From a virus: a stretch of DNA of 41,945 bases. Under the pieces are notes generated by a model that did no database searches, was not told the DNA's origin, and worked only from the letters and a program-made list of their open reading frames with translations. The translations under genes were made by a program, and so were the position numbers. How positions within the stretch are numbered: the first letter of the stretch is position 1; each line of letters opens with the position of its first letter. This document shows, piece after piece, positions 1-41,945 of this stretch. Location: the IMG/VR virus record IMGVR_UViG_3300047320_000062, positions 1 through 41,945 of that record. One strand, given 5' to 3'.

Positions 1-212
1 CCGGCTACGCGTATCAGGGTCGCCGGGCCGGTGCGGTAATGCTGGCTGCCGCAGGGGTGCTTGCACTCGGCGCGTGCGATACCGGCCCTAAGTGTCTGGA
101 CTATGACACTCAGGTTGTGAGCACGACCACGATCGTGAACGGCAAGGTTGTGCCGGGAACGTCCATCGTGACTGTCTGCACCCGGTACGAGGACGAGGGG
201 AAGCACAAGTGA
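1..212 (+). CDS. Lipoprotein, 3' part (gene continues from 41822 across the circular join)
   Basis: Reading from GTG 41822 through the window end and back in at base 1 gives an unbroken 77-80 residue protein ending at TGA 210-212. It has a basic N-terminus (QGRRAG), a hydrophobic stretch ([15 protein letters not shown]) and a lipobox LGAC, so it should be cleaved at the Cys, lipidated and anchored outside the cytoplasmic membrane. The mature part is short (about 40 residues) with two further Cys, and no domain was recognised. It overlaps thyX before it and the dCMP deaminase after it by 4 nt each, so the three are probably translated together. Small phage lipoproteins sometimes block superinfection; that role is only inferred here. 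Confidence 0.75.
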   Translation, partial: GYAYQGRRAGAVMLAAAGVLALGACDTGPKCLDYDTQVVSTTTIVNGKVVPGTSIVTVCTRYEDEGKHK

Positions 213-616
213 CCGACCGACCTGATTGGGACCCGTACTTTCTCGCCGGTGCTGCTTGGGTGTCGACGCGCGCCGACTGCACCCGGGCTCAGGTGGGGGC
301 AATCCTCGTGAACGCTCAACACGACGTGAGGGGGACCGGTTACAACGGTGCCCCTTCCGGGGTGCCGGGTTGCAAGTCTCAAGGGGCTTGCCCTCGTGGG
401 AAGTTGAGCCCGGACGAGTGCCCGCGTGATAGCGACTACAGCAACTGCATTGCGGACCACGCTGAGCGGAACGCCATTGACCACACCCCTAAGGGGGAGT
501 TGCCCGGGGCGACGCTGTACACCACTCGTGAGCCGTGTCCGGCTTGCTGGACGCTCATACGGGCTAGCGGCATTGCTCGGGTGGTTACCCCTGAGCGTGG
601 GTACGAGCGGCCCTAG
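209..616 (+). CDS. Deoxycytidylate (dCMP) deaminase
   Basis: 135 residues from GTG 209, which overlaps the stop of the lipoprotein gene (GTGA). It shows the zinc-dependent cytidine/deoxycytidylate deaminase signature: HAERNAI (His ligand plus catalytic Glu) and EPCPACW (PCxxC, the two Cys ligands). An upstream Cys-rich stretch (CKSQGACPRGKLSPDEC) fits the extra zinc site of dCMP deaminases of the ComEB type. It converts dCMP to dUMP, the substrate of the phage ThyX encoded two genes upstream, so the two form a short dTMP pathway. It is followed by an operator palindrome at 620-641. Confidence 0.93.
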   Translation: MTDRPDWDPYFLAGAAWVSTRADCTRAQVGAILVNAQHDVRGTGYNGAPSGVPGCKSQGACPRGKLSPDECPRDSDYSNCIADHAERNAIDHTPKGELPGATLYTTREPCPACWTLIRASGIARVVTPERGYERP

Positions 617-619
617 GGT

Positions 620-641
620 CAGCTACTGAATTCAGTACCTG
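620..641. promoter_or_regulatory. Operator-like palindrome, copy 1
   Basis: Halves CAGCTACTGAA / TTCAGTACCTG. It starts 4 nt after the deaminase stop and ends 2 nt before the TTGCGT -35 box at 644-649, so a bound protein would sit against RNA polymerase at the promoter of the 715 gene. Confidence 0.8.
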
Positions 642-643
642 CC

Positions 644-673
644 TTGCGTTGGGCTCGTCGTTCGTGCTTAACT
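644..673 (+). promoter_or_regulatory. Early promoter for the 715 gene
   Basis: TTGCGT (644-649), then 17 nt to CTTAAC or 18 nt to TTAACT (about 667-673). The spacing from the palindrome to the -35 box is the same as at 1132, 1465 and 29129. Confidence 0.6.
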
Positions 674-714
674 CCGTCTCGTAAGCGAACGCACGGCACA
701 CAAGGGGAGAGACC

Positions 715-951
715 ATGGAACTGATTGAGCGCACGATCACTGCTGAGGAGCTTGAGACTGAGTACCGGGCTCGTGCGGGTCGTTGGAACGTCTACCGTGA
801 CGGTGGCCACTGGGACGGGATGACCGGCTACGGGTTCCCGTGGGCCATGGGCACGGCCGAGTGGATCGGTCGCCCCTCGTTCGTCCGCTCGCTGGTGGTT
901 GAGTTCATTGACGCTGAGGGTGGCGAGAAGGTAACCGCGAACCTCAAGTAG
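715..951 (+). CDS. Small early protein, unknown function
   Basis: 78 residues from ATG 715 with a good ribosome site (GGGGAGAGACC just upstream). The first half is charged and helical in character (ELIERTITAEELETEYRAR); the middle is rich in Trp, Gly and Tyr (RWNVYRDGGHWDGMTGYGFPW). No family was recognised. It is a single-gene unit with its own operator-linked promoter upstream and an intrinsic terminator directly after the stop, a layout shared by several neighbouring genes. That layout suggests a small regulatory or host-modifying protein made early, but this is inference. Confidence 0.7.
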   Translation: MELIERTITAEELETEYRARAGRWNVYRDGGHWDGMTGYGFPWAMGTAEWIGRPSFVRSLVVEFIDAEGGEKVTANLK

Positions 952-959
952 GACCAAGG

Positions 960-983
960 GCCCCCTCTCCGGAGGGGGCTTTC
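960..983 (+). terminator. Intrinsic terminator
   Basis: 8-bp stem GCCCCCTC (960-967) with GAGGGGGC (972-979), 4-nt loop TCCG, followed by TTTCC. It closes the single-gene unit 715-951. Confidence 0.85.
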
Positions 984-1107
984 CTGCGTTGACCTGCTGT
1001 GATTACGTTGGGTCAGGAGGCCGGCGAGTTGGTGACCCTACGTGACTTTTTTTAAGGTCGGCTCCCACCGTGACTAAAGTTAGGGCATGTCTGTCAACCT
1101 GTCAAGT

Positions 1108-1129
1108 CAGCTACTGAATTCAGTACCTG
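1108..1129. promoter_or_regulatory. Operator-like palindrome, copy 2
   Basis: Halves CAGCTACTGAA / TTCAGTACCTG, identical to copy 1. It ends 2 nt before the TTGCAT box at 1132. Confidence 0.8.
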
Positions 1130-1131
1130 CC

Positions 1132-1160
1132 TTGCATTGGGGCTCTCGGGCGGGTAGTGT
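1132..1160 (+). promoter_or_regulatory. Early promoter for the 1199 gene
   Basis: TTGCAT (1132-1137), 17-nt spacer, TAGTGT (1155-1160). Downstream TTCTTGTCAGC resembles the leaders at 1494, 2415 and 29158, so the transcription start region is conserved too. Confidence 0.72.
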
Positions 1161-1198
1161 TCTTCTTGTCAGCGAGACACCGACCAAGGAGAAACCAA

Positions 1199-1357
1199 AT
1201 GTTCTACGTCACTCTCAAGGACACCGAGACCGGCCAGACTTTCACCAACGAGTACGCTCACGAGCTTGACGCCGCGCGCCGGATCACGGACGGCGAGATC
1301 TACATCAACCTTGAGGTTGTCGCCCACAACGTGGACCGCAGCAAGTTCCGCCGCTAG
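1199..1357 (+). CDS. Small early protein, unknown function
   Basis: 52 residues. ATG 1199 is chosen because AAGGAG lies 7-12 nt upstream and because an earlier in-frame ATG (1157) falls inside the -10 box. The protein is soluble and mixed in charge (MFYVTLKDTETGQTFTNEYAHELDAARRI), ending in a basic tail (DRSKFRR). No family was recognised. It is a separate unit with an operator-linked promoter and its own terminator at 1366-1388, like the 715 gene. Confidence 0.7.
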   Translation: MFYVTLKDTETGQTFTNEYAHELDAARRITDGEIYINLEVVAHNVDRSKFRR

Positions 1358-1365
1358 GAGGGACG

Positions 1366-1388
1366 GCCCCCGAAAGGGGGCTTTTCCT
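1366..1388 (+). terminator. Intrinsic terminator
   Basis: GCCCCC (1366-1371), GAAA tetraloop, GGGGGC (1376-1381), then TTTTCCTTT. A classic stem, tetraloop and T-tail ending the 1199 unit. Confidence 0.9.
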
Positions 1389-1413
1389 TTGCCCTAGCTT
1401 GTGAACAAGTTCA

Positions 1414-1440
1414 ATGCATGGGCGTTACATCTATCTTTGG
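1414..1440 (+). repeat. 27-bp direct repeat, copy 1 (partner at 3073-3099)
   Basis: Begins ATGCATGGGCGTTACATC and ends TATCTTTGG. It matches 3073-3099 at 25 of 27 positions. Both copies are non-coding and lie about 25 nt after an intrinsic terminator; this one runs directly into operator copy 3. Possible activator or promoter site. Confidence 0.7.
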
Positions 1441-1462
1441 CAGGTACTGAATTCAGTAGTTG
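1441..1462. promoter_or_regulatory. Operator-like palindrome, copy 3
   Basis: Halves CAGGTACTGAA / TTCAGTAGTTG. Ends 2 nt before the TTGCGC box at 1465. Confidence 0.8.
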
Positions 1463-1464
1463 CC

Positions 1465-1493
1465 TTGCGCGGGGGAGCGTGAGCCTGTAGCGT
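1465..1493 (+). promoter_or_regulatory. Early promoter for the 1535 gene
   Basis: TTGCGC (1465-1470), 17-nt spacer, TAGCGT (1488-1493), then CTCCCTTGTCAGCAGG, the shared early leader. Confidence 0.72.
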
Positions 1494-1534
1494 CTCCCTT
1501 GTCAGCAGGAAACGGCGCAGGGGAGACGGCAGAG

Positions 1535-2353
1535 ATGTTCACCATCCGGTACAGCACCACCACGAACCACATCGCTGGTATCGAGTGCAGCACCAAGGGT
1601 GAGGGTTCCGAGTCGGGTGCAGTCGTCTCCTACTACGCTCAGAGCGCGTGCGGCACGCTGACCCGCTCCCGCCTCGCTCAGGGCAAGAGCTACGAGAGCC
1701 TTGCCGAGGCGCTTGAGGCCGCTCGTAAGACCGGTGGGCGCAAGCTCTGCAAGCGCTGCGAGAAGGCTGCTGAGGCTGCCCTTGAGGCCGCTGAGGCGCC
1801 GGTTGAGGACGAGGTGACCGAGACCCCCAAGGCACTCACGTTCAAGCGGACGCGGGACGCTCTTGAGCGCATGACCTACGTTGCCGAGTCTGAGCGCTTC
1901 CGCTACAACGTGCGGAGCGCCGGTAAGGGGCTGTGGGAGGTTGAGGTTTGGTCCCTCAAGCTCGTGGGGGAGATTGACCCGGTCGTGATCGCTGACAAGC
2001 AGATTGCCTCTCTCGTTGGCGTGTCCTACGCGGACGCCAAGGCTGAGGCCGAGAAGTACGAGGCTGAGCACAACGCTGAGCCGGTGAACGAGGACGAGGA
2101 GACCAAGACCATGCCGGACGCTCCCAAGGGCGCTCAGGAGCCCGCTGAGCCCCGTATCAAGTTCAAGGTTGACCGCATCCTGTCTTCCGGGATTGTGACC
2201 GGTGCGGACGGGTCCAAGGTCTATACGATGCTCGTTGAGGAGAGCGTGAGGGGGCCGGTGCGGCTGACGTTCCCGGAGAGCGAGGCTCTGTGGCTGTTCG
2301 CTGACATCATGGACAACGCAAAGGAGTTCCGGGCGTGGCAGCAAGAGGAGTGA
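1535..2353 (+). CDS. Early protein with N-terminal Cys-rich domain, unknown function
   Basis: 272 residues from ATG 1535. The open frame extends back to 1460, but that would put the start inside the promoter, and GGGGAGA sits at the right distance from 1535. Residues 1-75 hold SACGTLTRSRL and KLCKRCEKAAE, that is a CG motif and a CxxC that look like a small zinc-binding module, related in pattern to those in the 29200 and 30661 products. Residues about 70-95 and 170-210 are Ala/Glu-rich linkers; the C-terminal third (IKFKVDRILSSGIVTG) looks like a compact beta domain. No catalytic motif was seen. It may be a DNA- or RNA-binding early protein; function unknown. Confidence 0.75.
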   Translation: MFTIRYSTTTNHIAGIECSTKGEGSESGAVVSYYAQSACGTLTRSRLAQGKSYESLAEALEAARKTGGRKLCKRCEKAAEAALEAAEAPVEDEVTETPKALTFKRTRDALERMTYVAESERFRYNVRSAGKGLWEVEVWSLKLVGEIDPVVIADKQIASLVGVSYADAKAEAEKYEAEHNAEPVNEDEETKTMPDAPKGAQEPAEPRIKFKVDRILSSGIVTGADGSKVYTMLVEESVRGPVRLTFPESEALWLFADIMDNAKEFRAWQQEE

Positions 2354-2372
2354 CCTAGCCCACACGAGGGGG

Positions 2373-2394
2373 CAGGTACTGAATTCAGTATCTG
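2373..2394. promoter_or_regulatory. Operator-like palindrome, copy 4, in a terminator-like hairpin
   Basis: Halves CAGGTACTGAA / TTCAGTATCTG. The flanks extend the inverted repeat to GAGGGGGCAG... and ...CTGCCCTC, followed by TTTT (2400-2403), so the RNA would look like an intrinsic terminator for the 1535 gene. The right half also supplies the likely -35 (CAGTAT) of the next promoter. Confidence 0.8.
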
Positions 2395-2414
2395 CCCTCT
2401 TTTCGTGTTAGCGT
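2386..2414 (+). promoter_or_regulatory. Promoter for the 2450 gene, overlapping operator copy 4
   Basis: TAGCGT at 2409-2414 with the conserved TTCTCTTGTCAGCAGG leader. There is no TTG -35; 17 nt upstream lies CAGTAT (2386-2391) inside the palindrome, so a bound protein would cover the -35. Confidence 0.6.
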
Positions 2415-2449
2415 TCTCTTGTCAGCAGGAACGAGGGGCGGAGCGGGAC

Positions 2450-2803
2450 ATGTCGGGTTGGAAGATCGTTGGGGTTACGGACGAGTCCACCACGTGTGAG
2501 GTGTGCGGACGGGTTGAGCTTAAGAGCACGGTTGTGCTTGAGCTTGAGGACGGCTCGCGTCTGTACGCCGGTTCCTCGTGCGCTGCTCGTAAGGTCGGCG
2601 TCAAGGCGGCTGACATGCGGGGCTCGGTCAAGGCGTACCGCAACCGGCTTGAGGCCGCCCGGTGTGACTTCCCTAGCTACTTCCGGGGTCTGTTCGGCAA
2701 GACCCTTGAGCAGTACCTCAGGGAGTTCCCTGAGCACCGTGCGGTGCCTGAGGGCATGTACCGCCGGTTCATGCTCAAGCGGGGGTTTGACGTAGCAGCG
2801 TGA
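2450..2803 (+). CDS. Zinc-finger-like early protein
   Basis: 117 residues from ATG 2450 (GGAGCGGG upstream; an earlier in-frame start at 2405 lies in the promoter). The N-terminal half has CEVCGRVELKSTVVLELEDG and then SSCAARKVG, that is CxxCG, an LK-T-V-L strand, then GSxCAxxxxG. This layout is common in small actinophage and actinobacterial proteins and is probably a zinc-stabilised fold. The C-terminal half (SYFRGLFGKTLEQYLREFPEHRAVPEGMYRRFMLKRGF) is basic and helical. It may bind nucleic acid; the true role is unknown. Confidence 0.75.
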   Translation: MSGWKIVGVTDESTTCEVCGRVELKSTVVLELEDGSRLYAGSSCAARKVGVKAADMRGSVKAYRNRLEAARCDFPSYFRGLFGKTLEQYLREFPEHRAVPEGMYRRFMLKRGFDVAA

Positions 2804-2822
2804 CCTAGCCCACACGGGGAGG

Positions 2823-2844
2823 CAGGTACTGAATTCAGTATCTG
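2823..2844. promoter_or_regulatory. Operator-like palindrome, copy 5, in a terminator-like hairpin
   Basis: Halves CAGGTACTGAA / TTCAGTATCTG. Flanking GAGG and CCTC extend the stem, and GTTTCG follows, so the element can serve as terminator of the 2450 unit as well as operator of the next promoter. Confidence 0.8.
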
Positions 2845-2863
2845 CCTCGTTTCGTGCTACTGT
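2836..2863 (+). promoter_or_regulatory. Promoter for a leaderless mRNA (2870 gene)
   Basis: TACTGT (2858-2863) ends 6 nt before ATG 2870. CAGTAT (2836-2841, inside the palindrome) lies 16 nt upstream as a possible -35. A start at the usual distance would put the first base of the RNA at or next to the A of ATG. Confidence 0.55.
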
Positions 2864-2869
2864 TCTCAC

Positions 2870-3022
2870 ATGAACAGAGACGAGCTGAGCGAAGAGGCCC
2901 GGATCATGCTGGACCTGATGGAAATCGACGAGATCATAGAGCGCCGGAAGATGGTCCGGGAAGTGCTCGAAAGATCCTGGCTCACAGCAGAGATGATCCT
3001 CTTGCAAGAGCCCGACGAGTGA
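2870..3022 (+). CDS. Small acidic helical protein, probably leaderless
   Basis: 50 residues beginning MNRDELSEEARIMLDLMEID and ending LLQEPDE; strongly helical and acidic, with no recognised family. There is no Shine-Dalgarno sequence, but a -10 box lies 6 nt before ATG, which fits a leaderless mRNA as is common in actinobacteria. The gene is enclosed by operator copy 5 and a terminator at 3029-3057. Its size and character would suit a small protein that binds and modulates another protein; this is inference only. Confidence 0.65.
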   Translation: MNRDELSEEARIMLDLMEIDEIIERRKMVREVLERSWLTAEMILLQEPDE

Positions 3023-3028
3023 AGATGA

Positions 3029-3057
3029 CCCCCCGTCACTTAGGCGGGGGGCTTCTT
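3029..3057 (+). terminator. Intrinsic terminator
   Basis: CCCCCCG (3029-3035) pairs with CGGGGGG (3045-3051), 9-nt loop, tail CTTCTTTG. Ends the 2870 unit. Confidence 0.8.
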
Positions 3058-3072
3058 TGTGTCTGCACCTAG

Positions 3073-3099
3073 ATGCGTGGGCGCTACATCTATCTTTGG
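3073..3099 (+). repeat. 27-bp direct repeat, copy 2 (partner at 1414-1440)
   Basis: Begins ATGCGTGGGCGCTACATC and ends TATCTTTGG; two mismatches from copy 1. It starts the non-coding stretch 3058-3256, which also holds short inverted repeats: AAGGAT (3161) with ATCCTT (3175), and two CTTAAG sites. Confidence 0.7.
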
Positions 3100-3256
3100 T
3101 CTGGATGTAACGGCCATGCGCTTGAGGTCTAAGGGGTGAGCCCGGTTGTACGACTTAAGAAGGATCCCTGAATAATCCTTACGGCGCTCTTGTTGAACTC
3201 TTAAGAACCTCATAATTGGAGTACAGGGTTCCGGATCACAAGGCGGGGGTAGTGCA

Positions 3257-3607
3257 GTGTCGTCGTTCAGGGTCAGCATGACGCTTGGGGTTCTCGTCCG
3301 GGGCTCTGAGGGTGTCGCGTGGCGTCCGTGCCTGCGGGTGCCATCCCTGGGGCACGAGATCGTGATGAGCAACGAGGAGCTTGGGCCGCTCATGCGGGCT
3401 CAGGCAACGTTGGTAGAACGCTTCCTGACGCCCATGGGGGAGCCGTACGAGGGTTTCCGCATCGTGGCCCGTGACACGGCCTCAGGCGCCCTTGTGGCGC
3501 TCGTGAGGTGGGTCCGGTGTCCGGGCTCTGGCCGGTACCGCCCGGCGCCCGATGATGCGGCTCTGTTCCTGGCGTACGAGCATGGGGCGGGTCTCCTCGC
3601 TGCCTAG
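3257..3607 (+). CDS. Hypothetical protein
   Basis: 116 residues from GTG 3257, with GGCGGGGG about 8 nt upstream; ATG 3278 is a possible later start. The sequence (YEGFRIVARDTASGALVALVRWVRCPGSGRY) looks like a small beta-rich soluble domain; no family was recognised. It is not preceded by a palindrome, unlike the genes just before it, but by a 150-nt non-coding stretch. Codon use matches the neighbours, which supports it as a real gene. Confidence 0.6.
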   Translation: MSSFRVSMTLGVLVRGSEGVAWRPCLRVPSLGHEIVMSNEELGPLMRAQATLVERFLTPMGEPYEGFRIVARDTASGALVALVRWVRCPGSGRYRPAPDDAALFLAYEHGAGLLAA

Positions 3608-3612
3608 GTGGG

Positions 3613-3618
3613 TACGCT
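3613..3618 (+). promoter_or_regulatory. Putative -10 box for a leaderless mRNA (3625 gene)
   Basis: TACGCT ends 6 nt before ATG 3625, the same spacing as TACTGT to ATG 2870. No clear -35 was seen. Confidence 0.35.
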
Positions 3619-3624
3619 CGCGGC

Positions 3625-3840
3625 ATGGATGAGTTGATGCACGGGATTGCCCCGCCCAAGGTCAAGCCGTACAGCAGTGCGGCGGAGCTGCTTGCCAAGC
3701 TTGAGGGGCGTGCGGCTATGTGGGAGCGGCATGCGCGGGATGCCACGGACCGGGCGGCTGAATTCGAGAGCGCTGCTCAGCGGATTAGGGACGGCGCGTC
3801 AAGGGTGACCGTTGGGCGAACCACCTACACACTTGAGTAG
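3625..3840 (+). CDS. Small coiled-coil-like protein
   Basis: 71 residues from ATG 3625. The central part (AAELLAKLEGRAAMWERHARDATDRAAEFESAAQRIRDGA) is a long charged helix with heptad-like spacing, and the tail (RVTVGRTTYTLE) a short beta hairpin. No ribosome site is evident. No family was recognised. It starts 18 nt after the 3257 gene. Confidence 0.6.
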   Translation: MDELMHGIAPPKVKPYSSAAELLAKLEGRAAMWERHARDATDRAAEFESAAQRIRDGASRVTVGRTTYTLE

Positions 3841-3910
3841 TTGGGGCGTAATCTGGCGTAACTGGCCTGGTAACAGACCGGGCCTGACGCTGAGTTAGGA
3901 AAATCGAACA

Positions 3911-4231
3911 ATGACCCAAGCGGACAACGCTCCGGCGTTGAGAATGTCGCTTGACTCTCACCCCACTCCGGGGCAGGGGCAAGCGCTCGTAACGGCTGTA
4001 ACTCCCTTACCTCCGGGGTGGGGTTCGTTCTGTTCAAGGCCGGACAAGGACAACCCCCCTCACTGGTACGCCGTGTCGCCCTATGCGGTGGACGCGATCA
4101 AGGACACGTGGGGTCGAGACGCGTACGGGCTTGATCACACGGTTCACGCGCCGACATGGCAAAGGCTGCATGCCGTGGTTGAGGCTCAGGTGAAGTTGTA
4201 CGACGCGCTGACAACAGGCGGTGCGCCGTGA
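3911..4231 (+). CDS. Hypothetical protein
   Basis: 106 residues from ATG 3911. The first 40 residues are low in structure (Pro, Gly, Thr); the rest (PPHWYAVSPYAVDAIKDTWGRDAYGLDHTVHAPTWQRLHAVVEAQVKLYDALTTGG) is a likely helical domain. No family was recognised. It overlaps the next gene by 4 nt (GTGA), so the pair form one transcription unit ending at the terminator at 4459-4493. Confidence 0.62.
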   Translation: MTQADNAPALRMSLDSHPTPGQGQALVTAVTPLPPGWGSFCSRPDKDNPPHWYAVSPYAVDAIKDTWGRDAYGLDHTVHAPTWQRLHAVVEAQVKLYDALTTGGAP

Positions 4232-4455
4232 GCACCGTTTTGAAGTACGTCAAGCACACCATTCGGCACGTGGACGAGGGTGGTTGGATCCTTGAGGCGT
4301 TCTGCGCCAAGGGCGGTTGTGAAGACACGTCCGGCCCGAAGGATTCATCAGAAGACGTTGAGCTGTGGTGCATGAGTCACACCGGCTTCAATCCGGATCA
4401 TGATCTATTCCGGCGGGTGGCTTCTGATCATGCGCGGGTGACGCGAGAGGAGTAA
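4228..4455 (+). CDS. Small Cys/His protein of a type common in Streptomyces
   Basis: 75 residues from GTG 4228, overlapping the previous stop. The pattern FCAKGGCEDTSG...VELWCMSHTGFNPDHDLFRRV has paired Cys and His residues (CxxxxC, WCxxH, PxH) followed by FRRV. I recall similar short proteins from many Streptomyces genomes and integrative elements, but no function is known to me. The Cys/His spacing suggests a metal-binding fold. Confidence 0.65.
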   Translation: MSTVLKYVKHTIRHVDEGGWILEAFCAKGGCEDTSGPKDSSEDVELWCMSHTGFNPDHDLFRRVASDHARVTREE

Positions 4456-4458
4456 GGG

Positions 4459-4493
4459 GAAGCCCCCGAACAGAAATGGTGTTCGGGGGCTTC
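4459..4493. terminator. Bidirectional terminator between converging genes
   Basis: Perfect 13-bp stem GAAGCCCCCGAAC / GTTCGGGGGCTTC with 9-nt loop. It separates the plus-strand early genes from the minus-strand gene at 4518-5426 and is symmetric, so it can stop transcription from both sides. Confidence 0.88.
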
Positions 4494-4517
4494 TAAGGGC
4501 ACTCTACGGGGCCCCGG

Positions 4518-5426
4518 TTAGTCGGATGAGGTATCCGGCAACCGGGGCTCTTCTGCGTCCGTGAGGACGGCCGTAACGGCGGCTGCAATGCCGGTGCTTG
4601 AGAGGTTGTCGGGGTTGGTCACGTCGACCGTGACGGGCTCGCCGGTCGGCTCCTGCGTCTCAGGGTCGACGGTCTGAGCTGTGATGGTTGCCGGGTCCTT
4701 GCGGGAGCAGTCCTCAGCGCCGGACACGTCCACCTGTACGGCTGTCTCGTCGGTCAGTACGGCCGTCATGGTCATCATGTCGGCGTGCTCGTCGTACGAG
4801 ACGGCTAGGGGCTGATCGCTGACCCGCGACAGGAACATGTGCAGGGGGTTGAGCGGTTCCGGGATTTCAATGCCGGTGACGTGCTCAACGAATGAAGTGA
4901 CCGGCCCCTTGGGCGCCTTGCGCTTGGGCTTGGCCGTTGCCTTGGGCTTGGACCGGGGCTTGGGCTGCTCGGTCGCCCTGGGCTTGGTCGGCGTGGCCTT
5001 GGCCTTGTGCTTGCCCTTGGTTGCCTTGGCGTGCTTGCGCTTCTTGGCGTGCTTGTGCTCGGCCTTGGCAGGCTTGTCCGGCGTGCGGTGCGCCTTGGTC
5101 TCAGCGAGGGGCTGAACGGGCACCTGAGGGGCTTTGGTGTCCTCGTCGGCCGGTTGGGTGTCCTCGTCGGCAACGGGGCTCTCAGGGGCTTTCTGCGGCT
5201 CGTCGGCGTCACTCGCTGCGGGTGTGGGCAGACGGCTACCGGGTCGGCCCTCAGTGCTCTCCTCACCGGGCACAATGTCAGCCGGTATTACTGACTGTTC
5301 GTCGGTGTGCGCGTCGTGGTCGGCGCGTCCGAGGAAGAACGCGAGGGGGAGCGAGGCAGCGAGCATGCCGTACGCGACCTTTCCCCCTAGTGGTATGTGC
5401 TGCTTGGTTGCTGAGCGCGTGCCCAC
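4518..5426 (-). CDS. Membrane-anchored, Lys/Pro/Ala-rich surface protein
   Basis: 302 residues from a GTG at 5426. Residues about 14-32 (GKVAYGMLAASLPLAFFLG) form one membrane segment after a basic N-terminus, predicting a cytoplasmic N-terminus and an outside C-terminus. Residues about 35-100 are acidic and Pro-rich; about 100-170 are extremely Lys/Ala/Pro-rich (HKHAKKRKHAKATKGKHK), as in cell-wall-spanning spacers. The last 120 residues form a folded acidic domain with one Cys, family unknown. It is one of only two minus-strand genes and lies back to back with the integrase, the usual place for genes expressed in the lysogen. A role in superinfection exclusion or lysogenic conversion is plausible but inferred. 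Confidence 0.75.
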   Translation of the reverse strand: MGTRSATKQHIPLGGKVAYGMLAASLPLAFFLGRADHDAHTDEQSVIPADIVPGEESTEGRPGSRLPTPAASDADEPQKAPESPVADEDTQPADEDTKAPQVPVQPLAETKAHRTPDKPAKAEHKHAKKRKHAKATKGKHKAKATPTKPRATEQPKPRSKPKATAKPKRKAPKGPVTSFVEHVTGIEIPEPLNPLHMFLSRVSDQPLAVSYDEHADMMTMTAVLTDETAVQVDVSGAEDCSRKDPATITAQTVDPETQEPTGEPVTVDVTNPDNLSSTGIAAAVTAVLTDAEEPRLPDTSSD

Positions 5427-5590
5427 CCTTGTCCCCGTCTATCCGGATTGAGTTGTTCCGCTTATGGAAGCACGCGTTAAGGACCCGTATGGAAGGGGGG
5501 GCCGTGACTGACGTTTCCGCAGGTCAGCACGTACATCTATTTCCACGTTCACTGTTCGGTGACAGGGCAATTGGATGTATGCTCTAGGGC
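5427..5590. other. Divergent intergenic region: promoters and candidate attP
   Basis: The 164 nt between the minus-strand surface gene and int. In phages with large serine integrases attP usually lies next to int. The region holds imperfect inverted repeats fit for an attP arm arrangement: GTGACTGAC (5503-5511) with GGTCAGCAC (5522-5530), and GTTCAC (5547) with GTGAC (5559). The crossover dinucleotide cannot be identified from one sequence. Confidence 0.35.
5555..5583 (+). promoter_or_regulatory. Putative int promoter, leaderless
   Basis: TTCGGT (5555-5560), 17-nt spacer, TATGCT (5578-5583), then 7 nt to ATG 5591. No Shine-Dalgarno sequence precedes the ATG. Confidence 0.5.
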
Positions 5591-7324
5591 ATGACAACTG
5601 GGTTGGCAGGAGCTATCGACGTAGTCGCAGGGGCGGGCGCCGCACAGACGGCGGCGGTCTACGTCCGGCAGAGCCGTAAGAAGAATGACGGCTCTGAGGC
5701 ATCCCCCGCTGTTCAGCTTGAGGAGTCAGTCAAGAAGGCTAACGGCCTTGGGCTGCTCTGTCCGTCGACTTACCACTATCGGGACGTAGGCATTTCCGGC
5801 TATGACCCTAGGGCCGAGCGTCCCGACTTTGACCGCATGCTTAGGGATGCTCGTGCCGGTCGGTTCAGTCACGTAATCGTCTACTACATGAGCCGGTTCT
5901 CTCGGCAAAAGCCCCTTGAGGTCTTGGGGGTTGTCCGTGAGCTGTGGGCCTATGGGGTCACGATTACCTCAGTGACTGAGGGCACGTTCATCCCGGACGA
6001 TTTCGGCAGTCTGATTTCCCTTCTCGCTCGCCTTGAGGGCAACCACCAAGAGAGCAAGCTCAAGAGTCAGAACGTCCGGAAGACCAAGAAGAAAGCCCGT
6101 GACCTAGGCGGCTATGTGGGCGGTCCGGCCCCGTACGGGTTCATAGCGGAAAAGGTGCTCAAGGACGGCGTAGCCATTCACACGCTCAAGCCTCACCCGG
6201 TTGAGGGGCCGATCCTCGCTGACCTCGTCTCGCACATCCTTTCGAATATGGATGCTAAGCCGGATAAGCACGGGAAGCACCCGGCAAGCATCCTCAGCGC
6301 CGTTGAATGGATGAACGCGAACCCCAAGGCCATTCCCAAGCGTGCTGCGTCATGGAACGAGTCGTCAGTCACCCGCATCCTCATTGACCCGCGCATTGCC
6401 GGGTTCGGGGCCGACTACGTGTATTACAAGGCGGCTGACGAGGAGCTACGGCGTAAGACGCGTGAGTACGTCATTCAGCGCGACGAGGACGGCCGTGAGG
6501 TGGTCGCACACCCCGCGATCGTTGACCCTGCGGATTGGTACACCCTCAGGGGTTGGATGAAGTCCCGTAAGCGTGCCGGTCGTGCGTCTAACGGTGCCTC
6601 GCTGCTTGCCGGGTCGGGGCTGCTCGATTGTGAGTGCAGCAAGGGCATGACCCGGTTCGGTCCCAAGGGTGGGGCAGTCAACTACCGGTGCCCTCGTTCG
6701 CGCACGGATGACGTGGGCCGGACGCATGAGGGGGGCAACTCGATTGCGGCTCACCAGGTAGACGAGTGGCTTGCCCGGCGGGTCATGAACCGCATTCGCT
6801 CGGCAGACTTTGACGATGACCCTGAGACGTTCGTCCTCCTGCGTGAGGCGACGAGGCGGTATGCACAGCGCATAGAAGCCCCTCAGACGGCCGGTGAGCG
6901 TCAAGAGCTTGTCCAGGCCCGTGCGTCGGACGTTCGCGCGCTAGAGGACCTGTACGACCGCGAGGAAAACGGGGACTATGACGACCCGGTTGGCCGGAAG
7001 CGGTTCCGTGAGCGTAAGGACAAGATCAACGCTCGGATCAATGCGGCTGCTCTCCGCTTGGCGGAGCTTGATCAACTCGACATGCCCGCGCTCCCGTTGG
7101 ACTCTTGGCGGGGTGAGGCGGACGAGGATCCGATAGGGGAAGGCTCTTGGTGGCACGCTGCCACGCTGGACGAGCGGCGTGCGTTCCTGACGCTGTTCGT
7201 GGACAAGGTGACGGTCAAGAAGGCAGCGCACCGGGGAGGCAACTTCCTGGGGGTCGACTATGACGCCGATGCCCGTCTGTCGCTTGAGTGGGCTAAGCCC
7301 CCGACGGATGACGAGGACGAATGA
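5591..7324 (+). CDS. int: Large serine integrase, phiC31 type
   Basis: 577 residues. The N-terminal resolvase domain (about 20-165) carries the nucleophile Ser28 in VYVRQSRK and the typical ISGYDPRAERPDFDRML and YYMSRFSR motifs. A recombinase domain follows (YVGGPAPYGF, RILIDPRIAGFGADYVYYK), then a zinc-ribbon domain around residues 345-375 (DCECSKG ... YRCPR) with a helical insert, and the C-terminal WAKPPTDDEDE. That tail and VGRKRFRERKDKINARI match my memory of phiC31 Int, which is a little longer. It performs attP x attB recombination; reversal needs a directionality factor, for which the 32396 product is a good candidate. Confidence 0.95.
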   Translation: MTTGLAGAIDVVAGAGAAQTAAVYVRQSRKKNDGSEASPAVQLEESVKKANGLGLLCPSTYHYRDVGISGYDPRAERPDFDRMLRDARAGRFSHVIVYYMSRFSRQKPLEVLGVVRELWAYGVTITSVTEGTFIPDDFGSLISLLARLEGNHQESKLKSQNVRKTKKKARDLGGYVGGPAPYGFIAEKVLKDGVAIHTLKPHPVEGPILADLVSHILSNMDAKPDKHGKHPASILSAVEWMNANPKAIPKRAASWNESSVTRILIDPRIAGFGADYVYYKAADEELRRKTREYVIQRDEDGREVVAHPAIVDPADWYTLRGWMKSRKRAGRASNGASLLAGSGLLDCECSKGMTRFGPKGGAVNYRCPRSRTDDVGRTHEGGNSIAAHQVDEWLARRVMNRIRSADFDDDPETFVLLREATRRYAQRIEAPQTAGERQELVQARASDVRALEDLYDREENGDYDDPVGRKRFRERKDKINARINAAALRLAELDQLDMPALPLDSWRGEADEDPIGEGSWWHAATLDERRAFLTLFVDKVTVKKAAHRGGNFLGVDYDADARLSLEWAKPPTDDEDE

Positions 7325-7348
7325 CCCTGTGATGTGAGTCACATAGAT

Positions 7349-7385
7349 AGCCCCGTCTCGGGAGTGCCTGAGGCGGGGCTTTTCC
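7349..7385 (+). terminator. Intrinsic terminator after int
   Basis: AGCCCCG (7349-7355) pairs with CGGGGCT (7374-7380), with further partial pairing inside, followed by TTTTCC. Confidence 0.82.
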
Positions 7386-7457
7386 ACAGCCTGTGGATAA
7401 CTGTGAGTACAGCGGGAGAGATGAGGGGGCTCAATGTCCGATTAGCCCAAGTTCAAT

Positions 7458-7564
7458 GATGACGAATGATGAAATGACGTAGAGTTCAGATCACCTATAC
7501 ATAGTCTCTCTCTAAGCCCTTGTGGCGTTAACCGGGATCGTGACGTATTTCTGTCACTCGTCAT
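7458..7564 (+). promoter_or_regulatory. Duplicated 107-bp regulatory block, copy A (partner 31260-31366)
   Basis: This block and 31260-31366 align without a gap. Shared words include GATGACGAATGA, AGTTCAGATCACCTATACA, CTCTCTCT, TTGTG and a terminal CGTCAT. A TATACA (7496-7501) follows AATGAC at 17 nt, a possible promoter. It heads the tRNA operon; the partner heads the exonuclease/directionality-factor operon. No reading frame is conserved between the copies. Together with motif 7616-7635 it accounts for most of the gene-free stretch 7325-7764. Confidence 0.7.
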
Positions 7565-7615
7565 AGTGGCGGCTCGCGCTCCTCCCGCGCTGTGGAGAAT
7601 CCCGGGCGCCCCGGT

Positions 7616-7635
7616 AGGAAGTGCTTGCGCTCTAG
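7616..7635 (+). promoter_or_regulatory. AGGAAGTGCTTGCGCTCTAG motif, copy 1
   Basis: Exact consensus copy, 129 nt before the first tRNA. Five related copies precede protein operons, so this is probably a phage promoter element for the tRNA operon. TATATGTAG follows directly. Confidence 0.65.
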
Positions 7636-7764
7636 TATATGTAGAGCAGAAAGCGCGTTTCCCGCGCACACACATTCGCACTGGCGGTCTGAGGCCGTGC
7701 ATTCTGCTTAGCTCACGTGGTGTCTCCCCTCCCTCTCCCCAGGGTTGAGCACGCGTGAGCGTTT

Positions 7765-7837
7765 GCCGATCTAGCTCAGTTGGTAGAGCGCCGGAGTGAA
7801 ATCCCGGAGGTCCCTGGTTCGAGTCCAAGGGTCGGCA
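7765..7837 (+). tRNA. tRNA-Phe(GAA)
   Basis: Acceptor GCCGATC/GGTCGGC, D stem GCTC/GAGC, anticodon loop GTGAAAT with GAA at 7798-7800, T loop TTCGAGT, discriminator A. One A-C mismatch closes the anticodon stem (31:39). CCA is not encoded. Confidence 0.9.
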
Positions 7838-7841
7838 CTTC

Positions 7842-7914
7842 GGTTCGGTAGCTCAGTTGGTAGAGCAGGGGGCTCTTAATCCCCGTGTCGTTGGTTCAAG
7901 TCCAACCCGAATCA
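7842..7914 (+). tRNA. tRNA-Lys(CTT)
   Basis: Acceptor GGTTCGG/CCGAATC, D stem GCTC/GAGC, anticodon stem GGGGG/TCCCC, loop CTCTTAA with CTT at 7875-7877, T loop TTCAAGT, discriminator A. CCA is not encoded. It starts 4 nt after tRNA-Phe. Confidence 0.92.
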
Positions 7915-7978
7915 CGGAGCGTGAGAGGTAAGCGGGGCATGCACTCCTCGGCCGGTCGGTGTACCGGTTCTCACGCAA

Positions 7979-8053
7979 TGGCTAGTAACTCAACGGCAGA
8001 GTACCCGGTTGTTACCCGGGCGGTTGTTGGTTCGAATCCAGCCTAGCCAGCCA
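7979..8053 (+). tRNA. tRNA-Asn(GTT)
   Basis: Acceptor TGGCTAG/CTAGCCA, D stem ACTC/GAGT, anticodon stem CCCGG/CCGGG with loop TTGTTAC (GTT), T stem GTTGG/CCAGC with loop TTCGAAT, discriminator G and an encoded CCA (8051-8053). Confidence 0.92.
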
Positions 8054-8168
8054 GGTGCTGACAATAGACCTTGACCGGTCGACGATATGCACCCTGGGTG
8101 AAAACCGGCCCTAACCCCCTTGGCTAGTCACCTATGGGACGGGAAGCGAGTAGCCCTCAAGCCCTCAA

Positions 8169-8242
8169 GCCCGCTTAGGCAAATTGGTAAAGCCGCTTGA
8201 CTTAGGATCAAGTGCATGGGGGTTCGAATCCCTCAGCGGGTA
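8169..8242 (+). tRNA. tRNA with Leu(TAG) anticodon and short variable loop
   Basis: Acceptor GCCCGCT/AGCGGGT, D stem about GGC/GCC, anticodon stem CTTGA/TCAAG with loop CTTAGGA (TAG at 8203-8205), T stem GGGGG/CCCTC, discriminator A. The variable loop is only 5 nt (TGCAT), whereas leucine tRNAs normally carry a long variable arm. The A discriminator fits leucine identity. It would read CTA, a codon this phage uses readily. Confidence 0.8.
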
Positions 8243-8281
8243 CGGTCCTTACGTGCGTTCACTCGTGCGCTGGGACACATG

Positions 8282-8354
8282 CGGGACGTAGCTCAGTGGC
8301 AGAGCGGCAATTGGCCATTGCGTTTTAGCGTTGGTTCGAGTCCAACCGTTCCGC
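8282..8354 (+). tRNA. tRNA-like gene, anticodon uncertain (possibly GGC, Ala)
   Basis: Acceptor CGGGACG/CGTTCCG, D stem GCTC/GAGC and T arm GTTGG-TTCGAGT-CCAAC are regular. The anticodon arm is not: GCAA/TTGC leaves a 7-nt loop TTGGCCA (GGC), while a full 5-bp stem GCAAT/ATTGC leaves only 5 nt. The discriminator reads C. It may be a decayed or specialised tRNA. Confidence 0.6.
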
Positions 8355-8357
8355 CTT

Positions 8358-8433
8358 CTAGGTGTAGCTCAGTAGGCAGAGCGCGCGGTTTGGGACCGTG
8401 AGGCCGTAGGTTCGAAACCTGCCACTTAGACCA
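8358..8433 (+). tRNA. tRNA-Pro(TGG)
   Basis: Acceptor CTAGGTG/CACTTAG, D stem GCTC/GAGC, anticodon stem CGCGG/CCGTG with loop TTTGGGA (TGG at 8391-8393), T stem GTAGG/CCTGC, discriminator A and encoded CCA (8431-8433). The CCA runs into operator copy 6 at 8432. Confidence 0.92.
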
Positions 8434-8453
8434 CGTACTGAATTCAGTACCTG
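8432..8453. promoter_or_regulatory. Operator-like palindrome, copy 6
   Basis: Halves CACGTACTGAA / TTCAGTACCTG. It lies between the end of tRNA-Pro and the stop of the minus-strand endonuclease VII-like gene (8455), so transcription from both sides meets here. Confidence 0.78.
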
Positions 8454-8454
8454 C

Positions 8455-8853
8455 TTATGAGAGCAAGTCGAGTGCCTTGCTAAGGCGCTTAGGGTCGTGC
8501 TTGAAATGGCCCAAGGCTCGCGCACAGGGCTTGCAGATGACTCCGCGAATCTCGCCGGTCTCCTTGTCCTGGTAGACGCTGTTCGGGTCATCCTCGCTTC
8601 CCTCCTTGCCGCAGATGTCGCAAGGGGATGTGCGTAGCTCAACGTACTCGTCAAGGGTGAGCCCAAGGCTACGTGCCGATTCCTTGATCTTTGAGTCACG
8701 GTGGCTATGGGGCTTGCTTTGCATGCGGTTGCGCTGAGCGTCTGCCTTGCATTGCTTGCACTGTGAGCCGTAGCCGTCCGCACGGTTAGCGTCCTTGCCA
8801 AAGGCCGTTAGTGGCTTGTCCTCGTTGCACGCTGTACATACCTTAGTTTCCAT
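8455..8853 (-). CDS. Endonuclease VII family protein, probably catalytically inactive
   Basis: 132 residues. The N-terminal module CTACNEDKPLTAFGKDANRA with CKQCKAD is the zinc-binding lead seen in many actinophage recombination endonuclease VII proteins. The C-terminal CDICG...TGEIRGVICKPCARALGHFKHDP matches the endonuclease VII fold. The DHDH stretch that usually precedes the TG-x-RG motif is replaced by SVYQDKE, and the usual CN of the last CxxCN is CA, so the nuclease centre seems lost while the zinc fold is kept. It is one of two minus-strand genes and is flanked on both sides by operator palindromes (8432, 8874). ATG 8853 lies 6 nt after TAGCCT, suggesting a leaderless mRNA. It may work as a DNA-binding protein rather than a nuclease. 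Confidence 0.82.
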   Translation of the reverse strand: METKVCTACNEDKPLTAFGKDANRADGYGSQCKQCKADAQRNRMQSKPHSHRDSKIKESARSLGLTLDEYVELRTSPCDICGKEGSEDDPNSVYQDKETGEIRGVICKPCARALGHFKHDPKRLSKALDLLS

Positions 8854-8873
8854 AGCCTCAGGCTATCACCTAG

Positions 8874-8895
8874 CACGTACTGAATTCAGTAACTG
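8874..8895. promoter_or_regulatory. Operator-like palindrome, copy 7
   Basis: Halves CACGTACTGAA / TTCAGTAACTG. On the minus strand it overlaps the -35 position (17 nt from TAGCCT) of the promoter for the endonuclease VII-like gene. Confidence 0.78.
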
Positions 8896-9009
8896 CTATC
8901 CCGGGTGCGTGTATCCCACCCCCTTCTATTGAGCCCCCCTGTGTGTGCTCATAGCCCCCCTTCTCTCTATGCCCTACCCCCCTGCATTGCCTACCCCCCT
9001 GGATAGCCC
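8896..9009. other. C-rich region, candidate packaging (cos) site
   Basis: Five C-tracts on the plus strand (ACCCCCTT, GCCCCCCTG, GCCCCCCTT, ACCCCCCTG, ACCCCCCTG) at roughly 20-nt intervals, directly upstream of the HNH and terminase genes. In phages with an HNH gene next to terminase, the cohesive-end site is usually in this interval. The cut site cannot be located from the sequence. Confidence 0.4.
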
Positions 9010-9429
9010 ATGCCTAGTAAGCCTCGTACCCCATGCTCTGTACCTGGGTGCCCTGAGCTAACTACAGGTGGTAGGTGTGCTGAGCATAAGCGTGAGGCCA
9101 ATAAGGATCGCGCATCACGTGGTGGTGCTGTGTACACGACCAAGTGGCAGCGTGTACGTAAGGCGTACATCTATGCACATCCTTGGTGCTTGCTCTGTGC
9201 TCGTGCTGCGACAGTGGCTGACCATTACCCATTGAGTCGACGTGAGCTTGAGGCTAAGGGTGATCCGAACCCTGATAGTCCCAAGCACCTACGACCCTTG
9301 TGCACGTCGTGTCATAACAAGGAGACGGCTAAGCATCAACCTGGTGGTTGGGCTCATGAGCGAGGCGCACAGAGTGTGACGTTGAATGCTTACGGTCGGT
9401 TCGCAAACGACACGGATTTGTCACGCTGA
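9010..9429 (+). CDS. HNH endonuclease next to terminase
   Basis: 139 residues. It has an N-terminal zinc knuckle (CSVPGCPELTTGGRCAEH), a middle basic part (TTKWQRVRKAYIYAHPWCLLC), and the HNH core VADHYPLSRRELE...HLRPLCTSCHNKET with CxxC pairs. HNH proteins beside the terminase genes are known in other phages to help terminase cut at cos. The gene lies between the C-rich region and the small terminase gene, which fits that role. ATG 9010 is the only sensible start, and no strong ribosome site precedes it. Confidence 0.9.
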   Translation: MPSKPRTPCSVPGCPELTTGGRCAEHKREANKDRASRGGAVYTTKWQRVRKAYIYAHPWCLLCARAATVADHYPLSRRELEAKGDPNPDSPKHLRPLCTSCHNKETAKHQPGGWAHERGAQSVTLNAYGRFANDTDLSR

Positions 9430-9535
9430 GTACCCCCACCCTGGGGGGTGACCCCCTCCCCCCTCGTACGCCGAGCGGCAGGGAGGCAAAAACCTACGAT
9501 GGCTGATCAGACCGTTTCTGCGGAGGTGACTGAGC

Positions 9536-10021
9536 GTGGCCGTACCTGGCGCCAAGCCCAAGCCTCACCTAACGGCGGTCCGTGAGGGCACGTTCCGCGC
9601 TGACCGACAGTCGCCCGGTGCCTCGTTCGCTCCGTCGGCTCCTCGTGAGCCTGACTGGGAAGACGTGTTGCCCGGCAAGCTCAAGGGTCACAAGGACGTT
9701 CGCGCCAAGGCTGCTGCTGTGTGGTCAACGACCATTCCGGCGCTCGTCATGTCCGCTGGTCTGTCGGACCCTCAGCGTGAAACGGCCGTTGAGTATTGCA
9801 TTACCGCCGCCCGCATCTGGCAGGCAGAGCGTGAGCTTTCCCGTCAAGGTCTCGTTGTCGAGACTGAACGGGGCATGGTCAAAAACCCGTGGATCACCAT
9901 TGTCAATCAGTACCGGTCTCACTTCCGGTCGCTAACGGGTGAGCTTGGTCTTTCCCCTTCCTCAGCGGCAAGGATCACGCCGCCTGAGTCTGGGGGAGAG
10001 GATGACGACGTTTTCGACTGA
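9536..10021 (+). CDS. terS: Terminase small subunit, P27 family
   Basis: 161 residues from GTG 9536, with GGAGG 9 nt upstream. The pattern GAKPKPHLTAVREG near the N-terminus, then PDWEDVLPGKLKGHKDVRAKAAAVWSTTIPAL and the helical body ETAVEYCITAARIWQAERELSRQGLVVETERGMVKNPWITIVNQY is typical of P27-type small terminases, which recognise the packaging site and recruit the large subunit. It overlaps terL by 20 nt. Confidence 0.9.
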   Translation: MAVPGAKPKPHLTAVREGTFRADRQSPGASFAPSAPREPDWEDVLPGKLKGHKDVRAKAAAVWSTTIPALVMSAGLSDPQRETAVEYCITAARIWQAERELSRQGLVVETERGMVKNPWITIVNQYRSHFRSLTGELGLSPSSAARITPPESGGEDDDVFD

Positions 10022-11714
10022 CGAGTTTGACCCTGATTCTCTGCCGGTTCCGTACGAGGCTCTGATTGAGCTTGGGATGACGGACGAGGAGATCAGGGAT
10101 GCTTGGGAGCGTCGGCCCCTCGTCAACGCTATGCAGGCGCATGCGCGCGAGGGTGCTTACTTCTCGGTTGAGCATGCGGCCCGTGCGCTTAAGGCTATTG
10201 AGTCGTTCAAGCACACCAAGGGCCGTTGGGGCAACTCACCGCTCAAGCTTCAGACTTGGCAAAAGGTGTGGGTTGTCTTCCCCATCTTCGGTTGGCTTTG
10301 GTATGACCCTGAGGTTGAACGGGACGTACGCGTTATCCGTTCGGTCTGGATTGAGGTTCCGCGTAAGGCGGGTAAGTCAACTCTCTCCTCGGGCATCGGC
10401 CTAGCTCTGCTCCTCGCTGACCGTGAGGTTGGTGCTGAGGTCTATGCGGCCGCAGGTTCGCTTGAGCAGGCTCGCCGTGTGTACGAGGACGCTAAGCGTA
10501 TGGCGGAGACTTCCAAGGCCGTACGCGGCCGTGTGGAGATCCTGAGGAACGTTCTTCGGGTGCCTCGTACCGGCGGTGTCTTCCGCGCGCTCTCTAAGAT
10601 CGCTGAGACTGCCCACGGCTTGAACGTGTCCGGCGCGATCATTGATGAGGTTCACGTTCACAAGTCACGTGACCTCGTTGACGCTATCGAGACTGGAACC
10701 GGTGCCCGTGATCAGCCCCTAATCGTGTTCATCACGACGGCTGACGAGGGCGAAGAGGGTTCGATCTACGACGAGAAGCACACGTATACGCGTCGTGTCG
10801 CTGAGGGTGTCGTTACCGACCCTGGTCACTACGGCGTGATTTGGGCTGCTCCTGAGGATGCGGACCCGTTCGCTGAGGAGACTTGGCGACGCGCTAACCC
10901 GGGGCTTGGTGTTTCCCCCTCGTTGTCGTATCTGCGACGTGAGGCCGAGAAGGCTAAGTCAACCCCCTCGTACTTCCCGACGTTCTGTCGACTGTCTCTC
11001 AATCGCCGTATGCGCTCGTCTATCCGGTGGCTCCCTATGCCGCTGTGGGATGCGAATGCCGGAACGGTGGACGAGAAGAAGTTCCGCTATCGCCGTGCAT
11101 GGGGTGGCGTCGACCTTTCGGCCGTGTCTGACCTTTCCGCTTGGGTGCTCGCTGTTGAGTCTCGCCAACCGGGGGTTGAGCTTGAGCTTGTCTCGCGCTT
11201 CTGGCTACCCGAGGAGCGTGTTGACGAGCTTGAGGCTCAGGTTCAGATGCCGTTGCGTCAATGGGCTCGTGAGGGTTGGCTAACGCTGACTGAGGGCGAC
11301 GCTATCGACTACGGCACGATTGAAAAGCAGATCATTGCTGACTGTCGCCGGTTGAACGTGCAGCGTGTGAGCTATGACCGCATGTTTGCCGGTCAGCTTG
11401 TGCAGCGCGTTGACCAGAAGACCAAGGGTGTTGATGTCGTCCCGGTCGCGCAGACCTACTTGGGTATGTCCCCGGGCTCTAAGGAGCTTGAGCGGCTGCT
11501 ACGCGAGGGACGCGTCAAGCATGGTGGCAATCCCATCTTGCGTTGGAACGCTGCTTGCGTAGAGATCTACGCCGACGGTAACGACAACATCCGTCCGCGT
11601 AAGCCGGACCGTCATCAGTCCAAGGCTCGTATTGATGGTATCGCTGCGGCTGTCATGGCCCTTGACGGTTATGTCCGTCGGCCCCTCAAGAAGTCCCGCG
11701 CTGCTAGCGCGTAG
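10002..11714 (+). CDS. terL: Terminase large subunit
   Basis: 570 residues from ATG 10002, preceded by GGGGGAGAGG; the open frame extends to 9939 but deep in terS and without a ribosome site. The ATPase half has Walker A PRKAGKST and Walker B SGAIIDEVH, with the coupling ITTADEG motif. The nuclease half begins at WGGVDLSAVSDLSAW (first acidic residue) and ends with SKARIDGIAAAVMALDG, as in phage packaging motors. It translocates DNA into the prohead and cuts it. Operator copy 8 follows the stop. Confidence 0.94.
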   Translation: MTTFSTDEFDPDSLPVPYEALIELGMTDEEIRDAWERRPLVNAMQAHAREGAYFSVEHAARALKAIESFKHTKGRWGNSPLKLQTWQKVWVVFPIFGWLWYDPEVERDVRVIRSVWIEVPRKAGKSTLSSGIGLALLLADREVGAEVYAAAGSLEQARRVYEDAKRMAETSKAVRGRVEILRNVLRVPRTGGVFRALSKIAETAHGLNVSGAIIDEVHVHKSRDLVDAIETGTGARDQPLIVFITTADEGEEGSIYDEKHTYTRRVAEGVVTDPGHYGVIWAAPEDADPFAEETWRRANPGLGVSPSLSYLRREAEKAKSTPSYFPTFCRLSLNRRMRSSIRWLPMPLWDANAGTVDEKKFRYRRAWGGVDLSAVSDLSAWVLAVESRQPGVELELVSRFWLPEERVDELEAQVQMPLRQWAREGWLTLTEGDAIDYGTIEKQIIADCRRLNVQRVSYDRMFAGQLVQRVDQKTKGVDVVPVAQTYLGMSPGSKELERLLREGRVKHGGNPILRWNAACVEIYADGNDNIRPRKPDRHQSKARIDGIAAAVMALDGYVRRPLKKSRAASA

Positions 11715-11715
11715 G

Positions 11716-11737
11716 CAACTACTGAATTCAGCAACTG
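11716..11737. promoter_or_regulatory. Operator-like palindrome, copy 8
   Basis: Halves CAACTACTGAA / TTCAGCAACTG, 1 nt after the terL stop and 26 nt before the portal start. No -10/-35 pair was seen, so this is a stoperator-like position. Confidence 0.72.
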
Positions 11738-11762
11738 ACCACCTAGGGAAGGGGGTTGACGC

Positions 11763-13211
11763 ATGGCTGAGACCCCCGCTCAGGTGCTAGTCAGGCTGTA
11801 CGCCAAGCTCAAGAAGCGTGGCGCTAACGCCAGGAAGTACGGCGCCTACTACAACGGAGAGCACAACCTCAAGTTTGCGTCTCCGGAGTTTTCGAATATC
11901 GCCGGTGACCTGTTCGACGGGTTCGCGGACAACTGGACGCAGGTAATTGTTGACTCGACGCTTGAGCGGCTAATGCCTATGGCGTTCCGTCTTGATGACG
12001 GGTCGCTTGACTCGGATGCGTGGGACTCTTGGCGCCGCAATGAGTGCGATGTTGAGATCAGTCTTGCGCTGCTTGAGGCTCTGATTTCGGGTCGCTCGTA
12101 CGCGCTCGTGTGGCGTCCGGACGGGCCTGAGACTGAGATCACGTTCTACGACGCGACGAGTGCAATCGTCGAGTACGTCCCGGGTAAGCGCCGTGTGCGC
12201 CGGTACGGGATGCTGATTTGGACGGACGATGCGCGTGAGTACGCGACGCTGTTCACTCCTGATCAGGTGTTCCGATTCTCTCGGCCTATCGGCTACGCCG
12301 GTGCGGACGACTATGAGAACAACATGGGTGTCTTTGGTTCGGGCACTTGGGTGCTTGAGACTGAGTTGCCTAACCCGCTCAAGGTTGTTCCGCTCGTCGC
12401 TTTCGAGAACCGTGCTCGCCTACAGGGTAAGCCGGTTTCTGAGGTTGCCAACGTTGCTCCGCTACAGGACACCGTTAATACTCTCTGGGCTCATCTGCTG
12501 ACCAACTCTGACGCTCTCGCGGTTCCCGCGCGTGTGGTTACCGGCATGGACCGGCCTACGCGTGAGATCACGGACGACGAGGGTGAGGTTGTCGGGGAGG
12601 AAGACCTACCGCTTGAGCCGTACCGGTCTAACCGGCTGCTCTGGCTTGAGTCTGAGTCTGCGGGTATCGCTGAGTTCTCGGCTGCTGACCTCACGAACTA
12701 CACGAACGTGATCGGGACGGCCGTTCAGCACATCGCTGCGCAGACGCGTACGCCTCCGCATTACCTGCTTGGTCAGGTGGTCAACATCAGTGCGGACGCG
12801 CTAGCGGCTGCTGAGTCGGGTCTTGTGGCCAAGGTGACTGAGCGGCAACGGTTCTTCGGTGCCTCGCTGCGTGAGCTTATGCGGCTGGACGCGCTTGCCA
12901 AGGGTGATGCGGCTCGTGCTGACTCTCTGGCCCTTGGGTCGGTTGTGTGGCGTGATCCGCAGTTCCGTTCTGACGCGCAGTACGCCGACGCGCTTACCAA
13001 GCTCAAGGCAATCAACGTTCCGGATGAGGCGCTGTGGGAGCGAATCCCGGGTGTGACTCCGGACGAGATTGAGCGTTGGAAGACGATGCGTGATGACCAG
13101 GCTGCCGCGATTGTCGGGGGCAACATTGCGGGTCTGTTTGGCCCTAAGCCGGACGATGCTCCGGCCGAGCAGCCGACCGACAACGCGGGTGGGGCACCGG
13201 AGGGGGTCTAA
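11763..13211 (+). CDS. Portal protein, SPP1 Gp6-like
   Basis: 482 residues from ATG 11763. The N-terminus (YAKLKKRGANARKYGAYYNGEHNL) followed by FDGFADNWTQVIVDSTLERLMPMAF and the middle ISGRSYALVWRPDG is typical of the SPP1 Gp6-like portal family in actinophages, and the length fits. As a 12-subunit ring it forms the DNA channel at one capsid vertex and binds terminase. The stop TAA is directly followed by the ATG of the next gene. Confidence 0.92.
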   Translation: MAETPAQVLVRLYAKLKKRGANARKYGAYYNGEHNLKFASPEFSNIAGDLFDGFADNWTQVIVDSTLERLMPMAFRLDDGSLDSDAWDSWRRNECDVEISLALLEALISGRSYALVWRPDGPETEITFYDATSAIVEYVPGKRRVRRYGMLIWTDDAREYATLFTPDQVFRFSRPIGYAGADDYENNMGVFGSGTWVLETELPNPLKVVPLVAFENRARLQGKPVSEVANVAPLQDTVNTLWAHLLTNSDALAVPARVVTGMDRPTREITDDEGEVVGEEDLPLEPYRSNRLLWLESESAGIAEFSAADLTNYTNVIGTAVQHIAAQTRTPPHYLLGQVVNISADALAAAESGLVAKVTERQRFFGASLRELMRLDALAKGDAARADSLALGSVVWRDPQFRSDAQYADALTKLKAINVPDEALWERIPGVTPDEIERWKTMRDDQAAAIVGGNIAGLFGPKPDDAPAEQPTDNAGGAPEGV

Positions 13212-14192
13212 ATGGCCGTCTCCGGGGCTCTGGCCCAAGCTAGGTATGACGAGACCACCTCGGTTACGCGAGGCGTTCTAGAAGCCGTTCAGGGGCTTTG
13301 GCGCGATGCCACCCCGGACCGGATCCTCAGCGCGATGCAGGGGGAGACCGGCAGGCAGATCCTGAACGCGGTACTTGCCGGGCAACTGTCGGTTGCTCAG
13401 GGTGCCCAATCGTTCGTGAGTAGCGTGATGATGTCTCAGGGTGCGGCATTCGGCCCCCTTGGGCGGCTCGTTCCTGGCTCGCTCGCCGGTCTGGCGTCTG
13501 ACGGCCGGAACCTTGCAACTCTCCTGTATCTACCGGCTGTTACGTCGGCGCAGGGGATTGCTGCGGGCATGACGGCTGAGGATGCGGCAATCCTCGGTCT
13601 CAACCAAATGGCCAAGTTTGTCGCAACGACTCTTGCCGACACGTCCCGCGCTGCTACGTCGGTTGCGATGGCTGCTGAGCCTCGCTGCGTGTCGTACGTG
13701 CGAACGGTGCGTCTTCCGGCTTGCTCGCGTTGCATCATCCTGGCCGGTCGTCAGTACAGCTACAGCGAGGGTTTCAAGCGTCACCCCGGTTGCGATTGCG
13801 GCATGGAACCTATGAGTGACGAGGAGTGGCGTAAGTCGGCTAGCCCGGAGGATTTGTTTAAGCAGATGTCTCCCGAGCAGCAAGACAAGGCATTCGGCAA
13901 GGCCGGTGCTGACGCGCTCCGTAATGGCGCTGACATCGGTCAGGTGGTCAACGCTCGTCGCGGTATGGCTACGGCCACGAACGGCAAGAAGGTTACGACT
14001 GAGGGCACGACCAAGCGCGGTATTGGCGGTAAGGCTCTCGTTCGAAACGGGGCCGAGCTTGAGAAGCAAGCCGGTAAGAAGTACCGGCGTGTCGGTGAAG
14101 CCCGGCTCATGCCCGAACAGATTTTGAAGAACGCTCACGGCGATCGTGAGTTGCAAATCAAGCTTCTCAAGAAGCATGGATACATCGTTTAG
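13212..14192 (+). CDS. MuF-like minor head / capsid maturation protein
   Basis: 326 residues. The N-terminal part is helical (TRGVLEAVQGLWRDATPDRI). Residues about 155-205 hold the Cys/His cluster CVSYVRTVRLPACSRCIIL...FKRHPGCDCGMEP, as in minor head proteins coded next to the portal. The C-terminal tail (KYRRVGEARLMPEQILKNAHGDRELQIKLLKKHGYI) is a small basic module. Its place between portal and scaffold supports the call. It probably enters the prohead with the portal; any enzymatic role is unknown. Confidence 0.85.
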   Translation: MAVSGALAQARYDETTSVTRGVLEAVQGLWRDATPDRILSAMQGETGRQILNAVLAGQLSVAQGAQSFVSSVMMSQGAAFGPLGRLVPGSLAGLASDGRNLATLLYLPAVTSAQGIAAGMTAEDAAILGLNQMAKFVATTLADTSRAATSVAMAAEPRCVSYVRTVRLPACSRCIILAGRQYSYSEGFKRHPGCDCGMEPMSDEEWRKSASPEDLFKQMSPEQQDKAFGKAGADALRNGADIGQVVNARRGMATATNGKKVTTEGTTKRGIGGKALVRNGAELEKQAGKKYRRVGEARLMPEQILKNAHGDRELQIKLLKKHGYIV

Positions 14193-14204
14193 GAGCGATT
14201 CCTA

Positions 14205-14795
14205 GTGCCTGACAACCCCAACCCGAACGGCCCGGCTGACAGCTTGCCCAAGGACGGTGACCCTAACGAGGGCACCGGGAACGCTCCTGAGAACGGCCCT
14301 GAGGGCACGGACGGGAACGAGGGCAAGCCCAAGGATGGTGACACCGACCTTGGCGACGCCGGTAAGAAGGCTCTCAGCGAGGAGCGAGCGGCCCGTAAGG
14401 CTGCTGAGAAGGAACTTGCTGAGATCAAGGCCGAGTCCAACCGGCTACGGCGTACGAATGCTGCCACCAAGGGCACTGACCTTGAGGCCATTCGGGATGA
14501 GATCCGCGCTGAGTTCAACGCAGAACGGCTCAAGGACAAGGTTGCCCTTGCTGCTGCGGGTCGCTTGGCGGATTCGTCGGACGCTGCACGCTTTCTTGAC
14601 CTTGAATCTCTCTCGGCTGACAAGCCGGAAGCGATCAAGGCTGCTCTAGACAAGCTCCTGACCGACCGCCCGTATCTCGCTGCTAAGGGCGGCGAGAAGG
14701 GTTGGGGCGACGTTGGGGGCGCTCAGCGTAAGGCTGTTGAGCCTGAGCCTAAGTCTCCGCTTGACCGTCTGCGTCGCAGCTATGGCAGCAACTGA
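14205..14795 (+). CDS. Capsid scaffolding protein
   Basis: 196 residues from GTG 14205 (AGGAGCG upstream). The first 55 residues are acidic and Pro/Gly/Asn-rich; the centre (SEERAARKAAEKELAEIKAESNRLRR) is a coiled coil; the C-terminus is basic (SPLDRLRRSYGSN). This composition and the place just before the major capsid gene define phage scaffolds. The TGA stop (14793-14795) lies inside operator copy 9. Confidence 0.9.
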   Translation: MPDNPNPNGPADSLPKDGDPNEGTGNAPENGPEGTDGNEGKPKDGDTDLGDAGKKALSEERAARKAAEKELAEIKAESNRLRRTNAATKGTDLEAIRDEIRAEFNAERLKDKVALAAAGRLADSSDAARFLDLESLSADKPEAIKAALDKLLTDRPYLAAKGGEKGWGDVGGAQRKAVEPEPKSPLDRLRRSYGSN

Positions 14796-14807
14796 ATTCA
14801 GTAGTTG
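14786..14807. promoter_or_regulatory. Operator-like palindrome, copy 9, containing the scaffold stop codon
   Basis: Halves CAGCAACTGAA / TTCAGTAGTTG. The left half codes for the last residues and TGA stop of the scaffold gene. It lies 38 nt before the major capsid start. Confidence 0.75.
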
Positions 14808-14844
14808 CTAGCCCCGTTCAATTCACTACGAAAGGTGAGCCCCC

Positions 14845-15789
14845 ATGGCTCTAACTCTGCCTGAGGCTGCAAAGCTCTCTGAGACCGATCTACAGCGTGG
14901 CGTCATTGAGACGTTCGTTCAGGAGTCGCCGGTTCTCGACCGCATCCCGTTCCTGACCATTCAGGGCAACTCGTATGCGTACAACGAGGAGGCGACCCTA
15001 CCGGGTGTCTCGTTCCGTAACGTGAACGAGACCTACACCGAGTCGACCGGTACGGTTAACCAGAAGTCTGAAAGCCTCGTGATTCTCGGTGGCTACGCGG
15101 ATGTTGACCGGTTCATCGTTCAGACTCGCGGCAACCTCAATGATCAGCGCGCTGTTCAGACGCGTATGAAGGTTAAGGCTGCGGCGTACAAGTTCCAGGA
15201 TGCGTTCTTTAACGGTGACACTGCCGTTGACGCCAAGGGCTTTGACGGTCTGAAGAAGCGTCTTACCGGTTCTCAGGTTCTCTCTGCGGGCACGAACGGT
15301 ATGGGTCCGGTTGCGGGTGGCCATGACTTCTTTGACGCTCTAGACGCGCTCATTGCTCAGGTTCCCGGCCTGTCTGCCGGTAATGGCGCCCTGTACGCCA
15401 ACCGTTCGGTTATCGCCAAGGTCAAGAGTTCTGCTCGGCGCCTTGGTGGTGTGGACATGGTCAAGGAAGCCCTAACCGGCAAGATCGTGGCCACGTACAA
15501 CGGCATTCCGCTTCTCGACCCGGGCCAGACTGCGGCCGGTGCGGACATCCTTCCGCAGACCGAGACTCAGGGCACGTCTAACGCTGCGTCCTCGGTCTAC
15601 GCGGTCAAGTTCGGTGCGGACGAGGGCGACCGTGGTGTTACCGGTCTGACCAACGGTGGCGTTCAGGTTCAGGACATGGGTCTACTGACCTCGGCTCCTG
15701 TTTACCGTACGTTCCTTGAGTTCTACACCGGTCTTGCCCTCTTCGGTGGCAAGGCTGCCGGTCGTCTGACTGGCGTCATTGCCGCGTAA
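14845..15789 (+). CDS. Major capsid protein, HK97 fold
   Basis: 314 residues from ATG 14845 with AAAGGTGAG upstream. MALTLPEAAKLSETDLQRGVIETFVQESPVLDRIPF is the start I recall for a family of actinophage coat proteins; then LGGYADVDRFIVQTRGN and a long E-loop-like segment. The predicted fold is HK97-type; there is no N-terminal protease-cleaved delta domain of HK97 size, in line with a separate scaffold. Its codon use is strongly biased, as expected for the most abundant product. Confidence 0.92.
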   Translation: MALTLPEAAKLSETDLQRGVIETFVQESPVLDRIPFLTIQGNSYAYNEEATLPGVSFRNVNETYTESTGTVNQKSESLVILGGYADVDRFIVQTRGNLNDQRAVQTRMKVKAAAYKFQDAFFNGDTAVDAKGFDGLKKRLTGSQVLSAGTNGMGPVAGGHDFFDALDALIAQVPGLSAGNGALYANRSVIAKVKSSARRLGGVDMVKEALTGKIVATYNGIPLLDPGQTAAGADILPQTETQGTSNAASSVYAVKFGADEGDRGVTGLTNGGVQVQDMGLLTSAPVYRTFLEFYTGLALFGGKAAGRLTGVIAA

Positions 15790-15799
15790 GGAGTAGGGG

Positions 15800-15964
15800 T
15801 TGCCACCGCGTAAGAAGGTTGCGACCGCTACCCCCTCGTGTCCGGATTCCTGCGGTTCCTCGTCTCGGGTTGAGAGCTACAACGCTTCTCGCCCGGACGG
15901 GGAACCGGTTCAGGTGGTCCGGTGCATTGAGTGCGGTGCTCAGTCGGTCGATAGCACTTCCTGA
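15800..15964 (+). CDS. Small zinc-ribbon-like protein
   Basis: 54 residues from TTG 15800, with AAGGAG 6-12 nt upstream. Two Cys pairs, PSCPDSCGSS and VRCIECGAQS, are separated by about 25 residues, as in a minimal zinc ribbon. The N-terminus is basic (PPRKKVATAT). The TGA stop (15962-15964) lies within operator copy 10. Its place between major capsid and connector is often held by head decoration or small accessory proteins; function unknown. Confidence 0.7.
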   Translation: MPPRKKVATATPSCPDSCGSSSRVESYNASRPDGEPVQVVRCIECGAQSVDSTS

Positions 15965-15976
15965 ATTCAGGAGTTG
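15955..15976. promoter_or_regulatory. Operator-like palindrome, copy 10, containing a stop codon
   Basis: Halves CACTTCCTGAA / TTCAGGAGTTG. The left half contains the TGA of the zinc-ribbon gene; the right half supplies AGGAG, the ribosome site of the connector gene starting at 15982. Confidence 0.72.
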
Positions 15977-15981
15977 GTCTA

Positions 15982-16548
15982 GTGCCGGGTCTACCACCCC
16001 TTGCAACTATTGATGAGCTAGCGACTTGGATGCAGGTGGACCCGGCTTCACTTCCGGTGTCTGCGTCGCTAGCGCTTGACACTGCATCTGCGATTATCCG
16101 GGCTGAGGCTCGGCAGCATTTCACGCGCCGTTCAACCACGGTGACGCTCTATCCTGAGTCGGTCACGTCGTGGGGGAGTGTGGCTCACGTTCGTACGTGG
16201 GTTGTTCTCCCTCAGCGTCCAGTCATTGAGGTTGCGTCAGTCGTTGACGACGAGGGGGCGCCGGTTGCGTACAAGCTAGTGCGGGACACGCTGACCCTTG
16301 AGCGGGTCTGTGAGGCTGTCTCCGTGACGTACACGCACGGGTACGCGGAAGTGCCCGGGGACGTTAAGGCGGTCGCTCTAAGCGCTGCCTCACGCGTCCT
16401 GAACAACCCTGCCGACATTCGCCAAGAGGCGGTAGGCAGTCTGTCAGTCACGTATGCCGCTGAGACCATCGGCGCATCTCTTGCCCCTGCGGACAAGGAT
16501 CTACTTGCCCGCTACCGGCGCCGTGCGTCCACTGTGAGGCTCGGATGA
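15982..16548 (+). CDS. Head-tail connector (adaptor) protein
   Basis: 188 residues from GTG 15982. LPPLATIDELATWMQVDPASLPVSASLALDTASAIIRAEARQHF followed by a beta segment and the C-terminal helix (DKDLLARYRRR) resembles the SPP1 gp15 / HK97 gp6 adaptor group. It forms the ring beneath the portal. The ribosome site lies in operator copy 10. It overlaps the next gene by 4 nt (ATGA). Confidence 0.82.
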   Translation: MPGLPPLATIDELATWMQVDPASLPVSASLALDTASAIIRAEARQHFTRRSTTVTLYPESVTSWGSVAHVRTWVVLPQRPVIEVASVVDDEGAPVAYKLVRDTLTLERVCEAVSVTYTHGYAEVPGDVKAVALSAASRVLNNPADIRQEAVGSLSVTYAAETIGASLAPADKDLLARYRRRASTVRLG

Positions 16549-16889
16549 GTCTCCTAACGGCCGATACGGCAACGGTTGTCCGGGCCCCGTACAAGACAGA
16601 CAAGTACGGGAACACGTCGACTGAGCGCGATTGGTCTAAGGCCGTTCGGTCCCCGTTGGTCGGTGTGAGTTTCCAGCCGGATTCCAGCACTGAGCCAACG
16701 GGGGACCGGCCCTTTGTGGTCACTGGTTATCGACTGATCACGCATCGGGGCATGGACGCTGACATTCTCCCGACCGACCGGGTTGAGGCGTACGGCATGA
16801 CCCTTGAGGTTGATGGGGAGGTTGCTCGGTTCCGCCTTGGTGGCCGTGTCCATCACGTTGAGGTACGGCTTAAGAGGGTGACACCGTGA
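16545..16889 (+). CDS. Head-tail stopper protein
   Basis: 114 residues, mostly beta (RAPYKTDKYGNTSTERDWSKAVRSPLVGVSFQPDSS, VEAYGMTLEVDGEVARFRLGGRVHHVEVRLKRV). Length, position and composition match SPP1 gp16-like stoppers that close the filled head. Four-nucleotide overlaps on both sides show tight translational coupling. Confidence 0.78.
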   Translation: MSLLTADTATVVRAPYKTDKYGNTSTERDWSKAVRSPLVGVSFQPDSSTEPTGDRPFVVTGYRLITHRGMDADILPTDRVEAYGMTLEVDGEVARFRLGGRVHHVEVRLKRVTP

Positions 16890-17143
16890 GCAACGTTCGC
16901 ATCACGTACAACTTTGATTTCATCCGCTCTCTCCCAAAGAACGTCAAGGCCGGGCATGTGGTTTTGGCTGAGGCTAACCGCATGAAAAGCGGAGTTGAGG
17001 GGGAGGGAGTTGAGGCCAGGATTGACTATCAGGCTGACGGTTCCCGCTTCCGTGCCGCAGTGATTGCCGGTTACGAGGAGACGGCTACCGCTGAGAACAC
17101 CCGTAAGGCTCTCCTGAGGAATCTAGGGGGCTCGGGTGGGTAA
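16886..17143 (+). CDS. Small neck / tail-completion protein, HK97 gp10-like position
   Basis: 85 residues from GTG 16886. MSNVRITYNFDFIRSLPKNVKAGHVVLAEANRMKSG suggests a mixed alpha/beta neck protein. Sequence support is weak; the call rests mainly on its place between stopper and tail terminator, where HK97 gp10-like proteins are normally found. It is somewhat shorter than that family. Confidence 0.55.
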   Translation: MSNVRITYNFDFIRSLPKNVKAGHVVLAEANRMKSGVEGEGVEARIDYQADGSRFRAAVIAGYEETATAENTRKALLRNLGGSGG

Positions 17144-17525
17144 GCCGGTGGTGTTCTTCCCGGACGCCGTTCTAGTGGCTATTCAGTACCTCAGGGGCGC
17201 GCTTGGTGTCCCTGCCTATTCGCAGGTGCCTGAGGTTCTGCCCGCTGAGTTCATTCGGGTTGAGCGCTTGGGTGGCATGCGAAACACGCTCGTTACGGAC
17301 CGACCCCGTATCGACATTGAGTGTTGGTCGGATAGCGAGGAAGACGCGGAAGCGTTGATGAGTCGGGCTCGCGCTTACGCGCTCGCTATGGCCGGTAAGC
17401 GTGGCGACACCACGGTTTACAACGTGGCTGAGGTCACCGGCCCTCAGTACCTCCCGCATGCGGAATCGGGCAAGGCCCGTTACGTGTTCGCGGTCGAGTT
17501 TTCAACCCGTGCCCTTGCAATGTGA
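17136..17525 (+). CDS. Tail terminator protein
   Basis: 129 residues from GTG 17136. DAVLVAIQYLRGALGVPAYSQVPEVLPAEFIRVERLGGMRN and then RIDIECWSDSEEDAEALMSRARAYALAM give the alpha/beta layout of lambda gpU / SPP1 gp17 type terminators. It caps the tail tube. It overlaps the gene before it by 8 nt and is followed by hairpin element A (17529-17563). Confidence 0.85.
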   Translation: MGKPVVFFPDAVLVAIQYLRGALGVPAYSQVPEVLPAEFIRVERLGGMRNTLVTDRPRIDIECWSDSEEDAEALMSRARAYALAMAGKRGDTTVYNVAEVTGPQYLPHAESGKARYVFAVEFSTRALAM

Positions 17526-17528
17526 CCC

Positions 17529-17563
17529 TGCGTATACCGCCGGCACGGGATTTCATATACGCA
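17529..17563 (+). repeat. Conserved-loop hairpin element, copy A
   Basis: Stem TGCGTATA (17529-17536) with TATACGCA (17556-17563). The enclosed sequence begins CC and continues GCCGGCACGGGATTT, nearly the loop found at 38796-38810 and, inverted, at 28172-28186. It stands between the tail terminator and the tail tube genes. Confidence 0.75.
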
Positions 17564-17583
17564 CAGTGACGAAAGGCTGAACC

Positions 17584-18150
17584 GTGGCAGGTGACATCGC
17601 CAACCCCCGCCTATGGGAAGGCGCGGACCTTTGGACCGCTCCTGTAGGTACCGCGCTTCCGACGACTCTCGACGTTGCTATGTCGACCGTTTCGGATTGG
17701 AAGGCCGTTGGTCTTCTTTCTGAGGACGGCGCGAGTGAGGCTCGGGACGAGGATTCGAGCGACTTCTATGCGTGGGGCGGCAAGCTCATTCGCACGCAGC
17801 GAAGCAAGCACAAGCGGAGCATTTCCGTTACGTGCCTTGAGGACAACCTAGTCGTCTTCGGGCTCGTCAACCCGGGTTCCACCGTGTCGACTACGGCCGG
17901 TGTTAACACCCGCACCATCAAGATTCCAAAGAGCGAGAAGCGCTCGTTCACCCTTGAGCTAGTCGACGGCGACGTTAAGAAGCGTCGGCACATTCCCACG
18001 GGTGAGATCACGGAGGTTGGTGAGGTCACGCTCTCTGAGTCTGACCTGAGCGCGTATGAGCTAACCATCACCATTTACCCGTCTGTTGACGACGTGCTTT
18101 ACGTCGACTACGACAACGACCCTCAGGGTGCTGTGCCGGAAGCTGGCTAA
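17584..18150 (+). CDS. Major tail (tube) protein
   Basis: 188 residues from GTG 17584 (GAAAGGCTG upstream). NPRLWEGADLWTAPVGTALPTTLDVA, then WKAVGLLSEDGASEARDEDSSDFYAWGGKLIRTQRSKHKRSISVTCLEDN is the typical actinophage tube protein layout, with a beta-sandwich ending GAVPEAG. It polymerises around the tape measure. It stands alone between hairpin A and operator copy 11, as is fitting for a gene with separate expression level. Confidence 0.9.
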   Translation: MAGDIANPRLWEGADLWTAPVGTALPTTLDVAMSTVSDWKAVGLLSEDGASEARDEDSSDFYAWGGKLIRTQRSKHKRSISVTCLEDNLVVFGLVNPGSTVSTTAGVNTRTIKIPKSEKRSFTLELVDGDVKKRRHIPTGEITEVGEVTLSESDLSAYELTITIYPSVDDVLYVDYDNDPQGAVPEAG

Positions 18151-18151
18151 G

Positions 18152-18173
18152 CACTTCCTGAATTCAGTACCTG
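18152..18173. promoter_or_regulatory. Operator-like palindrome, copy 11
   Basis: Halves CACTTCCTGAA / TTCAGTACCTG, 1 nt after the tail tube stop. Confidence 0.75.
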
Positions 18174-18206
18174 ATACCCCAACACCCCAAGATTAGGAGC
18201 GTTCCC

Positions 18207-18461
18207 GTGCCCACGAAGAACGACGTTACCGGCAAGGCCCATGCTGTTGAGTTCAACGGCGACACGTTCGAGGTTCCGCCCGCTGAGGAATGGGACATCG
18301 ACGTTCTAGAGGCCATTGACGAGAACAAGCTAACCCACGCTCTCAAGGCGCTGCTTGGTGAAGACCAGTATGCAACCTTCCGAGTGACCAACAAGAAGGT
18401 CAAGGATCTTGGCGCGTTCTTCGAGGTTGCCGGTAAGTCGGTGAGTGCGGGAAACTCCTAA
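18207..18461 (+). CDS. Tail assembly chaperone, G-type (zero-frame product)
   Basis: 84 residues from GTG 18207 (AGGAGCG upstream). The domain VEFNGDTFEVPPAEEWDIDVLEAIDENKLTHALKALLGEDQYATF is typical of the short product of the two tail assembly chaperones. Near the 3' end the zero-frame codons G GGA AAC (18449-18455) form a slippery heptamer followed two codons later by TAA, so a share of ribosomes would shift -1 into the T frame. Confidence 0.9.
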   Translation: MPTKNDVTGKAHAVEFNGDTFEVPPAEEWDIDVLEAIDENKLTHALKALLGEDQYATFRVTNKKVKDLGAFFEVAGKSVSAGNS

Positions 18462-18841
18462 CCCTTCTCGCGTTCCTTCGGGAACACGGGGACGCTGTTG
18501 AGGCTGATCTAGCCTTTCGGGGTATTGACCTACTCGACATGTGGCGGGGGACTCTGAGCCCCCGCCGTGTGGACGTTCTCATTCGCGGGCTACCGCCCGA
18601 TTCTGCGACTCGCCAAGCGATGAACGGTGAGCCGCTTTGGTCTCGTACTGATTTCATCCTCGCTGACCTTGTGGACTCTACGAACGCTGTTCAGTGGACG
18701 ATTGCGAACAAGGATCTAGAGCGGCGTAACCGGCAGGCAACGCCTGACCCGTACCCGCGACCGGGGTTGACCAAGTCGACCAAGAGGGAAATCACAGCGG
18801 CTGATCTGCTCGCGTTCCGCGAACGTACGAAGGGGGCTTAA
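18207..18841 (+). CDS. Tail assembly chaperone, GT-type frameshift product
   Basis: Joining 18207-18455 to 18455-18841 by a -1 slip gives about 211 residues. The new frame continues at once in good sequence: LLTLLAFLREHGDAVEADL, AFRGIDLLDMWRGTLSPRR and on to the end, with no start codon needed. The T part carries WRGxLSPRRxxVLIRGLPPDSA, typical of actinophage T domains. Order (before the tape measure), direction (-1) and heptamer (XXXYYYZ) all match the known G/GT rule of long-tailed phages. The TAA overlaps the ATG of the tape measure gene (TAATG). Confidence 0.88.
18449..18455 (+). promoter_or_regulatory. -1 programmed frameshift slippery site G GGA AAC
   Basis: The heptamer GGGAAAC is in the correct phase (zero-frame codons GGA AAC). 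TAA is at 18459. Downstream TTCTCGCGTTCCTTCGGGAA can fold into a short stem (TTCC/GGAA) as a possible stimulator. Confidence 0.88.
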
Positions 18842-21800
18842 TGCCTGCGCCGGAAATCGCAGTTGCGTATGTCTCCATTGTTCCGGAGATTCAGGGTTTC
18901 GCTCGTGATCTGCGCGCACAGATCGTTGGTCCGGCGGCTGACGCCGGTGACCAAGCGGGTGAGGCCGCCGGTGGTGGGCTTAAGGACAAGCTTAAGGCGG
19001 GTGCTGCGGCGGCGGGTATTGCTGCCGGTGCGGTGCTCGCCAAGGGCATTGCTGACGCCATCGAACAGGCGGACATCACTAAGAAGCTACAGGCTCAGCT
19101 TGGGGCTTCTGGTAAGGACGCTAAGCGTTACGGCGACGTGGCTGGAAAGCTGTACGCCAAGGGTGTTACCGAGAACTTTGAGCAGGGTGCTGAGGCTATC
19201 CGCTCTGTGGTTAACGGTGGCCTCGTCAAGCCGGACGCTACGAACAAGCAACTTGAGTCCATCGCAACCAAGATGAGCGACGTTGCTACCACGTTCGGAA
19301 CCGATATGGGCATGCAGACTCAGGCCGTGTCTGCGCTCATGAAGAACGGTCTAGCGAAGAACGCCAACGAGGCGCTTGACGTGATTACGACCGGCATGCA
19401 GAAGCTAGGACCGAACGCAGACGACTTGCTTGAGACGTTCCAGGAATACCCGGTACAGCTCAAGAAGCTCGGTCTAGATTCCAAGACGGCTATGGGTCTC
19501 TTCTCTCAGGGTCTCAAGGGTGGTGCCCGTGATACGGACATCATCGCTGATGCCATGAAGGAATTCTCTATCCGCTCCATTGACATGAGCGACGGTTCCC
19601 GAGCCGCGTACAAGTCAATTGGTCTGGACGCTCAGACCATGGAAAAGATGATCGGTAAGGGTGGCTCGTCTGCCACCAAGGGGCTTGACATGGTCCTTGA
19701 CAAGCTCCGTGGGATTCACGACCCGGTTAAGCGTGAGGCTGCTGCGGTTGGTCTGTTCGGTACTCAGGCTGAGGATTTGGGTTCGGCCCTATTCGACCTT
19801 GACCCGAGCAAGGCTGTTGCTGCGGCCGGTAAGACCGAGGGTGCGGCGGGGAAGCTTGGTAAGACGCTCCGTAGTGGGCCTATCTATCAGATCAAGACTT
19901 TCGCCAAGACGCTACAGCAAGACCTAGTTGAGGTAATCGGCAAGTACCTCATTCCTGCCCTGACTAAGGTCGGGGAGTTCGGCAAGGCTGCTTGGTCTTG
20001 GATGAAGGATAACCAGGGTTGGCTACTCCCGTTCGCTGCGGGTATTACGGCCATTGCTGTTTCTGTCGCGCTCTATACGGGCGTGGTGCGTACGGTCTCC
20101 GCTGTTACTAAGGCGTGGGCGGCTATTCAGGCAGCGTTCAACGCCGTTATGGCAATGAACCCTATTGCCCTCGTCGTGCTCGCCCTGGTGGGCCTTGCTG
20201 CGGCCCTGTACGTGGCCTATCAGAAGTCGGAAACCTTCCGCTCGATCGTTCAGGCTGCTTGGGCTGCTATCCAGACGGCTGCTAGCTACGCATGGAATGT
20301 TGTCCTTAAGCCCATCTTTACGGCTCTCGCGGATATCGTGAAGTGGATTTACGGCACGATTATCAAGCCGATCTTTGGGTTGATTGTCGGTGTGGTCAAG
20401 GTCCTTTGGGCCGGGTTCAAGCTGTACATCAATTTCATCATCGGCATTTTCAAGACGCTTGGCAGCACTGCTAAGTGGCTTTGGAATAACGCGATCAAGC
20501 CGTTCTTTGGGTTCATTGCCGATAAGGCTAAGTGGCTTTGGAACAATGGCGTCAAGCCGTTCTTTGGCTATTTCGTCGGGGGCATCAAGCAGCTCGGTAA
20601 GTGGGCCAAGTGGCTTTGGGATAACGGGATTAAGCCCCCGTTCACTTTCATTGCCGATAAGGCCAAGTGGCTTTGGAACAAGGGTGTCAAGCCTGCTTTT
20701 GACGCGCTCAAGGGTGGCGTCAAGAAGGTTGGCGAGGCATTCACGGCCGCTAAGGACCTCATTGGTAAGCAGTGGACCAAGCTCTCTGATATCGCCAAGA
20801 AGCCTATTAAGTTCATCGTGAACACGGTGTACTCAAAGGGCATCGTTCCCATGTGGAACAAGATTGCAGGCGCATTCGGAGCCCCTGAGCTTAAGCCTTT
20901 GAAGTTTGCGACCGGCGGTATCCTCCCGGGTTACACCCCGGGGCGTGACGTTCACCTAGCGGCTCTGTCCGGTGGTGAAGCTGTGATGCGTCCTGAGTGG
21001 ACGCGTGCCATGGGTCCGGGCTATGTGAACAGTATGAACGCGCTAGCCCGTAAGGGTGGCGTTGGCGCTGTTCAGAAGGCTATGGGCGGCGGGCTTCCGG
21101 CGTTCAAGAACGGTGGCATTTTCGGTTGGATCGGTTCTGCCGGTTCGGCTCTAAAGGGTGCCGGTTCTAAGGCGTGGGAAGGCATCAAGAAGGGTGCCTC
21201 TTGGCTGGGGGACACGCTTGAGGCTTCCGCGCGAGCGGGTGTCAAGCATGTCGTCAACCCGCTTATCGGCATGATCCCGGGTACCGATTCCGGGTTCGGG
21301 AAGATGGCTAAGAACATCCCGAACAAGATCGTTGATTCGATCTTTGGCTATTCCAAGAAGGCGGACAAGAAGAACGACGCTTCCCCGAATATCCACTACA
21401 AGCCGGGTGCCGGTGTTGCTCAGTGGAAGGGTGTTGTTCTCAAGGCTCTTGGGATGGTTGGTCAGCCTGCCTCGCTGCTGAATACGGTTCTGCGCCGTAT
21501 GAATCAGGAGTCGGGCGGTAACCCCAAGGCCATCAACAATTGGGATATCAACGCCAAGAACGGTGTTCCGTCCAAGGGTCTTATGCAGGTGATTGACCCT
21601 ACGTTCAACGCGTACGCGGGCAAGCTCCGTGGTCGTGGTGTTTGGGACCCGCTAGCGAACGTCTACGCCTCTATGCGCTATGCAATGTCGCGTTACGGTT
21701 CGCTGTCTTCCGCGTACAACCGTACGGGCGGATACGACAACGGCGGTTTTCTACAGCCGGGGGCGACCCTTTCGGCTAACGACTCGGGTAAGCCTGAGCC

Positions 21801-22005
21801 GGTTTTCACCGCTAGTCAGTGGTCGCAGATTTCCACACTGGCTAACCGGGGCATGGTTGCCGGTAACGGTGGCCTACAGCCGGGGGACACGCTCATTCTG
21901 TCGCCCGATGGGCGCACGCAGTTTGAGGCGTACGTTGACCGGCGCGCGGATGACCGGATCCATAAGGGGCTAATCGGTCCCGCTTCTCTCGGAAGGGTTC
22001 TGTAG
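18841..22005 (+). CDS. Tape measure protein with lytic transglycosylase domain
   Basis: 1054 residues, the longest gene, setting tail length. The N-terminal half is Ala/Gly/Lys-rich helix. Two hydrophobic segments occur near residues 395-425 (LLPFAAGITAIAVSVALYTG) and 440-462 (NPIALVVLALVGLAAALYVA). Between about 545 and 630 a tandem repeat reads KWLWNNAIKPFFGFIADKA with four related units (KWLWNNGVKPFFG, KWLWDNGIKPPF, KWLWNKGVKPAF). Residues about 855-970 form a goose-type/SLT transglycosylase domain with the catalytic Glu in MNQESGGN and the GLMQVIDPTFNAY motif, which would open peptidoglycan during DNA entry. The end (GDTLILSPDGRTQFEAYV) is a common tape-measure tail. Confidence 0.94.
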   Translation: MPAPEIAVAYVSIVPEIQGFARDLRAQIVGPAADAGDQAGEAAGGGLKDKLKAGAAAAGIAAGAVLAKGIADAIEQADITKKLQAQLGASGKDAKRYGDVAGKLYAKGVTENFEQGAEAIRSVVNGGLVKPDATNKQLESIATKMSDVATTFGTDMGMQTQAVSALMKNGLAKNANEALDVITTGMQKLGPNADDLLETFQEYPVQLKKLGLDSKTAMGLFSQGLKGGARDTDIIADAMKEFSIRSIDMSDGSRAAYKSIGLDAQTMEKMIGKGGSSATKGLDMVLDKLRGIHDPVKREAAAVGLFGTQAEDLGSALFDLDPSKAVAAAGKTEGAAGKLGKTLRSGPIYQIKTFAKTLQQDLVEVIGKYLIPALTKVGEFGKAAWSWMKDNQGWLLPFAAGITAIAVSVALYTGVVRTVSAVTKAWAAIQAAFNAVMAMNPIALVVLALVGLAAALYVAYQKSETFRSIVQAAWAAIQTAASYAWNVVLKPIFTALADIVKWIYGTIIKPIFGLIVGVVKVLWAGFKLYINFIIGIFKTLGSTAKWLWNNAIKPFFGFIADKAKWLWNNGVKPFFGYFVGGIKQLGKWAKWLWDNGIKPPFTFIADKAKWLWNKGVKPAFDALKGGVKKVGEAFTAAKDLIGKQWTKLSDIAKKPIKFIVNTVYSKGIVPMWNKIAGAFGAPELKPLKFATGGILPGYTPGRDVHLAALSGGEAVMRPEWTRAMGPGYVNSMNALARKGGVGAVQKAMGGGLPAFKNGGIFGWIGSAGSALKGAGSKAWEGIKKGASWLGDTLEASARAGVKHVVNPLIGMIPGTDSGFGKMAKNIPNKIVDSIFGYSKKADKKNDASPNIHYKPGAGVAQWKGVVLKALGMVGQPASLLNTVLRRMNQESGGNPKAINNWDINAKNGVPSKGLMQVIDPTFNAYAGKLRGRGVWDPLANVYASMRYAMSRYGSLSSAYNRTGGYDNGGFLQPGATLSANDSGKPEPVFTASQWSQISTLANRGMVAGNGGLQPGDTLILSPDGRTQFEAYVDRRADDRIHKGLIGPASLGRVL

Positions 22006-22205
22006 TGCCTGAGGGTGAAGACACGGCGGTTGAGGTTCCTCGTTACGAGGAGACAACCGACGAGAACGGCAACACGGTGATTATCGGGTATCCGTCGGAC
22101 GGCGCTACGGCTGTCTACCCGGAGGACTCTGACACCACGTCGGACGGCTCTCCGGGGCCCGGTCCCGCTCCGTCCAGTGAGGAACCCCCTCAGGGGGGCG
22201 CGTAA
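22005..22205 (+). CDS. Small acidic Pro-rich protein in the tail operon
   Basis: 66 residues from GTG 22005, sharing one base with the tape measure stop. It has a short possible beta part (VPRYEETTDENGNTVIIGYPSDG) and a disordered acidic, Pro/Ser-rich tail. No family was recognised. It may be a small tail-tip accessory protein. Confidence 0.62.
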   Translation: MPEGEDTAVEVPRYEETTDENGNTVIIGYPSDGATAVYPEDSDTTSDGSPGPGPAPSSEEPPQGGA

Positions 22206-22236
22206 TCGCCTAGGAGCGTTCCTAGGTTCATCTGTA

Positions 22237-22267
22237 CCCCGGTGAGTCTCACGAGGGCTCACCGGGG
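22237..22267 (+). terminator. Hairpin between tail genes, possible attenuator
   Basis: 10-bp stem CCCCGGTGAG (22237-22246) with CTCACCGGGG (22258-22267), 11-nt loop, no T tail. A second smaller hairpin, CCTAGGA/TCCTAGG, lies just upstream at 22209-22226. Both fill the 79-nt gap before the 22285 gene; they may end, attenuate or stabilise transcripts. Confidence 0.5.
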
Positions 22268-22284
22268 CCCTAGGAGGTTTCTTA

Positions 22285-24549
22285 GTGGCTTTCGTCAACC
22301 CGAACCTACTCACTGACCCGGCAGCAACCACCTTTGAGGGTGGCACGCATGCTTGGACGGATCCGACGAGCAACACGACGCTATCTGTTGTGACGGGTCA
22401 GTATCTGTCCGGCACTTACTCGCTGAGGTTCACTGCCAAGGCTACGGGTACCGTTCAGGCGTATTCCCCGTACGTGACCGGCGTACAGGAGGGGAAGACG
22501 TATCTAGCGCGCATTCCGGCGCGTATTCAGGCTGCTTATGCGGGCAAGGTCTTTACGGCGCGGATTCTGTTCTACGCCGATAGCGGCCCTAATATCGGCT
22601 CGTTCAACTACTCGACTTCCCCTAGCGCCACTAGCACGGGTTGGGTTCTCGGCAACTATCCGACCATTAGCGCGGTTGCCCCTCCGACCGCAACCAAGAT
22701 GCGCATTGCGTTTATCGCGGACAACATCACGATTAACGACTACGTCAACATTGACGACGTGTACCTAGGTGAGGCGCCGGTTATCCCGGGCAACCTTTAC
22801 GGGTATGACGTGCAGTCGGCTGAGTCGGGCATTGACGGTTGGGGCGCGTCGGGCTCTACTCCGGGCACGGTGTCTTGGGGTACCGGTCCCCGATACGACG
22901 GTTTCCGCTGTGTCGGCATTACAGCGAACGTATCGGGCACTCAGTATCTCCGCACGAACACGACGGTTCCGGTTACTCCGGGCGTTGAGTACGTGGCTGA
23001 GGGGTGGCTATTCAGCCCAGTTACGTCTACTGCTGACGCGCTTATCCAGTGGTACGACGCGGGCGGGGCGACGCTTCCGGCCTCGTCGTTGTCGCGCTCG
23101 CTCACGTCGGGCGCATGGAACTACCGGATTCTTTCTGCGGTTGCTCCTGCCGGGGCTGCTACGGCTCGTCTGTACTTCCGTCCGGTCGCTCTTGCCGTTG
23201 GGGACGCTTTCTATCTTGACGAGGCGGCTCTAAAGCCTGCCCCGAATGCGGCCGGTAACCTTCTGACGTACGACGAGTATTCGACGGAGGCCACTCAACC
23301 GGCTTGGACGTGTGATGACGCCACCCTGTCGCGTGACTACTACACGTCTACTGCTACTGACGGCCGGTACGTTCTTGCTATTCGTCCGACGAGCAACACG
23401 ATTGTCAACGCGAGCCTTGACCGGCTAATCCCGGTGACTGAGGGCACGTCCTATCAGGCTCGCACTACGATCCTGCGGCACAATCCGAATACGGCTGAGT
23501 CCATCCCGATTACGGCTCGTACGCGGATTAGTTGGTTTGACGCATCGGGGACGCTGCTTGAGGTTGATGAACCTGACCAGTTCGCAACGATCTATGACAG
23601 TGCTGCGTATGCGGGAATCCTGGTTGCAGAGACGCGCACGGCTCCTACTGGGGCAGTGTTCGCGCGGTTCGGTATGGAAATTGACCACACCAACACCCCT
23701 GCTGATTTCTACTACGCCGATAAGATCCAGTTCTATGTTTCCGATCCGCTCTATGAGCTGTCGGTAAACGACGACGCGGGTTACGTGCGCTTGAAGCTAA
23801 ATTACCTTCCGCCCTCATCTACTACCACGGTGACCATTTACCGGGTTGACGAGGACGGCAAGACTACGTTTCTGCGCGGGTACGGAATCGACTATGACGG
23901 AGCCCCGTACACTCAGGGTCCGATTCTCGTTGAGGACTACGAGGCGCCGCTAGCTAGTCGCGTTTGGTACGCCACTGAGTGGCGCAACGGCAGCACGTTG
24001 ACGGCGCGCATGTTGACTCAGACGGTTACGGCCCCGGTGTTGTCGAATCCGGATTACGTTTGGTTCAAGTCTCCGGGCATTCCGGCGCTGAACACTACGG
24101 TCATGATGGAAGCCCCGATCAAATGGTCTCGTGAGGCACGGCAGGCGCTGTACGCGATTGTTGGTCGGCGTAACCCGATTGCCATCACGGACGCCCGGCA
24201 GGGTCGTAAGGCTAGCCTTTCGCTCCTCGTGTGGGACGAGGCGAGTAACGCGCTCTTTGACGCGCTGCTTGATACTGGGCTCACGGCCCTGATTCAGGCT
24301 ATGCCGGGTTACGGCGTTGACGGGAACCTGTACCTCTCCATTGGTGGGGTTGAGGTTGAGAGCGTCACGAACGCTGCGAACATCCCCGGTTGGCGTTGGA
24401 CGCTTGATGTGTCTGAGGTTGACCGTCCGGCCGGTGGCCTACAGGGCTCGGTCGCGGGTACGTGGCAGACGGTCTTGGATGGCAACAACGCTTGGTCTGA
24501 CGTGCTTGGTCGCTACGGCGATTGGGCGGGCACGCTCACGAACCCCTAG
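22285..24549 (+). CDS. Minor tail protein with carbohydrate-binding-like domains
   Basis: 754 residues from GTG 22285 (TAGGAGG upstream). The first two thirds hold three successive jelly-roll-like units of about 150 residues, each with SYSLRFTA/GTQYL- and VNIDDVYLGEAP / FYLDEAALKPAP / FYYADKIQFYVSDP-type ends, recalling CBM4/9 carbohydrate-binding folds. Residues from about 490 resemble a beta-sandwich followed by a distal-tail-like C-terminus (VWFKSPGIPALNTTVMMEAPIKWSREARQ). The likely role is distal tail or baseplate with sugar binding to the host wall; this is by domain impression rather than close family match. Confidence 0.75.
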   Translation: MAFVNPNLLTDPAATTFEGGTHAWTDPTSNTTLSVVTGQYLSGTYSLRFTAKATGTVQAYSPYVTGVQEGKTYLARIPARIQAAYAGKVFTARILFYADSGPNIGSFNYSTSPSATSTGWVLGNYPTISAVAPPTATKMRIAFIADNITINDYVNIDDVYLGEAPVIPGNLYGYDVQSAESGIDGWGASGSTPGTVSWGTGPRYDGFRCVGITANVSGTQYLRTNTTVPVTPGVEYVAEGWLFSPVTSTADALIQWYDAGGATLPASSLSRSLTSGAWNYRILSAVAPAGAATARLYFRPVALAVGDAFYLDEAALKPAPNAAGNLLTYDEYSTEATQPAWTCDDATLSRDYYTSTATDGRYVLAIRPTSNTIVNASLDRLIPVTEGTSYQARTTILRHNPNTAESIPITARTRISWFDASGTLLEVDEPDQFATIYDSAAYAGILVAETRTAPTGAVFARFGMEIDHTNTPADFYYADKIQFYVSDPLYELSVNDDAGYVRLKLNYLPPSSTTTVTIYRVDEDGKTTFLRGYGIDYDGAPYTQGPILVEDYEAPLASRVWYATEWRNGSTLTARMLTQTVTAPVLSNPDYVWFKSPGIPALNTTVMMEAPIKWSREARQALYAIVGRRNPIAITDARQGRKASLSLLVWDEASNALFDALLDTGLTALIQAMPGYGVDGNLYLSIGGVEVESVTNAANIPGWRWTLDVSEVDRPAGGLQGSVAGTWQTVLDGNNAWSDVLGRYGDWAGTLTNP

Positions 24550-24571
24550 CAGCTACTGAATTCAGCAACTG
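24550..24571. promoter_or_regulatory. Operator-like palindrome, copy 12
   Basis: Halves CAGCTACTGAA / TTCAGCAACTG, directly after the stop of the 22285 gene and 16 nt before the next start. Confidence 0.75.
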
Positions 24572-24586
24572 ACCAGAAAGGGGGCA

Positions 24587-25714
24587 GTGTTGCTAAGCGT
24601 CAGCCCTAAGTGGGCTCGGGCGCTGACGACGAGCCACGGACTAGTAAGCAAGGTGAATGCCCTTTACGGCGGGTCTCTCGTCGCTGAGGACATTCCCTTT
24701 GTGAGCGGGTCCGTGAAGGTGGATAGGGGCAGTGAGACACGGCGCTCACTGTCCCTCACCGTTGCTGACCCTCGTCAGTTCCCTAAGGCTGAAACCGACT
24801 TGTTCGGTGTGTACGGACAGCAACTCTACGTTGAGCGTGGCATCCGCTACCTTGACGGCTCAACGGAATCGGTCCCGCTTGGCACGTTCGTGATTACGAG
24901 CGTGAGCGGTGACGTGCACACGGGTCCGCTCTCGATTGAGGCGGCGGGGCTTGAGATCCTGCTTAAGCGGGCTCTGTTCGGCTCGGCGACGAGCACCAAG
25001 GGTTCCCGGGATGCTGCGGCATTCATCGGCGCGCAGATCGCGGACACGCTTCCCCTTGCCGGGTTTGTTGACCGCTCGTCCAGTGGTGGCCGTGCGCTTC
25101 CCACTAAGACTTGGGATGCGGGTACGGACAAGTGGGCGGCTCTCTCTGAGGTTGCCCTTTCTGCGGGCGCTGAACTGTTCTGTGACGCGTACGGCACGTT
25201 CGTGCTCGCTGACATTCCATCGGTCAAGGACTCAAACCCCACGGCCGTTTGGGACGTGTCTGCGGGTGAGTCTGGCGTGATGGTGTCGGCTCAGCAGTCG
25301 CTTACCAGTGACGAGGTTTACAACCGGGTCACGGTCGTTGGGGAAAACGCTGAGGACAACAAGCCCCCGGTCTCCGCAACGGTGTCCATCACGGACAGCA
25401 CTGACCCGCTCCGCTATGGGGGACCGTTCGGCAAGGTTGTTAAGCGGGTGTCCTCAAGCCTCGTCACGACCAATGCGGACTGTAACGCTATGGCGCTTGC
25501 GCTCTTGCGTAAGGGGCGTGCGCCGAACCGTTCGGTCTCTTTGTCTGCGGTCCCCAACCCTGCGCTAGATGCGGGGGATTGGATCCGGGTGGACTACGGG
25601 CCCGGCATTGACCCTGAGTTGCACCTAGTGAACGCATTTGATGTTCCGCTCTCGACCGATGGGGGAGCGTTCAATATCGACACCATCGGTGGACGGGACG
25701 AGGATCAAGGGTAA
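24587..25714 (+). CDS. Tail-tip (Tal-like) protein
   Basis: 375 residues from GTG 24587, with AAAGGGGGC upstream (TTG 24590 is an alternative). VKVDRGSETRRSLSLTVADPRQFPKAETDLFGVYGQQLYVERGI and later GTFVITSVSGDVHTGPLSIEAAGLEILLKRALF are typical of actinophage minor tail proteins of the Tal / gpD hub type. VWDVSAGESGVMVSAQQSLTSDEVYNRVTVVGE is a usual second domain. It probably caps the tail tube. Its last base is the first base of the next ATG. Confidence 0.82.
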   Translation: MLLSVSPKWARALTTSHGLVSKVNALYGGSLVAEDIPFVSGSVKVDRGSETRRSLSLTVADPRQFPKAETDLFGVYGQQLYVERGIRYLDGSTESVPLGTFVITSVSGDVHTGPLSIEAAGLEILLKRALFGSATSTKGSRDAAAFIGAQIADTLPLAGFVDRSSSGGRALPTKTWDAGTDKWAALSEVALSAGAELFCDAYGTFVLADIPSVKDSNPTAVWDVSAGESGVMVSAQQSLTSDEVYNRVTVVGENAEDNKPPVSATVSITDSTDPLRYGGPFGKVVKRVSSSLVTTNADCNAMALALLRKGRAPNRSVSLSAVPNPALDAGDWIRVDYGPGIDPELHLVNAFDVPLSTDGGAFNIDTIGGRDEDQG

Positions 25715-26310
25715 TGGCGGCTGTAGACAAGCTACTTGGCGCGGCGGTGCAGTCCGTGAAGACTTCCGGGCTCGTCGAGTCGGTTGCCCGCATGGGTGTC
25801 GTCTCAGCGGTCAACTCCGATGGTTCCATTGATGTTTCGCGCGCCGGTGACACGTTCCCTAGCGTGAGGCTCTTGACCGGCTATCAGAGCCCCGCTGTTG
25901 GTGACTCGGTGCAGATGGTTAAGACCATGGGCGGTTGGGTCTGTGTGGGCGCCTACCAGGCTGCTACGCCTAGTCCTCAGTGGGTCTCTGCCTCGCTCGT
26001 GAGCGGCTACTCAAACAGCGGAAACAGCAACGGCACGGTTCAGTATCGCCGGATCGTTGACCATGGCTCAACGTTCATTGAGTGGTGCGGCGGCATGTCG
26101 TGGGCTACCTCGGGTAGTCCTCCGAACGGCGGTGAGTTCTTCACCATGCCGACCGGCTTTCGCCCACTGTCTAAGCGCTCTGTTGCGGCGGCTGCTGGTG
26201 GCGTCCCGCTAAAGATCGATTTCAACCCGGACGGCGGTTGTGTGCTCATCCCGCCCACCGGCGTTACTACGTGGTGCAGCGTCAACGGCGTCCGCTACCG
26301 CATTGACTAA
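25714..26310 (+). CDS. Tail/baseplate protein with receptor-like C-terminal domain
   Basis: 198 residues from ATG 25714. The first 90 residues (SVARMGVVSAVNSDGSIDVSRAGDTFPSVRLL...VGDSVQMVKTMGGWVCVGAY) look like a small OB-type hub domain. The C-terminal part starts WVSASLVSGYSNSGNSNGTV and continues QYRRIVDHGSTFIEWCGGM. It is clearly related to the C-terminal domain of the next gene, so the head domain seems duplicated. A likely receptor-binding or baseplate role is inferred from position and this domain. Confidence 0.7.
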   Translation: MAAVDKLLGAAVQSVKTSGLVESVARMGVVSAVNSDGSIDVSRAGDTFPSVRLLTGYQSPAVGDSVQMVKTMGGWVCVGAYQAATPSPQWVSASLVSGYSNSGNSNGTVQYRRIVDHGSTFIEWCGGMSWATSGSPPNGGEFFTMPTGFRPLSKRSVAAAAGGVPLKIDFNPDGGCVLIPPTGVTTWCSVNGVRYRID

Positions 26311-26322
26311 GGAGTCCCACCT

Positions 26323-26937
26323 ATGCCCCTAACTGACTCGTACGGTCAGAACATCCCGTACCCCACGCTTACCGATAAGCCCAATGCTCAGTCCCTCGCT
26401 GAGGGTCTGGTTACGAACATGACCCCCAAGCTAGTCATGTCGTTCACTTCTGCGGTGACCCGTGGTGCCACCATTAAGAAGCCCGTTGAGGGCATGGTGA
26501 CTTGGCTCAAGGATGTCAACCTCCTACAGGTGTACGACGGTTCCGCTTGGGTGTCGTTCGCGGCGGGCACGAATACTTGGAAGTCGCCTTCCCTTGCGTC
26601 CGGTTGGACGAACAACGGCAACTCTCAGGGCAACTTTCAGTATCGGGTGGTCAACTTCTTCGGGGAAGACACGATCATGTTTCGTGGTGGGCTCTCCCGC
26701 TCCTCGTACCCAACTTCCATCCCCTCGTACTTTGAGCTGAACACTACGGCGCTTCCCTCGTCTGCTCGGCCTGCCTCGCTCCGGACCATTTCGGTTCCGT
26801 GCTCGGACGCCGGGTCGACCCGGATCACGCTCAAGCTAGACATCACTACGGATGGTTGGCTACGGCTGTACGGAGTCAGCCGACCGAATGACCTACCTCA
26901 GTGGGTTGGGTTTAACGGCTGCTTCACGTCCCTCTAG
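26323..26937 (+). CDS. Tail fibre-like protein sharing a C-terminal domain with its neighbour
   Basis: 204 residues from ATG 26323 (AAGGAG upstream). The N-terminal 85 residues (IPYPTLTDKPNAQSLAEGLVTNM...EGMVTWLKDVNLLQVYDGSAWVSF) are of a type seen in phage fibre attachment parts. The C-terminal 120 residues start WKSPSLASGWTNNGNSQGNF and run on as QYRVVNFFGEDTIMFRGGL, matching the previous gene product at W-S-SL-SG-N-GNS-G-QYR. Probably a host recognition protein. Operator copy 13 follows. Confidence 0.7.
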   Translation: MPLTDSYGQNIPYPTLTDKPNAQSLAEGLVTNMTPKLVMSFTSAVTRGATIKKPVEGMVTWLKDVNLLQVYDGSAWVSFAAGTNTWKSPSLASGWTNNGNSQGNFQYRVVNFFGEDTIMFRGGLSRSSYPTSIPSYFELNTTALPSSARPASLRTISVPCSDAGSTRITLKLDITTDGWLRLYGVSRPNDLPQWVGFNGCFTSL

Positions 26938-26959
26938 CAACTACTGATTTCAGTAACTG
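26938..26959. promoter_or_regulatory. Operator-like palindrome, copy 13 (variant centre)
   Basis: Halves CAACTACTGAT / TTCAGTAACTG. The centre reads GATTTC in place of GAATTC. It follows the tail gene stop and is followed directly by the terminator at 26964. Confidence 0.72.
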
Positions 26960-26963
26960 ACTT

Positions 26964-27005
26964 ACCCCCGTCCGGTAGGGCACGACCGGGCGGGGGTTCC
27001 CTTTT
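26964..27005 (+). terminator. Intrinsic terminator at the end of the tail operon
   Basis: Outer stem ACCCCCG (26964-26970) with CGGGGGT (26991-26997), inner stem CCGGT/ACCGG, tail TCCCTTTTCC. Separates tail and lysis genes. Confidence 0.88.
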
Positions 27006-27025
27006 CCCTGAGAGGAGCTACCCGC

Positions 27026-27913
27026 ATGGGTACTGTTTGGGTTTCTGGCGCTGAGCGCCTAGGTAGCGGCAACATTGGCGGGGCTATGGACAGCCCCAAC
27101 CGCCCGGCTCGTGTGGTCTGGCACACGACCGAGAGCGGCGCGGGTAATGCTGCGTTCAACTCGGTTGGGAAGTACCTGACTTCCATCGGCGCAGAGCCTC
27201 ACTTCCTGTACGACCCGACCACGGACCGACTAGGGCAGTACGGTCCGCTTGACCAGTCTGGGCGCGCGCTCAAGAACGATGGCAACACCCGCACGAACCG
27301 CACCGGTCGGGCGTGCATTCAGATTGAGGTACTTGGGCGCGCTGCGACCCCGTTCACGGGTTACTGGCGTCCGGGGAAGAACTTCAAGGCGCTCATGTCG
27401 GCTATCCGTTCGTGGGGTATCCCGGACGTGTTCCCCATGGGTACTCCGGCTAAGACGGCCGGTGCGACCAAGCGTGACCGGAACGTGTGGCTGACCGAGG
27501 GTGGCCACTACGGGCACTGCAACGTGCCTGGTAACGACCACTGGGACCCGGGCGCTATCAGCACCAAGGTTCTGTTTGCTGCGGCCCCTAAGGGCTCCAC
27601 GTCGGCGCCTAAGTCTGCGAGCGTCCCAACTGTGAGCCTCGCTAACGTGGTTGCTGCGTCCAAGAGCGACCCTAAGGCGGCTCAGGGCAAGGCTCTGCAT
27701 GCTGCTGACGTGAAGCCGGTTGAGGCGGCTCTCAAGGCTGAGGGGCTGCTCTCGGCTAAGTACGCGTCCGATGGCTCGTTCGGCACGACCACGGTTACCG
27801 CGTACGCCGCTTGGCAGCGCAAGCTAGGTTTCACCGGCAAGGATGCTGACGGCATTCCCGGCAAGTCGACGCTTGCCAAGCTTGGTGCTAAGCACGGGTT
27901 CAAGGTGAAGTAA
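27026..27913 (+). CDS. Endolysin: N-acetylmuramoyl-L-alanine amidase with peptidoglycan-binding domain
   Basis: 295 residues from ATG 27026 (GAGAGGAG upstream). The amidase_2/PGRP domain covers about 25-180: VVWHTTESG (zinc His), PHFLYDPTTDRLGQY, and HYGHCNVPGNDHWDPG (second zinc His and the HxDPG end). A low-complexity Ala/Ser linker follows, then a peptidoglycan-binding domain from about 225 (ADVKPVEAALKAEGLLS, DGSFGTTTVTAYAAWQRKLG, DGIPGKSTLAKLG). It cleaves the bond between muramic acid and the stem peptide. No signal peptide is seen, so it needs a holin. Confidence 0.94.
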   Translation: MGTVWVSGAERLGSGNIGGAMDSPNRPARVVWHTTESGAGNAAFNSVGKYLTSIGAEPHFLYDPTTDRLGQYGPLDQSGRALKNDGNTRTNRTGRACIQIEVLGRAATPFTGYWRPGKNFKALMSAIRSWGIPDVFPMGTPAKTAGATKRDRNVWLTEGGHYGHCNVPGNDHWDPGAISTKVLFAAAPKGSTSAPKSASVPTVSLANVVAASKSDPKAAQGKALHAADVKPVEAALKAEGLLSAKYASDGSFGTTTVTAYAAWQRKLGFTGKDADGIPGKSTLAKLGAKHGFKVK

Positions 27914-28158
27914 TGAGCGAGCGTGACCCCTTGGGCGGTGTGACTATCGGCGCCCGGGAAATCTATGACGAGCTTGTTGGTATGCGTGGGGACGTTCGTG
28001 ACCTCACGCACGCTAGCGAGATGGTCAGCCGGAAGCTTGAGGATCACGAGGAGCGTCTACGGACGCTTGAGCGTTGGAAGTACGCACTTCCTACGGCTGC
28101 TGTGTCTGGCTTGCTCGCTGCGGGGGTCACTCTCGCTCGTGCTGCCGGTGCTCTGTAA
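27913..28158 (+). CDS. Small membrane protein with coiled coil, holin-like
   Basis: 81 residues, ATG overlapping the endolysin stop (TAATG). Residues 15-55 are a charged coiled coil (EIYDELVGMRGDVRDLTHASEMVSRKLEDHEERLRTLERW); residues 57-80 (ALPTAAVSGLLAAGVTLARAAGAL) form one membrane helix. Such coiled-coil plus single-helix proteins stand beside endolysins in many actinophages and may be a holin or holin regulator. Confidence 0.75.
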   Translation: MSERDPLGGVTIGAREIYDELVGMRGDVRDLTHASEMVSRKLEDHEERLRTLERWKYALPTAAVSGLLAAGVTLARAAGAL

Positions 28159-28164
28159 CTCTCT

Positions 28165-28193
28165 GTAGACCAAAATTTATGCCGGCGGTCTAC
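28165..28193 (-). repeat. Conserved-loop hairpin element, copy C (inverted)
   Basis: Read on the minus strand: stem GTAGACC / GGTCTAC enclosing GCCGGCATAAATTTT. The loop differs from copy B (38796-38810) at two positions, and the stem differs by a compensated base pair (T-A in B, G-C here). It lies between the two small lysis-region membrane genes. Confidence 0.78.
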
Positions 28194-28225
28194 GCAACGT
28201 AACGAATCGAAGGGACGCATTACCT

Positions 28226-28435
28226 ATGTCGTTTGTCAAGGATCATGCCGCGCGGTTCTACGCGGTGCTTGTGGCGCTCGTCGCCCTAGCGGCGCACTTT
28301 GTGCCCGACCTGCCGTCTGAGCTAATCCTTGCCGTTGCTGCGGCTCTGCTCGGCCTTGGTGAGGGTGTGCAGCGTCTTGAGGACGCTAAGACCGTTGCTG
28401 CGTTCCTGTACGCCGAGGGCAAGCACCGGAAGTAA
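28226..28435 (+). CDS. Holin (two membrane segments)
   Basis: 69 residues from ATG 28226 (GAAGGGACG upstream). Two hydrophobic segments, FYAVLVALVALAAHFV (12-27) and LILAVAAALLGLGEGV (33-48), join by a short PDLPSE turn; the C-terminus is charged (YAEGKHRK). This two-segment plan with basic tail is typical of small phage holins, which form membrane holes to release the endolysin. Hairpin copy C lies just upstream. Confidence 0.85.
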   Translation: MSFVKDHAARFYAVLVALVALAAHFVPDLPSELILAVAAALLGLGEGVQRLEDAKTVAAFLYAEGKHRK

Positions 28436-28454
28436 GGAAGCTCTTGCGCTCCCG
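28435..28454 (+). promoter_or_regulatory. GGAAG-CTTGCGCTC motif, copy 6
   Basis: AGGAAGCTCTTGCGCTCCCG overlaps the TAA of the holin gene (28433-28435) and lies 33 nt before the TTG start of the kinase gene. The most divergent copy at its right end. Confidence 0.55.
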
Positions 28455-28481
28455 TAGGTAGGTAGGACTTATCTACGGGAG
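28449..28481 (+). promoter_or_regulatory. Hairpin covering the kinase ribosome site
   Basis: 9-bp stem CTCCCGTAG (28449-28457) with CTACGGGAG (28473-28481). The right arm contains the GGGAGG ribosome site of the gene starting at TTG 28488, so folding would hide it. Direct GTAG repeats fill the loop. Confidence 0.55.
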
Positions 28482-28487
28482 GTTGCT

Positions 28488-29054
28488 TTGAAGTTCCCGC
28501 ACATTGCCTTTATCGGCAAGGCTCGTTCCGGCAAGGACACAGCGGCCGGTTTCCTCGTCCGGCATGCCGCTTATACGCGAGTCGCATTCGCTGACCCGCT
28601 CAAGGAAATGGCGCTCCGCATGGATCCGCTCATTCCTACGGCGTACGACCGGGGTTACCGGCTCTCTGTCCGGCTTTCCCGCCTCGTCACGGACGTTGGT
28701 TGGGAATACGCCAAGGACAACTATCCGGAGGTTCGCAGGATCCTTCAGACGGCCGGTCAGGCGGTCCGGCATCACGACGAGGGCTTTTGGGTCAGCGTCG
28801 CTATGGACCGGGTGGCCGTTGCCGACTCTTGGAACCTGCCGGTTGTCGTGACTGACTGCCGGTACCCGAACGAGGCCAAGGCGCTACAGGCGCGAGGGTT
28901 CAAGCTCGTACGCATCCTGCGTCCGGCCCTCGTCTCTGCGGACACTCACGAGAGTGAGACGGCGCTTGATGACTTCCCGACGGACCTCACCATCACGAAC
29001 GGCGGTACCCCCGCTGATCTGCGCGAGGAGCTACGCGCTTACCTGTTGAGCTAG
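28488..29054 (+). CDS. Deoxynucleoside monophosphate kinase
   Basis: 188 residues from TTG 28488, with GGGAGG upstream. The P-loop is IGKARSGKDTAAGFL (GKxxSGKDT), followed by VAFADPLKEMALRMDPLI, the usual pattern of T4 gp1-like dNMP kinases, then VTDCRYPNEAKALQARGFKLVRILRP, the NEA motif and LID region. It phosphorylates dNMPs, completing the dNTP supply with ThyX and dCMP deaminase. It is expressed just after the lysis cluster but belongs to early metabolism, and has its own promoter motif and hairpin upstream. Confidence 0.88.
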   Translation: MKFPHIAFIGKARSGKDTAAGFLVRHAAYTRVAFADPLKEMALRMDPLIPTAYDRGYRLSVRLSRLVTDVGWEYAKDNYPEVRRILQTAGQAVRHHDEGFWVSVAMDRVAVADSWNLPVVVTDCRYPNEAKALQARGFKLVRILRPALVSADTHESETALDDFPTDLTITNGGTPADLREELRAYLLS

Positions 29055-29060
29055 CTCGTG

Positions 29061-29096
29061 AGCCCCCTTGGCCTATCCGGCTGAGGGGGCTTTCTT
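29061..29096 (+). terminator. Intrinsic terminator after the kinase gene
   Basis: AGCCCCCT (29061-29068) pairs with AGGGGGCT (29084-29091), tail TTTCTTGCG. Confidence 0.85.
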
Positions 29097-29104
29097 GCGT
29101 TTGG

Positions 29105-29126
29105 CAGCTACTGAATTCAGCACCTG
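29105..29126. promoter_or_regulatory. Operator-like palindrome, copy 14
   Basis: Halves CAGCTACTGAA / TTCAGCACCTG. Ends 2 nt before TTGCGC (29129), exactly as copies 1-3 do 27 kb away. Confidence 0.8.
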
Positions 29127-29128
29127 GC

Positions 29129-29157
29129 TTGCGCGGCCCGTGGGGCGTGTGTACTGT
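29129..29157 (+). promoter_or_regulatory. Early promoter for the 29200 gene
   Basis: TTGCGC (29129-29134), 17-nt spacer, TACTGT (29152-29157), then CTTCCTTGTCAGC, the leader shared with 1161, 1494 and 2415. Confidence 0.72.
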
Positions 29158-29199
29158 CTTCCTTGTCAGCACGACGGCGAACGAACGAGGGGGAACCCA

Positions 29200-30555
29200 A
29201 TGAGCAGCATCACGGTTCAGGAGATCGCGGAGCTTGGTCACACCTTTGCGGCGGTCCGCAACGGCAAGGTGATCCACGTCAAGCGCGCCGACAACAACAA
29301 GACGGTCTGCGGCAAGGTGACCACGGGGGACGTGCTCCGGTCGGACGCCACGGACGCGAACATCTGCGTTGCCTGCCGCATCGTCATCCAGAAGGGTCAA
29401 GAGTCTCAGGTTGAGTTGACTGAGGTTGATGCAGCCGGTATCGTGTCCAACCTCATGGAAAGCCTCACCAAGGGGCAGACCGAGACCGAGGGGAACACGG
29501 AAATGGCTGAGACCAAGAGCACGGACAAGCACGCTGAGACCGTTGAGCAGATCGCTGCGAACATCGAGCGTGCCGGTTCGCTCGCTGAGGCTGAGAACAC
29601 GGACGGGCTTGAGGAGCTTGGTAAGGAGACTGAGACCCTGATCTCTGGTCTTCCGACGCGCGGCAAGACTCCGGCGGGTGACAAGACGTGGGCTCAGTTC
29701 AAGCAGGAGTCTCGGAACGCGTTCCGTGACGCTGCCACGGTCGCCGAGAAGCCCAAGGCCGCTGAGGTGGTCGTGCTTGAGACCACTGAGGACTACCGCG
29801 AGGTTGAGGGCATGGATGCTCTCATTGACGAGGGCGCGGGGGTCATCTCGGAGGGTGTCACCCTTCACCTCAAGGCTTCTCAGACGGCGTACAACCTCGG
29901 TCGCAAGCTCCTTGACGTTCGCCTCAAGCTCAAGGTCAAGGGTGCCCCGGACCTCAAGGCCAAGTCTCAGGCGTACCGCGACGCGTCCGGCGCCCTCAAG
30001 GCAAAGGCAATCATGCAGCTCCGTGAGGGGGGCGTTGACGAGTTTGACGCTCAGGAAGCTGCTGAGAAGCTGTGGAAGTCCATGAACAACCAGACGGGCG
30101 ACGTGCTCGCGGACTACGCCAAGGAGCTTGACGGCGTGCGGCGCGCTGACTTTGACAGCCTCTTCACTGAGGTTGCCAAGGCTCACCCGGCACTTGAGCC
30201 GTCTGAGGCCGTGTCCGCGTACTACGGCATTGACCTCGTCGGCCCCCGCGAAAAGGCCCGTCTCAAGGCCAAGGCAAAGGCTGAGCTTGCCGCTAAGGCT
30301 CAGGCGGCCCTTGAGGCCGGGAAGACGGACGAGGCCGAGGAGCTTGAGCACGAGGCTGAGGCACTGGACGGCAAGAAGGAACTCACCCTTGCCGAGAAGG
30401 TTGCCGCTGAGGGCAAGAAGCTGACCAAGGCCGTGAAGGTGCTGGACGAGGTTGAGCCGGACGAGCTGACCGACGAGGAGCGCAAGGCGGCGCGCGATCA
30501 GTACAACGCGCTGCGGGATCAGCTCAAGGCTCTCGCGGACAAGTTCGACCTGTAG
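29200..30555 (+). CDS. Large early protein: zinc-binding N-terminus and long charged helical body
   Basis: 451 residues from ATG 29200 with GAGGGGGA upstream (an in-frame start at 29068 lies before the promoter). Residues 1-70 show GKVIHVKRADNNKTVCGKVTT and ICVACRIV, an H-x(n)-CG-x(n)-CxxC pattern also seen in the 30661 product. The next 100 residues are Glu/Thr-rich. From about 190 on a helical domain follows (EGMDALIDEGAGVISEGVTLHLKASQTAYNLGRKLLDVRL), and the last 120 residues are Lys/Glu/Ala-rich coiled coil. No enzyme motif was seen. Strong promoter, good ribosome site and biased codons suggest high expression. Function unknown. Confidence 0.78.
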   Translation: MSSITVQEIAELGHTFAAVRNGKVIHVKRADNNKTVCGKVTTGDVLRSDATDANICVACRIVIQKGQESQVELTEVDAAGIVSNLMESLTKGQTETEGNTEMAETKSTDKHAETVEQIAANIERAGSLAEAENTDGLEELGKETETLISGLPTRGKTPAGDKTWAQFKQESRNAFRDAATVAEKPKAAEVVVLETTEDYREVEGMDALIDEGAGVISEGVTLHLKASQTAYNLGRKLLDVRLKLKVKGAPDLKAKSQAYRDASGALKAKAIMQLREGGVDEFDAQEAAEKLWKSMNNQTGDVLADYAKELDGVRRADFDSLFTEVAKAHPALEPSEAVSAYYGIDLVGPREKARLKAKAKAELAAKAQAALEAGKTDEAEELEHEAEALDGKKELTLAEKVAAEGKKLTKAVKVLDEVEPDELTDEERKAARDQYNALRDQLKALADKFDL

Positions 30556-30556
30556 G

Positions 30557-30578
30557 CAGTTGCTGAATTCAGGAACTG
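30557..30578. promoter_or_regulatory. Operator-like palindrome, copy 15, joined to a terminator
   Basis: Halves CAGTTGCTGAA / TTCAGGAACTG. It starts 1 nt after the stop of the 29200 gene, and its last base is the first base of the terminator stem at 30578. Confidence 0.75.
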
Positions 30579-30628
30579 AGAGACCCCCTACCAAGCCCCC
30601 AGCAAGGTAGGGGGTCTCTCCCTTTGGT
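30578..30628 (+). terminator. Strong intrinsic terminator
   Basis: Perfect 15-bp stem GAGAGACCCCCTACC (30578-30592) with GGTAGGGGGTCTCTC (30606-30620), 13-nt loop, tail CCCTTTGG. Confidence 0.9.
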
Positions 30629-30660
30629 CCCACTGTCTCTAGAGCGCAAGGAGTGCAAGC

Positions 30661-31146
30661 ATGACCGACGAGACGGCCCGTTGGGTGACGCTGCGACTGA
30701 CCGAGTCTGACCTAGACCTGATTGCGGCGGTTCTGACTCAGACGGCTGAGGCGCACGAGAAGCTGTGGAAGTCCCCGCATGCTGTACCGCGCAAGCTCGT
30801 TGAACGGGCTGAGAGCTGCACGAGGCTCGCAGCTAGCTTGGACGCCGCATGGGAGGTTGCCGCTCCCGAGTCTGCCCCCGCTGAGTCTGCGGAGAGCACG
30901 TTCGGTATCGGCCCGGATGATGGGTTGGACCACGTGACCAGCGGGACCAACAAGTACGCGGCACTGTGCGGCAAGCGTCTGACGTCTTGGTGGACGGAGG
31001 GGCAACAGGACCCCTTGACGCGTAAGTGGTGTGCGTACTGCCAGAGTGAGGCTGCCTTCAAGGACACTGTTACGTGCGCTGACCCTGAGTGCGATAGTGG
31101 CCCGGCCCATGGCTCCGCCTACTGCCTGCGTCACGAACAGCGCTGA
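30661..31146 (+). CDS. Protein with two small zinc-binding motifs
   Basis: 161 residues from ATG 30661 (CAAGGAG upstream). The N-terminal half is helical (LDLIAAVLTQTAEAHEKLWKSPHAVPRKLVERAESCTRLAASLDAAWEV). From about 90: DHVTSGTNKYAALCGKRLTSWWTEG...KWCAYCQSE repeats the H-x(n)-CG-x(n)-CxxC plan of the 29200 product, and CADPECDSGPAHGSAYCLRHEQR adds a second Cys/His knuckle. Probably a nucleic-acid- or protein-binding early protein; function unknown. Confidence 0.72.
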   Translation: MTDETARWVTLRLTESDLDLIAAVLTQTAEAHEKLWKSPHAVPRKLVERAESCTRLAASLDAAWEVAAPESAPAESAESTFGIGPDDGLDHVTSGTNKYAALCGKRLTSWWTEGQQDPLTRKWCAYCQSEAAFKDTVTCADPECDSGPAHGSAYCLRHEQR

Positions 31147-31167
31147 GCGGCCCCCTGAGCCCCTTCT

Positions 31168-31205
31168 AGCCCCGTCTGACCCCTGAGGTTGGGCGGGGCT
31201 TTTTG
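31168..31205 (+). terminator. Intrinsic terminator
   Basis: AGCCCCG (31168-31174) pairs with CGGGGCT (31194-31200), tail TTTTTGC. Ends the 30661 unit. Confidence 0.85.
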
Positions 31206-31259
31206 CTGCCCTCAGACGGGCGTACAGCGGTTCACAGCGAGGGAGGTTCACCTATGGCA

Positions 31260-31366
31260 GATGACGAATGACGAAATGATGGTTAGTTCAGATCACCTAT
31301 ACAGACTCTCTCTTTAAGCTCTTGTGCGGGTAACCCGGATGATGACGAAAAACCGTCAGTCGTCAT
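31260..31366 (+). promoter_or_regulatory. Duplicated 107-bp regulatory block, copy B (partner 7458-7564)
   Basis: Ungapped partner of 7458-7564 at a constant offset of 23,802. TATACA (31298-31303) with AATGAT 17 nt upstream may be a promoter. Its end is an inverted repeat GATGACGA ... TCGTCATC (31340-31366). It precedes motif copy 2 and the exonuclease operon. Confidence 0.7.
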
Positions 31367-31379
31367 CCTGCCCGCTGTG

Positions 31380-31399
31380 AGGAAGTGTCTGCGCTCTAG
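31380..31399 (+). promoter_or_regulatory. AGGAAGTG-TGCGCTCTAG motif, copy 2
   Basis: AGGAAGTGTCTGCGCTCTAG, one base change pair from copy 1. It lies 14 nt after duplicated block B and 40 nt before the exonuclease start. Confidence 0.62.
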
Positions 31400-31439
31400 G
31401 CCACTCGTAAGCCAAACCGGCCAGAGAGAGGCACACACA

Positions 31440-32273
31440 ATGAGCCAGGTTCGCACCGTGATGCGCGGGGGTTCCCGCTTCTATGTTGACGCTGACACGC
31501 ACGCTCAGGCGCCGGGTGTCACGTCGGTTATCGGCATGCTGCCTAAGCCGTTCCTTGCCCCGTGGAATGGCAAGCTTGCCGCTGAGCTTGCGGTTGACTC
31601 GTTCGATTTCCTCAAGCAGATGTCTGAGACGGCCGGTCGTGAGGCTGCTGTTGACTACATCAAGGGTGCTGCTCGCCGGTACACCAAGATGCGTGCGGAG
31701 ATTGGATCGGACGCTCACGACCTGTTTGAGCGCATGATCCGGGGTGAGATTGTCCGGCGCGTGTCCCAGGATCTTGAGCCGTACCGCCGGAACTTTGATG
31801 AGTTCCTTGACGCTGTTCAGCCTGAGCTAGTCCGCGCGGAAGATGTCGCATGGTCGGACACGCACAACTACGCCGGATCCTTTGATGCGATCCTCCGTCT
31901 CAAGCTGAACGAGGACGGCATCCCTGACCCTTCGGGCGAGGTTGCAACGATCGTTGCCGACTGGAAGACCAGCAAGAGCACGTATGCGGATGTGGCCCTA
32001 CAGATGGCCGCTTACCGGCACGCTGACCGCCTCATTGACCCCGATGGCAACTCGTCTGCGTTCCCTGAGACGGATGGTGCTGCGGTTCTGCACATCACTC
32101 CGGAACAGTGGGCGCTTAAGCCGGTGCGTACTGATGACGAGGTCTTTGAGTTCTTCCTGACGCTGCGGAAGGTGTTCAACTGGGATCGTGAGGTCTCTAA
32201 GAAGGTGATTGGGCGTGCGATTGCCAAGAGCAGCAAGCGACTCGTCACGGGTACTGAGCGCCGTGCCCGCTAG
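31440..32273 (+). CDS. RecB-family exonuclease (PD-(D/E)XK)
   Basis: 277 residues from ATG 31440 (AGAGAGGC upstream; the frame extends to 31377 across motif copy 2). Motifs in order: PGVTSVIGMLPKPFLAPWNGKLAAE, GSDAHDLFERMIRGE (the His of Cas4/RecB-like nucleases), YAGSFDAILRLK (motif with Asp), VATIVADWKTSKSTYADVALQMAAYRHAD (the D-x-K core plus QMAAY). It probably resects DNA ends for phage recombination, together with the resolvase-like product at 33930. Confidence 0.88.
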   Translation: MSQVRTVMRGGSRFYVDADTHAQAPGVTSVIGMLPKPFLAPWNGKLAAELAVDSFDFLKQMSETAGREAAVDYIKGAARRYTKMRAEIGSDAHDLFERMIRGEIVRRVSQDLEPYRRNFDEFLDAVQPELVRAEDVAWSDTHNYAGSFDAILRLKLNEDGIPDPSGEVATIVADWKTSKSTYADVALQMAAYRHADRLIDPDGNSSAFPETDGAAVLHITPEQWALKPVRTDDEVFEFFLTLRKVFNWDREVSKKVIGRAIAKSSKRLVTGTERRAR

Positions 32274-32275
32274 TC

Positions 32276-32295
32276 GGGAAGTGCTTGCGCTCTAG
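32276..32295 (+). promoter_or_regulatory. GGGAAGTGCTTGCGCTCTAG motif, copy 3
   Basis: Starts 3 nt after the exonuclease stop; operator copy 16 follows 28 nt later, before the directionality factor gene. Confidence 0.65.
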
Positions 32296-32317
32296 GGCTA
32301 TCAGGAAGAGGAACGAG

Positions 32318-32351
32318 GGGGTCAGTTACTGAATCCAGTAGCTGACCCCCT
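32318..32351. promoter_or_regulatory. Operator-like palindrome, copy 16, in a terminator-like hairpin
   Basis: The 22-bp core is 32323-32344, halves CAGTTACTGAA / TCCAGTAGCTG (centre GAATCC). GGGGGT and ACCCCC flank it, giving a 15-bp stem GGGGGTCAGTTACTG / CAGTAGCTGACCCCC with AATC loop and a TT end: both operator and possible terminator between motif copy 3 and the directionality factor. Confidence 0.75.
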
Positions 32352-32395
32352 TGGCAACTCAACGCTCAATTCAACGACTTAGGGGAGAGACCTTT

Positions 32396-33085
32396 ATGGC
32401 TCTGCGCATCTTTGACACTGACCCGGACGCTAAGCCCAAGCCCAAGGTCACTTACGACAACGAGTTTGCGTTCCGGTTCCGGTCGGGCAAGATGAACGGC
32501 CGTAAGCCTATGTCTCTGGACGCGTGGCGTGTCACGACGGGTGACAAGGTGGTTGCCGACTCTATCGCTCAGCTTATGGGCGGTACTCCTCACGAGTGGG
32601 AGACCAGCAAGGATGATTTCCTTGAGGTGATGACCGGCAAGGATTCCGTTGAGGTTGTTATCTCCGGTGTCAAGGCCATTAAGTCGACGCTCATTCTGTG
32701 GGGTCAGCGTGGCCCTATTCATGAGTGCGATGGTGTTACGTCGCTTCTCGCGGATGACTACGGACAGCCGTGCGGTTGCCCTCAGCTTCTCGCGGAGCGC
32801 AAGAACATGGCCAAGTCTGGCCGTGGTCCTGCTCCGAACACCAAGGTTGAGTTTCGCCTCGCTGAGGATTATGAGCTTGGCCTTGGTCAGTTCGTGTCTA
32901 CGTCGTGGGAACTCGTCAAGGTTCTGCACGAGATTGAGAACGACCTTGAGCGGGTCGGGGGTGAGGCTCTTTGTGAGCTGTCCCTTGAGCTTGTGGAGTA
33001 TGACCACTCGACCTATGGCCGTGTGAGCTATCGCAAGCCGGTTATCAAGGTGATCAAGTCTTGGAACGAGGCGATTGCGGAGTGA
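32396..33085 (+). CDS. Recombination directionality factor, phiC31 Gp3-like
   Basis: 229 residues from ATG 32396 (AGGGGAGAG upstream; an in-frame ATG at 32351 lacks a ribosome site). It follows the pattern I know from phiC31 Gp3 and its many Streptomyces relatives: FRFRSGKMNGRKPMSLDAWRVTTGD, GGTPHEWETSKDDFLEVMTGKDSVEVVISG, HECDGVTSLLADDYGQPCGCP (paired Cys), AERKNMAKSGRGPAPNTKVEFRLAEDYELGLGQF. In phiC31 this protein binds the integrase and turns it towards attL x attR excision. Here the gene is 25 kb from int, in the early operon, as in phiC31. Confidence 0.85.
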   Translation: MALRIFDTDPDAKPKPKVTYDNEFAFRFRSGKMNGRKPMSLDAWRVTTGDKVVADSIAQLMGGTPHEWETSKDDFLEVMTGKDSVEVVISGVKAIKSTLILWGQRGPIHECDGVTSLLADDYGQPCGCPQLLAERKNMAKSGRGPAPNTKVEFRLAEDYELGLGQFVSTSWELVKVLHEIENDLERVGGEALCELSLELVEYDHSTYGRVSYRKPVIKVIKSWNEAIAE

Positions 33086-33255
33086 CCGCGCGTCCGTTCC
33101 AGGGGGTCTCTGACGAGGTGATCAGGGGCCCCCTTTGGGGGTTTGCGCCCAACGACCGTCCGGCCGTTCTGCATGAGCGTCGTCGTCGGTTTGGGCTGTC
33201 CGAAGATTTCGAATACCACGCAGGGGAGAGCGACGCATGGGCAAGCGAGGAGTAG
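33082..33255 (+). CDS. Small basic protein
   Basis: 57 residues from GTG 33082, overlapping the directionality factor stop (GTGA). It contains RPAVLHERRRRFGLSEDFEYH, a basic helix then acidic tail. No family was recognised. It overlaps the next gene by 19 nt; coupling to the directionality factor suggests a role in the same operon. Confidence 0.6.
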   Translation: MTARPFQGVSDEVIRGPLWGFAPNDRPAVLHERRRRFGLSEDFEYHAGESDAWASEE

Positions 33256-33533
33256 TCACGGATTACGCGGGTGAGGAGCTGTACAAGGGTGACCTTGTGG
33301 CTTACGCCGCGCGGCAGGGTAACCGGGTCCGCATGACGGATGCGATTGTTCTTGAGGTTACTGCCAAAAAGGCTCAGGTTGAGGGTGTGGGGTTCGTCCT
33401 CGTGCCGACGCTCAAGGTGCAGCCGACGGGGGATGAGTCGGGCTTCACGGCTCGTAAGACGACTGCCGCTCAGTGGATCGCCGCTGATCATGTCCGGCTG
33501 ATCACTCCGGGTGCCGTGCCCGACGAGGAGTAG
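33237..33533 (+). CDS. Small beta-rich hypothetical protein
   Basis: 98 residues from ATG 33237 (CAGGGGAGAG upstream). YAGEELYKGDLVAYAARQGNRVRMTDAIVLEVTAKKAQVEGVGF suggests a small barrel (SH3/KOW-like) fold by alternation of charged and hydrophobic residues; LKVQPTG and DHVRLITPG end it. No family was recognised with confidence. Confidence 0.65.
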   Translation: MGKRGVVTDYAGEELYKGDLVAYAARQGNRVRMTDAIVLEVTAKKAQVEGVGFVLVPTLKVQPTGDESGFTARKTTAAQWIAADHVRLITPGAVPDEE

Positions 33534-33545
33534 CCCGACCAACTA

Positions 33546-33590
33546 CGGCCGGATGGTGACCACTTGGTTGCTGTCCGGCCGTTTGTCGTT
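33546..33590 (+). terminator. Intrinsic terminator
   Basis: CGGCCGGA (33546-33553) pairs with TCCGGCCG (33574-33581), tail TTTGTCGTTTCC. Lies just before operator copy 17. Confidence 0.75.
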
Positions 33591-33595
33591 TCCGG

Positions 33596-33617
33596 CAGGT
33601 ACTGAATTCAGAAGCTG
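33596..33617. promoter_or_regulatory. Operator-like palindrome, copy 17
   Basis: Halves CAGGTACTGAA / TTCAGAAGCTG. It ends 7 nt before the ATG of the 33625 gene; its end GCTGAGGGG may double as ribosome site. Confidence 0.75.
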
Positions 33618-33624
33618 AGGGGTC

Positions 33625-33804
33625 ATGGACAAGGTTGTTAAGGCGGGGGCTGTCCCTGCCATGGGTGATGTTCGGGCGTTGGGGGATGGTGACACGTTGT
33701 GGCTTGAGCCTGCCATCCGTGAGGGTAAGGAGTGGTCTCGGTACGTGGACGCTGTACGGCATGCAGTGACGCGCGGTGCTGACGTGAGGTGGATCCGTGG
33801 CTAA
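33625..33804 (+). CDS. Small hypothetical protein
   Basis: 59 residues from ATG 33625 (GAGGGG upstream): MGDVRALGDGDTLWLEPAIR then EGKEWSRYVDAVRHAVTRGADVRWIRG. A short mixed alpha/beta sequence, no family recognised. It overlaps the next gene by 8 nt. Codon use matches neighbours. Confidence 0.6.
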   Translation: MDKVVKAGAVPAMGDVRALGDGDTLWLEPAIREGKEWSRYVDAVRHAVTRGADVRWIRG

Positions 33805-33937
33805 GCAGGTTGACCGTTCGTGGCGTGGGTTCTTCAATGACTGCCGTGAGGTGGTGCTCACTGCCCTTGCCCTGTCTGTCGTGGCCAACGGCGCGTTCAT
33901 GTTTGCCCGTTGGGTGGTGGGGGTGCTCAATGGCTAA
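33797..33937 (+). CDS. Small single-span membrane protein
   Basis: 46 residues from GTG 33797. The basic N-terminus (AKQVDRSWRGFFNDCREV) is followed by one membrane helix VLTALALSVVANGAFMFARWVVGV. It overlaps both neighbours (8 nt each), so the three small genes are co-translated. No family; an early membrane protein may affect host or superinfecting phage. Confidence 0.6.
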   Translation: MAKQVDRSWRGFFNDCREVVLTALALSVVANGAFMFARWVVGVLNG

Positions 33938-34319
33938 CCCGAACAAGGCCAAGGGGACGAGGCATGAGAGCGCGGTTCGGGACTTCCTGAACGCCTACCT
34001 TGCCGCGCATGCGGGGGTGGACGAGATTCCCTCTTGGGATGCTCGGCACGTTCGCAGGGTGGCGCAGATGGGCGCTAAGGACGTGGGCGACATGCACGCG
34101 TATCCGTTCGTGCTTGAGGCCAAGGACACGGCCAAGCATGACCTACCGGGGTTCATCGCTCAGGCGAACGACGAGGCGAAGAACGCCGGTTTCCCGTTTG
34201 GGGTGGCTGTCATCAAGCGCCGTAGCGCGGGTGTTGGCCGGTCGTATGTGTGCATGGACCTAGACACGTTCGCGGCTGTCCTCGTCAAGATCCGTGAGGC
34301 GTACCCGGAGGTGCCCTAG
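33930..34319 (+). CDS. Holliday-junction-resolvase-like nuclease
   Basis: 129 residues from ATG 33930, overlapping the previous gene. AKGTRHESAVRDFLNAYL (Glu in helix 1), GAKDVGDMHAYPFVLEAKDT (D...ExK core), GFIAQANDEAKNAGFPFGVAVIKRR and SYVCMDL follow the archaeal Hjc-type PD-(D/E)XK layout found in many phages. It probably cuts branched DNA in replication or packaging. Motif copy 4 starts at its stop codon. Confidence 0.82.
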   Translation: MANPNKAKGTRHESAVRDFLNAYLAAHAGVDEIPSWDARHVRRVAQMGAKDVGDMHAYPFVLEAKDTAKHDLPGFIAQANDEAKNAGFPFGVAVIKRRSAGVGRSYVCMDLDTFAAVLVKIREAYPEVP

Positions 34320-34337
34320 GAAGTGCTTGCGCTCAAG
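34318..34337 (+). promoter_or_regulatory. AGGAAGTGCTTGCGCTCAAG motif, copy 4
   Basis: Overlaps the TAG stop of the resolvase-like gene and lies 29 nt before the primase-helicase start. Confidence 0.65.
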
Positions 34338-34366
34338 GGATAGCAACAAGAGGGAGAGGAACTACG

Positions 34367-36808
34367 TTGCTGTTCAAGGATGTTCTTGCGCGCTTTGGTC
34401 AGGTTGAGGAGCAGTCGGACGGGGGTTATCTCGCGCTGTGTCCGGCGCATGGTGACTCTCGTCCGTCGCTCCGTATCTGGCGGGGTGATGATGACAAGGT
34501 CCGCATCACGTGCCGTTCCGGGTGCAAGCCGGGGGATGTGGTCAAGGCTGCCAACCTGACTTGGTCGGACATGTTCAACGCCAAGGGCGACGGGCTCACG
34601 GTGGCCAAGGAAAAGCCCGCGCTTGTGAACACTGCTCAGACGGCTGCTCTCGCAATGTACGTGGACGACACGGCCGGTTCGTTGCAGTCGCTTGAGGCCA
34701 ACTACGGCATTGTGCAAGCCCGTTCGTACTTGTTCGATCGGTTCGGGATTGGCCCGGAGCTTGCGCGTGACCTTGAGCTTGGCTTCTCGGGTGAGCGTTC
34801 GTTCCCGTTCGCGTCGCGTGCGTTCACCTCGTTCCCCCGTGTGACGGTTCCGTTCAAGAACTTCCGGGGGATCGTTCACGCGTTGCAGGGTCGGGACCTT
34901 TCGGGGAAGTGCCCGGGGCGGTGGGTTGGCCTCACGAACCCTGAGGGTGCCCGGTGGGGTCAGTACGGGGTGTTCCGGGGTCAGGGTGGCTATGGGGTCA
35001 CTCTGATCACTGAGGGGCCCGGAGACGCGCTTACAGCGGCTGCTGTGGGCTATGACGCTGTGGCGGTCCGGGGTGCTGCTCTGGCCGGTTCCCCGGAGCT
35101 TGTTGAGGAGCTTGCGCGGGGGCTTGAGGGTTCGCAAGTGATCGTGGCCGGTGACAACGACTCGGCCGGTAAGGGCTTCACCAAGCGTCTTGCCGCTGGT
35201 CTTTCAAAGCACGGAATCACGGTGTACGTCCTCAACATCCCTGCGGATGGTTGGGACTTGACTGACTGGCGTAACGACAACGCTGAGGGGTTCCCGGCTG
35301 CTCTGCACACGGCCGTGAAGCGTGCTGAGCCGTACAACGAGACGAAAGGTTTGCTTGTGGACGCTGCTACCGGCGCGCTTGTGCCGGATGCCACGACGGC
35401 TACCCGGGCTGTAGAACTGATCACTGAGTTCAGTGAGCGGTACGGGACTTCCGACGTGCTGAGCGCTCATGCGCTTGTGGCGTTCACGGGTGGAACTATC
35501 AAGCACGCAAAGGGACTTGGGTTCTACGTGTGGGATGGCAAGGTGTGGCACCAATCGGAAACCAAGGTGCGTCAGCTCATCCATTTCATGGGCGCGTCTC
35601 TGTCGGTTGCTGCTAGCACCATCCCGGATGCGGGGGAGCACACCAAGAAGATCGCTTCCCATTTCATGAACACGCGTAGCATTGACGCGCTCATTCGTGA
35701 GCTTAAGGCCGTGCCTGCCGTTCAGGTCTCGGCTGATGAGTTTGACGCTCGCCCTGAGCTTCTGTCGTTCTCTAACGGCACGGTGGATCTGCGTACGGGG
35801 GAGTTGCGTGCGCACGATAAGCGGGACATGTTGACTGCCTCGCTTCCGATCGAGTTTGACCCGGACGCCAAGGCTCCTCGTTGGGAAGCGTTCCTGTCTG
35901 AGATCATGCCGGGGCTTCCGGACATGCCCGCGTACCTTCGTCGCCTGTGTGGCTACGGCATTACGGGTAGCACGTCTGAGCAGTGCTTTGCGGTGCTGCA
36001 TGGATCCGGCGCGAACGGCAAGTCAGTCCTCACGGACACGCTCACTGAAGTGTTCGGGGAGATCACAACTACTACGGCGTTCAGCACGTTTGAGGACAAG
36101 GGCTCAGGCGGCATCCCGAACGACATTGCCGCTCTCCGTGGTGCACGGCTCGTGATGGCTTCTGAGGGTGACTCGGGTCGGCCCATGTCTGAGGCTGTCC
36201 TCAAGCGTGTGACGGGTAAGGACAAGGTCACTGCCCGGTTCATGCGTCAGGAGTTCTTCACGTTCGCCCCGACGTTCCTGATCATGCTTGCGACCAACCA
36301 CAAGCCTAATTTCAAGGGTCAGGATGAGGGGCTTTGGCGACGGGTCAAGATGATCCCGTTTAACCGGTACTTTGCGCCGGACGAGCGTGACTATGACCTG
36401 AGTGACAAGCTCCTCGCTGAGGCTCCGGGCATTGTGGCTTGGGCCGTCCGGGGTGCGGTCGAGTGGTTTGCCAACGGGCTACAGGATCCGGCTGCCGTGA
36501 AGAACGCCACCAAGGAGTTCCGCGAGACTGCCGACGGGTTGCAAGGGTTCATGCCGGGTGTCCTTGAGGCCACGGGCAACGAGGATGACCGGATCCTTGG
36601 CAACGAGGCGTTCAGCATGTATCTCGATTGGTGCGAGGCTGAGAACCTTCCGCAGAAGGAGCGTTGGCGACGCACGACGTTCTATCGCGCGATGGAAGAA
36701 CGCAAGGTGACGCGCCGGAAGACGGCACAGGGAATCACGCTGTTCGGTGTCCGTCCGATGCACCATGACGACACTCCGGCGGGTCCGGGCATCTTCGGCA
36801 ACGACTAG
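34367..36808 (+). CDS. Primase-helicase (CHC2/TOPRIM primase fused to D5-type SF3 helicase)
   Basis: 813 residues from TTG 34367 (GGGAGAGGA upstream). N-terminal zinc finger: CPAHGDSRPS (C25, H28) and ITCRSGC (two Cys). TOPRIM: LITEGPGDALTAAAVGYDAVAVRG (catalytic Glu) and VIVAGDNDSAGKGF (DxD). The C-terminal half (from about 490) carries a D5-N-like region and an SF3 helicase: Walker A LHGSGANGKSVLTD, Walker B RLVMASEGDSG, then ATNHKPNFKGQDEGLWRRVKMIPFNRYF (sensor and Arg finger). It lays primers and unwinds DNA at the phage fork, ahead of the phage polymerase. Confidence 0.94.
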   Translation: MLFKDVLARFGQVEEQSDGGYLALCPAHGDSRPSLRIWRGDDDKVRITCRSGCKPGDVVKAANLTWSDMFNAKGDGLTVAKEKPALVNTAQTAALAMYVDDTAGSLQSLEANYGIVQARSYLFDRFGIGPELARDLELGFSGERSFPFASRAFTSFPRVTVPFKNFRGIVHALQGRDLSGKCPGRWVGLTNPEGARWGQYGVFRGQGGYGVTLITEGPGDALTAAAVGYDAVAVRGAALAGSPELVEELARGLEGSQVIVAGDNDSAGKGFTKRLAAGLSKHGITVYVLNIPADGWDLTDWRNDNAEGFPAALHTAVKRAEPYNETKGLLVDAATGALVPDATTATRAVELITEFSERYGTSDVLSAHALVAFTGGTIKHAKGLGFYVWDGKVWHQSETKVRQLIHFMGASLSVAASTIPDAGEHTKKIASHFMNTRSIDALIRELKAVPAVQVSADEFDARPELLSFSNGTVDLRTGELRAHDKRDMLTASLPIEFDPDAKAPRWEAFLSEIMPGLPDMPAYLRRLCGYGITGSTSEQCFAVLHGSGANGKSVLTDTLTEVFGEITTTTAFSTFEDKGSGGIPNDIAALRGARLVMASEGDSGRPMSEAVLKRVTGKDKVTARFMRQEFFTFAPTFLIMLATNHKPNFKGQDEGLWRRVKMIPFNRYFAPDERDYDLSDKLLAEAPGIVAWAVRGAVEWFANGLQDPAAVKNATKEFRETADGLQGFMPGVLEATGNEDDRILGNEAFSMYLDWCEAENLPQKERWRRTTFYRAMEERKVTRRKTAQGITLFGVRPMHHDDTPAGPGIFGND

Positions 36809-36831
36809 CAACAACTGAACACACCCTGAGG

Positions 36832-36864
36832 GGTCAGCTACTGAATTCAGTAGTTGGCCCCTCT
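36832..36864. promoter_or_regulatory. Operator-like palindrome, copy 18, in a longer inverted repeat
   Basis: Core 36835-36856, halves CAGCTACTGAA / TTCAGTAGTTG. Flanking GGGGT and GCCCCT extend the repeat, followed by CTTGCG. It separates the primase-helicase gene from the polymerase gene. Confidence 0.75.
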
Positions 36865-36883
36865 TGCGTTGAGGGGAGAGAAC

Positions 36884-38740
36884 TTGCGCACGTATCTGCA
36901 TGAGATCAACGGGTCCACGGTCTACGCCAAGGTGCCTGAGAATGCCGCTGACTTGGATGAGTTCAAGCGGTGGTTTGAGGGTGCGAACGGGCGTGGTCCG
37001 ATTGCGCTCGATACCGAGACTTCCGGCTTGGACATCTACTCGGACGGCTACCGTCTGCGTACGGTGCAGTTCGGGGATGCGCTACATGGGTGGGTCATCC
37101 ATTGGGAGCGCGGGGGCATCTTCCGTGAGGTTGTTCTCTGGGCTCTGCGGCTCATCCGTAAGGCTCTGATTCACAACGCGCCGTTTGACTGGCTCGTGTT
37201 GGACCGGCATGCGGGGGTTCCGCTCGAATGGATGGCTCCTCGTACCCGAGACACCAAGATTCTTGCCACGCTCGTTGATCCTCGTCAGCCTCAAGAGGGT
37301 GGCATTGGTACGGGCCTCAAGCCTCTTTCTGGGCACTACCTTGACCCGTCTGCCCCGGACACTCAGGGGGACCTTACGGCCGTGTTCCGGTCGCTCGGTC
37401 TGACCAAGGCAACCGGGTTCGCCAAGATCGACCTTGACCACCCAACTTACAACCTGTACGCGGCACTTGACGTGATCCTCACGGCTCGTCTTGAGCCGGT
37501 GTTGACCAGCGAGCTTGAGCGGTACGGGGTGCGTCCTCGTCTCGTCGAGTACGAGCACGAACTAGCGCGTATCTGCGCGATCATGCAGCGCACGGGGCTT
37601 GTCCTTGACGGGGAGTACACCGACTCTCTCAACCGGCGCCTTGCCGAGGAGTCGGCTACGTACGCGGTCAAGGCTGCTCGGTACGGAGTTGAGAACGTCA
37701 ACTCAACCAAGCAGATCGCTGAGGCGCTGATTGCGATGGGGGAGACGCTGACCGAGCGTACGGCGTCCGGTGCCCTCAAGGTTGACAAGGCCGTTCTCTT
37801 GGCGTTCGCGGATATGGACCAACGATGGAACCCCCTTGGGTCTCGTCGCGCGAACCCTCTTGCTGACGCTGTACTGAGGTCTAAGCGTGCCGGTAAGTGG
37901 CGTGAGTCGTACGGGACTACGTTCCTTGAGACCGTGGACCGGGATGGACGGATACACCCGTTCGTGCATTCGCTCCAGGCACGCACGGGGCGTATGAGCA
38001 TCACGCGTCCGGCGCTTCAAACTCTGCCCTCGTCGGATCAGATGGTTCGCCGTTGCATGCTCGCGGACGAGGGACACGTCATGGTGTCCGTTGACTTTGC
38101 GGCAGTTGAGATGCGCGTCTTGGCTGCTCTCGCCGACGTGAAGCAGATGAAACACGCGATTAAGTCCGGTCAGGACTTGCACGACTTCACGGCGTCCCTC
38201 GTCTACGGACCGGGGTTCACCAAGCAACACCGCACGATCTGTAAGGGTGTTGGCTTTGGAACGGTCTACGGCGGTGGGCCGGACACGATCGCTCGGCAGA
38301 CCGGTGCCAACCGTGATGACGTAGCGGCGGCTCAGGCCAAGTACCACCGTGTCTATCCGGAGATCAAGCGCGCGGCTCGCCGTTGGCAGCGTGAGGCTTT
38401 CTCAAATGGCATGGTGACGACGACAGTTACGGGTCGGCGTCTTCCCCTTGACCGTGACCGCACTTACGCGGTGGTCAACTATCAGGTTCAGTCTGCGGCT
38501 CGTGACTGCCTTGGGCAATCGCTTCTCGAAATGGAGAGCGCGGGTCTGCTGCCGTACCTCCGTCTCCCGATCCATGACGAGGTGCTTGCGTCGGTTCCCA
38601 AGAGCGAAGCGCAGGAGCTTGCACGCGCGTTTGAGAAGTGCATGACGTTCGATCTGTTCGGCGTCCCGATCGATACGGGCGACGAGGGCGCGAGCATCGG
38701 CAAGCGCTCTTGGGGCTCGCTGTACGGGGCCGACTACTAG
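36884..38740 (+). CDS. DNA polymerase, family A (PolI type) with 3'-5' exonuclease domain
   Basis: 618 residues from TTG 36884, preceded by GAGGGGAGAG; an in-frame TTG at 36854 is less well placed. Exonuclease: IALDTETSGLDIYSDGYRLRTVQFG (DxE) and LIRKALIHNAPFDWLVLDRH (NxxFD), with YAALDVILTARL. Polymerase: RTGRMSITRPALQTLPSSD, motif A MVSVDFAAVEMRVLAALAD (usual DYSQIELR, here FAAVEM), motif B KGVGFGTVYGGGPDTIARQTG, motif C LPIHDEVLASVP. There is no 5'-3' exonuclease domain. The active residues are kept, so it should be the replicative phage enzyme. Confidence 0.95.
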   Translation: MRTYLHEINGSTVYAKVPENAADLDEFKRWFEGANGRGPIALDTETSGLDIYSDGYRLRTVQFGDALHGWVIHWERGGIFREVVLWALRLIRKALIHNAPFDWLVLDRHAGVPLEWMAPRTRDTKILATLVDPRQPQEGGIGTGLKPLSGHYLDPSAPDTQGDLTAVFRSLGLTKATGFAKIDLDHPTYNLYAALDVILTARLEPVLTSELERYGVRPRLVEYEHELARICAIMQRTGLVLDGEYTDSLNRRLAEESATYAVKAARYGVENVNSTKQIAEALIAMGETLTERTASGALKVDKAVLLAFADMDQRWNPLGSRRANPLADAVLRSKRAGKWRESYGTTFLETVDRDGRIHPFVHSLQARTGRMSITRPALQTLPSSDQMVRRCMLADEGHVMVSVDFAAVEMRVLAALADVKQMKHAIKSGQDLHDFTASLVYGPGFTKQHRTICKGVGFGTVYGGGPDTIARQTGANRDDVAAAQAKYHRVYPEIKRAARRWQREAFSNGMVTTTVTGRRLPLDRDRTYAVVNYQVQSAARDCLGQSLLEMESAGLLPYLRLPIHDEVLASVPKSEAQELARAFEKCMTFDLFGVPIDTGDEGASIGKRSWGSLYGADY

Positions 38741-38753
38741 AGAACGTTCTCTA
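38738..38753. repeat. Perfect 16-bp palindrome over the polymerase stop codon
   Basis: TAGAGAACGTTCTCTA, including the TAG stop of the polymerase gene. Not of the 22-bp operator family; no spacer as in LexA boxes. Confidence 0.6.
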
Positions 38754-38780
38754 TGGTCCGTGCATGTACACGCATACATT

Positions 38781-38825
38781 CACGCTCCGTATACCGCCGG
38801 CATGGATTTTGGTATACGGAGCGTG
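38781..38825 (+). repeat. Conserved-loop hairpin element, copy B
   Basis: Perfect 15-bp stem CACGCTCCGTATACC (38781-38795) with GGTATACGGAGCGTG (38811-38825), loop GCCGGCATGGATTTT (38796-38810). The strongest of the three copies. Confidence 0.82.
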
Positions 38826-38930
38826 ACCACGTGAGGCAGCTACCAAATTAAGGGGGTGAGCTGCGTCACAGTGGGTGTCACTCCGTCAGTTCCCTTACGT
38901 GGCAAGGTGAATCGGGGTTCAAGTGCGACC

Positions 38931-38952
38931 CAGCTACTGAATTCAGTACCTG
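38931..38952. promoter_or_regulatory. Operator-like palindrome, copy 19
   Basis: Halves CAGCTACTGAA / TTCAGTACCTG, identical to copies 1 and 2 but with no TTGC box after it. It lies in the 590-nt gene-free stretch. Confidence 0.75.
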
Positions 38953-38953
38953 A

Positions 38954-39274
38954 GTCCGGCAAACCGGGCATCCATGGTTATCTGCCCGTGACCCCGTAAT
39001 ACCTAAGGCGTACGGCGCCCCTTGCCCTCTCGTTCCACGGTCGTCATACACGTTTCGCCTTGGAATCAACGTACAACCCATATCGGACATGGTGGGTCTA
39101 ACGCCTTGTTCGTCGGTTGATTCGAACGTTCACCCCCGCATAAGTTCCGTCCTGCAACGACGGAGCAAAGCGCTAGCCCCGGCGGTGCACATCCTCAGAC
39201 CGGCTTGGTTCGCCATGCCTGTCATCAGATGTGACCCGAGTCACGACGGCTAGCTAGCGCTCTCGCCTGGTCTG
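38954..39274. other. Non-coding stretch before the sigma-like gene; candidate origin or RNA
   Basis: About 320 nt without a convincing gene. It contains short palindromes (GAACGTTC at 39125, GTGAC-CCGA-GTCAC at 39232, GCTAGCTAGC near 39250) and T/C-rich runs. The region 38741-39332 as a whole is the longest gene-free stretch and stands between the polymerase and sigma-like genes, a place suitable for a replication origin or a long regulated leader. A 70-codon minus-strand frame (38878-39090) runs across operator 19 and was not accepted. Confidence 0.35.
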
Positions 39275-39294
39275 AGGAAGCCCTTGCGCTCAAG
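39275..39294 (+). promoter_or_regulatory. AGGAAGCCCTTGCGCTCAAG motif, copy 5
   Basis: 38 nt before the ATG of the sigma-like gene, so that protein may act on its own promoter. Confidence 0.65.
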
Positions 39295-39332
39295 AACGAG
39301 CACAAGACCGAATCAGACCGGGAGAGCCCCAA

Positions 39333-40142
39333 ATGATCAACCTCACCGCTCAGCAGATCGCCGATGCCAAGAACAAGGACCTTGACGCCATTACGGCAGT
39401 CATCAAGGAGACTGAGGAGCGAGTCAGTCAGCTTGCCCGGCACTACGCCACGACGAGCGGACGCACTGATTACACGCTCATGGAAGACCTTGCGCAGACC
39501 GGCCGCATTGCGGTCTGGGAAGCTCTCGACCGGTTCAAGGGAACTGAGGTAGCGCAGTTCTTCACGTTCGTTGACAAGACGCTCAAGGGCGTTATGAGCG
39601 ACGAGCGCAAGGAAGAGCAGCGCCCCGGAGTTTCCCGCGCGGTTGCCGCTGACTTTGAAAAGGCGCTCCGCATTGCCGACCATGACCCGTACGTTGCGGA
39701 ATTCCTCGTCACGACGACTGAGGTTATGGGTAAGCGCAGGATGAGCGCTGACATGGCTTACGCGGCTCGTCTGTCTTGGATGGGCATTGACTACCTTGAC
39801 GCTCCGCTTGGCGGGGACGAGTCGCCGCATGACGCGACGCTCGCGGACACGATCGCTGACAAGGTCGGCGTCTCTGAGGATCTGCTTGAGCCGTCCGACT
39901 ACGTCAAGGCTGCTCGGGAAGCGACGCGCAAGAAGGTTTGGTATGTGCTCAAGAAGATGGGTTCTCAGCACCGGCACGTCCTGAGTGCGCTTACCGGCAT
40001 TGCGCCTTACGACTACTACGGCACTGAGAATGACGCTGAGCTTGCGGAAGCGATGGGGGTTGACCCGATCCGCGTCACGTCGATTCGCTCGCGTGCCAAG
40101 GACCGTTTCGCTGAGCTGTGGATTGAAGCGTTCGGCAAGTGA
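39333..40142 (+). CDS. Phage-encoded sigma-70-like factor
   Basis: 269 residues from ATG 39333 (GGGAGAGCCCC upstream). Region 2-like part: VSQLARHYATTSGRTDYTLMEDLAQTGRIAVWEALDRFKGTEVAQFFTFVDKTLKGVMSDER, matching the DLxQxGxIAxWxAxxRF...F.TFV sigma-2 plan. Region 4-like part near the end: VLKKMGSQHRHVLSALTGI...NDAELAEAMGVDPIRVTSIRSRAKDRFAELW, a helix-turn-helix of sigma-4 type with the usual AEAMGVDPxRVxxIRxRA. Between them is a linker of about 80 residues. It probably directs host RNA polymerase to phage promoters; the six GGAAG-CTTGCGCTC motifs are its candidate targets. The next gene overlaps its stop by 4 nt. Confidence 0.85.
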   Translation: MINLTAQQIADAKNKDLDAITAVIKETEERVSQLARHYATTSGRTDYTLMEDLAQTGRIAVWEALDRFKGTEVAQFFTFVDKTLKGVMSDERKEEQRPGVSRAVAADFEKALRIADHDPYVAEFLVTTTEVMGKRRMSADMAYAARLSWMGIDYLDAPLGGDESPHDATLADTIADKVGVSEDLLEPSDYVKAAREATRKKVWYVLKKMGSQHRHVLSALTGIAPYDYYGTENDAELAEAMGVDPIRVTSIRSRAKDRFAELWIEAFGK

Positions 40143-40426
40143 GGGAGCGTCGTCCTCGTCCTGCTCGGCCCCGTAAGAGTCGGGCGGGACGTACGAGGCG
40201 CATCCGAGAGCGCAAGAGTCCTGAGGGGGCGTACAAGCGCTCTGAACTGTTCGCACGATGGCACGGGGCTTGCTGCTACTGCGGCGCCCCTGCCGAGCAC
40301 GTGGACCACATCAAGCCCCTGTCACGGGGCGGGCGGGATGTTCTCGCCAACGTCGTACCGGCATGCGCTGACTGCAACTACGCAAAGAGCGCGTTGACCT
40401 TGGCCCAATGGGCAGCAACTTTCTAG
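40139..40426 (+). CDS. HNH endonuclease
   Basis: 95 residues from GTG 40139 (GTGA overlap). A strongly basic N-terminus (RERRPRPARPRKSRAGRTRRIRERK) precedes a complete HNH domain: CCYCGAPAEHVDHIKPLSRGGRDVLANVVPACADCNYAKSALTLAQW, with both CxxC zinc pairs, the catalytic HxxH and Asn. It is like the free-standing HNH proteins of many phages; it may cut phage or host DNA or act in recombination. All catalytic residues are kept. Confidence 0.9.
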   Translation: MRERRPRPARPRKSRAGRTRRIRERKSPEGAYKRSELFARWHGACCYCGAPAEHVDHIKPLSRGGRDVLANVVPACADCNYAKSALTLAQWAATF

Positions 40427-40437
40427 GGGAGAGAGCA

Positions 40438-40596
40438 ATGCAGACCTACACCACTCGTAACGGCGGAACCCTTGAGGTCATCCGCAACGGTGCGCTCACG
40501 GACATGCACGTCAAGAACGAGGCGGGGGAGACGGTAGCCACGGTGGTCAAGCCTCACGCTGAGGTGGTCCCGCTCATCCTGGCTCTGACCAAGTGA
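40438..40596 (+). CDS. Small hypothetical protein
   Basis: 52 residues from ATG 40438, with GGGGAGAGAG upstream; the in-frame GTG/ATG upstream at 40408 lies in the HNH gene. MQTYTTRNGGTLEVIRNGAL then TDMHVKNEAGETVATVVKPHAEVV reads as a small beta sheet followed by a helix. Family unknown. It overlaps the frame of the next gene by 4 nt. Confidence 0.65.
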   Translation: MQTYTTRNGGTLEVIRNGALTDMHVKNEAGETVATVVKPHAEVVPLILALTK

Positions 40597-40646
40597 CCTA
40601 CGCGGAAGCCAAGCGCCGCATTTCTGAACGACCCAAGGGAGAAACC

Positions 40647-40901
40647 ATGCCGATCAACGTCACCCGAGAGACCAAGGCCACGCTTACCGCCTCGTGCGGC
40701 GGTCGGGTCCTGTCTTGGACCAATGACAAGGAACCGAACACGGTGAGCATTGCGGTTCCGGGGGACCGGGCCAAGCTGACCGCTCGTGAGGCTCGTGAGC
40801 TTGCTGCATGGTTGAACGAGGTTGCGGCTGAGCTTGCCGGTACGGCTACCCGTCCGGCCGCTCCTCGTCCGTCGGCTGAGCGGGTGTACCCGTGGCGCTG
40901 A
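40647..40901 (+). CDS. Small hypothetical protein
   Basis: 84 residues from ATG 40647, chosen for the strong AAGGGAG 8 nt upstream; GTG 40593, overlapping the previous stop, would add 18 residues. MPINVTRETKATLTASCGGRVLSWTNDKEPNTVSIAVPGDRAKLTAREARELAAWLNEVAAEL suggests a small beta domain plus a helix, with a Pro/Ala-rich tail. No family recognised. Confidence 0.62.
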   Translation: MPINVTRETKATLTASCGGRVLSWTNDKEPNTVSIAVPGDRAKLTAREARELAAWLNEVAAELAGTATRPAAPRPSAERVYPWR

Positions 40902-41056
40902 ACGAGGAAATGACTGACACGGAGTACGTAGCCGAACGAGCGGACACGTTCCGCGCGGCTCGCGCTCTGCTTGATCAGTTCGAATGGAACGAGCCCCTGA
41001 GTCCTGAGGACGTAACCGGGGTGGCAATGTTCCTGGCAGGCGACACCACCAAGTAG
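40892..41056 (+). CDS. Small acidic hypothetical protein
   Basis: 54 residues from GTG 40892, overlapping the previous gene by 10 nt. [20 protein letters not shown] then [25 protein letters not shown] reads as two helices. Function unknown. It ends 20 nt before operator copy 20. Confidence 0.58.
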
Positions 41057-41068
41057 GCAAGCATTCCG

Positions 41069-41106
41069 GGGCGGCTCAGCTACTGAATTCAGTAGTTGGG
41101 TCGCCC
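41069..41106. promoter_or_regulatory. Operator-like palindrome, copy 20, in a terminator-like inverted repeat
   Basis: Core 41077-41098, halves CAGCTACTGAA / TTCAGTAGTTG. Flanks GGGGCGG and TCGCCCC extend the inverted repeat to about 38 nt, followed by TCGTTTGGGG. It lies 18 nt before thyX. Confidence 0.78.
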
Positions 41107-41123
41107 CTCGTTTGGGGAGAGAC

Positions 41124-41825
41124 ATGAACGTTGAGATTCTGGCTAGCACGGTGCTGCGAGAAAGCGTGATGCTGGACGCGTACGGGTATGACGCCATAGG
41201 GGACACGGACACCGTTAGCGCCGACGCATTGGGCGAGGCTGCCGGACGCATCTGTTACAAGTCGTTCGGTCGGCCCAACCCTGCGACTGCCACGAATGAG
41301 GGTTACCTCAAGAACATCCTTGATCAGGGTCACTACTCGGTGCTTGAGCACTCGTCGGTGACGTTCCTCGTCCGGGGCGTATCGCGTGCGCTGCTCACTG
41401 AGCTGACGCGTCACCGGCATCTGTCGTTCTCGGTCGTGTCTCAGCGGTACGTTCGGTACGACGACACTGAGCCCGTGATTCCTCCGGCCGCTGAGGGAAC
41501 CCCGGCTGAGACGGCTATCAAGAACGCGTACGCCGGAACGCTCAGGGTGTACGAGCACCTTGTTGAGGATCTGACCGCACGTGGGTTCAAGCGCAAGGAA
41601 GCGCGTGAGGCTGCTCGGTCAGTGCTTCCGAATGCGGCACCGGTCGACATGGTGGTTACGGGCAACCTGAGGGCTTGGCGTGACGTGCTCGGTAAGAGGC
41701 ACCACGTTGCCGCAGACGCGGAACTCAAGGTGTTCGCGGGGCTCGTGCTCGGGCATCTGCGGAACCGCGCTCCTGCGTCCGTTCAGGACATTCCTGAGGC
41801 TCCGTACGGGAGTGAGGCCAAGTGA
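41124..41825 (+). CDS. thyX: Flavin-dependent thymidylate synthase
   Basis: 233 residues from ATG 41124 (GGGGAGAGAC upstream). It carries the ThyX signature [14 protein letters not shown] (RHRxxS...SxRY), [28 protein letters not shown] (dUMP/FAD site) and [22 protein letters not shown] near the C-terminus. It makes dTMP from dUMP with methylene-tetrahydrofolate and reduced FAD. The usual Asn of RHRxxSxNxxS is Ser here. Overlap with the lipoprotein gene (GTGA) and the nearby dCMP deaminase give a dTMP operon. Confidence 0.95.
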
Positions 41826-41945
41826 GCCGTATGCCTAAGACGGGCCCCATGCATACGACCGGCTACGCGTATCAGGGTCGCCGGGCCGGTGCGGTAATGC
41901 TGGCTGCCGCAGGGGTGCTTGCACTCGGCGCGTGCGATACCGGCC
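41822..41945 (+). CDS. Lipoprotein, 5' part (continues at 1-212)
   Basis: GTG 41822 overlaps the thyX stop; the frame passes through the 87-base terminal repeat and goes on at base 3 of the window. Signal peptide [19 protein letters not shown] and lipobox LGAC are within the repeated part. Later in-frame ATGs (41831, 41849) are alternative starts. Confidence 0.75.
41859..41945. repeat. 87-base identity with window start (1-87): circular join
   Basis: The last 87 bases equal the first 87. The lipoprotein frame is intact across it, so it is best read as the overlap of a circular contig; unit length 41,858. Confidence 0.85.

What the first reader, a model, noticed from the sequence alone, without database searches (positions are those of the whole stretch)
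620..41098. Genome-wide family of twenty 22-bp palindromes at gene junctions
Seen in sequence: 20 sites at 620, 1108, 1441, 2373, 2823, 8432, 8874, 11716, 14786, 15955, 18152, 24550, 26938, 29105, 30557, 32323, 33596, 36835, 38931 and 41077, consensus half CAgnTACTGAA. All lie at or within a few nt of gene ends; none is inside a gene body. Known: the phiC31 repressor binds conserved inverted repeats in intergenic regions all over its genome, and mycobacteriophage L5 has stoperators. Inference: this is an operator/stoperator network keeping the prophage silent, here extended through both early and late genes.
Basis: partly seen in the sequence, partly recalled or inferred. Interest (0 to 1): 0.9.

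Follow-up and report, generated by a model that had tools for sequence, protein, structure and literature searches.

The report
phiC31-type repressor operators, new specificity
A phage related to the classic Streptomyces phage phiC31 carries twenty copies of one 22-base palindrome between its genes, almost certainly the landing sites of its own phiC31-type repressor; the system is of a known kind, but comparison with seven relatives shows that a subset of the sites is built into RNA hairpins that look like transcription terminators, at the same gene junctions in phages whose sites have different sequences.

Summary
All are intergenic or clip a stop codon.

The window is a complete temperate phage of the phiC31 supergroup. 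It encodes, in the phiC31 position, a protein of Pfam PF25746 (phiC31 repressor c; E=4e-46). Each of seven annotated relatives has its own 22/23-bp dyad (9-26 copies), of related but different sequence, at orthologous junctions (75 of 97 junction cells occupied). Operator divergence tracks repressor divergence (r=0.79, p=0.0004). The sites are therefore phiC31 'CIR'-type operators of a new specificity. phiC31 too has late-gene sites, so that part is not new.

There are two kinds of site. In 15 the halves do not covary as an RNA stem: plain DNA operators. Some abut a sigma70-like promoter; most late ones sit 0-3 nt after a stop codon, where a repressor roadblock is the likeliest role but is not shown. 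In five (2373, 2823, 32323, 36835, 41077) the operator lies inside an 18-21 bp hairpin; the primase/polymerase junction has this form in seven of eight phages.

L5-type stoperator membership fails: those sites are 13-bp, asymmetric, bound by an unrelated monomer.

The parts
620..641 (.). operator, early region; TTGCGT-like -35 follows, -10 weak
1108..1129 (.). operator directly upstream of a sigma70-like promoter (TTGCAT-17-TAGTGT)
1441..1462 (.). operator directly upstream of a sigma70-like promoter (TTGCGC-17-TAGCGT)
2373..2394 (.). operator inside a 20-bp hairpin (class B), followed by a TAGCGT -10
2823..2844 (.). operator inside an 18-bp hairpin (class B), followed by a TACTGT -10
8432..8453 (.). 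operator starting in the CCA end of tRNA-Pro (8358-8433), next to the stop of a leftward endonuclease VII-like gene
8874..8895 (.). operator upstream of the leftward endonuclease VII-like gene
11716..11737 (.). operator 1 nt after the terminase large subunit stop codon
14786..14807 (.). operator containing the stop codon of the scaffold gene, before the major capsid gene
15955..15976 (.). operator after a small ORF that follows the major capsid gene; weakest of the set (29 bits)
18152..18173 (.). operator 1 nt after the major tail protein stop codon
24550..24571 (.). operator directly after the 754-aa tail-region gene
26938..26959 (.). operator directly after the gene upstream of the endolysin
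29105..29126 (.). operator at the putative repressor promoter (TTGCGC-17-TACTGT)
29200..30555 (+). phiC31-c-type immunity repressor, 451 aa, PF25746
   Evidence: E=3.6e-46; position syntenic with phiC31 c
29503..30555 (+). possible short repressor isoform from an internal ATG (about 38 kDa), the PF25746 core
   Evidence: weak Shine-Dalgarno, inference
30557..30578 (.). operator 1 nt after the repressor stop codon; a separate terminator-like hairpin follows
32323..32344 (.). operator inside a 20-bp hairpin (class B) between exonuclease and RDF genes
32396..33085 (+). recombination directionality factor homologue (45% identity to phiC31 gp3)
33596..33617 (.). operator 7 nt upstream of a small early gene
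36835..36856 (.). operator inside a 19-bp hairpin (class B) between primase and DNA polymerase genes
38931..38952 (.). operator between DNA polymerase and sigma-factor-like genes
41077..41098 (.). operator inside a 21-bp hairpin (class B) upstream of thyX
5591..7324 (+). serine integrase (38% identity to phiC31 Int)

Best explanation
The 20 palindromes are the operators of the phage's own phiC31-c-type repressor (29200-30555), which presumably binds each 22-bp dyad as a symmetric oligomer, one subunit per CAGnTACTGAA half. In the lysogen it shuts promoter-linked sites (1108, 1441, 2373, 2823, 29105; probably 620), including its own promoter. At sites without a promoter, mostly 0-3 nt behind stop codons in the late genes, it most likely acts as an elongation roadblock against leaky read-through (stoperator-like; about 0.55). 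Five sites (2373, 2823, 32323, 36835, 41077) have a second layer: the operator forms the upper part of an 18-21 bp RNA hairpin that should act as an intrinsic terminator whether or not repressor is bound (about 0.6). Shown: sites, matrix, gene positions, repressor family, co-variation, conserved junctions, stem statistics. Inferred: binding, oligomeric state, roadblock, termination.
For: PF25746 hit E=3.6e-46 at the phiC31 repressor position and profile match to seven relatives' repressors. Each relative has its own dyad family in the same register; 75 of 97 orthologous junction cells carry a site; operator distance tracks repressor distance, r=0.79, p=0.0004. IMG/VR relatives with 70-75% identical repressors keep the same operator, 18-19 copies. 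Core halves do not covary as an RNA stem. Promoter-like elements at fixed distance from five sites. Class B stems: 16 of 18 cores fully paired against 0 of 60. Serine integrase and RDF present. phiC31 is reported to have many dispersed repressor sites (PMC4557955).
Against: No binding, transcription or lysogeny data exist for this phage. The AlphaFold model is poor (pLDDT 66) and shows no recognisable DNA-binding fold. Overall genome relatedness also explains part of the operator-repressor correlation (primase r=0.50). Promoter calls are by eye. Class B hairpins lack clear U tails.
Confidence: 0.85

Rival explanations
1. The palindromes are primarily RNA hairpins (intrinsic terminators or RNA processing sites) at gene ends, not protein operators.
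For: Five sites form long stems with paired cores. In seven Streptomyces genomes the identical core is the fully paired hairpin right behind tRNA genes.
Against: For the whole set the halves pair no better than shuffled halves; 15 of 20 window cores contain mismatches that break the stem while each half keeps the consensus. Some sites abut promoter-like elements rather than ends of operons. Many lie inside the late operon, where termination would be harmful.
Confidence: 0.07
2. The sites are operators of another DNA-binding protein (phage or host), not of the PF25746 repressor.
For: No DNA-binding fold could be recognised in the repressor model; binding was not tested.
Against: phiC31 c is the known binder of the equivalent sites in phiC31 (PMC4557955 and own knowledge); operator divergence tracks repressor divergence; a site lies at the repressor promoter in all eight genomes; consensus changes between phages in one host genus, which a host protein would not explain.
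Confidence: 0.06
3. The promoter-less late sites have no roadblock role: they are repressor reservoirs or homology blocks for module exchange, and only the promoter-linked sites regulate.
For: Roadblock action has not been shown here. At 2373/2823 two near-identical operator copies flank a gene that is missing in G005 and G006, where one copy remains, so sites can act as recombination joints.
Against: Placement 0-3 nt after stop codons along the late operon and preservation at the same junctions in distant phages with different operator sequences suit an effect on transcription better.
Confidence: 0.3

Closest known systems
phiC31 conserved inverted repeats (CIRs) and repressor c (Pfam PF25746)
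   Same: Repressor family and map position; many intergenic dyads in early and late regions; same dyad register (CTACTnA shared between the consensus halves); shared junctions (terL/portal, pre-endolysin, pre-repressor, primase/pol, pol/sigma, pre-thyX).
   Different: Repressor core only 25% identical; operator half CAGnTACTGAA instead of AnCCTACTCAC, so a new specificity. One N-terminal H-C-CxxC module instead of two.
Mycobacteriophage L5 / cluster A stoperator system
   Same: Many dispersed repressor sites in short intergenic spaces and at promoters (PMC9283540, PMC6550527).
   Different: L5 sites are 13-bp, asymmetric and oriented with transcription, bound by a small monomeric HTH repressor; here sites are symmetric 22-bp dyads and the repressor is a PF25746 protein.
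Streptomyces phage R4 repressor-stoperator system
   Same: Streptomyces phage with the repressor between lysis and early genes and many intergenic sites (PMC10276819).
   Different: R4 belongs to another genome group (BD); its site sequences were not compared here.

Membership tests
phiC31 c-repressor / CIR system | Repressor of family PF25746, downstream of the virion genes and transcribed rightward | tested here: met
   E=3.6e-46 against a cut-off of 27 bits (158 bits); syntenic position
phiC31 c-repressor / CIR system | Many dispersed intergenic inverted repeats in early and late regions | tested here: met
   20 sites, none in gene bodies; phiC31 itself 16 by the same scan
phiC31 c-repressor / CIR system | Operators at early promoters and at the repressor's own promoter | tested here: inconclusive
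   sigma70-like elements next to 1108, 1441, 2373, 2823, 29105; no transcript data
phiC31 c-repressor / CIR system | In-frame repressor isoforms | tested here: inconclusive
   Internal start at residue 102 with a weak Shine-Dalgarno; similar internal starts across the family
phiC31 c-repressor / CIR system | Repressor binds the repeats | not testable with these tools
   needs EMSA or ChIP
L5-type stoperator system | 13-bp asymmetric sites oriented with transcription | tested here: not met
   Sites are 22-bp dyads with equivalent halves
L5-type stoperator system | Small (about 183 aa) monomeric HTH repressor with stoperator domain | tested here: not met
   451-aa PF25746 protein; no Pfam HTH hit
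L5-type stoperator system | Repressor-dependent block of elongation | not testable with these tools
   needs a reporter assay
Intrinsic terminator hairpin | Stem maintained by paired changes | tested here: inconclusive
   Not met for 15 of 20 window sites; met for the five class B sites and their orthologues

The most novel reading that the evidence does not exclude
phiC31-group phages use bifunctional operator-terminators: at fixed junctions (primase/polymerase, upstream of thyX) the repressor dyad is the apex of a terminator stem, so one element stops transcription as RNA in lytic growth and as repressor-bound DNA in lysogeny, whereas operators inside operons are kept imperfect so that they do not terminate.
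Probability: 0.5. Interest if true: 0.6.

Novelty: new member of a known kind. Interest (0 to 1): 0.42.

Why it matters
It adds a new operator specificity to the phiC31 group and lines up eight repressor/operator pairs that share a register and junctions, which makes the recognition code of PF25746 (no solved structure) open to direct test. The split into mismatched and hairpin-embedded operators gives a testable account of how a read-through late operon can carry palindromes without being terminated by them.

Tried and rejected
Chance or low-complexity origin: rejected by matrix and shuffles. RNA hairpins as the general explanation: rejected by the shuffled-half test. A perfect-palindrome search first seemed to show that Rowa lacks the family; a matrix allowing central asymmetry found 17 sites. 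AlphaFold model of the repressor with 11 sequences: pLDDT 66, no PDB fold match, so no DNA-binding element could be named. A distant prophage search in genome contigs with the alignment failed for lack of conserved stretches; the pattern scan found no prophage with repeated sites, only single host sites. A genus-wide host search was not possible by handle. The primary phiC31 papers are not held, so details on CIRs beyond PMC4557955 rest on memory. Hairpin avoidance in class A sites (0 fully paired against 3-5 expected, p 0.003-0.05 in most versions of the test) is suggestive only: orthologues are not independent and phiC31's late sites are nearly perfect palindromes.

Full report
OBSERVATION. 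All twenty 22-mers are at the stated coordinates. A symmetric matrix from their 40 half-sites (CAGnTACTGAA) scores them 29-40 bits; the next best place in the window scores 9.0 and the best of 100 Markov shuffles 11. So the list is complete and not chance. Nineteen overlap no protein-coding gene; 14786 holds the stop codon of the scaffold gene; 8432 begins in the CCA of tRNA-Pro. Only 13% of random placements are that clear of genes. The window is a complete, circularly assembled phage genome (87-bp terminal direct repeat; a virus record).

WHAT THE PHAGE IS. Nucleotide matches are to Rowa, Shady, Shaeky, Sycamore, Nesbitt, Euratis and phiC31: the phiC31 supergroup. Gene order agrees (terminase to endolysin, repressor, exonuclease, RDF, primase, polymerase, sigma-like factor, thyX). 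The serine integrase is 38% identical to phiC31 Int and the RDF 45% identical to phiC31 gp3, so the phage is temperate by content.

THE BINDING PROTEIN. The ORF at 29200-30555 is in the repressor position and matches PF25746 'Streptomyces phage repressor protein c' at E=3.6e-46; all seven relatives have the same family there, and the two sets of repressors align by profile. Single-sequence tblastn finds nothing in the phage collection, which shows divergence rather than absence. Nesbitt's repressor is the bare PF25746 core and Nesbitt still has operators, so the core should carry DNA binding (inference). Most others have an N-terminal H-C-CxxC module (two in phiC31) and an internal start with a Shine-Dalgarno-like sequence near the edge of the core (window M102, about 38 kDa; phiC31 M189 and M300, about 54 and 42 kDa). 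phiC31 is reported to make three isoforms (PMC4557955); their masses of 74, 54 and 42 kDa are from memory.

OPERATORS IN RELATIVES. Each genome has its own family: phiC31 16 sites, Rowa 17, Shady 24, Shaeky 26, Sycamore 21, Nesbitt 12, Euratis 9. All are 22-bp dyads in one register (23 bp in Euratis and L132). Of 97 orthologous junction cells in eight genomes 75 hold a site (5.4 expected for uniform placement; the junction list was drawn up partly from the window). The pre-repressor, primase/pol and pol/sigma junctions have one in 8/8 genomes, the tRNA-Pro end in 5/5. Operator distance follows repressor distance (r=0.79, p=0.0004, 10 phages), more closely than primase distance does (8 phages: r=0.68 for repressor, 0.50 for primase). 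IMG/VR relatives with 70-75% identical repressors keep the window consensus, 18-19 sites each in the two longest records.

TWO CLASSES. If the core were an RNA stem, the halves should covary; observed pairs equal shuffled pairs in the window, G005 and G006. Yet flanks are more symmetric than chance in the window (p=0.0035), phiC31 (0.0005), Euratis (0.005) and Shady (0.02), though not in G005 or G006 taken whole. The reason is a subset: 2373, 2823, 32323, 36835 and 41077 have 6-7 of 7 flank pairs, 18-21 bp stems and MFE of -28 to -36 kcal/mol. Over five related genomes such sites have fully paired cores in 16 of 18 cases, against 0 of 60 for the rest (orthologues counted apart; in the window alone 4/5 against 0/15, Fisher p=0.001 by hand). 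At 32323 the orthologues show changed pairs that still pair. At the primase/pol junction 7 of 8 genomes have 7/7 flank pairs, upstream of thyX 5 of 6 have at least 6, against 32 of 145 sites overall, although the operator sequences differ. These look like terminators without a clear U tail, with the operator at the apex.

PROMOTER LINK. Sites 1108, 1441 and 29105 are followed at 25 nt by TAGTGT, TAGCGT or TACTGT with TTGC.. 17 nt upstream of it; 2373 and 2823 have such a -10 at 13-14 nt, so that the operator would cover the -35; four of these five share TTGTCAGC just downstream, a word found nowhere else in the window. Late sites have no such elements, and most sit 0-1 nt behind a stop codon.

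MECHANISM. Most likely: repression of early promoters including the repressor's own; roadblock at promoter-less late junctions; an added hairpin terminator at five junctions. The first is strongly inferred by homology with phiC31, the second is the model for dispersed sites in L5 (PMC9283540) and R4 (PMC10276819) but untested here, the third rests on stem statistics.

COMPARISON. It works like, and belongs to, the phiC31 c/CIR system. It is not an L5 stoperator by membership. What may be new is the operator-in-terminator class at conserved junctions.

Noticed in passing
L143, L144, L146, L147, L150, L152, L153 (Streptomyces genome contigs): The same 22-mer core, fully paired and with extended stem, is the hairpin behind host tRNA-Pro(CGG) (three called by ARAGORN, three more with the same tRNA 3' end) and tRNA-Arg(CCT) genes. 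By my estimate well under one such match is expected in Streptomyces DNA; whether host terminators and phage operators are related is open.
   Followed up: partly
window 2350-2900: Two near-identical operator copies with about 60 bp of similar flank enclose a 132-aa gene that is absent from G005 and G006, where one copy remains: operators as recombination joints for gene gain or loss.
   Followed up: partly
window 29200-29500; phiC31 c (L119:19274-21322): c-type repressors carry 0, 1 or 2 N-terminal H-C-CxxC (zinc-binding-like) modules; in phiC31 the internal starts at M189 and M300 would give forms with one and no module, which fits the reported three isoforms.
   Followed up: partly
window 1166, 1499, 2419, 29163: TTGTCAGC occurs only four times, each just downstream of an operator-linked promoter-like -10: a possible conserved leader element.
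   Followed up: no
window 8432-8895: A leftward endonuclease VII-like gene is bracketed by two operators exactly 442 bp apart, a distance kept in many IMG/VR relatives.
   Followed up: no
window 4518-5426 (-): A leftward 302-aa ORF with coding-like GC3 and no PHROG match in the otherwise rightward early region.
   Followed up: no
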